Origin: Antedon mediterranea
Taxonomy: Eukaryota; Echinodermata; Crinoidea; Comatulida; Antedonidae
DNA length: 64,000 bases
Assembly: GCF_964355755.1 (NCBI RefSeq)
Contig: NC_092672.1
Location: 5,084,001-5,148,000 of the forward strand
Reading direction: 5' to 3'
The stretch's first letter is position 1, and every line of letters starts with the position of its first letter. A model generated the notes under the pieces. It had not been told where the DNA came from. It did no database searches and saw only the letters and a list, made by a program, of their open reading frames with translations. This document shows positions 1-64,000 of the stretch, in pieces. The position numbers and the translations under genes are program-made.

Positions 1-3000
1 AATATACAGGGTACACTAATCTTTGGGACTATATAGTCGCCATTCGCCATATTTATATCTGTTTTCTGTTTCATACCTATCATATAAGTGGCAACTTTCG
101 TTGCTGTTTGTTTTTGATGAAATAATAAAAAAAAAAGATAAATAAAAAATTCAGATATGAACAAAAGATTTCATGAAAAGTAAGCTACTTCCGCGCAAGT
201 TTAAATTGTTTGCTTTTAGAAAGGAATAAGTTATAATATCATTGTGTTCGATTTTCAGAAAGAAATAAATTATCATTACATCATCATTAATAAAACTTTA
301 AAAACATGTACGACATGCAATAGAATACCAGCACATTATAAAACAAATTTATTTTGGAGTAAATCGACTATAAAATGATACAACAAATATGAGTAATTAG
401 CCATTTAGAAGCAAGGAGTGACTTGGCGTAAACTTAAATTGAATGAGGGGATAAAATTGGCAACACATGTGGCATCTCCTTTGGGATACATCCATTGATT
501 TACTTCTGACCGTGATCGTAAGTGGTAATTTCACATTTGTGTTTTGGTGGAAAAATTCAATTTACCAGACGGAAGTTAAATCTCAGGATTGGCAATGTGG
601 AATTGTTTTCAACCCCCACGTGTTCAACTGACACTACTAGTTTGTCCTAAATGTTTTTCGTTGAAAACTCGGAGGAATTTTATCACGTATTTAGTCGTGG
701 AAATCATGTGATCATATCAATGTTGATGGAACCGTGTGTATGTGATCGTTATCTAATGTATCGGGAGGCGGCCTCTCTTTAGAGTTTGTTCACGTAGACG
801 AGAATTGAAAATTAGAGCCAATGTATGGTGTGTGGAACACGTAAAGCAGAGTCCCAGTGCTTGCATGTTATGTGTGAAAAATGACAATTGCTACTTTCGA
901 TTCTAGGTTAAAAATTAGTAGGGAGGGTTACTCATTCATAAATCATATACCGTGTTGATATGAAATACGAATATATACTGTGTTTGTTTGAAATGCTACA
1001 CTTTTTTTTTTAATTTCCAAAAGAAACTGTAAAATTTTATTTATGAGTTAAAAATAAGGCTTTTGATATTTTTCTGTTACGTGTACAAAGATCAGAGGTT
1101 TCAAATGGTCCGATTAACTTTTTTTTAACATTAACGTTCCTACTCAGGGTCTTAGTAGTTGTTTTTGAAAAAATAATTTGCAATGTAACTACTACAGTAC
1201 ATATTTCTTTTGTCTTTATTGTCTCCCTATTACTACTTTTTTACTACAGTATATCTGCCATATTTGCATACAGGTGGCCATAATTAAAAATAGCAGTTTA
1301 TTTGAAAGGTGTTATAGGCAGTGCTCCTTTCTTTCACCTTTTTATACAGTAGTTTCTGATATTTTTTATTATAGATTCTTTCCTATTGTTTAATTGAATT
1401 GAATAATCTTGAATAATTCTAAGCTACCTGGGAACGATTCTGGGTTGATGTATGGTTTCCTGAATGACTTGAAGGCATTAGATAACTTCATCAAAGTCCA
1501 GGTTCAAGGTTACCTTTAGACAGATGTAGGCCTAGGTTAAAATTTACTTAAACAAATTATGACCTAGACTCTGTGGTGACAGATTGACCTCTAATTAAGT
1601 TGTTAAATAAGCTAATTAAACGAGACTTATTAATTAAACGATGTCTCTAGATTTAATTAGGGCTTAATTTTCCGAATGATGGTGCATTTTTAGAGCTGAT
1701 GGATTTAAGTTGATTTTTATTTTTAGATTATTCATCTTCCTCTGTCCTTCAAGATTTAGCAGTTTAATAATTATTTTTAAATAGGATTATTGCTGATTGT
1801 ATCACAGTTTCCAATTTAAAAAATGAAATCATAATTCATCCAGTAAAAATGTTTTTTTAAATGTTGTTACTTTAACAATACAGACTTGGTTTTAATTCTA
1901 TATCACAAAAATGTTGAACTTTTTGCCTATATATGTAAAGATACAACATTTTTATGTCTTTATGATTGTTGTACTGTATATAGTAGTGTATAAACTTTTA
2001 TCTTGGGTAAACACCAGCAGTGATATGCTATGTAGAAAAAGTAACAGTATTCCAATGTTTCATAAGAACCTTTCAAAGTTAGATAATTTTAAAGTTTTTA
2101 GTAACAAAGTCAACATCATGAATAATTACTCTTGAGGGCAGCATTGTACTTTTAATTTCTTATTTTGGTTTTATTGTTAGTTTACATAGAGCTGTAATAA
2201 ATAATTGAACGTTTTGTTGTACAAACACAGCATTGTTAATAACACCATCCTTCAAGGTAAAAAGTTGCATAGATGGTTTTGGCTTTGTTTACTGTAAGAT
2301 TACTCGTTAATTAATGACTAAATTATCATGAAATTGGTTCTGTGTTATGCAAATGAGTTGAATAGCTGGAAGCCAACATGGCCCATAGGTTATTAGTATA
2401 TTAGTAAGGAAAACATTTCTGATTTTAAATGCAACTAGCTTAATTGAGTCTGTCAGAAATAAATTAAACAAGCCTACAGGTGTTATTACTGCTTAGTTAA
2501 AATAACAAGCATTTAAATGTATTATGGTGTCACCTCTGGGCCGCTCCAAGGGCAGCCAGATTGACTTTATCAGCTGAAAGTGGAAAAACAAAATACATTG
2601 ATCGTATCGCACACCTAGGGCTAGCGTCATTGCTAATACTACGTCTATTATTAGGAGTCTTCGCGAATACTGCCTCCAGAGTATGAAAACAAAACAGTAG
2701 CCATTGTAGACGGGAGGTTGTCAATCTTCCATGCGTGACCTGGCGAACAGCATATCAAACATTGTTGAAACAGTTGGGCGAATTAGCCACTAGCATCCTT
2801 TAGATCATCGAGTTAATGTAGCGGTAATTACAATATGATGTTAAGGCCGAGACCTCTATCCATCGCTGATCAAGCATCATCTCAATTGCTACAAGTGTCT
2901 CAGGCTAGGATCGTCGTGGAGAGTTAACAGCCAATTTATCCTCGCCAGGGTCCGTAGTCGGAAGCCGAGAGAAAAATAAGTTGAACCTTGTTGGACCACA

Positions 3001-4111
3001 ATGACCGGAAGCATAGAAAGATTGAGGTATTAAAGTACAGGTGACATTGGCGTAATTGGCTAATGAAACAACTGTTTTAGCCTATTACTGACCTGGTGTG
3101 CTCGGCCCATGATAGCATACCTATAGGCATTCGCCATGCACTATCAATTTTTAACATAATTATTGTGGCTAAAACTCTGTGATTTCATCATATTTATATT
3201 GTGTTTATTAATTTGTAAATAAAATATGGATATGGTTACTCCTAAATATGACATATTGAGCAATATGACATATTGAGCAATATGTTATTCGTTGTTTTTT
3301 TTATTAATATTTTGACTATAATTACACAGTACAGCTAAAAATGACTGCGACCTTCCCCATATTCTAGCTTCTAGATATTGTGTTTGATCGTGTTTTCGAT
3401 CCTGTAGAACAGTAGCTGTATGCCAAAATATTCAACCATTTATTACTCAATGAAAAAATTAGTTTGGACTAAAATTAATTCACTATGCTCATAGAGTTTT
3501 ATTGCTCTTTTGGTAATTAATTATTTAATCAATTTTACGTAGAGTCATAGTAAACATTTATGCTGTAGTTAAAGGTTGTAAAGTCGATGATGCATTGATA
3601 AACAATATCTTTAGAAGAAAAGCCTTTTAAGTTTGTAAAGTCTGTTTGTAATAAAATGTGTTACTAGCCCACTATGTATTAATAATGATAATATTTTTAT
3701 GGAGTCGTAAACCTATTTCTAAGAAATTGTAGCAGCCACACAAATTTGTATCTATAGAAACCGACTTTTTTATTGATTAAATTATCAAGCGAGACCTGTA
3801 CTTTTTTTATTGGGTTAATAAGTCTAAAATTAAATTATACAATTTAATTATTTCAACAAACTCGGACTGCTAGGTTTAATTTTCCCAAAGGGATTTTGAA
3901 ATTGTTATAATTTATTTTAGTTGTACGCATGTGATGTGCAGCGTTATGTCTGCTTTTTTGCTATGAATTTGATGGACAAATATTGTAATTTTTAATGGTG
4001 CATTTTACAGTAAGAAAAACTAGATGTTCAAATTGTTATTCATAACTATTTGTTCTTTGTGAAAAAAAAAAAAATTTTCAATATTAACAATGTTATTCTT
4101 TTCGTTAACAG
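1..4111 (+). other. intron of the AUTS2-family gene (non-coding)
   Basis: No exon with acceptable splice sites and AUTS2 similarity was found. Most of it is A/T-rich. Two stretches (about 420-860 and 2520-3130) are visibly less A/T-rich and less repetitive than their surroundings and may be regulatory; this is only an impression of composition. Confidence 0.5.
2520..3130. promoter_or_regulatory. candidate conserved non-coding block in AUTS2 intron
   Basis: About 600 bases of mixed, non-repetitive sequence with many CG dinucleotides inside an A/T-rich intron, with no usable splice sites or long ORF. AUTS2 introns in vertebrates are known to hold many conserved enhancers. Assignment here is inference only. 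Confidence 0.25.
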
Positions 4112-7100
4112 ATAAACCAGTTTTACCACCTAAGCCACTTCTCCAGACAAATGCCCAGAGTCAGGATATATATGAACGTGAGCCTTGTATACAACGTGAA
4201 CCGGATATCCCAATTGTGGCTTCCGCACCGGTCTCGGTGCCGATCAAGCCCTGTCTGCCAGTAGTACAAGAACTATCTAGAGATCGTGAACAAGAACGTG
4301 AACAAAGAGAACGAGAGGAAGAGAAACGGGAGAGGGAACGGGAAAGGGAACGTAGGGAGTTGGAAATTCAGAGAGAAAGGGAAAGAAGAGAGAGGGAACT
4401 TAGTGAACAGAATAGAGGCTTCACAAAAGCCCCAGGCTGGCCCAAGTGAGTTTTTAAACTTTTTCTTTCTTTTATTGTTAAAATACTTGTAGGTGTTGTG
4501 TATTATCGGATCACTAAATAGTTAAGCAGTTGTTATGTCAATAAAAAGGGTTATTAGTGGTTCTTAGCTGTATTGTGAGGACAATTTGACTTTTTAATTT
4601 GTATTCTATTAATATTAAGAGTTCATACAAAAATGTACCATTCAATACAACATCATAGTTTGTTTTATGAAAATATAATTTATTTCCTCCAATGACCTCT
4701 CTTATGCTTGAATATGTCAATCTGTCATTTACTATGTCATTTATGCGCTGTTTTTATATGAGATATATAACAAGAAATGCAGATTCCATTTATGTCAATT
4801 GCAGTGTAACGATCCATCCGACAGATTGTCAGCCTGGGGATCTGTTTAAAGCCCTAGGAGCCATTTTGATTGAGGAAAGTAGATCCTTAGCAACTAAAGG
4901 TCAAGCATAGCAGCTGGGCAAATTAGATGCTGTTCTCTCATGCAGTGACATATATTAATGAAACCTACCCATCACCTGTGGGATTTCTATAAGGGTAAAT
5001 TCAATAGAAAGAAATGTCAACAAAGTTTTACAAAATTGCAGCTCTCCGGCAGTCTGTAGGCAAATGCAATTAGGAGAATAATTTACTTCTCTCTGACAAA
5101 CATCTTGGTAGTGTGTAACAGGAGGTCAAATGTAGCAAACGTTCCAGCAGTTCTCTGTTTGACTTCGGGGCAAAAACAATTATGCTAACACCCAGTGAGG
5201 TATAATTACATTAATCAGAAACGAAATACATCACAATTGGAAACACCATGTTTATGTACAAACGCAAAGAGAAAGTTTTTTACAACCCTTTTTCGTCATA
5301 ATGAGATAACTAATTCAATTTGCTCTCTGTCTGATGACAAAAATGCTTGACAAATGGGGCACAACGGTTTTACAAAGTATTCAACAGGCCTACTTTCCAG
5401 GAAGACGCATATCTTTCTGGTTTTATTACATGTACTTTGTATTGTGTTGCTAATTTTAAAACTAAATTAAGATGCAAGGACTGTTTCTATTGACGGGAAA
5501 TAAATTATTAGAATTTATAATGATGTTTGCATGTTAATTTTCAAATTATAGATTCTATTAAATATACTCTTAAAATGTAAACCAAATAGTCATTGCCATA
5601 GAATGGTACAGTTACTAATTATTTATTAATGGATGATAATTAAATATTTTTAATATTCTTGATTCTTGAATCATTAATTAATGTATTTCTAATGTTAAAT
5701 TTATGTTAGTGCAGTTGTTATCTAGTATCATTCATTTAATAATAATAATTATTATTATTAAATGAATGATATTATGCTTTGTATTAAATATTGTATGGAC
5801 TACTATTCAAATATGTACAGTAATAATGAATAGCAATTAATACAGTACCAGTATGATGCTTCTCCGGACAAACACTTAATAAAATTATATAAACCATATT
5901 AATTAATTAATAATCTATCCATACAGTTCTATATTTATTTTGTTAAAACAAATTTATTTTGTGACATGACAACCTGCATTCATGGCACTTTTTATTTTTG
6001 TCCTGTGTTTTTTAATAATTGACCTTATTGATTAATAGATTTATTTTCTTTGTTATCAGAATTATAAATGTAAAGTACTGGTTTTATTATTGCTGGCAGG
6101 GATTAGATGTAAATTAGAAAGATTACTAATCTATTGATTATGAATATGAAATATATCTCATTGACTAAATGAGCTGTTTGATATGAAATTCTTCATTGAT
6201 GTTTCATCTGATCACAACACTGTTGCCAAATCAATTTGTACTTTAAACCGTTACCGTATGTTTTAAATATATCTCGTTGACTAAAATTAATTTGAAATTC
6301 TTCATTGATGTTTCATTTGATCACAACTGTTGCCAAATCCATTTCTACTTTAAACCGTATGTTTTAAAATTTTACAGTGTCACAAAATCGATCACCCCGA
6401 GTGTAGCGCATCTGTCACGGTCTACGCCGACGCTACCGTATTCGGCACCGTCGCAGACACCGACATTCTCGCACTCATCGCCGATACCACCGAATCATTC
6501 AGTGCAGCGTAATATGTACACACCCTCTCTGCCGCCTCCACCACCGTTGACGTCACCAACAAATCACAATCAGACACCGTTTGCTGCAGCTGCCGACACC
6601 GGCTACAATTATTCAAGTAAGTCTAATTTTGTCTAAAATTACTGCAGTATGACTCGGAAATTCTCACCATAAATTCATCCATATTTAATTTTTGTCATCC
6701 TTTACTTTTAATATGCTAACAATTGCTCTTTTCCTATCATTTTCAATATTCATATTTTTCCAAAAGCTTCTCTTTTCTTTCCTAAAGAAAACATGGCATG
6801 GTACAGTGCAACATTTACTGGTATAATAGTTCCTCTGTTTTTCTGTCCTTCAGTAATATTTATTTGTGTAATTTCAACAAATATTTAAACTAATTTGTTA
6901 AATCACTTTTCAGATTGTTGATTTAATTAATGTTCATGTTCATTAATGTGCATTCGCTATTAATTTAAATTGATTAAATGATTGGATTCATGTAAATCTA
7001 TTATTTCTAACCCTTATACCCTGAATACGACTTTACCACGTTGAAACACCGGTTCTCGTCAGATCACCAAAGTTAAGCAACGTTGGGCCTGGTTAGAGCT

Positions 7101-10100
7101 TGGATGGGAGACCATCTGGGAATTGCGGGTGCTGTATACGTAGCTGGGGTCCCGTTAGGCATTTGAAATCAGCACTGCTGACTCTCCACTGCTGGTGGTA
7201 TATGAAATTATTTTGCACATAATTATTCCTGATGGTAGTCAATTACTATAAACTGAAATTAAATGCAATTACTGTAGTATTTGATTATCATTTGTGAATT
7301 AGTATTACCACAGGTATTAAGATAAGACCCTATTCTTTAATAGAGACAGCCAGAATGAGAAGGAAATGTAATCTAATAATTTTTTGTAATGATTCCAGGA
7401 GAAGCTTTATGTATATTTTTAGCTATAAGTTTACCTCTAAATAACAAAATAAAACCCTTCAAATTATAAATGTCATCACTATAATTTAGACCACATCATT
7501 GGTTGATCTGATTCAAGATTTAGAACATTTTAGAAGCTGGTCATACAAACATTTTCCTACCTCTGCCTGTACCCCAACAATTCTTCCTTTTTTCACTTTT
7601 TCATTAAATATTATTGCTGATGAGGTGATGTTGTTAAACTTTTGCTGATCATTGTGATTTGAACTTTTTGAAATTGTAATTGAAGAACCCTAATAATTTC
7701 AAAATATAAATACCATGAAAAAGAAAAAAAAACACAAATTATATTGTCATCATCAGTATATGTCCTAAGTGGGGTGGGCTTATACTAAGTTCAGTATCAG
7801 ATTTCCCAACATGACATGTCATATAAAGCATACACCGTATTCTTAATCAGTTTTAATTATATTGTAATTGGAAATTGGTTTTATTTACATCATTGCATTT
7901 TGTATAGCCCTTGACACTACTAGTGAATGCCTGCATGGTGCGTCTGTCACAGCCTGTCCTAACTTGTAACTTTAAAGCAATGTTGAACTTTATAAAAAAA
8001 ATTTCATGTGAAATTAATAACTTTAAAAGGTTACCTAATAATGTAAGAAATTTCGTGACATTCACGATAACAATCTTCATCTGATAATGAACCTTGACCC
8101 TACTTAGGACCTGCTGGGTCGTTGCAAGTATCCGACGAATGTTTGTGAAAGTCTTGGTGAGACTCCGACGTAGTTAATTAATCCAAAACATGGAAACCAA
8201 ATTCTAAACAGCTGTTTCCGAGCTGAATTGCTGGGAGAAACAACACAAATGCTGTGTGTCCATAGGCCCACACTGCACGCTTCACGGCTAGGCTGTTGAC
8301 TCACTGCCGTGTTGAAATAGCTCTCTGAGTGCTCACACACTCACAACCGAAGGGGCTAGCCAGTTCGGTACAACTAAACGTCGTAATTCTATAACAAACT
8401 GTGTATGTTTATAATTGAAATGGAGAACTAACATTTGGATACATTTTTTGGATTAATAATACTTGGTGTATATTATAAATTACTGCTGAAATTTCAGATG
8501 GACATGTATTTAAAATGATCTGTCGTCGTATACTGATTGAACGGTTGACTTCACTTTGTTTTTTCTCTCCCTACTTCTCTCTTATTCAGAAGGGCCACTC
8601 ACGCCGTTGGAACTTCATAACCGGAATCTAAACAACACAAAAGGTGGATATAGGTGGTTCTACTGCCCGTTTTGCTTCTATTGTTATCTTCTAACTTAGG
8701 CCTAGAATTAAGAACAAAATAATTATAATTGTTAACAGTTTCAGTGTGTTTGTCAGATATGTATGTGCTTTTGATGTTTGTTTGTGAGCATCACTTTTGT
8801 TGATGTTTTAACCGTAAAAAAAAAGCTAAAACAAAAAGTAATTTTACCGATATTGTTTGTTAAATTAGTAATACATAGGTGATATCTTCTGTGATTTGTT
8901 GTATATTTTCATTGATAATTTCACCATGTGTACAAATAAGTCATGTTGTCAGTACAGTATAGTATATTGATTCTATCTTGAAAAACTACTTTACTGCACT
9001 ATAATGCATATCCTCCCTCAAATTCACACATCACCTAATTAATGCTATATCTTAAATGCTTAATTACATTGTATAGTTCATTTAATTATAGGAAATATCT
9101 TTAAATTGATTATTTTACTTAAGTTACTTTTTTCGACTTAACTCTAAACTGCTTATACACACACATGCTTTTTTATTTCCATACATTATTTGAAAGTATA
9201 TTGCAACATTTTTGCTATCTTTTTCAAAATCTCGATCCTCTGATTTTAAATAATTTATCATTAAATTATGTAAATATCATAAATTAAAAGTCCCTAATTT
9301 TCTTGTTTGTTGCATTGTAATTATAAGTGGTTCCGCACCATTTGGATACTAAATTCTTTTATATTTAGCCAACCTGTTCTAACAAATTAGATTAGATAAC
9401 GTTAGGGATTAATTTATAAATAAACATGTTTTATTTTTCATTTCAGGCCAACAACATATTTTACGGAAGGAGCTGGACAAACGATTTCTCGCAGCTCATG
9501 ACAGAAGTATGTCAGTTGGTCCCCCGCCTTATATGAGAACGGAGACACACATGCACCAACATAATCATATGCATCAACACATGCACAGTCATTCATTCCT
9601 ACCCACTCCGGTAGGTAGCGCACTTGTGCCACCTCAGCCACCGCCGCACATGGTAAGTGGTCAACGAGTGCAAGTTGATAGTGATTAAGTTTGCTTTTAA
9701 GGAATCCTGTCTCTGCCTGGTTTTGTGTGTTGTTTGTCCATGTTTTGTAATATTTTTATGGAGACAAAATAAATGAGTAAAGAATCTGTACATGAGCAAA
9801 AGATCATAGATCCACTGGCCAATAAAACCCATGAATTTGTCCGTGACTATACTCGCTTTGGCCAATCAATTTGTTTTTATTGAACTACTGTATATTAATT
9901 TTTATGTACAACAATCTTTCGAACATTTTACAGTTTTTGATGAAGCTGTCCAGGCATGGCAAATTTAATTCAGGCGAGTCGGATTATGGATTTACTGGCC
10001 CGATGGGCTAGTTAAAAATTATCTTAATGAAAGTTTTTAGTGTTGAATTGATGAGTTGTCATTTCCCTGTGGTTTTAAAATGTGTTTCTCCTTCATACAA

Positions 10101-13100
10101 ATTTAAACTTGTTTATACCTTTTATGATTTAAAAACATATCGGCAATAAGGTCATTATCGTACAGATGGAACAATATAGAAACACATGTAACGATCTACT
10201 GTGGACATTTAACAAAATTGATTGATTACATGGCTATTTTATGGAAAACACAGAGTGGTTGGCCAGACAAGCTTGTTACAGTCTCATTCATAAGTTTAAA
10301 AACGTGTCGTAAGCACGTACAATAAATAAGATGGGATTACACGCGCATGTCCGCGTGACAACTTACTGTCATGTGTTACATCTCAGAAGATTTGATAGTC
10401 GACGCTCCATTGCCTAGTTTAGCCTCCGAGCACATTCTTGAGCCTCTTCCCTCATGCTAAAAGTTGTTGTTAGTGATGTAAAGTCAAAAACACATTAGAG
10501 GATGCATGTAGGAGATGCGGGACTTACGTGACTTAGCATGCAGCCGCACAATTAACGTGGAATTGCTGTAAGCTGGAGGATTATATCGTTCAAGATCTGG
10601 CTCATTAATTTGGAATTTGGAACATGAATTAATATCTTTAAAGCTGCTTGTCATTTGTCAATTAATTTTGTAACACGGCAAACATTTGTGACCTGAAAAA
10701 GTCAATTTTTTGTCATGTGTAATGTCGACTTAAAATAAACTAGAAAATAATCACTTGAATATTTATTTTTAACTATTTGGTATATTTCATATCATAAATT
10801 TCTCAATTATCAATTAATTAATTTTTTAATTATGTGTTGCATTAAATATTTGTTCCTTTTTTTTTTATTCAAACAGCTCGGTGTTGGTTTTCCACCAAAC
10901 TTGCCTGCTATACCGCCACCCACGTCTGTTCCAAGCCAAATAGGGATGCCTCCTAATTCAGCATTTCAACCCAAGGTAAATAAGTTCCTCAATCAAATAT
11001 CTACCATAATTATTCATATTAATGTCCATTATACAAACTAATGTAAATTATGTAAAATAATTTAGTGGAGCTGTAGCTTGATTAACATGCTTGCCTTCCA
11101 ATCCCAAGGTCCGGGGTTTAATCGTAATCTAGTGCCAGGGTGGTAACTCACGACTCTTTCAACTCCACTCCCTAAGCCTCAAATGAGACTTAAAGGGAGA
11201 CTTAGATTTTTCATTTCATTTATTCAATTTCGGCACAATAAATACAAATTCTATACAATACCAAGAATTACTGTAATGAGTGTATGACTTACTATTCAAC
11301 AGAAAATACATGGTTATAAAAAAATAATTTTATACTTTTTTTTCTCCCGCTGGAGTTGTATTACAACTTTTCATGGAATGTCCCTTGTTATCTTCCGTTA
11401 TTTACGTTCTTTGTATTGCTTTTAATATTACCTCATTCAATACAATAGCATTTTAAAGTTTGATCTTGTACCTTTTATGGCTTAATTTCTCTGCTTTTGA
11501 ATTCTTGAGCTTAACTTTGCAAGTAGGTGATAATGAGGGGATAAATCAGTCATAAAATGTTGTCTGAGTAGGTACAATTATGGCAAATGTTAGCTGTGGG
11601 GTAATCATCAAAATATGATCTATTTGTATGATTGCACTGTGCAATGTATTATTGTTTATTAAAAATATTGTATTGTTTAAAAGGTTTGCATGGAGAATAT
11701 TAACACTAATAATTTAAGGTTTGCAATAAACCATTTGATTACATAAAAAAGAAAATATATGTTAAGAGAATATATGTTAAAAGGAATGTGTCAACATTTT
11801 GGTTGTTGTGGTACAACTTTCTTCTGGAGTAAATGCTAGGCAGAGGGGAATATAAAGTGAGCACTGCACAGTGGTTGGTCACACAGACTATAGAATGGTA
11901 CAGTAGATAGTGCAATATTATAGATAAATGCATTATTACACTTTTTGATTCGTTTATTACTACATTTTGTTTGTTACTATGTATTAATTTAATAACGGTG
12001 TATTCATTTTGTTATTTTTACAGAAACAAGGGAAGTGGTGTGCAGCCCACGTTACTGTGGCCTGGCTTATATATCACCAACAACAAAAGGTACAGAATAC
12101 ACAGTATATAATATCAATTTGATAAAAAATATAAATGTCAAATGCCTAAATTATATTGTAATTGTAACAAAAAGGCTTTAATCACAACTGAGAAACAATC
12201 CCCTATTTTAGAAAAATTATGATCATATTATAGTTTTTCTTTAAATACAAAGATTAATCCATAATATATAGTTTATTCTTACCCAGATGCATTGTAATAT
12301 TTCTAATTAAGTTACATGATATATTATGCACTTTTAACTATAGAAAGCAGAAGCTCAGAAGGACCAGTTAAAGCCTGATATATTCTCTCGTCCAGCAGCT
12401 CAACTGATGCCTCCTCAGAGGCCTAGCGAGCACTCTGCTCCACCTGGATTATTTCCACCAGGTAATAACAAAAGATTTACATGATCAGTCGTTGTTCTAA
12501 GTTGTATAAATAAATATTTGTATAATGCAACTATTCATAGGCGAATCCGAATGGAGTCAGCTGATTTGGCAGCACAGGCAAAACGGTAAACAGAGGGCAT
12601 CTCTTCTGGTTGGGTTCCCATCATGCAATATTCAGGCCGAGCACGTTTCAAAGCTTTACATGCAGCAGAAATAGGAAAAAATTAAATCAATCCAATGGCA
12701 ATAATACACATTGGTGTATACACTAATTTAATTCATAACAAAAATGTACCTTGCCAATTTTCAATCAGTAAATAGTAAAGTAAAATAGTAAAAGTAAAAA
12801 GTACTGTGTACTGTATAGCCAGAGGAATATACCTAGTCAATTTTTAGTTGACTAGGTAATAAAGTCAATATCCTAATAAGTATAGCAGAAAGAATTTACC
12901 TAGTCAACTAAACATTTACCTAGTAAATTCTTAGTTGACTAGGTAATAAAGTCAATATCCCAATAAGTATAGCAGTAAGAATTTACCTAGTCAACTAAAC
13001 ATTTACCTAGTCAATTTTCAGTTGACTAGGTAATAAAGTCAATATTCCAATAAGTTTAGCAGTAAGAATTTACCTAGTCAACTAAACATTTACCTAGTCA

Positions 13101-15991
13101 ATTTTAAGTTGACTAGGTAATAAAGTCAATATTCCAATAAGTATAGCAGTAAGAATTTACCTAGTCATCTAAACATTTACCTAGTCAATTTTAAGTTGAC
13201 TAGGTAATAAAGTCAATATTCCAATAAGTATAGCAGAAAGAATTTACCTAGTCAACTAAACATTTACCTAGTAAATTTTCAGTTGACTAGGTAATAAAGT
13301 CAATATCCCAATAACAGTAAGAAGGATAATTAATTTAAATCCTGCATTATCCTATTGCACTTTCAGAATCATTTATCTCTATAAAACTAAGTAGCAAATG
13401 TTTTAGTACTGTAATGCTTCTTAGAATTATAATTCATAGTAGTCTGTGCATCTATAGCTTGTGCATTTATTAATGCGGTACAGTAAATTAAACTGTATTG
13501 ATAGATTGTATGCATTATGGTGTAGGGTATAAACATATTGTTCACTGCAAGCAATTGTAGACGGTTTCTGTCAACGTAATTTTCTTTTGTGTTATATTCG
13601 TTCAACATCAGCAACAACAAAATAGTTTGTAATTGTTTTGCATGTTGTAAATAAAACTAAAACAACGGTAAAGAAAGTTAATAAACACCATATATTATTC
13701 CTATTTAGATCGTTTGGTGATTTAAAGTGTTTTACCAAAGATAATTAAATTTTTCAATAATATTCATTTCTGTCCTAAATTCATTTCTACCTTTTATAAA
13801 ACAAAAAAATGCCAAAACATATCGCTTAGTTTTGAAAAATATTGTGCCCTAAAGGCTTTAAACTGTTGACTGAAAATAAGAGTATAAGGGTATATTGCTA
13901 GTAACTATAAACTGTGTATATACAATACCAAACAGAATTTTATACATATTGATGTGATATTTTCACCATGTATAATACCTTTTTTTAAATGTTTTTTTAG
14001 GAGGCCCATCTGGACCTCACTCTGCACTTGGAGGACCTCACCCAAGTGGTTTTATTGCTCAGAGTGCTGGACAACTTGGGATGCCTCCATTTCCAAGACC
14101 TCAGAGCTATGGGCCTATTGGCACTCCAGTACTACCTAGGAACGGCTTAGGTAAGCGAGGTAAAAACATAACAATTTATTTCAATATATAAATCATGTAT
14201 CATCAAAGTTTTAGTAATTTGTCACAAAAGAAAATGTTAATTATTGCATAATTAATAGAATCGATAAAAACATAATTCTTTTTTATTAAAATTAGGTGTA
14301 AAAACACAAAGAAACATTCAACTAGAAAATTAACCACAACATCTTCTACAATCACAACCTAAAATTGTACTGTTTTGGCTTGAAAATGTCCCCTTCTACT
14401 GTAGTTGGACTTTTAATCTGCTTTATGAATACCTAAATATAAATCTTCTTCTTTCTGTAGGTAATGGTATTACAGGGTCTATGTTTAATGGTCGAGATAT
14501 GCTTGGCCTACATGGTAATCATTTACCTTACAATCGGCTGCATCGTACACCTCCTGGCTTTCCTACCCCACCGCCTCCTTCAGGCTGGCCAAAGCCAGAT
14601 TCTAAAGATCCTTTATCCAGAATCGAAATGGAGAGGGAACGTAAAGAAGAGGAAGCTCGTAAGGAAAGAGAGAGGGAACGAGTAAAAGAAAGTTTAGATC
14701 AAGATAAAGAAAGGTTAGATTTTACTTTTGTGTATTTGTTTTGAATTAAGACAGCCTACACTAAACAGTAAGTTACATGATCAAATGGACCTCCTTCAGT
14801 AAAGACAGCAAGAAGTGGCAAATTCTGAGTTGTAAAAGGCTTGTAGCAGCAAAAAATGCTGACATGGATTTTGCATCCTCATCCCTCTTTCTATTCATTT
14901 ATCCTGATGATTTTAACAAATTTACTGTTTTCTTTTTTCATAGACCTGGAGAAAGACCAGGTAAATCTTCTACAAGTCCAGATCGTTGGAATAATGACAA
15001 TAAAAAAGAAGAAAAAGACCGACATATGGACGGTCGGGAGAAAAACATTGATAGGGATGGAGAACATTCTAAGGACTTAATTCCTAAATTAAATGATCAT
15101 AGGACTCGTGAGGGATCAAGGTCCCCTAGCACACATCATATGCATCGACGAGATATTAAAGAAAGTGCTTTTGATAGCGTCGGACATTGTTTAACAAATA
15201 AGGAGGAACGGAGGGAATATGATGTAGCTAAAGAAAGGTCAATAGACCAGCTACACAGAGACCCATTACACCCTGGTATTGCAGCGGTGGGCTCCATGTT
15301 TGAAAGACGGGGCTTAGGAATATTCCCTCCCAGCTATGCCATTGAGAGGCCACCTCCAGGTATTCCCATGATGCCGTGGGATGCCAGAGATAATTATATT
15401 CGTAGTAGACAAGAGAGCTTTCAAAGAGAACATGCATTCCGACAAGAATACGAGCGTGACCGTATGTTACGCAGCGCAGCGGCCGCAGCCGCTGCCTCAG
15501 GCCAACCAATGGGACCAATTATTGAACAAGAACGATTTAGAGACCGTGAACCGCATGATTTTACTAGAGATAATCCTTTAGCGGTCGATTCTTATCGTAG
15601 TAGAATAGAACAGGAAAGATTACACGTTCACCAGCGATTGCTAGAGGAACGTGTTTTACGTGAGGAGGCTGAGAGGAATCGAATGCTGCAAGTTGCTCAT
15701 GAGCACGGACAAATGATGATTCCCTCTCACCCTGCTCTACCGCCATCGTTGCATAACAGTTTACCTTATTCCAGGTCTAGTAACTTTTTCCAAAATTCAA
15801 TTATGCTAAAAGCATCACAGCCACCGCCGCTTGTTCCTACCGCAAGTATAAATAGTACATTTGGTTCAAGCCAACGTAGCAGAGGTCCATCTCCCAGTAC
15901 TCTTCAACCAAACGGTCGCAATAACTCGCCATTGGATAGCTTAGCCTCCAAAGAAAAAGCACTATCTGAAAAGGATGCACACAGTCGATAG
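4112..15991 (+). CDS. AUTS2: AUTS2/FBRSL1-family chromatin regulator, 5' end outside window
   Basis: Coding exons with matching GT/AG sites and phases: 4112-4445, 6378-6616, (8590-8643, see separate entry), 9447-9652, 10877-10975, 12024-12089, 12344-12461, 14001-14150, 14461-14713 and 14944-15991 (stop TAG at 15989). About 855 residues are present. Order of features: an Arg/Glu-rich charged stretch (first exon), a Pro/Ser-rich exon with PPPPPLTSP, the [17 protein letters not shown] block followed by GPPPYMRTE and a His-X repeat ([17 protein letters not shown]), then [34 protein letters not shown], and near the C terminus [19 protein letters not shown]. All of these match the human AUTS2/FBRSL1 core in the same order. 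Family knowledge: AUTS2 is a nuclear subunit of a non-canonical Polycomb PRC1 complex with PCGF3/5 that can activate transcription. The protein begins in phase 1 at 4112, so at least one upstream exon is missing; I could not find it in 1-4111. Which of AUTS2, FBRSL1 or FBRS is closest cannot be decided; an invertebrate would be expected to have one ancestor of all three. Confidence 0.94.
4790..5410. promoter_or_regulatory. candidate conserved non-coding block between AUTS2 exons
   Basis: Roughly 600 bases of complex, non-repetitive sequence between the exons ending at 4445 and starting at 6378. It contains no AUTS2-like exon. Composition differs from the flanking A/T-rich DNA. A regulatory role is a guess that needs cross-species alignment. 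Confidence 0.22.
5726..5771. repeat. 46-bp perfect palindrome
   Basis: TATCATTCATTTAATAATAA continues to its exact reverse complement ending TTAAATGAATGATA, with no spacer. It is built on an (AAT)n/(ATT)n core inside an AUTS2 intron and could extrude as a cruciform. Confidence 0.9.
6151..6369 (+). repeat. direct duplication of an intron 3' end
   Basis: Two diverged copies lie back to back: 6151-6266 and 6267-6369. Both run from ATATATCTC(A/G)TTGACTAAA through GAAATTCTTCATTGATGTTTC to ACTTTAAACCG...TATGTTTTAAA. The second copy ends 8 bases before the acceptor of the exon at 6378, so the splice-site-proximal part of the intron was duplicated. Confidence 0.85.
7022..7142 (+). rRNA. 5S rRNA-like sequence, probably a dispersed pseudogene or 5S-derived SINE head
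   Basis: About 120 bases align end to end with metazoan 5S rRNA. The internal control region is best preserved: AGTTAAGCAACGTTGGGCCT (box A region), GGTTAGAGCTTGGATGGGAG, then ACCATCTGGGAATTGCGGGT (box C region). The 5' third is more diverged. There is no T-run directly after the 3' end, as a functional Pol III 5S gene would need, and it sits alone inside an AUTS2 intron. A retroposed copy or a 5S-headed SINE3 element fits better than an active gene. Confidence 0.75.
8094..8355. other. complex non-repetitive intron segment
   Basis: About 260 bases of balanced composition just upstream of the candidate cassette exon. It is open on the minus strand (78 codons) but the translation resembles nothing I know and lies antisense in an intron. 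Possibly a regulatory element. Confidence 0.2.
8590..8643 (+). CDS. candidate 54-bp cassette exon of the AUTS2-family gene
   Basis: A strong acceptor (long C/T tract, then TTATTCAG) precedes 54 bases that are open in the phase-1 frame and encode roughly [18 protein letters not shown], followed by a GT (GTGGAT, a mediocre donor). It is symmetric (phase 1 to phase 1), so including or skipping it keeps the downstream [10 protein letters not shown] block in frame. The flanking exons also join directly to give an in-frame serine, so this may be alternatively spliced. Confidence 0.55.
11065..11215 (+). mobile_element. tRNA-derived SINE, family a
   Basis: Starts GTGGAGCTGTAGCTTGATTA, with a Pol III A-box-like segment followed about 40 bases later by a B-box-like GGTCCGGGGTTTAATC. 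The body (CAACTCCACTCCCTAAGCCT) is shared with the reverse copy at 56848-56990. It lies in the intron between AUTS2 exons 10975 and 12024. Confidence 0.75.
12828..13315. repeat. 87-bp minisatellite, about 5.5 copies
   Basis: The anchor GTTGACTAGGTAATAAAGTC starts at 12847, 12934, 13021, 13108, 13195 and 13282, exactly 87 bases apart each time. Each unit also holds TTACCTAGTCAAC, the inverted form of the anchor, twice, so each repeat can fold on itself. Located in an AUTS2 intron. Confidence 0.95.
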
Positions 15992-16790
15992 AAGCAGAAC
16001 AAACAATTGGTGTTTTTCAAACCAGGTCAAACTGGTTTCGACAGGATTGAACTGGAATGCATTAGAATCTCCAACATCTTTGACCAGTGTAATATGTCAT
16101 GCATAAACAGAAGCAGTATGAATCTGTGAAAAATAACCAGAGGATGTGTCATGTTGCCTGTTCTTATCATCTGTGTTTTACTCCTTTATATGCTCTAGTA
16201 AGAAACACAAAACACAATTTATAAGGCAAGTTTTATCGAGTGTTTTTCAGCGATATATCTCAGCATTGTTTACAAAATACCCTTTTTGCATCAGCTTAGC
16301 TAATCAGCCTGTTAATAAGCGAAAACATTTTGTCAGGAATATTTATCAGCAATGTTAATTGAAGGAATATTTATTGAGCAACTTTTATGTGGGAGATATT
16401 TAAGCGAGACATATTTATGCGAGTATTTACAAGTGAACGTTAACGTGAGGAACACTTTACGCCTGCTGGTTTTCTATGTTTTTAAAAATCCTGGAATTAA
16501 TGTGTGCGACTTGTGCGTCTACTCGACGAGAGGCTGAACTCATGGGCTTACAAAGTACGCCATGAGAATGGTTAGGATTTGCTTGTTATATGGACAATTG
16601 TATAGATATCCAGTGCAATTTTAAAATGTGATTTGTGTTTGTTATATTTGTTTATGTATGGTTTCAATTAATACTGTTAGTGTTATCAATTCTATAAATT
16701 CCATGCAAATTTGTTGGGGGATATGTTCATATGTTTAATGTATTGGTAGCTTAACTATCAATAAAACACTTAAAATAAATTCCTGCTGCT
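15992..16790 (+). other. 3' UTR of the AUTS2-family gene with polyadenylation signal
   Basis: After the stop codon there is no further coding potential in frame. AATAAA occurs at 16760-16765, followed by a second A/T-rich AAATAAAT. This is the first good poly(A) signal in the sense strand, giving a 3' UTR of about 800 bases. The short ORFs here are not credible genes. Confidence 0.55.
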
Positions 16791-18716
16791 TTTTAATTGT
16801 TTACAAAATATGCCTGTGTACTGAAATCCTTTCTGAAAATAATAATAATAATAATACAGTACGCATGTTAAGCTACAATTAATTATTTAGTGTGAACATG
16901 CACTTGATTTTTATCGTGATGGGTTTATTAAACAGGTAAAAAAAATTCTGTTGCGAAACCTTGTGTAACAGGAGCCCTCTATTGGCAATGTGTTGTCACT
17001 TGTTTACAGACCAATAAGAATAGAAAATCTAGCTACAGTATCTTCATCCGCTAAGAATTTTTTTATTTGTTTTAATTCAAATTTATAGTAACCTATTCAT
17101 TAAAACTTATATTTATATGAAATTATGTAAAATATGAACATTTTAATAACATCCATGCCTCCAATAATGAACTTAATAATGCGTGTTGATGGTCTAAATT
17201 ACCAATTAAGTTATAAAAACATGAATTGTTTTAGAAAATTATACATATCATTGGAAAATAAATGTATTAAAAATTATATTTGCCCTATAACGTACTTGAA
17301 TCAAAATTTTAAATTGAGTCCTTAATTCTAAAAACCTTGTAAATCTCAGAATTGATATTTTTATATCTGAAATTTTAATTTAGAATAACTGATAGATTTT
17401 TTAAAGGTAATTTTATATTAATATTTAATATTATGTTATAATTTTACTGTTTGAACTTTGACATTGTTGTAAATCATGACAACGCAAATTAGTAATTGAA
17501 ACCTAAAGATTGTTGGGTGACAATTTTGTGGTGGATGAAAATCTACTATAGTTTAAATATACTATTGTTTTACAGTATTTGTTTTTTTTTTATTAAATTA
17601 AAAGTAAAAGAAACGTTTCCCATCATACTATTGAAAAATAATGCAATTTCACATTTCCCATCATGCCTTTGAATAGTTCATCTAATTGATATTTTGGCAC
17701 ACATGGAGTTTCATACCTATTAAATCACCATCCAGTTTACTGACAACAAAATCGAAACACCAACTAAAATACTAACATAAAAAAGATGATTACTAGATAA
17801 TTTGGGCAAGTCAATGTAATGTTAAAAATAAAAGCTAATGTTTTAATAAAAATATTTTGCTTGCTATTAAATTTATAGAAGAATTTATATGTTATATTAT
17901 GAACCAAATACATCCCTCAAAACAGTTATTATATTCTTGAGTTGTCTGTAGGCCTATGATGTCCAGTTCTTCAATAGATCATTAGAACCAAAATTTACTT
18001 TACTTCCTTTTCATTTTCTGAATGTGTACTTTTGAATTTATTGATTATATCATCACTTGGTTTTGGTATAAAGTTACATGCTATTCTAGGTTCAAGACTA
18101 TGATTATTTTGGCACACACAGCGTGTCATAACTATAGCTGGAATCTAATTTCCCTACATAAAACGAATTGACAAACAAGGTTTAATACTGTAAATGCACT
18201 TGTTTTTTTTGTACATTTTATTGTCAACTTTCTATATTTTATTTCTAATGGATCGTTATTTCTGTATATTTTGGAAACTCTTTTTATGTTAATATATGTT
18301 TATGTTGGTTATTTTTTGTTTGGTTTTCTAAAGATTTCTGTATTTATATAACAAAGTAGAACTACAGATCAGCTGAACTCTGCTCCATGCTGGCTTAACT
18401 CATGTGTATGTGAACACAACACACATATAACAACCAATTCAACTATAGCAAATATTGTAATTTCTTTAGTTGATTAAATAACAATATTATTTATTTCAAC
18501 TTCAATTAAAAGGAACTAGATTCCTGTTGTGCCTGTCACATATTTTCATGATCTATTATTAATGTGTTTATCTCTTTCTAGCAACATTTTGATAACAACC
18601 AATTTATCTAGGCCTAGTTTGATTAATGGTGCTACAACAAAAAATAATAGGGTTTCAAACTGAAAAGTTTTTAAACTAATATGGTAACGTGAAGTAATAA
18701 TCATGAAAAAATGAAT

Positions 18717-18790
18717 TACAGTAGGACTCTATTAAGGGGACATCTTCAAATTTGCCCTTAATAGGAGTTCCCCTTAATTAGGAGTTGGCC
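18717..18790. mobile_element. short inverted-repeat element, family B fragment
   Basis: TACAGTAGGACTCTATTAAG followed by GGGGACA and then CCCTTAATAGGAGTTCCCC. Related pieces occur at 23221-23350, 24985-25020 and around 25640-25975, all sharing AGGGGACACTT and CCCTTAATAGGGGTTCTA. Looks like a non-autonomous DNA element. Confidence 0.5.
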
Positions 18791-20400
18791 ATTGTGTTAT
18801 AAATATAATATTGTCTCATTTGTTTCATGAGAAAGTGACCCCCTCAAAGGTGGTGTAACATTTCCTTGGTGCATTATAAGCTTAATACACTATGTATATC
18901 GTCCTCTATGTCAAACTTTATACAGTATATTGCCCTCAAACTTTTTCAGTTTATGGTTCTGCTAATAAACATTAAATTCTAGTTCTTGTTTTTTTTCAAT
19001 GAATTAAAAATGGTGCACTAATTGTTTAAATAGTTATAATACCTAACTATGAATGATGCTTACTGGTTTAAATTGTTTTGTTCTCAACATTTGGTATACT
19101 ATTTACTGGGCTTGGAAACATTACCATAAGTAACTGTTAACAGCACACATATTATTTAAATACTAAAATGATATCTAGAATTCCAAATAAATATTATTGC
19201 ATTCTAATATTTAGTTAAACGTGTATTGTCAAAAACAGATTTCAAAATTCAATAATTACTCGTTTTGTTTTAATGAATTTTTTGTATGTTCAAGATAAAT
19301 AATTGACTTGAGCAATTTATATGTTTATAAATTTTATATTTTAAATTGAATGATTTTATGTTTACTAAAAAAAATGTCCTTATAGGCAAACCATCGTTAT
19401 GGTATTGTATTTAAAGACTTGTTTTATGGTGCAATTGTCCAGAACAATGAGCACTCTTTTAAAAAGGTGATTTGATGATAGATGTATTTGTATAAGAAAA
19501 TGTTTTGTATATTTTAAATCCAAAAGATTGGATACTCTTAGTGAAGACATAATATTGTAAAAGAATAGATCCTTGAAATGAAGAGACAAAATATTGTAAA
19601 AGAAAGGATCCGCCAAACGAAGATACATAATATTGTAAAGATGTGTAAATTTATAAATGTACAATTTTATTGAAAATAATTTGTAGAAGTGCTTCAGTGA
19701 GTTGCACTCACTGAAACTAGTATATTGATAAGACCATGTCTGCTGTGTAGACAGACAAGGTTGTATTTTATGTATTTGAAATGTCGGTTGGAAAAAAAAC
19801 CCTCAGCTGCTTTTGTAGAGAGTAAAAGTACAATGAGTACGGTCCACTCATCATAGTTTGACTCTATTTGCTATTTGGACATTACATCATCAGAGATGAC
19901 AAATCAGAGTTTGTTATTCTTTATTTTGAGTTTGACGATACGCCATCCCATTATATTGGAGTAATATAGTATACAGGATACTGCCTACAAAGGTTTTATA
20001 AAAAAATAGCCATTAAAAAATAAAAAGGTACAAATTTGGACATATATGGCAATATTATCGCGTAATTATTTAATTTTATAAAGTGGATATTTTGGCCGTT
20101 TTTCGGGAAAATCCCTGTACTATACTGCCCTGTCATGAAAGAACGACTCAACTGACACATTTTTCAAAAATCACTTGTTTAGCTTTTTGGACTATTTAGG
20201 GAATGATACACCTTGTGGAATATTCAGATATTCAGAATTTTAACTAGAAATATGAAATTTAAAAATCAAAATACCACTCAATTACAAGTGTGTGTTACTA
20301 TTGTCACCAAAGACTAACTCAACTACAAATGCCATGAAAGACTCACTCAAATGACATATTAACCCCTATTATGCCATTTAAAAAAAATTTCCTTGTACAG

Positions 20401-20694
20401 TACTATAGTACAGGGATTTTTTCCAAAAAATTGCCAATTTTCGACCCTTTTATTTTTTGACATAAATGGTTACTATAGCATAATAAACATGTGCAGAGTC
20501 GAATAATGGGTTCTGCGCATGTCAATTGTGCTATAGTAACCATTTATGTCAAATATGGTTATGATAGCACAATTGACATGTGCAGAACCCATTATTCGAC
20601 TGCGCATGTTTATTATGCAATAGTAACCATTTATGTCAAAAAATAAAAGGGTCGAAAATCGGCCATTTTTCAAAAATTTCCATGTACTATAGTA
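20401..20694. repeat. foldback element (long imperfect hairpin)
   Basis: The left arm (20401 to about 20536) and right arm (about 20560 to 20694) are inverted copies that I judge over 90% identical by eye, both ending in TACTATAGTA. They share TTTTCGACCCTTTTATTTTT, GACATAAATGGTTACTAT and TCGAATAATGGGTTCTGC. The spacer is only about 25 bases. Open frames of about 80 codons on both strands here are produced by the palindrome and are not genes. Confidence 0.9.
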
Positions 20695-21370
20695 CAGGGA
20701 TTTTTCAAAAAATGGCAAATTTTCGACCTTTTTATTTTTCGATAAAACTGGTTACTATAGCACAATTGACATGCGCAGAACGCATTATTCGCCTCTGCGC
20801 ATGTTTATTTTTATGTCAAAAGTAATCACTTTTGACATAAATATTTATTTTTCGATAAAACTGGGGCAATATAGCACAGGAAAATTTTCTAAAAATGGCC
20901 AAATTTCAACCCTTTTATTTTTGGACATAACTAGTTACTATCTATAAGAGGATGGTAACACAATATATATATGCACATATATGGCAATATTTTCAGATAG
21001 AATTTTAAAAGTTAATACTTTGGCAACTTTCGAAAAAAATCCCTATAGGCAACTATAGTACAGGAAAATTTTATTTTTGGACATAACTAGTTACTATGAC
21101 TCTATAAGAGGATAATAACATAATATCTGCGCATCTATGGCAATATTATCGCATAATTATTGAATTTTAAAATGTGAATATTTTGGCCATTTTCTAAAAA
21201 ATCCCTGTACAGAAAAATTTTCGAAAAATTGCCAAATTTCAACCCTTTTATTTTTGGACATAACTAGTTACTATGACTCTATAAGAGGATGATAACATAA
21301 TATATGCGCATCTATGGCAATATTATCGCATAATTATTGAATTTTAAAAAGTGGATATTTTGGCTATGAT
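20695..21370. repeat. degenerate repeats related to the foldback
   Basis: At least three further diverged copies of parts of the foldback arms, plus a module GGACATAACTAGTTACTAT with CTATAAGAGGAT that recurs near 20926, 21078 and 21256, spaced about 150-180 bases apart. They suggest tandem growth of the element. Confidence 0.7.
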
Positions 21371-23220
21371 TTTGGGAAAAAAATGTCCACATAATTCAAT
21401 GTTTACATACAATGTTGGACAAAAACAGGACTGAGATAGGATTGCAATGTCTGTACACTATACAAAATAATACCACTGGATTTATATTTTTACACAAAAC
21501 AAAAATGAGTTTTAATTTTAGCAACTGTATGCTTCCTTGGTCAAGAAAAAAAGGTTTCATAATAATCAATAATATTCAATAGCAATTAATATTTACATTT
21601 CTATCAATAAGATCTCTATACATTTAAAGTTTATTTTGTAATTCACACAAAGATGAAAACGAATTGCTGCGGATATTTACAATTTACAGACTTTGAAAAA
21701 AACTTCATGAAACAAAAGTATTGTTGTTGCACAAACAATAATAAAGGTTATTTCTGATGGCCTCTAAATTTCATTGAGCGCACTCTTCCAATACCAGACA
21801 CTCTGAAAATTAGAAACTCTCCAAAATACAGGTCCAAAGGTGTGACTATTTTTTACCATTCAAAGTACTTTAAAAATATGTATATTTTTGGAAAACTAAA
21901 CACATTAGGCCAACCTGCAGCCAGCCCAAGGATTTCTGGTATTGGGAGAGAAGACTGTGTCTATAACCGTGTGTAGCAACAGCCGTCACACATCATTTAA
22001 ACTGCATCACCCTGTTCTATTTAAACCTTCAACCCTAATTACACTAAAAATGGCAGGTTCAATCAAAACCATAGTAAAATAATAGATAAATAGTCCTGTT
22101 AACACTTGATAAAAACAAGGCAATCTAACAACAGGACATTGAGCTCGCCTTGCCAAGATAGGAACTCAGTCCTTTGATCTTATGTCTGGCTGCGACAAAT
22201 ACTAACACTAAAACTAAATACTGTGGCGTGGAACAGATCGTGTAGCAGCCACAGATAAACCAATTGATCTCCGTAGCTCAGCATCTTGTTGTTTGATTGC
22301 CTTGGTACAATGAACCAACATGTGCGTTATTTTTGTTCAAAGAAAATTTCAGCATGAATGCAGCATTAAAGCAGATTATTATTAAGTCTTATATATTATA
22401 TTTTTTCTATCCATTATTTCTTTGATAATTTTTATTGACCCTGACTGAACATGATTGATCGCAAACAAGACATTTCTTGTCTTAAATGGCAGTAAATAGC
22501 TTTTATCGTATAGATATTACACAAATTCTATAAATTATAAATTCTGTAGAATCTCTAAGACACCTTCAGTACAAAACAAAATGTCCTGTTAATATGGGTT
22601 TTCCCCTGAATAGACTGTATTGTCAAAATATATTGCCCATCGGAGTGTGTCTCTTTAATTTATAAGTAAGAGTGTCCATTACGACGTTGTTCTACTGTAG
22701 TTATAGTAACATATTTCAGTGAAGTAAGTAATCAGAATAAATTTCTGTAATACCATTATTAAATTTATATATCTCCTCCAAGAAGCAAAGATTGCATAGC
22801 AGTGTGGCCACAGGAAACCAGATAAAAGCACAATTATAAAAGCACAATTGTAAAATACAAAATAGAACGCAAATCTATTCTGGAGTACCAGAATAAAATA
22901 AAAACACAAGCGTAGCCAAGAACTGTCTTCCAACTTGAGCAACTTAATACACCATGTATCCATGTGGGTACATGTTCTGGTCCTCTGGTGCACTCCTCCA
23001 ATAACACCTTGTTTTAAATGAAGGTCAGATTATAACAAAAAACAGTCATTTTTTAAACAAGTTACTCTCATGCACAAATTATTACTTAAACAAAAATGGT
23101 ATGGGAGTTTACCTGTACAGTATATCACTTTCTACCTATTCAGGTTCCTCCTGCAAAAGTTAAAAATAAAGTTTTAATAATCTAATTGCAGTCAATACTT
23201 CCAAAGATAGACACACTACA

Positions 23221-23350
23221 CACAGTAAAATCTCTACACTTCAAGGGACACGTTCCTGTGAAACAACTAACAAGGGACACTAAGATGATTCAGGGGACAC
23301 TTATTTGGTCCTGAAGGTGTCCCTTAATAGGGGTTCTATCATAGTAGCAA
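23221..23350. mobile_element. family B short inverted-repeat element
   Basis: Begins ACACAGTAAAATCTCTACAC, contains CAAGGGACAC and AGGGGACACTTATTTGGTCC, and ends CCCTTAATAGGGGTTCTATC. Same family as 18717 and 25640-25975. Lies in CHEK2 3' flanking DNA. Confidence 0.5.
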
Positions 23351-23709
23351 CGAATGTGGGATATAGTAAGAAGGGATACACGAAGTTGCATTCATCATGC
23401 GTATGAATCATTACATTGGTATATGCAAAATGAAAATTAAGGTACATAATTGGTAATGCAAACATTTGCTACCGAGTCAGAAAGTCATTCCACATGCCTA
23501 GACTGACAAAATGAATCTACTATGCACCGATACTTGGTAAGATCTGGTTAATGAATGTGTTAACATGCAACAAGACCAATGCAAGATCTTTACAACGAAA
23601 AAATGAATTTTACATTCAATGGATTAAACAAAAGTATTTTAAAAGTTCATTCGATGCATCAGCCAAGCAAAGCACAGGATATAAAATAGCAAACATATAA
23701 CATAAGGTA

Positions 23710-26700
23710 TTATACAATGTCAGTTGAGTCCGACTTGCCACTGCACGACCTTGATAACTTTGCGCAGACGTCCGTGACCTCATCCTCCTCATCATTTCGA
23801 AGTCTCTTTTTCTATAAAATAAATAATACAAAACCATTTTACTTAATAGGACCAATGCTGTTTAATTCCTCTTTAGCCATCCAGCTATGTTAAAACAGCA
23901 TTTTTTAAAGAAATAAAAATATTTCTTTGTAAGAACCAAATACCACTTTCTGTAATTTTCAGCCATGTATTCTCTACGTCACAATCAGGACTCAGGACTT
24001 AATTCATTATTGATTGTGCCGTCCATTGGACGGGTATATCGTTTTAATGTTAATTGACAAGTAGACATACCGGTGTGACATTAGGTGGTGGCATGCCATT
24101 TAAAGGTATACCCATCATAGATGCAGCGTGCGCTCTCATTTTACTGTCATCAAGCCATGGATGGTTTATAGCTTGTTTAATTGTAATTCTCCTCTTTGGA
24201 TCCACTGTCATTAGTTTCTTTATTAAATCAATTGCTGGAAAATACAATTGTTAAATTATCTAAGTAAGTAATATTTATTGCTTTCCAAGAACAGTTAAAC
24301 AGCATAACATATGAATGAAAATAAAATAATACAAACGTTAAACATGGAAGGCATGGGATAACCTTTTAAGCCCAAAAGGCTTGTTTCCAAAAGAAAAAAT
24401 ACAACAATGGATACAAAAAAAGATATATTTAATGTCTCTTTAATGTATGCCCACAGTTAAAAACCATTTTACTAACCCTTGCCAGAAGCTTTGTCTACTA
24501 TGGCATGGCAGCCAATGCTGTCAGTGACCCAATAAGGCTGCTTATGAAAGGAATACAGGGTTAAAGGTCACTAAACATACCTTCTTGTGATACTTTTGAC
24601 CAGTATTTAACTGGGAAGTTGTAGCTCCCTCTCGTTATTTGGTCATGGAGACTCATGGTCTTGATTTGGTCAGAGAATGGAGGGTAACCACCTAAGCTGT
24701 TAAAAATAAAATTAATAAAAGTTATTTAAATTATGAATATTGATTTAGTGTGAAGAAGTATGCTATTTTTTTCAAAATGTTCAATATTTGATGTTAAAGC
24801 TGAACATTTTGGTTGGCGGTTAGCAAGCTTTCTTTTCAATAAACAATTCCTTCGTTCGAGTACTGTCTGGTGCCATAAGTATTGTTTTCAAGAAAATAAA
24901 AATCCAATTTGAAAAACTTCGGAACCCCTCCTTTTAGAAACTTTCTTATGCAATAAATGAGGAGAAATATTTAACAACACAATCTATTCAGGGGACACTT
25001 TTTTGGTGCTTTATTGAGTTCTAATGTAATAACATGTTTATGTATATAAACATGTTTGTATGCACTAATAAGAAACCCTTAAAAACAACTAATTATAAAA
25101 CATAGTATACAGAAAGCTGAAAGAACATAATAACATAATACCATATAAATAAGATAACACCAAGACTCCACAAATCAACGGCTTTACTATAGCCTCCCAT
25201 ACCAGCCGTCTTCAATATTTCAGGAGCTAAATATGTCGGTGTTCCGCACATAGTCTTCATGAATGAGTTCTCACCGACAAATTTTGACAAACCAAAATCT
25301 GTCACCTTTATTAATGTGTATTCTTCGTCGGAGGTCAACAGGATGTTTTCAGGTTTCAGGTCACGGTGTGTGATACCTTTGTCGTGTAAGTATTTACAAG
25401 CTGAAACCATTTGAAAGAAGAGCAGTTTTGAAACTTCTTCATTTAGTCTTCCTCTGCTCGTTATCCTGTCAAACAATTCACCGCCCTCTACGAGTTCTAG
25501 CACAATAAACAGCACTTCTGGCGTGTCATACATCTCTTCTATTTTTATAATACATGGCTAAAAATAATTTTTAAAATTTAATTCATGTTATGTAGAGTTT
25601 TGGTTGAGGACATCTTTATACTCCTCCTCCTCCTTTGAGGCACCCCTATTAAGGGTCTTTCACACCCGTTCCGGCACAGGTTGCGGTCCGGCAAATCCAA
25701 TCAAATGTAAACATTTCATTTTTTACGTGGCTATGCGCATATCAATTGCCGCCTAGCGGAGCGTCATGAAAACAAAACTTTGGCGTTCAATTCACCGGAC
25801 CGGAACCGTGCCGGAACAGGTGTGAAAGGCCCTTTAAGGAGACACTATTTTGGGTTCTGAATGTTTCCCCTTAATAATAGGGTTTTTATTGTACAGTATA
25901 TGTTTAACACTACAACCAATTCATTTCAGGGGAAACTTTATTGGGTCCCTAAATAGAGGTTCTACTGTACATTACTATATATTAATTGAAATTGAACTTT
26001 AAAACAAATCCTTATACTTACATGGTTCAAGGCTTTTAAAATATTTACTTCGTCCATAACTTTATCTTGCATATCCTTAATAACAAATAAAATCCATATT
26101 ATTAGAGGCAAAAACTATCTGCTTTACACTATGAGGTTTATATACTAAATACTTCAAACCGGTACCTAAGAAGACAAATAAAGACTAATAATAAAACTTA
26201 CTTTAATTACTCTTCCTCCAATACTGAAAGTCTTTTTTTCAATAATTTTAACGGCAACACGCTTTGGCTGGCTTCCTTCATTCTCAAATGCAAGTCTCAC
26301 CTGACCACATGCTCCCCTAACAAAAACAATGTGAACAAGTATTGTATATACTGTAACTATGAAAATGTCATGTGACTTTCACATCACATCTCGGTATACA
26401 ATACACAGTAAACGGTCTGACAGCCTGAGACTAGTTAGTGCTGATAAAAAATGCTCAACCTTTGTAAATTTCACTCAGATACGTGACATTTTTATTTCTC
26501 TGAAACGGCCTAAAGCTCTCTCTACATTATCAAACTTGATGTGACAAAAAAAATGTGTTGTGCCCATATATGGACATGATGATATCACTACCATATTTGG
26601 GCACATCACACTTTTTTGTCAAACTTGTTTGATAGTATAGACAGAGCTTTAACTTCGATCAACATGTTTGTATGTCACATATTTAGGTCACATAGAGGTC

Positions 26701-29040
26701 AAAGATATCTGTATGTCTGTATCAGTTAGCTTAGTTTCTATACAATTTGTACATCCAGCCTCATGAGGGCAGGAGTCCATTCTCTGTTACAATTTTTTCC
26801 ATTGCAAAAATCATGGAATCCTCATTCTTGCGCTATATATTTTTTGGGTTAGGTAACACAATAATACAAATGATAACATACTTGCCCAGTACTGTAGATA
26901 ATGTATATTTCTTTTTCATTTCCTCAGGCATATTTAAAGTTTCTTGCGTTGAATTCATGAAGACATACGCTAGTGAAAAGAAAATAAGTGATAACATTTT
27001 ATTATAAAGATAGTAAATGTTGATATAAAATTTGGATATTTTTAAGGAATATATTTTTGGAAGGTCCTCGAGATTACTACACATAACCAGAATGCTATTG
27101 GAAATAATACATCCACATGGACTGAGGCTGATATCCTGTTTTACACACCATCAAAGAATAACACTCTGATAATGAAACGATACTTACCTTTGTTCTTGGG
27201 CATTGAGAGAGCAATAACATCATCATTTTTTAGCACACGCTTGTTGAATTTTCCTATAAATAAAACAAATTTATTATTATACAAAAACATTACGATTTTA
27301 TAAATATATCATATGATATTTGATGATGATAAATATATATAAACAACTAACTTATAATTCGTTGTAAATTTAACGCAGATCATGAAAGCGAAAGTGCTCG
27401 ATACAAAATGTAGAGCCAAATAGAAATAAACGATAAAGACGCTAGTAAATTACCAACTGAACATTTTATTGCACTACAGGCTGCTTCATGAGTATTAACT
27501 CAATCTTTAAGTGCTTGGCTCTGAATGATAGTCACAAGTGAATACAAAAAGCTATAATGAAGTTGTAAGGCAAAACTGTTTATGTGAACAATAGTATGCT
27601 AATTAGCAAGTACAACACATCTCTATTTCCTGGACAGTCTATTGTTAACCGAATTCCTATCTAAATTACTGATACCTCAATGATAAATTGATAAACAACT
27701 GATAAATTTATTATTAAACTTCAAGGGACAATTGCGCATTTTGTACTTATTGCTACAACCAATCACAATTCAGTATTGTTGGCTGTTAGTAATCAACTAT
27801 CTAAATAAAGCTCTGTCTACACTAGTTTGACAAAAAAAATGTGATGTGCCCAAATATGGTCGTGACATCATCATGTCCATAAATGGGCACAACACATTTT
27901 TTTTTGTCACATAAAGTTTGATAGTGTAGACAAAGCTTTATTTTATACCTACCAATCTTTTGTCCATTAAGAAATGTTCCATTAGAGCTTTTGTCTTCTA
28001 TGAAAATGGCATTCGATTCATCCTTCGCAAGAAAAACAAAACACAAAAAGCAACAGTTTTTTTAAAACACTTAAAAACAGTATCTTCAAAGATTGACCAT
28101 CCTAATATCCTATTCATTAAATTAAATAGATTGGCAATTTACAAAATTTTCTCCAGCCCCACTTTAGATAATTAATTCCTCAATCCATCATATACTGTAG
28201 TACACTATATACTTTGAGCACAAACTTTTTTTCAATAAATTGCATTATTGTATATTATTTAAGAATTCATCTTATCTTACCTTTGTGATTTGAAAATGAA
28301 TCTTTGAGATCGTTGGAAAGAAGTCTAGTTTTCGACACCCTCTGGTATCGAGACAAACTTCACACAATTTATCTCGACCAAAAGAGTATGATGTGCCTGA
28401 CAAATCTTTAACGAAAAAGGAATTAAAATTATATACAGTGTAAATGTAATACCAAAAATGTTATCCCCCTCTTTGGTGCGCAAAAGTAATCTCGAAAAGA
28501 TGCCCATCTCAAAATCAAGACAACTGGGCTTCTTTTCAAAATAGTATGGGCTTCTTTTTGAGATATACTATTCGAATATCAAGGTGCTTCAATGCCAGAT
28601 AACTTGTAATGCAGATATTTGTGATCAAGTTTATAATACAAAAAAAGCCAATCTTGAAAAGAAGCCCACCTAAGAGTACTAAAAGAAAAATCCCATGGGC
28701 TTCTTTTCAAGATTTTACGGTATATAAACTTATCATAATAACTTCTCAATTATCGCACTGTAACTTTAGATTTTTACTAGATAACATATCATTGTACTAG
28801 AAGAAACAGTACCAAAATTACTGCACACTGTTGAGATGAATGTAATGACAACTTACTGACTGCGCTGAAGGCAGCTTTATACGGAAATAAGCGCCCCCAA
28901 GTTATCGGTTCAGGTTCTTCTTCAGCATCACCATCAATGCAGTCTGTAACATCTTGCGTCGGTACGGTTTCCGCACTTGATATTACTGCCCCCGCTGATG
29001 CCGAGTTATAACTACTGGATGTGTTGGGGTCACTACTCAT
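23710..29040 (-). CDS. CHEK2: checkpoint kinase 2 (CHK2), complete
   Basis: Eleven coding exons on the minus strand, 5' to 3': 28857-29040, 28281-28405, 27953-28022, 27188-27253, 26882-26969, 26202-26316, 26022-26075, 25142-25557, 24581-24696, 24071-24234 and 23710-23811. All junctions are in phase and total 1500 nt (499 residues; human CHK2 has 543). The N terminus is Ser-rich with one TQ (residues 28-29), then [11 protein letters not shown], matching the segment just before the FHA domain. The FHA domain (about 62-150) has [11 protein letters not shown] and [12 protein letters not shown]. The Ser/Thr kinase domain (about 175-445) has the glycine loop [21 protein letters not shown] (catalytic Asp 300), DFG (321) and activation-loop Thr 336 and 340 in [14 protein letters not shown], equivalent to human T383/T387. 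The C terminus has a KKRLR nuclear localisation signal. Family role: nuclear effector kinase activated by ATM after DNA double-strand breaks. An acceptor at 29071 and a likely non-coding first exon near 29539 indicate a spliced 5' UTR. Confidence 0.98.
25610..25975. mobile_element. family B element(s) split by the TTAA MITE
   Basis: Flanking the MITE are GAGGCACCCCTATTAAGG on the left and TTAAGGAGACACTATTTTGG...CTTAATAATAGGG on the right, followed by another GGGGAAACTTTATTGGGTCC...TAGAGGTTCTACTGTAC. These match the family B ends at 18717 and 23221. Boundaries are approximate. Confidence 0.5.
25653..25833. mobile_element. MITE with about 38-bp terminal inverted repeats and TTAA target site
   Basis: Left end GGGTCTTTCACACCCGTTCC, right end the inverted GGAACAGGTGTGAAAGGCCC. 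It is flanked by TTAA on both sides (25649-25652 and 25834-25837). TTAA target duplication is typical of piggyBac-type transposition. It has landed inside a family B element in a CHEK2 intron. Confidence 0.8.
26511..26651. mobile_element. family A MITE, copy in CHEK2 intron
   Basis: Ends TAAAGCTCTCTCTACATTAT and the inverted ATAGTATAGACAGAGCTTTA. The inner part has TGTGACAAAAAAAATGTG and CATATTTGGGCACATCACAC. Same family as 27806, 30992, 41577, 54929, 55222 and 58259. Confidence 0.85.
27806..27940. mobile_element. family A MITE next to a CHEK2 splice donor
   Basis: TAAAGCTCTGTCTACACTAG at the left and ATAGTGTAGACAAAGCTTTA at the right. It ends 12 bases from the edge of the CHEK2 FHA exon 27953-28022, that is, just inside the intron after that exon's donor. 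Confidence 0.88.
28520..28722. mobile_element. short inverted-repeat element with GGGCTTCTTTTCAA motifs
   Basis: GGGCTTCTTTTCAA at 28527 is inverted as TTGAAAAGAAGCCC near 28652 and recurs in direct orientation near 28698, ending in a TTTTACGGTA terminus. It lies in the first coding intron of CHEK2. Possibly one of the elements with a TACCGTA terminus. Confidence 0.5.
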
Positions 29041-29070
29041 AATGTAATTATTGACCAATTTACAGACAAT

Positions 29071-29957
29071 TCTAGAAACTAAAAAACATTTGTAGCATTT
29101 TTTTAACATGATGAATATTTTTGTCGACAAAAGAAACGTTAAAAAATACTAAATTGCTGTAGTAGTGTGTTTGTGGAAGGTAAATAAATATATTTGTTTT
29201 TAATTATTTAAAAACATTACCCACTTATAACCATTTATTTATTGTAGGCCAGGCATGTGTATAACCGCATTCTCGTATAGCCAACTCATGCATAGCCTAC
29301 ATGCAGCACTATGATATGACCTCTTCACACCGTACCACCACCCCACCTCTTTCCTGGGGGAATCCTTTCCTGGGTGGGTTGGCTTACTCGATAGTTTGGC
29401 TTACTCGATAGTTTTAGGCCTACTTTGTAGTGGTTGTATTCAAGCAAAACCGGATTATGAAGATTTAAAAAAATACCTAAATATACTTTATAATTAATAA
29501 ATGCACTTACTACCTTTCTAATATTTCAATTTACTCACTTTTATTATCCGAAAGTTTAATAAACAATCGACTGAGAGAGACACACACAGGTACTCACTCA
29601 CAAAATTCAGCAGTGCAGAGGCGCGTGTAGAAATGTCACGTCGGGGTCATGTTATGACTGTTCTATTGTTTCAGAGGTAAACGATTGATTTTTTTACAAT
29701 TTAAATGTATTCCCAATTTATTAGGTACTAATACAACTATACTTGTGTGTATTAAAATATGGTATTTTATATATTTACATCAAACACTATTTTGGTATTT
29801 ATTGACATGTATATAATAATAAAATAATTCATATTTTGGTTTCCCTAGAAAATGTTGGTGCCTTCCATTCTTAGTTAGGAAATGACAACACAATGCCATA
29901 CACCACCGCACAAAAACATAAACAATAAACTGACGCTGATCAATCTAAAACACCGAC
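29071..29957. promoter_or_regulatory. shared CHEK2/CRCP head-to-head promoter region
   Basis: The CHEK2 start codon (29040, minus) and the CRCP start codon (29958, plus) face away from each other 917 bases apart. The CHEK2 coding exon has an acceptor at 29071 (TTTCTAG on minus) and a good donor (GTGAGT on minus) marks the end of a likely non-coding exon at 29539. That puts CHEK2 initiation near 29640, about 300 bases from CRCP exon 1. The most G/C-rich part (29620-29660) contains TGTCACGTCGGGGTCATG, with a CRE/E-box-like core. Confidence 0.55.
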
Positions 29958-32900
29958 ATGGAGATGTAAGTTTGTGTAAAAATAAAGAAAGGTCTACTAT
30001 ACTAGTCATAGTTTTACTACTAGGGCCCTCTTTATATATAGTACCGATGTCGGTCCAGGTAGTGGCAGGCTAAGCCTAGCTAGCCTGCCTACCTTAGTTA
30101 GGCCGGCCTACGCCTAGGTGGCTAGTAGTATTTCCTAACTAAACCTAACCTAGCTTCTAAAACGTACGGGCCGGGTGCTACTCTGTAGTCTTAGCCAGCC
30201 TAGGCCTAGTATAGAGTAGATTTCTAGCCAGCAGCAGCTAGCCTAGGTAGAATTAGCGCAATTTGAAATGTTTGCTTGATTTATAAATTGCTTTTAATCT
30301 ATTTTATTTTTAAATCTTTTTTTCTATTTTAATAATTTTTAAATTATAATACACTGCCCAATTAAATATAAGATAATTAATCCCCAAGAAATAACACATT
30401 TTTTAAACAAATGTGTAAAATAAAAATATCGTTCAGTATCACTGCTTCAACAATCACTTTATAACCGAGAAAAACTTTTATTCATTTTTAGAGTTGATGA
30501 AAATTCTGCAATGCTTAGCAATTATGAGGTAGGTATAATACATTTAATTTACCTAAATATTTTAAATTGTGTTATTAAATTATTGATATTCATCAACACA
30601 TTTATATTATTATTGATAACTGCTTCACAGGTCTTAACTCTTTTAAAAGAGCTTCAGTCGCAAGGTGATGGTAAAAGAAAGGGCAACAAAATGCACCAGA
30701 ACCTGGCAACAGTATCATACGAGGTATAATTCTGACCCATTTAAAATATTTGTTTTAATAAAGACTTATTTTGTGGCTGGCTGTCAAATGAACGATTTTT
30801 TATTTATTTTTTGTAGACCATCAAGTATTTAGAGAAAACGCCTTGTAATGATCAAACTCCTGAAATTATCAAAAACTTTTTACTGGCTGTGGGACCATAT
30901 AAGTTAACAAAGTAAGCTAATTGATTGCAGTATATTATTTTTAAAAAATAAATACTTATGTAAAAGCAACATTGTAAATGAAACATACCCATACATTATC
31001 AAACTGGTTTGACAAAAAAAGTGTGATGTACCCAAATATAGTGATATAAATTAAATGGGCACATGTTATTAGGTTATATGCAAGATATGCATATAACCTC
31101 TTGATTCTGTCAAAATCTTTATTTATTTATTTATTTATTTATTTATTCTTTCCTTAGCACTATTTTGTCCGTGCATTATCTTGGCATCAGTTTAATCTAG
31201 CTAAGTCATGTTTTCAGAGTATATTCCTCATGGCCAGGAATCGATGTGGTTATATTTTCACGATGCGTAATCAAAAATTACGCGGTCTACGCGCGATTTT
31301 ACGAAATCACGTTTGTAATCATATCTTCACAAGCATGAATCACAATTAAACAAAATTTGGTACTCATAAATTTCAGGTCATATTTCATCATATGGTAATA
31401 AAATTACGTGCGTAGCGCATATAACGCTTGCGTACGTGCGCTTAAAATGTTCAAAATTGTCAAAATTTATTTTCGATGAAATTAGAGTACGTTTCAGGCA
31501 ATTTTAAGCGTTTAAAAAAATTCCATGAGTGCGCAGATTTTTGCACGCGCACTGCGCGTTAAACGTTAATGCGCACTCTTTTTGCCCGATTTCTGTTTTA
31601 CAATCTTTCTTTAATAATATCATCATATTTGATTCAGGTTTCAACTCGAAATTGCGTTATACGAGCACGTCAAAAGTGACTGGCTACGCACGTATAAGTT
31701 AACAAAATGGTGAAAATATGCTAAATTTTAAAATTAATATATATCGTCAGAATGCAGGGGAACACCTATTTTTTATTTCATTTTCTTGAAGTGTATGTAT
31801 CATATGTATGATTTATTATCAAATAAAGAGAAAAAAAGTTGATTAAGTCATCATTAATTGCATATTAAATTTAAAAAAAATAATTTCGACAATCAAACAA
31901 ATTATGACATTTTCTTAGGCCAAAATAACAAACTTAACATTAACTTTCTTCCTTCAAAAATTCATATATTAAAGTTAAAAGTATGTAGTTTGACAGTGCA
32001 TCATTTGTATACATTTTAAAGATGTCATCATAGTAAAAAATTATAATTCATTTCGGTATGTAATAATCTATTTGCATCAAAGTGGTTACTGCATAGTAAA
32101 TACACGGAGGAATTTTTCTACAACTTTTAGTCAGTTGTGTACGGCTCGGTGGTCTGTGCTCGTGTCTATGGCATTCAAGGTACCGAGATCGAGTCTCACC
32201 TTGGGAAACGAAATAAGATTTTTTTTTTATTATCCGTATTGTTTGTTCAAATTTATTTCTTAGTGTATAGATTATACACATGATTTATAATGAAATCTAG
32301 ATAAAAATTAACTGATGTCTTTATTATTATGTAACAACAAATGTGGTTTATGACATTATACGCATATGGATCTTTGATCGGATTGTGATACCGGCTATGG
32401 TGTTCGCGTTAGCAAGGTCCTATCATATATTATAAATAATTAAAGATTCTGAGAAAATCAATCAATCAATATATCTTTTAAAAATCAATTATCTTTATTT
32501 AAATCAATGCATATAACCTATAATTCGTCATAGTGACGAATTAAATCTAGTTGTTATTGTTAACACCGTATTTAAATGAGGGTGATCCATCCAGCTATTG
32601 CTGATCATTAGGGACCCTCAGAGGTTCACAAGACAAACATCTACACAAGATGCTCTACATAAACAAAGTCTTATTACAAGTCTTTGGGAGTGAAGTAATT
32701 TGGTCCTTAGAAAAAATCCTGACATGTGATGGGATTTGAACCCTGGACCCTTGGAGTGGTAGCCAAGCATCATAACCACCAAGCCACAACTCCACTCCAG
32801 CGTAGACATAGCTTTAGAAGATATAAATCAGAGGCAATATTTTAAACATTTCTTACTATTTTAGAGCAGAAAAATTGCAGTTACTGAATCAAAGGCCAAC

Positions 32901-34961
32901 GTCAGCTGTCGAAATACAATTGGTAAGCCTGCCTTTTGTTACAAAATCTCTACATCCTCCTGCCACCCCATGAACCCACTCCTGATGCCCTACCACTACC
33001 CTCCGACACGGTTCTAGGACATCTACCCCCTAGACAGTTACCCCCCGGATGTTTACCACCCGGACAACTACCCCCTTAGGATAACTACCCCCCGGACAAC
33101 TACCCCCCGGACAACTACCCCCTTAGGACAACTACCCCCTTAGGACAACAACCCCCCGGACAACTACCCCCCAGACAACCACCCCCTTAGGACAACTACC
33201 CCCTTAGGACAACTACCCCCCGGTCAACTACCCCCCCGGTCAACTATCCCCCGGTCAACTACCCCCCGGCCAACTACCCCCCGGTCAACTACCCCCCGGT
33301 TTTTAACGGGTGTTTCGAAACTAGAGACCCGAGACCTGACACGAGACCCAATACGAAAAGGGAGACCTATATTTGGGTCTCCCTTTTCGTATATTAGGGT
33401 CTCCCTTTTCGTATAGTGTGGTCTCCCTTTTCTTATAGTGGGTCTCCCTTTTCGTATATTTGGGTCTCCCATTTCGTATATTTGGGTCTCCTTTTTCGTA
33501 TATTTGGTCTCCCTTTTCGTATATTTAGGTCTCCCTTTTCGTATAGTGGAGTCTCCCTTTTCGTATAGTGGGGTCTCCCTTTTCGTATATTTAGGTCTCC
33601 CTTTTCGTATTGGGTCTCGGGTCTCTGGTCTCTGGTCTCGGGTCTCTAGTTTCGAAACACCCGTTTTTAACCGATTATTCTGTTTAACAGCACGCTAGAC
33701 CCTAGATGTGCTAGATTTAAAGTACCGTATTTATTGAAAAAAACGGCCTGGGCTGTTTATTGTTTAGGTGGTTTTTAGGTGGACATTTATTGGAAGAAAG
33801 TTGTTTATTCAATGGGAGGGGGTATAATCTAATGAAAATAGACGCCGATTATTCCATAAGATGTGTCATGGGAGTTACATGGTCACCGTTTATTTGAGGG
33901 GAATTTATTTAAAGATCGCCGTTTATTCGGTGAGTGAACATTGAGGTCAAATATCAAAAGTGATATTATTCTTCAAGTGTACAAAAATACAAAATGACAA
34001 ATTTGAGACAAAAATTAATTCTTTTAAGACCAGTGGTTATCGAAGCATTGTCCTGACGCAAAAATTATTATTATTATTAGCGAACCCAGTTTTTACAGTA
34101 AATACAGGGAGTACTATATAATACGTTCGACTATCCTATGATCATGTGTGACAATCTTCAGTTTATACCAGGCTATATTTATGTTCAATCTTTTACTTTT
34201 GTTTACAATAATGAATAGTAATTCGTCAAAGTAACGAATTAAAATATAGTTATTAATTCCTATTATACGCTGTTGCAGAGTTGAATGGTCTGGGTGGTAG
34301 TTGTCCGTACGGGGTGTAGTTGTTCTAAAGGGATAGTTTTCTGGGTGGTAGTTGTCCAGGGGTTAGTTGTCCTACAAGATTAGTTGCCCTCGGAGTATTT
34401 TCCAGGAAGTAGTTGTCATACGGGGAGTATTGTGTCAGAGGTAGTTGTCCGGGGGGTAATTGTCCGGGGGTAATTGTTCCTAGGGGGTAATTGTTCCTAG
34501 GGGGTAATTGTTCCTAGGGGGTAATTGTTCCTAGGGGGTAATTGTTCCTAGGGGGTTGTTGTCCTAAGGGGGTTGTTGTCCTAAGGGGGTTGTTGTCCGG
34601 GGGGTATTTGTCCTAAAGGGGTAGTTGTCCGGGGGGTAGTTGTCCTAAAGGGGTAGTTGTCCTAAGGGGGTAGTGGTCCAGGTGGTAGTTTTCCGGGTGG
34701 TAAATGTCCAGGGGGTGAATATCCGGATACGCTCCGACACACCACCACCAATGCAACCACCTTACCCAATACATTAACACCACCCTGATGCGCTACCACC
34801 TTTTAATCGCCCACCCACTCTTACGTTTCATTTCACAGATGATTGAAGAAAGTGAAGAGAGATTAAGTGAAGATCAGATAGAAGAACTCCTACAATTGAT
34901 AAGCACTCATTTAATAGGAGAACAAACGGAGGAAATGGAAGTAGAGCAAGACGCAGAATGA
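29958..34961 (+). CDS. CRCP: RNA polymerase III subunit RPC9 (CRCP), complete
   Basis: Six coding exons in phase: 29958-29965 (only ATG GAG AT), 30492-30528, 30631-30723, 30817-30911, 32865-32922 and 34839-34961 (TGA), total 414 nt and 137 residues; human CRCP has 148. The start MEIVDENSAMLSNYEV aligns without gaps to human CRCP's first 16 residues, which supports the 8-base first coding exon. Later landmarks are YLEKTPC, KLTKAEKLQLLNQRPTSAVE and MIEESEERLSEDQIEELL, followed by an acidic tail. Family role: RPC9 pairs with RPC8 in the stalk of Pol III and helps initiation of tRNA and 5S transcription; vertebrate CRCP was first described as a CGRP-receptor component. The intron between 32922 and 34839 is packed with inverted tandem arrays. 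Poly(A) signal at 35276-35281. Confidence 0.97.
30992..31068. mobile_element. left part of a family A MITE
   Basis: ACATTATCAAACTGGTTTGA, then ACAAAAAAAGTGTGATGTACCCAAATATA and TGGGCACATG. The right half is missing at the point where the 1.45-kb element begins. A piece resembling the right end (GTAGACATAGCTTTAG) appears at 32799-32815, beyond the element and a SINE. Confidence 0.6.
31072..32521. mobile_element. 1.45-kb element bounded by AGGTTATATGCA inverted repeats, with a tRNA-like segment
   Basis: Left end AGGTTATATGCAAGATATGCATATAACCTC (a small palindrome), right end TGCATATAACCT. The interior has an (ATTT)n tract, a block rich in GCGC/TACG alternations (31270-31580) unlike nearby DNA, and at about 32135-32205 a tRNA-like piece with GGCTCGGTGGTCTGTGCTCG and a B-box-like GAGATCGAGTCTCACC. 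No transposase ORF is seen, so it is non-autonomous or composite. Lies in the CRCP intron 30911-32865. Confidence 0.55.
32570..32801 (-). mobile_element. tRNA-derived SINE, family b
   Basis: On the minus strand the head reads GGAGTTGTGGCTTGGTGGTT, with a B box inside GGGTCCAGGGTTCAAATCCC. The body continues through CACATGTCAGGATTTTTTC and AATGATCAGCAATAGCTGGA to a 3' end near CACCCTCATTTAAATACGG. A second copy lies at 57262-57482. Confidence 0.85.
33036..33302. repeat. C-rich tandem array, inverted partner of 34283-34722
   Basis: About 16 units of 14-17 bases, alternating GGACAACTACCCCCC and TTAGGACAACTACCCCC, degenerate at the left edge. The same unit appears in reverse complement at 34283-34722, so the two arrays can pair as a giant hairpin around 1 kb of DNA. 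Confidence 0.92.
33305..33665. repeat. inverted repeat enclosing a GTCTCCCTTTTCGTATA array
   Basis: 33305-33336 and 33634-33665 are a perfect 32-base inverted repeat (AACGGGTGTTTCGAAACTAG...), extended inward by a near-perfect second segment around CGAGACCCAATACGAAAAGG. Between the arms lie about 11 units of 19-22 bases reading GGGTCTCCCTTTTCGTATAT or ...TATAGTG. The ORFs on both strands here come from the repeat. Confidence 0.92.
33721..33960. repeat. TTTATT-rich element with TACCGTATTTATT terminus
   Basis: Starts TACCGTATTTATTGAAAAAA and contains repeated GTTTATT, GGGAGGGGG and TTTATTTGAGGGGAATTT modules. It resembles segments at 42481-42573, 42776-43296 and 52880-52955. Right boundary not clear. 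Confidence 0.45.
34283..34722. repeat. G-rich tandem array, inverted partner of 33036-33302
   Basis: About 25 degenerate units such as GGGGGTAGTTGTCC, GGGGGTAATTGTTCCTA and GTTGTCCTAAGGGG. Locally homogenised sub-blocks (five identical GGGGGTAATTGTTCCTA units near 34475-34555) show recent expansion. Ends about 115 bases before the acceptor of the last CRCP exon. Confidence 0.92.
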
Positions 34962-35275
34962 GTGAGAGTGCAATTTACAGTGCACATGCGGATACATGTT
35001 TTAGCTGACTTGGCGTTGCCTAGAGGGAGGGAAAGCAGGACTGTTTCTGACTTTGCTAATTTCGAAAACCAAACATATGTGAATGATGATGAACAAAAAC
35101 ATTTATTTATTATGACCATTTTTTATTATACATTTGTAGCACTCAGCACAATCAGGTTTATCTAACACAATTATTTGGTAAAATTCTTTAAGAAATATGT
35201 CTTTATTTTGATTATTGTATTAATGTTAAATGTCTAATTACACCAATTGTGTAGATAAAATACTATTTTATAAAT

Positions 35276-35281
35276 AATAAA
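35276..35281 (+). other. CRCP polyadenylation signal
   Basis: AATAAA 315 bases after the CRCP stop codon. CHCHD2 converges from the right, so the two 3' ends lie within about 560 bases of each other. Confidence 0.6.
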
Positions 35282-35836
35282 ATCCATTTAAAATAAATTG
35301 AAACCACTGCAGATGTCAAAGGTTATGATTTTAACTTATTCCAACACTTCACAATTCTATTATTATTGATTACTACATGTAATATAAACACACATTTTAA
35401 AGTGGTTTTACACTTCATAAATCTCCAAATTTTCCTGAGATGGTCTATTACAGTCTTTCAGACACTCCTTCTATGAAATCACTGGTAAAACTGGTTATTT
35501 ACCTAATAAATAAAAAAAGAAAATATTTATTATTAATATAATTAAATATGGAAGGATCTTATCTGAAAAATTACGAAATCAGCCCAGGTCAGGAGACTAT
35601 CCAGCATAAAGGAATTTAAACGCCAATAATGTGGATTGCATACACTTCTGATGTATTTTAAAAATTAACACAAGAAAATGATAAAACTGTGCTTGTTAGA
35701 CACAGTTACACTTTGCCAGTCGTAAAGTAACATAAAATATTAAGTTGTTCGTCGTCCGAACAACTGTGTGAAAAGAATGCAATTGTTCCTAGGCCCTAGG
35801 TTGTCAGAAATTGTAAGCTCAAGGAGTTATACCTGA

Positions 35837-38800
35837 TCAAATGTTCTTACCAAAAGAAAATTTGCATTGTCGTAGAGCCTCATTAAATCCGTCGCATAAC
35901 GCTAGGTCATGTTGGGTCTCTGCACAGTGTAGAAACTGTTGGAGTTCATAGCTACATGGTTGCTGGTTCTGTTGTTGCATTGGCTGCTGTTGATATTGAG
36001 GTGGTTGTTGTTCTTGGTAGGTCACATCAGGTTGAGACTGTCCTCCACTCCCTCCAACCATGGCATGACCAACAGCATGACCCTGAAAAAGAATTGTAAT
36101 AGTTATAAAAAAAGTTGACAAAACAGGATAAAGTGATCAGTGCACCAAACCTAATGAAAATGTTTACTGCTCTCAAATTTACTCACAACTGCAGATCCTA
36201 TTGCTACACCACCAGCCGTAGCAGCCATCTGACCAAGAAGTCCAGGTCCACGGGACTGGGCAGGTGCTCCTACCATTGATGGTTGCTGCTGGACTGGTAC
36301 AGGTGATCTTTGCTGACGTGCTGGTGGACTGGCAACAGTCCTTGGTGGAGCTGAAAGCCTATGAATTATTATATAAATGCAACAGTTTATTTAAACGATC
36401 AATATAAAAATGTATATTAAATCAGAAAATACTTTTTTTTAAATAAAATTTATGGAGTCTGTTTATCCTTCTTGTCTTTCTAGGCCCTAGGCTCATTGTT
36501 TTTGTAAAATATGGAACAACTTTTATTGATCCTCAAAAAGGAAATTCATTGCTCAATATAAACAAATATAGCATAAAACCATTCATATAAAAACATCAAA
36601 AAATACAAGATAAAATTATCTTCTTGACTTTCTGTTGTACTGGATGATACCGGAGGGAATAAAAGATTTGGCATATCGATTTGCCTAGATAGCTAGGTAG
36701 GCCTACAAACAATTTAGGCTATATATAATTTATTAAATTATGGTATTGGTACTCCTATTTTCATAATTGAAATTCAATAATTAATTTTAGTTATAAAATT
36801 AATTGTTTATTTCATTTCATTTCATTTCATTTCATAGTAACATTTATTTCCTTCATAATATACAAAATAAATAATATAATACAAAATTCATGACGAGAAG
36901 AAAGATAGTTAAAACAATACAATTTTTTTTTTCTCATCTTTAACATGAATAAAACAATATTATGAAGGAGGCACAATTTCTAAAAAGCAAAAGCTTGTGT
37001 TGAAAGTGCCTGAACAAAACAAAAAGTAACTAAAATCAAATTAGTAAATAATAGTAAATGGTATATAGGAATAAAGTAATTACCATAACGGAATATGAAA
37101 ACAATAAAAAACTGATACCTAGAATATAACTAGTTAATTAATTTACTTTTGTATTAGATATTGTTTAGTGTTAAAGACGAAGCTATGTTTGTTTGCAGAA
37201 GTTGTAATTTTGTTAGGAAGTGAGTTCCATATCTTGGGTCCAGTAAATCTAATATTATGTTGAAAAGAAGTCTTTTTGTGTTTAGGAATATGAAGGTTAT
37301 TGAGGATTCTTGTGGAATAGCCGTGAAATTCATAATTGGGAGAAAACATATCGCGTAAATGAGATGGAAGAAGAGCATTTTGGCTTTTGTAAATAAATAA
37401 ACATTGTTGGAAAATATTAATATCTGTTAATTTTAATAATTTGAGAGAACGAAATAAAGGATCTGTACTAGTTCTAGGTGAAACATTCGAAATTATTCAA
37501 ATGATTTTCTTTTGTAGTATTTGAAGTTTATTTAAATTAGATGGGAATGTGTTACACCAAACGATATTGCAATATAAAAGATATGGCAAAACAAGGGAGC
37601 AGTAGAGTGTTCGGAGAATATGATGTGGAAGAAAAGATGCCAGTCTACAAATTATACCAATATTTTTTGAGATTTTGTTTTCTGTCTCAATAACATGGGG
37701 TTTCCATGTCAGACGACTATCAATGGATACACCCAGAAATTTTGCATGATTGACCATGGGGAGAACAGAACCATTTAGTTTAATTTGCAATGGACCTAAT
37801 TTAATCGGCATCGTACTACTTCTAAACAAAACATAGCTGCACTTTTTTAGATTTACAGAAAGGCTGTTTGCCAGAAACCATTCGGATACATTAATTAAAC
37901 TTGTATTTACAGTGTTAAATAACGACTCTAAGTGTCGATTTTTACAGATTAGTGTTGTGTCATCTGCATATAAAAAGTAAGATAAAGATACTGACGAATT
38001 GTAAATATCATTCACATATAAAAGAAACAGAAGAGGACCTAGTAATGAACCTTGTGGTACTCCACAGGTAATAGGCAAATAGTCAGATTGGGAATCACAA
38101 AACTTGGTACATTGGTAGCGGTTGGATAAATAGCTCTTAAATAAATTGAGAGGAACACCGCGAATACCATAGTGATACAGTTTTGAAAGAAGAATGGGAT
38201 GGTTAATGGTATCGAATGCTTTCGATAGATCGACAAAAACACCAATTGCAAACTCATCATTTTCAAATGCATCTATTATTTCATTGGACAAATCAATTAA
38301 GGCCATTGCGGTATCAAAATGTTTGCGAAATCCAAATTGCTTATTGAATAGAATATTATTTTTTTCCATAAAGGCATAGGTTCTATTATAGATAATTCTT
38401 TCTAATATTTTAGAAAATAGCGAAAGGACTGAGATCGGTCGGTAATTAGATAAAGTGTCCTTTTTTCCTGCTTTAAAGATGGGAGTAACTCTTGCCAATT
38501 TCAATTTATTTGGAAAAACTCCTTTTGTTAAAGACAGATTAAATATGTGACATAGAGGTTTAACCAAAAGGGAAATTGATTGTTTAATAACTTTTGGACT
38601 GAATTCATCAAGTCCTTGCGCTTTATTAGTTTTAAAACACTTGACAATATCTATAATTTCTGTATCAGACACTGGACACATAAATAAAGAGTTTAAAGTA
38701 GGTAAGGGCAAATACGTTTTAAAATCAGATTGATCGGTTGGCAATTTTTTTGAAAGAGTTGGTCCAATTTCGACAAAAAACTTATTGAATTCATTTGCGA

Positions 38801-40770
38801 TTTGAGACGGGTCTTCAATGGATTCACCATTATTGCCTGTTAGAACAACTTTCGTATTCAAATTCGGAGACCTTTTAATCAAGGAGTTAATTACGCGCCA
38901 AGTACCTTTAATATCATGTTGACATTGAGTAAATCTGTTTTGATAGTATTCGGTTTTAACACGTTTAATAAGTGAATTTAAGGTATTACGGAATTTAGTG
39001 TATTTTATTTTATTATGATTGGTAGGATTATTTAGGTATTTAGCATATAACTTGTGTTTATATTTAGTAGATTGCAACAGACCATTTGACATCCAAGGTT
39101 TCAATTTTGTGTTTTTTTTACTTTGCGTAGTCATTGGAAAATGTTTATTATATAAAAGTTTTAATTTAGTTTCAAAAGTATTATAAGCTTGATTAGGTTC
39201 TTGCAATAAGTTCACATCGTTCCATGTTATTACGCTAAGCTCTCGTTTAAATTGTTCGATGTTATTTTCATTAATTTTCCTAAAAGGTTTATTTGGAGGT
39301 CTACTGACTGCTTGAGTATTTTTTTATGTTAAGGTAGATATAGAAAAAACAGGTAGGTGATCGGAAATATCGCAATAGAGCTGACCACTAGCGAGGTGTA
39401 AATCAGGCTGGTTGGTTAATATGTTATCAATAAGAGTAGCACTATTTGATGTTATCCTAGTAGGTCTAAGTATTAGCGGTAAATAAAAGTTGCTAAAAAG
39501 AGTGTTTACAAAATTGTTAGTTGTGGTTTCATAAGTATATTGCAAAATATCTATATTGAAATCACCCAACAGATATACCAGCTTATTTTCAGTTGAAAGA
39601 GTATGAAGTAGGTTATCTAGGATATCATTGAATGCATTGATATTCAAAGACGGAGCACGATAGATTGTTCCCACGATGATATTTTTCCCATGTATCTGTT
39701 CTATTTCAATAAATATCGATTCACATATTGATTCATCTGTTGTTAAATCATTACGGACAGTAACTGATACATTGTTTCGTACGTACAGGGCTACGCCACC
39801 ACCCGCCTTAGATTTCCTATTTCTAGAAAAAATATTATAACCCGGCATATCTGTTAGGGGATTATTGTCATACTGTAGCCAAGATTCAGTAATAGCAATA
39901 ACATCAAAGTCAAATTCAAGTGTAAGAAGAAAACGTTTTAAAGAATCCATCTTGCCCAAGAGACTACGTGTATTAAAATGGATAGTAGACAAAATATTTT
40001 TATCATTGTTATGCTTAGAGAAATTCTCTGAGAATGTTTCTGGATCAAAATAATTAGATTCATTTAAACTAGCATAAAATTGAGAGTGTGGATCAACATT
40101 TTCATTAATATTCATGTTCTCGTATGCCACAAAAGGGTTAAATTTCACATCAGTTGTAGAGTTGGATTGGCACATTAATTATAGGTATCATAGATAATTT
40201 AAACATTAGGTAAAAGTTAACAATAATATAATAAAATAAAAAACTAAATATAATATAACAATAATTAAACATAAAACAATTCTGTTTAGTGCTGCCGTAT
40301 TACTAATACATAGGTAGCGTAAGCGTTGCACTCCCCGTGTATAAAACGGAGAATAATTCATTAGGTATGCAACCGGGTATGCAAAGGTATAATTTGCATA
40401 ATGGTACGTAGCGGACATGCTTGGAATTTAAACAAGCAAAGCCAGGTTAAATATACTGACATTACAAAATGAAAGAAGGCAGAGAAAAAGAAACCATTCT
40501 GTATTGATTGGTTCTTGATTTTTTCCTAGGCCTAGTTAGAAACCAGGCCATCATATAGGCGCTATATGATATGATTATGTACGGTCACATATGGCCTGGA
40601 AGTACACCGACTAGGCCTAGGCCTAGGCTACTTGACTTTTTTGCCTACAAACTACCATTCCTACGGACTAAAATTCGAACACATAATTGCATATAGAGTA
40701 GCCCTAAATAAAGCATTAAAGACCTTATTGGCGAGGCAGATCTGCCACGGCTTCTTCCTCCACGGGGCAT
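35837..40770 (-). CDS. CHCHD2: CHCHD2/CHCHD10-family twin CX9C mitochondrial protein
   Basis: Minus-strand exons 40724-40770, 36187-36358 and 35837-36082, in phase, 154 residues (human CHCHD2: 151). Exon 1 encodes [16 protein letters not shown], a basic N terminus like human MPRGSRSR. The middle has [19 protein letters not shown] and [11 protein letters not shown], the conserved Gly/Ala hydrophobic segment, then a Gln-rich stretch, then the CHCH domain with two CX9C motifs (Cys 116/126 and 136/146) and [10 protein letters not shown]. Family role: imported into the mitochondrial intermembrane space through MIA40, linked to MICOS and respiratory function, and also a nuclear stress transcription factor. 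The reading frame ends after KFSFGKNI at 35837. A perfect-looking donor (GTAAGA) sits at that glycine, so an extra small last exon is possible. Intron 1 (4.4 kb) carries a LINE. Confidence 0.95.
37143..39215 (-). pseudogene. LINE reverse transcriptase, frameshifted
   Basis: The main frame 37497-39215 (572 codons) contains [65 protein letters not shown] and the catalytic YADDT, plus [10 protein letters not shown]. It ends near 37497. The C-terminal part continues in another frame to 37143 with [14 protein letters not shown], typical of the end of such proteins. At least two frame disruptions make this copy inactive. Confidence 0.9.
39324..40175 (-). pseudogene. LINE apurinic endonuclease domain
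   Basis: 283 codons. Endonuclease hallmarks: [45 protein letters not shown] and near the end SDHLPVFSI. Stops at 39324. The reverse transcriptase frame opens just beyond a run of seven A on the minus strand near 39315-39321, so a one-base slip probably split one polyprotein. Relaxed copy, not host-derived. Confidence 0.88.
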
Positions 40771-41576
40771 TTTACTTTTTAATAACTTTACTAGAAAATT
40801 CTTCGAATACGCACATTGATGATGAATGAATTGAATTTCTGATGAAATCAAACACTGCCACCAACGACGAACTACTAACAAACTTTTTTAACACCTAATT
40901 CAACAACTAATGCCTTGTCTATTGGTCTATTAAAAAGCAACTAGCTACAAAAAAATGTAAAACAAGTTAAACACACATTTATTATTGGAATAATCCATCG
41001 AAAGAAAGAATATGTACACATATGTAATAAAATCTTAGTTACAGAAAATAGATTCAACAGAAACTATGTTGATTTGAACAAACTAAACAAATCATAAAAA
41101 AAATATATAGTTTTTACTTCTTTACTAAAAAAAATAAGGAGAATATCCAAACATTACGTCAGTAAGATTATACATTTATATATGTAAACTGCGTAACTAA
41201 ATTAACAATTGGCCTAACAACACTTTTGGGCACATTTGTTCATCTTATCAATATTAGCAAATCCAAGACTTATCCCAATATTAAACTCTAATTGAAATTC
41301 CATAAACTGAATACAAAATAATAAATAATATTTATAATAATAAGACTATTAGGTTAACAAAATAAATAATTCTTTAAACTCTTTTTGTTAGTTCAGAATA
41401 CAACATTTGGTTATTATTTTTTTAAATATTTATTTGGTGTTATTTTAGAATAAAAATAATAGAATCTACTAGCAGCAAAAGTATTTTGCTATGTAAATAT
41501 TTAAATACAAGATTCAGAAGGTTTAGCACCAAATACCTTTTGGGTGCATGCATGCATGTATATAAACAAGCCAAGT

Positions 41577-41717
41577 TAATCTCTGTCTACACTATCAAAC
41601 TTTATGTGACAAAAAATGTGATTTGCCCATATATGGACATGATGATGTCATATCACTACCATATTTGGGCACATCACGCTTTTTTTGTCAAACTATTTTT
41701 ATAATATAGACAGATTA
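41577..41717. mobile_element. family A MITE
   Basis: TAATCTCTGTCTACACTATC at the left, ATAATATAGACAGATTA at the right, with the CATATATGGACATGATGATG and CATATTTGGGCACATCACGC core. Confidence 0.85.
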
Positions 41718-42000
41718 AAATAAAATTAATAAAATTTCATAAAAATTTACAGAATAAAATAATTACTGCACCAACCTTTACCTTAAAATTGTATCATAAT
41801 AAATCTTTATAATTTTTTTTTTTTAAAGAAATCACAATTGTAATATCAAATATACCATTTTGTTTAGAATTTCGTTTAAATAATATTATTGCACTGTCAA
41901 CAAAAATCATCATAATGATCACTAACTATTTATAAAATATTTTACATATCAATTTTTTGTTGGTATTTCTATTTCATCACATCATCTATTATAAATTGTT

Positions 42001-42280
42001 TACCATATATCCTCTCCCTATAACACAAAATGGGCCGACTTTGGTAGGTGGGACTATACCCGGGGAAACCTTGATTTAGGAAAAAAAAATATTGGTAAGC
42101 ATTTCATCTGACTAAAGAGAGGCCTACATTCAAACCAAAATTCAATACTGGGACTATACCCGGAGATATGCCTGTTTGTGAAGTCAGACATAAAGTAGGG
42201 GGTGGGATCAGACATGTAGTGGGATCAGACATGTAGTGGGATCAGACATGTAGTGGGATAATACCCGAGGATATACGGTA
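42001..42280. mobile_element. 280-bp element with TACCRTATATCCTC ends
   Basis: Left TACCATATATCCTCTCCCTA, right inverted CGAGGATATACGGTA. Inside, GGGACTATACCCGG occurs twice and GGGATCAGACATGTAGT is repeated three times in tandem. Confidence 0.65.
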
Positions 42281-42775
42281 GTGCCATTGTATGTTTTTCA
42301 AAGATTTTAGGATGAAAATAGCACAACAGATTAAAATATGATTTAAACATGAATTATATTACATAAACATATTATTATTATTATTATTATTATTATATCT
42401 TGTTGATTAAAATCTTGGAGGAAATATATTCTTTACATGATACAACATTGAATGCTATTTAGAATGTTAAACATTATTTGCTGTATTTAATTGAATAAAC
42501 ACCATTGTTCAGGAGGGGTTTTAGAGGGTCGTTTATTTGAGGGAGGTGTTTAATTTTTGGGTGTAATATGGTAGCATGTATAATCAAATAAATTCTCCCT
42601 ATATATGAAATAATACAACACAATTAATATCAAGAAGTGAGAAGTGATAAAATAAAGTAAAGAAATACTTGGTCAATTGTAGATCATGGAAGTCAATACA
42701 TTCTAATACAAATAGAAATGTGTTATAATGCAAAAATCATAGTAATACAATATTACATGTGTATATGTATGTGGT

Positions 42776-43230
42776 GGGGCATTTATTTGAGGAATAAAGG
42801 CACCGGGGCATTTATTTGAGGAATAAAGCCACAGGGGCACCAGGGCATTTATTTGAGGAATAAAGGCACAGGGGCATTTATTTGAGGAATAAAGCCACAG
42901 GGGCACCGGGGCATTTATTTGAGGAATAAAGGCACAGGGGCATTTATTTGAGGAATAAAGCCACAGGGGCACCGGGGCATTTATTTGAGGAATAAAGGCA
43001 CAGGGGCATTTATTTGAGGAATAAAGGCACAGGGGCATTTATTTGAGGAATAAAGGCACAGGGGCATTTATTTGAGGAATAAAGGCACAGGGGCATTTAT
43101 TTGAGGAATAAAGGCACAGGGGCATTTATTTGAGGAATAAAGGCACAGGGGCATTTATTTGAGGAATAAAGGCACAGGGGCATTTATTTGAGGAATAAAG
43201 GCACCAGGGCATTTATTTGAGGGTGTTTAT
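42776..43230. repeat. 29-bp minisatellite inside a TACCGTA-ended element
   Basis: The unit GGGGCATTTATTTGAGGAAT+AAAGGCACA repeats about 14 times. Some units carry an extra GGGGCACC or a C-to-G change (AAAGCCACA) arranged as a higher-order repeat at the left. The array ends in GGGCATTTATTTGAGGGTGT and the element closes with CGAATAAATACGGTA at 43296. A 111-codon frame on the minus strand is an artefact of the array. Confidence 0.93.
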
Positions 43231-43859
43231 TCCAAACGATGTTCTATAGGAGAGGGGATTTATTCAAGGGAGGCGTTTATTCGAATAAATACGGTACTCA
43301 TATTCTATGGTTTTAAAACAGTAAGCTGAAAAATAAGGGATATTATAGTTATGAAATGAAAACAAACAAATCATTTACAAACAGTTGTCAAATACCCCAT
43401 TTTATATTAAACATTCTTGTTTCTAAAAAAACCTGACAAGTTGTTGTTTTCAGATTGGCTGTTGCAACTAAAGCATCACAATTATTCGCATTGATACCTC
43501 TGACAATATTAGCTGCAAAATTTTGAAAGAATAGTAGCAATGACTTTTTTATCTTCATTCACACAAACATACAAAACAGGACAAAGACAGCATTACCTAA
43601 ATATTCTATAACATATAACTTTACACACAAACACATTGTGAATACATTTTGAAGTATTAACAGCAATCTTTAATAATAAATCAGTTGTTAACAACTTTAT
43701 AATAATAATAATAATAATAACAATAATAATAATAATAATAATAATAGTAATAATAATCAAACATTTATAGCACCAATTCCAAAAAGACGCATTGTATCCC
43801 GAAATTTTCTAAATAAATGAGTTTTAAAATTAATTTTAAATGAGTCAAAAGTCGGTGAA

Positions 43860-44060
43860 AGTTTCATAAAAGGTAGAAGTTTGTTTCAAAGAGAGGAATC
43901 AACAAAAGAAAACGAGTGTCCTCCATAAGTCTTAGTCCAGAAACAGATAGCAATGATTTGTCAGATGAGCAAAGGCGACGAGATGGAACACATCGAGGAA
44001 CAAGTTGGGTGATAGTTGTACTAAATAAACTGTCATGTTCCATTTTCCACAATGATTTGA
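43860..44060 (-). mobile_element. LINE reverse-transcriptase C-terminal fragment
   Basis: The minus-strand translation contains VPSRRLCSSDKSLLSVSGLR, the pattern found near the C terminus of many CR1/L2-like reverse transcriptases, then breaks off. It overlaps the expected 3' UTR of the nuclear receptor. Confidence 0.65.
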
Positions 44061-44134
44061 CGTGTCACAGGCAGCCAATCTTACTATAAATTTATTCTAG
44101 ATACACACAGCGAAAAACATAACAAAATGTGTCA

Positions 44135-47100
44135 TCAACAATCATAGTCTAGAATTTCATCCATCAATTCCGGTATATCAATGCTAGCCCATTCCAAGCG
44201 GAACTGTCTGGTGCTTCGATTGAACAAGGCGGACAGGGTCCTCAAGTTAGTTACTTGCATTAGAACCTTTGCAAGGAGCTGTCGATTTTTCCAGTCACGT
44301 CTGGTCACCTCTCGCATCAAGCATTCAAGATACCTTGCCTGTAGCGCTTCAATCTTTTCGACGTCACTTAAACCATTTCGATCTGAAATAATGTTAATAT
44401 ATCAAAATATATTGTATAAGATAAGTGATGTAGTAATTGTTGATAATATTATGTCTATAACAGATGTTTAAGCGGTTTTCATTCATTCATTCACACATTT
44501 ATTCAGTTATTTATTTGACAATAATAACTGGGGTCCACACTAGAAGCAATAGCTTGTCTCATGAGGGCCCTTACAATAGAAATATGCAAAATACATAAAA
44601 AGAAATACTGTATAAAACAGTAAAAAATAAAATATGTCAAAAAAAGAAAGAGATAAAATATTGAGCATAAAAAAAGTAAGTTGTTTAAATGGCTAATAGG
44701 TAACGTTTTACAGATTTGTTGAAAGTAATTAAACATACAGAAAGTTTTATTTTGACAGGGAGATCGTTCCATAGTTAAGGTCTAGCTATTGAAACAAAAA
44801 ATTGATTTCTAGTTAATCTTGTAAAAGGAACATATAAAATTAGCATGTCCCCATAAGGGCTTCTGGGTATTCATAACAAACCTGGACTGAGTAAGACGAT
44901 AGCCATCAGCAGTGCCACTTCATTCTTGACTAGTTTTAAGTTGTTAAAGGAGGACACAAAGATGTTCACATGATCCCACAAACCATCAGAGTACCCAAGA
45001 TAAGAAAGCTGTGAAAGGGAGAACATCTGCTGACATCCAAAAGAAATACTTCTATCTTCAATATAGATATAACCACTTGCACGCATCATCCAGATCTCAA
45101 AGAAACTTCCTTTTAACAGGGTCATCTGGTCTTCCTAAAAGAAGAAATAAATGTTCACAGTCAAGAGAACATTTTTTTTTTTTTATTCTTCCAATACCCT
45201 TTACACACTGCATAATGTATTCTAGTCCTACTTTTTGCAGATGTGAAAAGGATATAAGGGATCATGGCAGTATAAGGGATCATGGCCATAAGGTGAAGGA
45301 AAAATTAAAAGTAATTCCAAAAGTAGTTGTTTCAGTATTAAAGAAAACATGAAGATAGTCGCCTGGAAAACTTCCGGAGATTGTTTCTCACTCATTGTTT
45401 AATTTATTCTGAAAACATTAATAATTTATTTATTTATTAATTAAATCAGAGCCTAAACAGATGTTACTGTATCCCACAGTCAGTGCCATTGTAATAATTT
45501 CCTGCTACCATTCAAGTAAATTCAAGTAAATTTCAAAACCATTTTTCAAATCTTATAAAACCATATTAAAACTACTGATCTTGTCATTTTCAACATTTAT
45601 TCCACAAATATTACAATCAACCTATGTAAAGCCACAGGCCTACATAATTAGCTTGACTACATATGATAATACTATAATCTCATTAGAAAATAATATGAAG
45701 TGTAGATTATTTTTTGTATTATTTTACAAATCGCAATGATAAATGGATCTACCTCTGTCAACAAATAAGTCTCCTCCCACCCTTTTAGGTCTCTGACCTT
45801 AAAAGAATTTAAAAGAAAATTGTCTGGTGGAGGGTGACTACAGTTGAATAGTGAATACCTTTGGTTACTATCTTGTTTTATTACTTTGATCATAATGTTT
45901 GCGGAATAAGCATCAAAATTCTTATGGTCTGTGGTTTACTTGGTTTGATAAAAATAGAAATGTACAAAAAGTTTTACTTACATCATAAAAAATAGTAAAG
46001 TAGCAGGTTAAAAGTTCAGCATTCACGTCAATTGTTTCTTCCTTATCTTAATTCATCAAAACTTACCCAAGATCAGCTCTTCCCAACTTAGATAGATATT
46101 CTATTTTCTAACTACACACATATTCTTTACTTCTATAGTTAAGTTTCACAAGATTTGAAAAAATCTAGCAATAAATGCCACTAATAAAATCCTAATTACA
46201 CTAGATGTTAAAAGTAAATTTTGAATAAAGTTTTATTTCCATTTTTTTAATTAGATTTATTTGCCATAATTTATTAAACCTTATTTTACAAAAAGATGAA
46301 ACAATATGATATATTTCAGCTTAGTATATTTATTTTATTTATGTTCTTCCATAATCTTCTTACTAACTAAATTATTTATGTCAAATATACTATATGGTAG
46401 AATATTAATATATAGAATAATGACCTAGTCATTTTATAGCATTAGCATTAGACTTGCACCTTGAAATACCAAAATAGTACCTTAATTAGGTATAAATACT
46501 TACTTGGGAAAGAGATGTAAAACCTGGTAGACTTTTGCTAAATTGTACAATATTGATGACGGAGGGTGTTAAAACATCAGTTAGGAAAGTTTTCACAGAA
46601 TGGATCTGGCAGTAAAGGTGATGAAGTTGTAAAGAATCTTTATCGGCATTTGCGAAGAATGCAAAATCCATCTCAAAACTGCTAATTGTCAGATCATAAG
46701 TTGATTTTTTCCATTTGTTCTGAACAAGAAGATGTTAATAATATGCAGAAACAAATAAATAAATGGAATAAACAAATTAGAAACATAAGATATGGCAATT
46801 TTTTTTATATAAAAAACCTTTCCAACCAGAGGCACTCATCAATTAAAAATCAAAATTGTAACTTGTAAGACCATTAACTAATCACAAACAATGATTTTTA
46901 ATTGGAGAGAGACACGCTTGACTGCTTTTTAATGATTTGATGCAAACAAAAAATAGAAAGACCAGAAATGTTTGGAAATCCTGTTCATTCATACTTTTCA
47001 TCCACATTAAATCATCAAAAATTGTCAAAGTCGGATTGTAAAAATTTTGGAGTTTTCACACGTGCATGCAATAAAAGAACTGATGCTGTTTGTTGGGTTT

Positions 47101-50100
47101 TCTTCAATTAACTCTATAGTGTCCATCATGGAAAACTTCCTTGGCTTCCTTTATGTTTCAGTGTTCATTGTTCTTTTCCAAAACACGCAAAAAACGACTT
47201 CATTGAAATTTTGATTCATCTATTGTATTCATTCATGATTTTCACAAAAAAAAAATGAACATCATGCAAAAGAAAAATGTTTTAACGATGTGGCATCATC
47301 TCCATTATCATCGATGTCACTAGCATCAAAATCACACACTTCACAGCTGTCACAAGAAATCTCAAAATCAGCAACCTCAATACCTTTCATCACACCAGCA
47401 TAAAAATTAATACCAATGTGATTATCCATTTCACCATCACTACCAGCAACCTCACCACAATCATCAATTGCCAAACATACCAACATCAAGATAATCAACT
47501 TTGCCATGCCACCATCGCCAGCATTAAATTCACCACCACCATCAAGATAATCAACTTTGCCACCATCACCAGCATCAAATTCACCAATACCATCAAGATT
47601 GTCAACTTCACCATCATTACCAACACCAAATTTACCAATACCATCAAGATTGTCAACTTTACCATCATCACCAGCATCAAATTCACTAATACTATCATGA
47701 TGGTCAACTTTACCATCATCACCAGCATCAAATTCACCAATACCATAAAGACTGTCAACTTTACCATCATCACCAGCATCAAATTCACTAATACTATCAA
47801 GATTGTCAACTTTACCATCATCACCAACACCATATCATCAAGATTGTAAACTTTTACCATCATTACCAACATCAAATTCACCAATACTATCAAGATTGTC
47901 AACTTTACCATCATCACCAACACCAAATTCACTAATACCATAAAGAGTGTCAACTTTACCATCATCACCAACATCAAATTCACTAATACTATCAAGATTG
48001 TCAACTTTACCATCATCCAACACCAAATTTACAAATACCATCAAGATTGTCAACTTTACCAGCATCAAATTCACTAATACTATCAAGATTGTCAACTTCA
48101 CCATCATTACCAGCATCAAATTCACCAATACTATCAAGATTGTCAACTTTACCATCATCACCAACACCAAATTTACCAATACCATCAAGATTGTCAACTT
48201 TACCATCATCACCAGCATCAAATTCACTAATACTATCAAGATTGTCAACTTTACCATCATCACCAGCATCAAATTCACCAATACCATAAAGATTGTCAAC
48301 TTTACCATCATCACCAGCACCAAATTTACAAATACCATCAAGATTGTAAACTTTTACCATCATCACCAGCACCAAATTCACCAATACTATCAAGATTGTC
48401 AACTTTACCATCGTCATCAGCATCAAATTCACAAATACCATAAAGATTGTCAACTTCACCATCATCACCAGCACCAAATTTACCAATAGCATCAAGATTT
48501 TTAATTCACCATCATCACCAAAACTTTCAACCTATCAAATTACCAGCATCACCATAATCACCAGCTTGCATCAACCCATCATCAATATCACAAGAATACA
48601 AATATTTTAAATAATTCAAAACCGTGCAATAAAACAAAGGAAAAACAAATCAAACAACCAGTAAACATTGCATGCAGGACAACTTGAATTTTGATTTCCT
48701 GCGCAAACATAAACCATCAGTAGTTAAGGGTACTACATTGCACACAGCAACAGCAGTTCCTCAGTCAATGCTACTAGGTTTAATGACTGGCACTGCAGGC
48801 AATATAACCTGGTAGTGTTGCAATAATTTCATTGATTATCGTCTTACCGATTCTCTTCAATCTCACCGTTAACGATTCCATGCTTTTCGACACCAATCCT
48901 CGCTTCTTCCTTTTTTTCGAAATGTATTTTCTTCTTATTCGTGTTCCTGCTATTTGTAACTGTTTCTTCGTGTTAGTAATAGGTAGTGAATGATAGAAAC
49001 GATTCTCTAACATACAGTAAAAATATACTAGTTCTTCAACGCCAATTAATCTGTGTTCTTTCACACTATTTATAAGTGGTTGATCAATGTCTGTGTACTG
49101 TACATGTTATGCCAGCCAGACATACTGTTTTAAATCTTTACTTTTTTTTGTTGCTGAACACATCACACATGAATATACATATATGTTTAAACACTGTATC
49201 AATCTATACATACCATATTTACAAACAAAAACAATTCTTGAAATTAAATCAATGATTAATCAAAGGAAAGCGGATGGAATACCTGCACCTACTTAACCTA
49301 CCAACAACCCTAAATTTGAAAAATGGCATAATTATTGTAATACCAATGTATAGTAGTTCGACCTTCAACGCAAATTGATTTTTCTATATTATTCTTTATT
49401 TTGTTATTATTTGTTCAGTATAGACTGTGAGGAATTCAAAATTGAATTATGCAAATAATTATACTCCACTACAATATCTCTATCTCTCCTATTTTAGTGT
49501 AATTTTCCATTGTATTGTTTGCTGTATATAGAATGTTTATTATGAAATAAAGTGATCAATAGTCCAATTAAATTTGGTAGTACTGTATGTAGATTAAAAT
49601 AAATACTATTTACTATTAAGGAATATACGACTTACTTGAGTAAAGACATCCTTTTTGAAACATGTTTTATCATAGGCTGCAACTACTATTTGAATGAGTT
49701 CAAACTGCTCTTTATCTTTCTGGTTTCTCTGTTCTATCTTGGCTGGTGTGCTTAAACTCTCCATCTCTTCTAAGTTTTTCTGTTTCTGCTTTTTGGAGTA
49801 TCTTCCAACTCTAACAACTAAAAGAACATAATTTGTATGTTAAATTTCATCATATAATGATTTCAGATTAAAACAATTACGTGTATTCATCAAATCATAA
49901 ATAAATAAAAAAAATGATATGTACCAGTGTTTAAAAAAAATATTGAAATGGGGTCTCAGGAAATCAAGGAGGTTTGTTTAAAAGAAACCCTAGATTACTT
50001 CAAATAAATAATTAAAATTGGTAGTTTGTAGTACCATTACTATCTAAATCATTAGAAAAAATAATAAAACGTTTATGGCATATAGTTACGTATTCCATTA

Positions 50101-50886
50101 TCAGTATGGTATACTCACAATGAATGGACATTCCAACTGCTTGACATTTCTGGTAACGACAATATGCACATCGCCCTCTTGTGGTCTTTTCAATAGTACA
50201 AAAGCCATCTTTTTGGCATTTTATGATCAACGTTTTGTTAGCGATGCATCGCCTAAAAAAGCCCTATAAGAAAATAGGATTGATTATTAAATACTGTAGT
50301 ATGTTCATAAAACGCTCAGACTTCAGTGTAAATTCTGTACAAATTTCGTGATATTAATACAAGTTTTTATTTTTAAATTATTTTTCACACCAGTGTAGGC
50401 GTCTATTAAACAAGAACAACCAAATGCTATATATTTTGTCAATTGAATTGATACCCAAGTACAAGTATACATGTATATTTGACATTTTTGTATTTAAATT
50501 TGAATAGATAATATATCACTTGTAATTTTAGCCGATTCTCGGTACTGTACCTTTTTCTCAAGTATCATAGAAATACTTGGTAATACAACATCACATGTGT
50601 TTCACATTCAAATGTATCTAGTAGTAACCTAACCCTTAAACTAACCTTACATGATACAGGTATCACATGTGATATAAATGAGTGTAGTATGTAAAGATAC
50701 AGCACTGGGATTCCTGTGTTAATTGTACGGATTTGAATTCTACAGGGGAGAACACCGTGTACTTACTTTACATCCTTCACATGAAGCTATCCCATAGTGT
50801 ATCCCTGAAGCACTGTCCCCGCAAACTCGGCATGAAGTGAGCGACGCTTTTGGTTGCATTTTATATTTTTTCGAAGGATGAAGCAT
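44135..50886 (-). CDS. divergent NR1-like nuclear hormone receptor, complete
   Basis: Minus-strand exons 50767-50886, 50119-50263, 49636-49817, 46504-46719, 44882-45134 and 44135-44382, all in phase, 387 residues. The first ATG (50886) has an in-frame stop TAA 15 bases upstream and no AG between, so the A/B domain is only about 18 residues; a second ATG is at 50859. DNA-binding domain: [20 protein letters not shown], zinc Cys 19/22/36/39, P-box CEGCK, then [11 protein letters not shown] and the second finger C56-KDG-C62, C72, C75, ending QKCQAVGMS. The extension [12 protein letters not shown] resembles the VRFGR..K box of NR1 receptors (E75/Rev-erb, E78, PPAR, ROR). The ligand-binding domain has [20 protein letters not shown] (helix 3-4 signature), [15 protein letters not shown] and a terminal AF-2-like PELMDEIL. 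I cannot assign it to a named subfamily. Nuclear, DNA-binding transcription factor; ligand unknown. Confidence 0.95.
44465..44865 (-). mobile_element. LINE 3' fragment in receptor intron
   Basis: Starts at a (ATTC)n-type tract (TTCATTCATTCATTCACACA), which on the minus strand is a 3' tail. It continues with sequence such as GGGAGATCGTTCCATAG, whose minus strand echoes the WN(D/S)LP region seen in the complete LINE. It lies between the last two receptor exons. Confidence 0.5.
47280..48540. repeat. 51-bp minisatellite with open frames on both strands
   Basis: The unit TCACCAGCATCAAATTCACC+AATACCATCAAGATTGTCAACTTTACCATCA is repeated about 20 times or more, with a degenerate left flank from 47280. 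Because 51 is 17 codons, frames stay open across many units: [17 protein letters not shown] on plus, [17 protein letters not shown] and [17 protein letters not shown] on minus. It sits in the receptor intron between 46719 and 49636. Two units carry one-base changes that shift phase, which argues against selection as protein. Confidence 0.95.
48867..49097 (-). other. open segment with splice sites in receptor intron (possible alternative exon)
   Basis: 231 bases bounded on the minus strand by an acceptor (CATGTACAG) and a GTGAGA donor (an alternative GTAAGA donor follows at 48848). It is open in the receptor's phase-0 frame. It encodes [16 protein letters not shown]..., [20 protein letters not shown] and a basic KKRKKR stretch. 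Its neighbours join perfectly without it, and the main model needs nothing here. It could be an alternative exon inserting into the start of the ligand-binding domain, or chance. Confidence 0.25.
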
Positions 50887-51012
50887 ATCAAGATTTAGTT
50901 ACAAATGAATTCAATGCAGGCTTCACGTATCAATGCGACCTCATGCTCTATAAACAGTTTGAACTACTTCCAAATCTCTCAAGTCTACCAAATGTGTACT
51001 GTACTGTACTGT

Positions 51013-51790
51013 AAATCAAAAACCATGGTTCAACCAAAATTGAATGAGCACGGTTCAACCAAAAATGAATGAGCATGGTTCAACCAAACATTAATGAGCA
51101 TGGTTCAACCAAAAATTAATGAGCACGGTTGAACGAAAAATTAATGAACACGGTTCAACCAAAAATGAATGAGCACGGTTCAACCAAAAATGAATGAGCA
51201 TGGTTCAACCAAAAATGAATGAGCACGGTTCTACGAAAAATTAATGAACACGGTTCAACCAAAAATGAATGAGCATGGTTCAACCAATAATTAATAAGCA
51301 CGGTTCAACCAAAAATTAATGAGCATGGTTCAACCAAAAATTAATGAACACGGTTCAACCAAAAATGAATGAGCACGTTTCAACCAAAAATTAAACACGT
51401 TTCAATAAAGAATTAATAAACGTTCAACGAAAAATCTATGAACACGGTTCAATAAAGAATTAATAAACGTTCAACGAAAAATCTATGAAAACGGTTCAAT
51501 AAAGAATTAATAAACGTTCAACGAAAAATCTATGAAAACGGTTCAATAAAGAATTAATAAACATTCAACGAAAAATCTATGAACACGATTCAATAAAGAA
51601 TTAATGAATGTTCAATAAAAAATTAATAAGCACAGTTCAATAAAAAAAATCATGAATGTTAAACCAAAAATGAATGAACACGGTACAATAAAAAAATAAT
51701 GAAAGTTCAATAAAAAATGAATGATCACGCTTCAACCAAAAATGTGTAAACGGTTCAACCAAAAATTAATAATCATGGTTCAACCACTTT
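51013..51790. repeat. 25-bp minisatellite upstream of the receptor
   Basis: Units GAGCACGGTTCAACCAAAAA+TGAAT, about 16 copies, followed by about four copies of a 47-bp higher-order unit (ACGGTTCAATAAAGAATTAA+TAAACGTTCAACGAAAAATCTATGAAA), then degenerate copies. It begins about 130 bases upstream of the receptor start codon, so it lies in or next to the promoter or 5' UTR. Confidence 0.93.
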
Positions 51791-53969
51791 CTTGTCAATT
51801 CCAATCCCCTTATTGGTTCTTGGTATGTGTCATGCATGCCTCCCCTTCGAAATGTGTATGTTTATACCTAGGAAGAAATCACAATCTTATAGCTCCCTTC
51901 ATTTAGCATGGGCTAGAAGCAAAACGATATTTTAAAATTTTTCTTAAATGCTATATAACCATCTCAAATAAAAGAACTTCTTACCTTAGACTTTGCTCAA
52001 TTAAATATAGGTATTCGTTAATAAGTATTCGTTACTAACTTCTGTATACAGAAAACAACTATAACAACACACTCTAAGTCATCACACAGTGCTTCTCTTT
52101 GAGAGATGAAGTCTTATGATTATTCAATGTGGTATCTTCCACATCAATTAGCCAATCTATTACATCATTGGCCAAGATCGATATACGTCATTGTGAAAAA
52201 AAATTGTATAACATTTAACTTTTTATTTATAGATTAGTGTTGATCCAATTAACCACAATGGATTCTTGTAATTTATCATGTTTCAACTAAATGTTAATGT
52301 ATATACCCAACAAGAAATGGAATGATCTTCCAAAAGTATGTTATGCAGTTTTTTTAAAATAATAAATCTATTAGGCCTAAATGTTTATTTTCTCTGACAA
52401 ATTTGATGTATGCCTCTTGTCTATGATATCAGCAATAAAATATTATACATTTGTTTTATTTACATTACAAAAAAAAATCTTATATAATGACTTTTGCGAC
52501 TTTTTGTGATGTGTACATCAACTTTGGCAACGCTATGGTCAAACATGACTTAAAATCCGACAGCTAAAACTTCAAAATCAAATCCCAACAATCATCAATT
52601 TAGCGGAAATAATCCACAGAACGTCAAACGAGAAACCACAAATCCTAAACCAAAAGTTATAATTTCTGTTCAGTAGTTAATTCTGTTGCAATTTGTTGTT
52701 ATTGTCTATGCCGTGACGAGATCATGATAGAATTATGAAAAATTTGACTACGGAGCTAACATTTTAATCTCTAAAATAAATAATGATTATTTTGTCAACA
52801 AATAAGTGAATAATTCATTTTTTATATGATTTTTCTATTCTAAACAAAACATACTTCTTCAGGATCATTTGTTATTACAAAGTATTTTATGGGGGGGGGG
52901 GGGTGTTTATTCAAAGGGATGTGCTTATTGAGGGGAGCCGTGTAATATGGTAACATGTATATATTAATAATGAAATAAATACCCCTTAGAGATATGAAAA
53001 AATACAACATAATTAATATCTTGCATTGTATTTTTCCTTACCTTTTTTGTCAGAGTTTGTCAATAAATGTTATGAAATGAAAATATCGAGAAGTGATCAA
53101 ATACAGTAAAAATGTTATCAAAATGATTGCTAAATTGTGGATCATGTCAATGAATTCTACTACAAATAGTATTATGCCTTTAATCTCTTTTCACTAATTA
53201 TGAAACAATAAAATCACATACAATATGTACTACTTTTAATTCCATATTTATTTTCTTTAAAAAGGCTTAAAAAGTAATTTATAAAAGAATGACTCAACAG
53301 TCAATACAAAAATTCACTATACTTTGGTTAAAATAATTTAGCATAATTTAAATATAGGGTAACTAGTATATTTTACTAAATAAGATATATCTATATACCG
53401 TATATACATAACAAAAGTATGACTTTTTCTGGCTGTTTTACTTTATCGTTGTGATTTAGCTTTTTACTTTAACTTTTCTGGCTGTTTTACTTTATCGTTT
53501 TGATTTAGCTTTTCGCTTTTTTTTTTTGTATCTCCATTGAGATCCAGCCACTGATACCCACAGCATTGTCATTTTTTCAGTAATTTGCCTTTGGATCTAT
53601 ACGAATATGAGCACTGTTTCTATAATTTACAGTATGATTTATATATAATTTACACAGTGCTACGCAACATCATTGATTTATATATATATATATATATATA
53701 TATCTATATAGTCAGCCACATCATACCACACATCAAGACTCGCCCTCAACACCCTGTGTTACATAAAAATGATCGCGTAAATTTCTTACCACTTACGTAG
53801 TACAGATACCGTATACCCTAAAATTCTCAAACACTCCCCCTGCCGGCCCACTGTCTTCTTGTACACAGAAGCATTTCCTGTTTAACATTGTTGCAATAGT
53901 TGCGCCACCCGTTGCATGCGTTGTATTTGTATATTTATACGGTACCGTTCTTATTTTTGTTTGAATTAT

Positions 53970-54127
53970 TATTATTATTTTAGGGGTCAATGTGAGACAA
54001 GTTCTACTTCTAATTTTGATCCCTAAGATGGTCTTATATTAATTGTTTATGATTGTTTATTGTAATATTGTTTGTTATATATTGTGACCATCTTAAATAA
54101 ATGTATTATTGAATTGAATTGAATTGT
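53970..54127 (+). mobile_element. LINE/SINE 3' end with (TTGAA)n tail
   Basis: GGGTCAATGTGAGACAAGTT to GTGACCATCTTAAATAAATG, then ATTGAATTGAATTGAATTG. A short pentamer tail after an A/T-rich 3' UTR is typical of CR1/L2-like retroposons. A similar ending with a repeated TTGATTGATT tail follows at 54130-54190. Confidence 0.55.
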
Positions 54128-54460
54128 CAAGCACCTTTGAACACTATTTGTATGGATACCGGCACTATTTAAGTCTGATTGATTGATTCCAATTTCAGTA
54201 GCCCCACAAGCCTAAGAAAACCCATCAAACATCAGTCTTCACTTCAAACGATGTCTGGGTTGCAGATTATTAAATTAAAAAAAAAAACTGAACTTTAACC
54301 CTTTGAATACCCATTAAGGTACACTTATTTTTCTACCCACAATTAAACATTGCCTTGGGCAACGAAGTTGGACTGGCGCCATATAAATAAAACAACTGAT
54401 TGATAATAATGTTACTGAGTGATTGTGTACTAGTAAATGCGTTTCAATCTCTATTTTCTT

Positions 54461-57400
54461 TTAAATAACGTTGATATTAGGTTCACAGTGAAGTCTTTTC
54501 CTTGTTTTTTGCTCAAGGCAAAAATCTTTATCTTTCGGTGAAGGTATTCCCTTAATTGGCCATATCATAGATATCGGTTCAATGTATGTTTGTAAGGTGC
54601 CTATTTTGTGACCATAAATAACCGACTCAGATGATCTGTGAAAGGTAAAACAAAAAAATATTGCAATTTAACAAATGTATATTCGGAATAAATTAAATAA
54701 ATTCAAATGCCAAAAGAAAAACATTTTTAGTAATTAATGCCACTTATTGACCAAGCTCAATAGAGCGGAGAACGTTTGAAAAAAAAAAAACATTATAAAA
54801 TTATACAAAAAAAAATACAGTCCATAAAAGCTTGTTTTTAATAAATTTAAAGTTTTTCAACAATTACAATCATTTGCAAATATACATACAAAACACATAC
54901 AAATATGCCAACATTTTTTAACTCTGTATAAAGCTCTGTCTACACTATCAAACTTTATGTGACAAAAGAATGTGATGTGCACATATGATAATATGGACAT
55001 GATGATTTCATATTACTATCACATTTGGGCCCTTTTTGTGTAGACAGAGCTTAAGATTATTAATTTAAATAAAACCTGTTTATGTAAATATATAGACAAG
55101 GTAACAGTAGTTAATTTGCCACAATTTATTTGAAAATGTTTTCACAAATGTTTTTAACGATACAGTACTGTACGTGTAAATTATCTACTTGGTAGAGGGT
55201 GAGCAACAGAAAAACATGGTTTAAAGCTTTGTCTACACTATCAAACTTTATGTGACAAAAAAAAAAAATGTGATGAGTCCATATCACTACCATATTTGGG
55301 CATATCACTACCATATTTGGGCATATCACTACCATATTTGGGCATATCACTACCATATTTAGTGTAGACTACAAAGCTTTAGTATAAAAATCATGTGTCA
55401 GGAATCTTAATGCAAGTGAGTATATCCAACACAATGATGTTAGTTGTAATGGTAATTTTCATAGTACAAAAGGTTTATTTTAACCAATGTTAAAAACACA
55501 TGTTTTACACAAATGCTTATTACAGAAGAAAACATACTGTCTTTATATCTATTATTTTTAGGAATCCTTTTGTACTATAACAAATTATGTAAATTACCAA
55601 TGAATAATTTTAAACCATCATTTTATCATTATTATTCTAAACCTAGATCACCATAAATGAATTACAATGTTAGATAGCTATTACTAATAATAATAGATTG
55701 TTTAAAACATACAATAGACAAAAGAATTTACCAAGGTGGTTGATAGATATTCAAATATTTAACCTATTAAAAATTCTAAAATTAAGAGTTTATAATCTGA
55801 AGTGGAAATGTGATTCTAATAGAAAGAAAATAGCCTTAAGTACCGCATCATGAGTCACTTAAGTACTGTAAGGTAATAAGTGAAAAAAAAAATACTGAAC
55901 AAAATACAGGTAAACTGCATGTAGTGTTTTTAGAAAGCTTGCCACTTACCGTAAATCTTCTTATTGTAACCCTGGGTTATTATCGTTTGATTGTTATTTA
56001 GGGTGGGTTACTATTAGAAGGTGGGTTAACTATAAGAGTAGTGGGTTACTATTACTAATCTTAAATTAAGCACTTGAAAATAGTAACCCATCCCAACTAT
56101 TCCGGTCAGCAACTCATAGCAAAATAATAAAACAGTACAAATAAACAAATTTAACTAACTTTATTTTATTTTATAAACTCAAAAACACTCAATCCTCCCC
56201 CACTCCCAAGATCAACATGCATTATCTCCCTTATTTTCAAAATACAGCTGCATCATAAGTTTTTGTGACTCTAATAGGAAACTCCCACAGGTTACTATTA
56301 GAGTAGTGGGTTACTATTATAGATTGACTTATAAGGTGGGTTACTATTAGAAGATTTACGGTATTTCTAGCTGTTTACTTTATCGTTTTTATTCAGATTT
56401 TTACTTATTTTGAAATATACATAAATTAATAAACAAAATAACTAACCTTAGCGTCAAGTCCGTAATACTAGGATTTTCTGTGAATACATGTTTGGCGAGT
56501 TGAACTGAAGATGCGTGGTTCGTTAGTTTGTAATTTAAACCTGCAATATTAAAATAATATATTACACAATTTTTTTTTTTTTTTTGAAATACAATCTATT
56601 TATTTAATCTGTTTACTTAATATTTTTTCTTATATTATTATTTTTATTGTTTACCATTGTACCAATGATTGAATAATATTTTATTGTTTACCATTGTACC
56701 AACCAACAATATTTAATTTAAAAAAACAAATTGATGTTAAAATGTATTGTCACCCGAAACATTAAAAATAAAGATTTTATTTCATACGAGTAATTCACTA
56801 ATTACAGGATGGATAAACTATTTTATACTTTATCGTGCTTATAAACTCTCTCTCTCTCTCATTAGAGGCTTAGAGAGTGGAGTTGAACTAGTTGGAACTA
56901 GGTCAGGATTGAACCCAGGTCAGGATTGAACCCTGGACCTTGGGATTAGAAGGCAAGCATGTTATTAACCACCAAGCTACAGCTCCACTAAATAAATCTT
57001 ACTTTCAAGTTTTTGATCCCGTTGATTAACTTTAAGAAATCTATAATTCTTAGTCTCATCCTAATGAGAAAACAAAAAAATTAATTAATGAGAAAAAAAA
57101 AATTAATTAATGAGAAAAAAAAATTAATTAATGAGAAAAAAAAATTAATTCAATTCGCTCCAATTGATATAAACAAAAATGCTATCTAAGCATGATTTTA
57201 TTGGAATTATTTGGAAAATCATTATAAAAAATAGATACAAGTTAATTACTGACATTTTTTTTTTACACCATATTTAATAAGGGTGATCCATCCAGCAATT
57301 GCTGATCATTAGGGACTCTCAGAGGTTCACAAGACAAACAAATACACAAGATACATAAACAAAGTCTTATTACAAGTCTTGGGAGTGGAGTTGTAATTTT

Positions 57401-60400
57401 GTCCTCAGAAAAAATCCTGACATGTGACGGGACTTGAACCCAGGACCCTTGGAGTGTTAGCCAAGCATCATAACTACCAACAAATAGATACCTTTGACCA
57501 ACAAATATGCCAAAGATCTAGAAATAAGATTAAAGATGCATTGTTTGGCAAAAACATGAAAAATGAAGATTAACAAAAATCAGACTTTGAATAAGCCATT
57601 TTTTAGTTTTAATCACTTCCGTAGAAACAAAATGTTTTTCACCAACGACTAAATTCGACCAAACACCAATTGACTGACAGCCAATTTGACTATTTTTTGC
57701 TTTAAATTACAATTTTTTCAGGTAAATCCTTTTTTTCTGATCCCATTTTTGTGGGAAACACATGAAAAACTGTTATGTAACAATAAAATGGCATATTAAA
57801 TTTTTTTTTTCAGAGGGGCAAAATACACATGGAAAAACATTAGAAAGTCTGTGCATAGTCACAAATTAAACCAAAAGACTAACTGCCAATATTGATGATA
57901 TCTTACCATTGTAAGTGGTGTATCAGGTACTGGTACTTCATTCAATTCTGCTTCCAACTCACCAAGAACTGGGAGTACCATCTTCCACTACAAATGATAT
58001 CAATTGATCAATTTGGAATGGATCAAATTATAGTATAAAACTTAAGCTTGGTTCCCACTAGAACGTAACGCAAGGACGTAAACGCAACGCAAGCGTTTTA
58101 ACCAATGACAAGCAAAGTTATAGGCAGTTAGCAATCACAAGCGAATAAGCCATCGCTTGTGATTGGTCAATTCAGTTGCGTTGCATTACGTCCTTGCGTT
58201 CCGTCGTTAGTGGGAACCATGCTTTACTCCAAATTTATATTTCATCTGTTATATAATCTAAAGTTCTGTCTACACTATCAAACTAGTTTGACAAAAAAGT
58301 GTGCCCAAATAATATGGTCGTGATATGACATCATCATGACCATATATGGGCACATCACATACATAAGTAAATACATTAAACTCGATTTAAATATATTGAA
58401 AATATTTCACTTAATCAAATTGTATTCTACCCATTATTTGTATTTCCACTTTTTTACTGTGTTTATTTTGTTTCCATTAAATGAATATTTTTACCTAAAT
58501 CCTAACTTTATTAAAGTATACATGATGCAATAATGGCCGAATAATGGGGGAATTTAGAACTTACCAATTTATTAATGACATGGGCATCATCTCGCAGTTT
58601 GTAGTCCATAATAATGAGTACAACCATTTCAGAATGAGCTTGCACATATAAACTACATTTTTTGAATTCACGCTTTAAAAACAAAAAAGTTGAAGTTCAC
58701 ATTCTAGTTGTGTACAGTAATTGTATTCCAGCGCAGTGGGGCAGCAGGATGTACCTGACTGAGCGAGCGTGCGCCACAGTCGTGATGTGTGACAAATAAA
58801 TAAATATTGGTAAAACAATGATGCTGCTTTACAGTATTAGACAGGTATCATCAGAATTATTTTACTATAATATATTTACCTATAAATTACAACTACTAGT
58901 AATCAATTAAAAGTATTTTAATGTTTTTTTTCTATACAAAAGTTGAAAATCTTCCTCGACGGGGGAGCTACCCACCCCCGCCTGCTCCCTGGTGCCACCA
59001 TGGTCCCATGTTATCTTTCAAAACACAAACCACTATTTCTAGCCATGAAAAAGGAATACCAAAAAATGTTTTTAATGTTAAAAGGTTTAAGTCCCACCTT
59101 AGTATCAAAATCTTTGGTACAAATTATGTTGAGCAAATCATCTTTCTATGTAAAGATGAAATTCTGTAAATCATTTTTTTAATCAATCTTGCCGTTCGTT
59201 GTATAATCTACCATATCATATAAATTATCATTTTTTTACGTTATGATTTCATAAAAGCAAACAAAAGAATTAAATTTCAAACAATGGAGCATGTGGTCAG
59301 AATTATGGCTTTAATATTTACGTAAAACAGATTGGATGACATCAGCAAAATGGTTTCAACTCATAGATTTACCAGGGAGTTGTAAAATAAGTCAACTCCC
59401 TGGATTTACTATACTGTCAACTACGCGAAGCGATTCTAACAAAAGGGAGAAACTAGGCAAAATGGCTTCTGTAGTTCTGTTATTTATATAATTATAAATT
59501 AGAAAAAAATGTTTAAATGATATGTTTAGAGAGAATAACCATTTCAGCTTAACCCACGGTGCTGTAAAACAAGTGTAATAGTGCATAGTACAAGTAAATA
59601 ACATATCAAAAGGCCTATTGCAGCCACCATATTGTCTGGTCCCACTCTCCATGAAGAATCACTTTTGATAATATTTCAACTATAAAAAATATCATTATGA
59701 GAAAATCAGATCAGACAAGACTTGAACTCAACACCTTGGGATAAGTAGACAAGAAACATAACACCACTGTTGATTTCCAACAAAAAAATCTTTTTTATAA
59801 ATTTATAATTTGATTTGCTATTTTACTTCAATGTTCCTGTACGTTATGTTTCTTTGTAAACTCCTTCTTCATGTTAAATTTTCTTGTGGTAATTAATGTT
59901 TATAAAAATGGCGTTTTCTATAGGCTTTACCTCTTATGGGGTTTTAGAAAGCATGTGTTTGCATCCGCGAATCATGTATGCTTACTATATTATTACAATT
60001 AAAAATAAAACGAAAATAAGTCTATTTTAAATGTCTATTCACAATATATTTATAACACATGATTGTATAAAATGTTGCTAAAAAGTAGAACTGGTAGTTG
60101 GATATCCTAATACCAATCTGAGGTCTTGGTTCAAAGTCTGTCACCTAATAGCGGTGTCACCTAATAGTGGTGTCCCCTGAATAGGGGTGTTGCCTGAATA
60201 GGGGTGTTCCCGGAATAGGGGGGTTACCTGAATAGGGGTGGGGGGGGGGGTTTCCCTGAATAGAGCTGTCCCAAAGAAGCGGTGTCAATCTAGAAGCAGA
60301 ACTTACCCGAGTGTTTGATACCATTGATGATTCTCTTTGTTCGTAACACGGTTCAAATGAATCTGCATAAACTTCAGAATCTGTTTCTCTTTCACCTGAT

Positions 60401-62417
60401 ACACACTTCTGCTCTTTCTCTTTTGTTGTTCCTGAACTATGCTCTACTACTGAATTATATTCTGCTGAATGCTTGAAATCCTGTCCATCTGATTGATCTA
60501 AAGCAACACAGTTTTTATCTTTGTTTGCTAGACTTTCTGAAGCGTCTAAAGCCACAGAATTATTTCTGTCAGAAGACGAAGTGGAATCATGATCTTTAAA
60601 TTGTAGAAGAGGTGTCTTATTCGATGATACAAATTCTTGATTCCTATTTGACGTTGGCAAAGATTTTAATCCTTGGTTAGCTATTTTCAATGTTTGAAGA
60701 TGTGGAATGTCAGTTGTAACTTTACAATTACTGTCCGAAACTTGATCTGCTAGATCAACAGAAGCACTTCTCTTTTTCAATGTGATTTCTAATGCTGGTG
60801 GACATTCCTTCTCCTCGTTCATTTCTATATAATTTACTTTTTCTATTCTCACAAAATTGTCATGATTAAAACCATTTTGAATGCATGATACACCTTTCTC
60901 AACTGTTTCTTGTTCTGTGGAATATTTGGTACAGTCATCTGAATTATTTGAATTGATTGATTCTACTCTTCCATCAGATTTATTAGTCTCAATGTTTCTG
61001 TGTTGAATACCAACCTTATCAAACTGTACATTTTCATTTTGAATTTTATTTTGGTCATTTGTAGATGGATGAATACATTCTGAATCTTTTACAGAAGTTG
61101 GAATTTTATCGGTTAAAATATTGCTTGATACAGATTCCGATTCAGACTGTTGACTAGGTGAAGGTAACTGTTGACTAGTTGAGGGTGACTGTTGACTAGT
61201 TGAATCCAAGTGTTGACTAGTTGAATCTGACTGTTGACTAGTTGAAGGTAACTGTTGACTAGGTGAGGGTGACTGTTGACTAGTTGAGGGTGATTGTTGA
61301 CTAGTTGAAGTTAACTGTTGACTAGTTGAGGATGACTGTTGACTAGGTGAAGGTAACTGTTGACTAGTTGAAGGTAACTGTTGACTAGCTGAAGGTAACT
61401 GTTTACTAGGTGAGGGTGACTGTTGACTAATTGAAGCTGGTAGTTGACTAGTCAATGGAACCTCTAACTTCTTTAAACTAACGGTCTCAAATTCATCAGG
61501 TCTTAGATAAATTGGTATAATTGAAATCCCTCTTGGTAGTGGAAAATCAGTATCAGCTGCTAGGAAAGACATCTGAAATTAAAATATTTTATATAATTGA
61601 AATATTCTATTTATTTTCATTTTTTATTGTTGAAAATTGTAAAAAATTGCGTAATAAACATTGCTAGTCTATTACTCAGTCTATTAAACATTAAATCGAC
61701 CAAATATAGTAACGATAATGGAACAGATGCGCAGATTAATATTTTTTTTAAATGACTTTTTCCTTTATTAAATATTATTTAAGAAATTTATTGTGTTCGT
61801 TTCAAAAGTTATTAATGTTAGCATCCTATGAGAGCACACCTAAAAGAATAGATCTATATTATAAAAGAGAGAGTTTGTACATTCGATCGTTAAACAACAT
61901 TTTTTTTTCACCATACACGTTTAGTTTGTCAAGCAGAATTTAAGCACACGTTTTCAACAAATTCTATCCAAGTATATCCAAAGTTTATAACCTACAGTAT
62001 AGGGAAGGGAAAATGAAAAAATTACAATTTGCAATTTGTTTAGTGGGGTCCGGACCTCTGTGATAAACACTCCCACCCATTCCAACTTACCCGCCTACTC
62101 CCTCTCCCCCCAACTCACACAAGCTGCACCTAAAAATATTAATTAAAATGCAAGATAAACTGCATGATTGACTTATTTTTTCCAATTTTTTTTTAACATT
62201 TTATTCTGCTGCTTTTCTAAAAAAAAATTTCCATGGAAGATTTATGGATGGGGTTGTTAAAAATATTCATTTTTATTATTTTAATGTTTTAATAACTAAA
62301 ATAGTTTATGTGTAAACAGCACAATTTATGATTTAAATAGTTTTATTTATATAATTTACCATAAAATGTATTATAATCCTACCAAGTGTTTATGTCGTTG
62401 AAAAGGATCTGTGACAC
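54461..62417 (-). CDS. HPS4: HPS4, BLOC-3 subunit, C-terminal part (5' exons outside window)
   Basis: Minus-strand exons 62383-62417, 60307-61572, 58565-58672, 57907-57987, 57003-57060, 56447-56540 and 54461-54635 (TAA), all in phase, about 605 residues. Anchors to human HPS4: LPRGISIIPIYLRPDEF (human LPPNVQIIPVFVTKEE), CSLYVQAHSEMVVLIIM, VLGELEAELNE, YRFLKVNQRDQKLE, NHASSV and the terminal GIPSPKDKDFCLEQKTRKRL (human [20 protein letters not shown]). The large exon holds a Ser/Gln/Pro heptad-repeat region and a long, acidic, Ser-rich linker, matching the unconserved middle of human HPS4. The ATG at 61572 is internal: a 35-base exon joins to it in frame. Family role: HPS4 with HPS1 forms BLOC-3, the exchange factor for Rab32/38 on lysosome-related organelles. 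The N-terminal longin region is not in the window. Confidence 0.93.
54929..55053. mobile_element. family A MITE, just beyond the HPS4 last exon
   Basis: TAAAGCTCTGTCTACACTAT at the left, GTGTAGACAGAGCTTA at the right. Located in the last HPS4 intron. Confidence 0.85.
55222..55381. mobile_element. family A MITE with internal triplication
   Basis: TAAAGCTTTGTCTACACTAT at the left, AGTGTAGACTACAAAGCTTTA at the right. Inside, CATATCACTACCATATTTGG+G is repeated four times in tandem (21-bp unit), showing how these elements grow minisatellites. Confidence 0.85.
55947..56363. mobile_element. 417-bp element with TACCGTAAATCTTCT ends
   Basis: Left TACCGTAAATCTTCTTATTG, right the inverted ATTAGAAGATTTACGGTA. 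The interior is a loose series of GGTGGGTTACTATTA modules. In an HPS4 intron. Confidence 0.8.
56848..56992 (-). mobile_element. tRNA-derived SINE, family a
   Basis: The minus-strand head TAGTGGAGCTGTAGCTTGGT, then AACATGCTTGCCTTCTAATC and B box GGTCCAGGGTTCAATCC. A small internal duplication (AGGTCAGGATTGAACCC twice) and CAACTCCACTCTCTAAGCCT link it to the copy at 11065. It ends 10 bases from the HPS4 exon at 57003. Confidence 0.75.
57061..57150. repeat. 21-bp A/T tandem repeat beside HPS4 exon
   Basis: About four units of TAATGAGAAAAAAAAATTAAT directly at the acceptor side of the HPS4 exon 57003-57060; the acceptor AG lies at the edge of the first unit (CTCATTAG on minus). Confidence 0.85.
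57262..57482 (-). mobile_element. tRNA-derived SINE, family b
   Basis: Second copy of the family at 32570: shares GGTGATCCATCCAGCAATTG, TCTCAGAGGTTCACAAGACA, AAAATCCTGACATGTGA and GGGACTTGAACCCAGGACCC in the same orientation. The tRNA-like head is cut short at the right end. Confidence 0.85.
58043..58225. mobile_element. MITE with long terminal inverted repeats (GGTTCCCACTA)
   Basis: Left TAAGCTTGGTTCCCACTAGA then ACGTAACGCAAGGACGTAA; right the inverted ATTACGTCCTTGCGTTCCGT and TAGTGGGAACCATGCTTTA. Arms are about 50 bases. In the HPS4 intron between 57987 and 58565. Confidence 0.85.
58259..58362. mobile_element. family A MITE, right end lost
   Basis: TAAAGTTCTGTCTACACTAT then CAAACTAGTTTGACAAAAAA, GACATCATCATGACCATATA and TGGGCACATCACA; the right terminal repeat is missing. 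Confidence 0.75.
60141..60282. repeat. tandem CCTGAATAGGGGTGTT repeat at an HPS4 splice donor
   Basis: About seven degenerate units of 18-20 bases including a 12-14 base G run. It lies 25 bases inside the intron after the donor of the large HPS4 exon (60307). Confidence 0.85.
61143..61440 (-). repeat. 21-bp coding minisatellite (heptapeptide repeat in HPS4)
   Basis: Fourteen in-frame units of seven residues with consensus S(T/P)SQQ(L/S)P. At DNA level TGTTGACTAGTTGAAGGTAA-like units on plus. Unit variants alternate LP, SP, SD and LD, and the frame is preserved throughout. Confidence 0.95.
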
Positions 62418-64000
62418 CTGAGTATATTGACATTTGAAAAAACGATAAGTATAAAAATATTATTTATATTAGGCTTAATAAAGTTGAAAATTGGTTATTG
62501 ACATTAACTATTTGATTCCTGGAGTATTTGGATAGGACAATCCGATCTAAGTATTTAATCTCGTACTTACTTGTAAATAAAATGCACACCTAAATATTTT
62601 TAAATTTAGCAATATAATGCTATGACCTTTGACTATAGTAATACTGACCTTTGCCAGTGATATACAATATAGTTAGATCAAATGATATACAATCCAAAAG
62701 CAAACTGCTGAAAAAAATTATGCTGCTGTGGTTATTTTTTTTTCTCAAGTTGGGACATGGGGCCAGTTTCTGTTGTAAACGCTATCTTTATGTTAAATTT
62801 TCTTGTGTTAATGTTTGTAAAAATGGTGTTTTCTGTAGACTTCTTTAGATATTTTTCAATTCAAATGAGAAATGAAAAATTATATAAAAAATATTATTTT
62901 TAGACTTACAACATTATCTGCTATATTTGTGTTCCCAAATAACCATTTAATTTAGTGGTTTCTGGTTGTTGACAAAAAACTCTATCGTTACCCAAAATTC
63001 AACGCAATCAGGCGGTCAAAAGGTCAAGATATCACAACTGTCAGCTAAAAGTTGCACAGCGAAAACCGTTATTTTCCAATGCCATTTAAACTAGTTATAT
63101 CAAATTTTTCAGCAACCAACAAATTTAGTAATTTTTTTGCAGCAAAAGCAGGACCCTGATGCACTCCGGTTCAGATGTAGTTTGCGATTTTTTCCAACTG
63201 TGATCGCAATCATAAATGATAGAACTTTAAATGGTTTTTAATAATGATGCTCGATTCAAATGAGGACAAAAGTCTTTATTTTATATACTGTAATTGTAAA
63301 AGTTCGTTTCTACACATGTACCAAAAATATATTTGTGTCACTTCTAGCGACCGGACAGGACAACAAACAAACAAACACAGATAAACCAACATTGGATGGA
63401 AATGTCATTTATTATGACGAATACTTAAACATGTATAATTGGTAAAACATAGATGACATTATTAACACAAATCATTAAAATTAGACCTGTCTAAGTTACA
63501 CAAAACTATTTTCCTACATACTTTGGAAAATTCTCTTTTTCTAACATTAACAGGTTAGGGAATAGTGAAATATTGTGATGTAAGGGAAAATAACTAACAA
63601 TTTAATTCATAGTTATTGGTTCAATATAATGTACTAAATAACAAAGTAAGAGAATTGGCCACTTGATCGTGTGATATTTGTTTTTGTTGATAAGTTGGCA
63701 GTTACTGGGATATCAACATAACCCAAGTTTGTACTGGAAAGGTCACAGGTGTCAGATAAAATGAGCTATCAAAATTGTATTGGGAAGGTTTTACACTACA
63801 CTTGACATGACGTTGACCTTGAATGGACTACTGTAGCATCTAACTGCCTGCTGCACACATAATATTTTAAAAGGAATGTTAACATGTTTTCATCGACAAC
63901 CACCCACTGATTGAAATGTTTTTTTTGGGAGCAGAAATTTAGCAGAAATGCAGTTTATATAAATATTACATTTTCAATATATCTTGAAATAAGGTTTACC
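62418..64000. other. HPS4 intron reaching the window edge
   Basis: No exon matching the expected upstream HPS4 sequence was recognised. A/T-rich, non-coding. The preceding exon should end in phase 1. Confidence 0.5.

Follow-up and report, generated by a model that had tools for sequence, protein, structure and literature searches.

Six neighbouring genes of the crinoid Antedon mediterranea lie on a chromosome that very probably keeps most of ancestral linkage group G

A stretch of 64,000 nucleotides from the crinoid Antedon mediterranea, hereafter the window, carries an AUTS2-family gene (+), CHEK2 (-), CRCP (+), a CHCHD2/CHCHD10 gene (-), an NR1-type nuclear receptor gene (-) and HPS4 (-), in this order. 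These genes are linked, on the contig that holds them, with other genes of the human regions to which their counterparts belong. In our judgement the window very probably belongs, as an unremarkable segment, to a chromosome which keeps most of the ancestral chordate/bilaterian linkage group G, a group that was duplicated in vertebrates, where its copies lost different genes. The window spans positions 5,084,001 to 5,148,000 of contig NC_092672.1, here called C3 (other contigs are named in the same manner). C3 comprises 38,956,436 bases, which is 11% of the genome of 354,431,138 bases in 18 contigs. A search of these contigs for mitochondrial COX1 gave no match. One tektin exon scores 198.5 bits against the tektin of PDB entry 8snb, from sea-urchin sperm, and at most 136.7 bits against its four other matches, in line with an ambulacrarian animal. 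Human map positions used below are given as background unless a paper is named, and the query proteins were human sequences. Pfam runs for CHEK2, CRCP and the receptor were performed on hand-assembled exon composites. The genes, in window coordinates except for the last entry, are as follows.

4063..15991, + strand: AUTS2-family gene, coding ORFs 4063-4449, 9413-9688, 12015-12095, 14334-14744 and 14765-15991
23710..29040, - strand: CHEK2 (FHA and kinase domains), both ends judged by eye
30493..34958, + strand: CRCP (RPC9), with matches inside 30496-30912, at 32863-32925 and at 34839-34958
35837..40770, - strand: CHCHD2/CHCHD10 gene, with matches at 36282-36187 and 36082-35849 and a putative first exon placed by eye at 40770
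44135..50860, - strand: NR1-type nuclear receptor with DNA-binding and ligand-binding domains, from Pfam on the composite
54464..64000, - strand: putative 3' part of HPS4, last exon 54667-54464 weak, the rest by eye
C3:5,152,964-5,149,938, - strand: well-matched 5' exons of HPS4, beyond the window end

The content and order of the six genes had been claimed in an earlier note on this DNA, and all six were found to be present as stated, five of them solid inside the window and HPS4 anchored beyond its end. The six-gene observation is confirmed, the case for HPS4 depending mainly on exons past the window end. The AUTS2-family gene is recognised by the Pfam Auts2 domain on two exons (4.2e-08 for 12015-12095 and 1.2e-13 for 14334-14744) and by three collinear tblastn matches of human AUTS2 to the genome; its ORF 9413-9688, searched alone against Pfam, gave no match. 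The start of the gene may lie further upstream than 4063. According to PMC7732068, AUTS2, FBRSL1 and FBRS are ohnologues, and the gene found here is the counterpart of all three human genes. The kinase exon of CHEK2 has human CHK2 as its top PDB match (4e-54), and the exon composite matches the kinase (6.8e-72) and FHA (2.4e-08) domains of Pfam. Human CRCP, searched exon by exon with tblastn, gave matches of 7.9e-13, 8.3e-06 and 1.9e-04, among which its first coding residues were not found; the CRCP composite matches Rpb4 at 4.6e-27, and its PDB match to RPC9 is weak (0.0017).

The CHCHD2/CHCHD10 gene is matched by human CHCHD2 at 4.7e-19 (tblastn), and its CHCH domain scores under the curated Pfam cut-off. 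CHCHD2 and CHCHD10 are paralogues, and the gene counts for either human chromosome, 7 or 22. The first exon proposed at 40770 was chosen by eye on an 8-residue match (E 8.8). A LINE-type element is present at 40178-37143 (-); its ORF 39323-37497 matches a reverse transcriptase domain (RVT_1, 5.9e-34) and is preceded by an endonuclease-like ORF recognised by eye. If the exon at 40770 is right, this reverse transcriptase would lie inside the first intron of the CHCHD2/CHCHD10 gene. Long minisatellites with periods of 15-154 bp also occur in introns and intergenic stretches of the window (12830-13314, 33015-34716, 42776-43222, 47509-48520 and 51027-51786).

The receptor composite matches zf-C4 (6.4e-26) and the ligand-binding domain Hormone_recep (9e-19) in Pfam. 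Its best PDB matches are to RAR, PPAR and LXR, followed by RXR, REV-ERB and VDR. A one-to-one human partner for the receptor was considered and rejected, the PDB matches being to several NR1 members. The earlier note had counted the receptor among the linked genes; as evidence of linkage it adds nothing, since with matches spread over several receptors no single human gene can be assigned to it.

HPS4 runs leftwards and so enters the window from the right. Human HPS4 (tblastn) matched the minus strand at C3:5,152,740-5,152,567 (6.75e-08), 5,150,015-5,149,938 (0.004) and 5,152,964-5,152,863 (0.13). These anchoring exons lie 2-5 kb past the window end, and the Pfam longin match (3.7e-11) also comes from exons outside the window. 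Among the 1,422 ORFs inside it, the best match to HPS4 is the last exon (54667-54464), which aligns with the C-terminus of the human protein, albeit weakly (E 0.11). No significant match to HPS4 was obtained for the other exons assigned by eye, a large one at 61578-60157 and small ones near 58650 and 57950, and the exon cutting inside the window is uncertain. This leaves the odds of the identification as they were, since it is carried by the exons beyond the window end. A 21-bp tandem repeat of 13.9 copies (61146-61436) lies in frame in the large ORF given to HPS4 by eye and would encode runs of S/T-Q-Q repeats.

The sequence was also read for 100 kb on each side of the window, with ORFs ranked by a score for coding character that had been derived from the exons of the window, a crude filter that can miss small exons. 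ORFs scoring 8 or more numbered 16 on the left versus 43 on the right. No gene was recognised among the ORFs so ranked in the left 100 kb. The right flank contains the following genes.

MTRFR: RF-1 domain; 4.5e-11 to the human C-terminus
PPP4C: seven matched pieces, identity 89-96% in six of them and 76% over the final 17 residues
ESS2: Es2, 1.1e-37
PPM1F-type phosphatase: best piece 2.0e-16, versus 3.4e-06 for PPM1A
Others: SLC13-type transporter, SLC6 monoamine-type transporter and fucolectin-like ORF (the last by eye only)
Coiled-coil gene: no Pfam match (one exon)

The SLC13-type, SLC6-type, fucolectin-like and coiled-coil genes are not assignable to human regions. We take MTRFR to be a gene of 12q24, PPP4C of 16p11, and ESS2 and PPM1F of 22q11. 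With these positions, all four right-flank genes that have a clear human counterpart fall within the human regions considered here.

Linkage was then assessed at the level of the whole contig. Twelve test genes were picked by their human region, 7p11-q11 or 22q11-q12, and searched across the whole genome; eleven were listed beforehand, and STX1 was added later, before its search. BCL7 and STX1 also have human members outside chromosomes 7 and 22. Ten of the twelve (nine of the eleven listed in advance) are located on C3, where about 1.3 of twelve would be expected from the share of this contig in the genome. Their positions, together with those of the two exceptions and of the controls from elsewhere, are given below; HPRT1, DHFR, PGK1, EIF6 and RPSA joined the controls as additions to the original list.

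Test genes on C3, lower end: SBDS 4.35 Mb, CCT6A 4.36 Mb, PITPNB 4.92 Mb, BCL7 5.46 Mb, MDH2 7.25 Mb
Test genes on C3, upper end: TPST 35.26 Mb, STX1 36.36 Mb, PSPH 36.84 Mb, DRG1 37.51 Mb, SNRPD3 38.57 Mb
Test genes off C3: SMARCB1 (C2), UFD1 (C5)
Controls on C3, two of ten: TPI1 and GAPDH, both human 12p13.31
Controls off C3: PCNA (C6), TBP (C10), HPRT1 (C1), DHFR (C2), PGK1 (C5), EIF6 (C8), HSPD1 (C1), RPSA (C1)

PITPNB also gave weaker matches to a related gene, at C3:38.8 Mb and on C1, as did DRG1 on C1. Among the human neighbours of HPS4 and CHEK2, one of three is on C3 (SRRD); TFIP11 was found on C2, in one piece (4.7e-4), and HSCB on C7. The HSCB match (C7:619,490-619,705) lies within a single open frame of 319 aa, and this copy is possibly a retrocopy. 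Three of four genes of human 12q24, 16p11 and 17q11 are also on C3, namely aldolase (4.49 Mb), RAN (36.38 Mb) and RPLP0 (38.27 Mb). The fourth, ARPC3, has two near-equal matches, at C8:11.18 Mb and C3:17.97 Mb, which suggests that it is present in two copies, and it was not counted as a hit to C3.

Compared with the controls (one-sided Fisher test), the enrichment on C3 is significant for the twelve test genes (10/12 versus 2/10, p = 0.005), with the neighbours of HPS4 and CHEK2 added (11/15, p = 0.013) and with the 12q24, 16p11 and 17q11 genes added as well (14/19, p = 0.008). Against the 11% share of C3 in the genome, the corresponding binomial values are 1.4e-8, 2.5e-8 and 2.5e-10. In three of the searches a part of the candidates was scored, the best 30 of 34 and 38 of 52 for genes of the tested regions and the best 44 of 84 for the 12q24, 16p11 and 17q11 genes, and further gene copies may therefore be missed. 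Genes of the human regions 7p11-q11 and 22q11-q12 are thus linked on C3 more than by chance, in agreement with membership of linkage group G.

C3 is, at the same time, of mixed content. In addition to the controls TPI1 (10.65 Mb) and GAPDH (32.1 Mb), it carries enolase (11.15 Mb), PHB2 (7.9 Mb; a weaker relative is on C2) and VAMP (0.26 Mb), all three of the genes that were chosen after TPI1 and GAPDH had been placed. We assign these five to human 12p13 and the paralogues of that region. Because C3 also carries such 12p13-type genes, location on this contig does not by itself prove origin from group G. C3 is probably group G fused to another ancestral group and partly interleaved with it. An arrangement with group G at both ends and 12p13-type genes in the middle was considered for C3 and rejected in view of the positions of VAMP (0.26 Mb) and PHB2 (7.9 Mb). 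Joining of group G to another linkage group has counterparts in ambulacrarians: the sea urchin Lytechinus has a fusion of the G and D chromosomes and a brittle star a mixing of B3, G and O1 (PMC11175523, PMC11310086). The partner set on C3 would include the 12p13-type genes. This hint of a fusion involving group G could serve as a phylogenetic marker for the lineage.

The earlier note had also read the six-gene order as a likely ancestral linkage block. Conserved microsynteny was not found when C3 was compared with the human order, most of the tested neighbours not being kept. Genes that are close neighbours in human are distant here, the intervals being 30.2 Mb for CRCP and TPST, 32.5 Mb for CCT6A and PSPH, 31.7 Mb for PSPH and CHCHD2, and 33.5 Mb for HPS4 and SRRD; TFIP11 and HSCB are not on C3 at all. 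CCT6A and CHCHD2 are nearer to each other (0.76 Mb). A span of 0.23 Mb holds PITPNB, CHEK2 and HPS4, which are close in human 22q12.1, a looser sign in favour of a block. SBDS and CCT6A present the converse case, being about 12 kb apart in Antedon (matched pieces, C3:4,341,562-4,366,226) and far apart on human chromosome 7.

These data bear on an alternative in which the six genes would have formed a local block already in the deuterostome ancestor, one that some constraint, such as long-range control of the AUTS2-family gene, preserved until it was divided among vertebrate chromosomes. Between 4.34 and 5.46 Mb of C3, 14 genes of group-G type were recognised, the PITPNB, CHEK2 and HPS4 cluster among them, and the scarcity of coding-like ORFs in the left 100 kb is what a large regulatory gene might give. 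However, the same density of group-G-type genes is expected from a little-mixed segment of group G, and both the separation by 30-33 Mb, or onto other contigs, of genes that are neighbours in human and the proximity of SBDS and CCT6A speak against a preserved neighbourhood. The comparison with the deuterostome pharyngeal gene cluster is instructive. As described in PMC11175523, the genes of that cluster also occur together on one chromosome in several phyla, and there a tight order is kept between phyla, whereas most neighbours tested here against human are not kept. We therefore regard an ancestral local block as improbable. It is equally doubtful that the 4.34-5.46 Mb run is a surviving ancestral neighbourhood which the AUTS2-family gene, through its regulatory reach, would have held together in invertebrate deuterostomes and which would have been broken up only in vertebrates.

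Still less probable, to the point of being very nearly dismissed, is a chance or lineage-specific assembly whose match to human is coincidental and picked after the fact: of the six genes only CRCP, CHEK2 and HPS4 have a single human address (several regions are possible for the AUTS2-family and CHCHD2/CHCHD10 genes, and no region for the receptor), C3 is mixed with at least one other gene set, and four of 15 genes expected on C3 lie elsewhere, but with ten of twelve region-picked genes on this contig against about 1.3 expected and two of ten controls, the counts make chance assembly unlikely.

Retention of group G on C3 remains the preferred reading. CHEK2 and HPS4 presumably fall within the region around MN1 in human 22q12.1. 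According to PMC12146709, 100 genes round human MN1 (22q12.1) were mapped in 14 vertebrate and three invertebrate species, all MN1 homologues found lie in regions of one linkage group, CLG-G, and vertebrates and invertebrates seldom share a strict collinear order; CHEK2 and HPS4 do not occur in the main text of that paper. Seventeen chordate linkage groups, intact in scallop, and their duplication in vertebrates are described in PMC7269912, and PMC11175523 names F, G, N and I as those that show the lowest number of rearrangement states among ten species. C3 resembles CLG-G, the bilaterian group G, as so described for the MN1 region of deuterostomes (PMC12146709, PMC7269912), namely a unit kept with scrambled order and duplicated in vertebrates. 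It differs in that group-G-type genes share the contig with another set and that SMARCB1, UFD1, TFIP11 and HSCB are elsewhere; the location of these four, along with the near-equal matches of ARPC3 on C8 and C3, counts against the assignment. From the published work and the human map positions we infer the naming of group G, the step of duplication and loss, and the ancestry in other species. The literature searched, as far as its text was available, yielded no statement assigning 7q11 to group G. None of the terms used for group G was found in the hagfish paper PMC10972751, and the papers that turned up on synteny of CHEK2 together with HPS4 did not contain HPS4.

The linkage most likely predates the vertebrate genome duplications, as the earlier note had proposed: this follows from the count of test genes against controls together with the published placing of the MN1 region in CLG-G across deuterostomes. 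The companion claim, that the window joins human 7 and 22 content which was later partitioned, fared less well. Genes of 12q24 and 16p11 type are also present, and TPST1/TPST2 and CHCHD2/CHCHD10 have a member in both regions; because of these shared pairs and the 12q24 and 16p11 genes, the regions on chromosomes 7 and 22 are more plausibly duplicates of one another that lost different genes. We take human 7q11, 12q24, 16p11, 17q11-12 and 22q11-q12 to form one paralogon of the two rounds of genome duplication (2R), over which the families AUTS2/FBRSL1/FBRS, BCL7A/B/C, TPST1/2, CHCHD2/10 and STX1A/1B are spread. Counterparts of those families are found on C3; a literature search for a stated paralogon of 7q11, 22q12, 12q24 and 16p11 gave many clinical and cytogenetic papers, and this set was not found stated in the literature consulted.

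The arrangement very probably arose as follows. Genes of group G would mostly stay on their ancestral chromosome while inversions reshuffle their order, and for this reason any short stretch would show a handful of them, in the window the AUTS2-family gene, CHEK2, CRCP, the CHCHD2/CHCHD10 gene and HPS4. In vertebrates the same chromosome would have been duplicated twice, with the copies losing different genes. The survivors would now reside in human 7p11-q11, 22q11-q12, 12q24, 16p11 and probably 17q, which would make the genes look split between chromosomes 7 and 22.

The linkage seen on C3 is real, but it is ordinary macrosynteny of an ancestral linkage group that has already been published. 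It adds one further ambulacrarian chromosome to the known picture and opens no new question by itself. The window illustrates cleanly, on a local scale, that animal chromosomes hold on to their genes and lose the order of these, so that genes of human chromosomes 7 and 22 are neighbours in a marine invertebrate.
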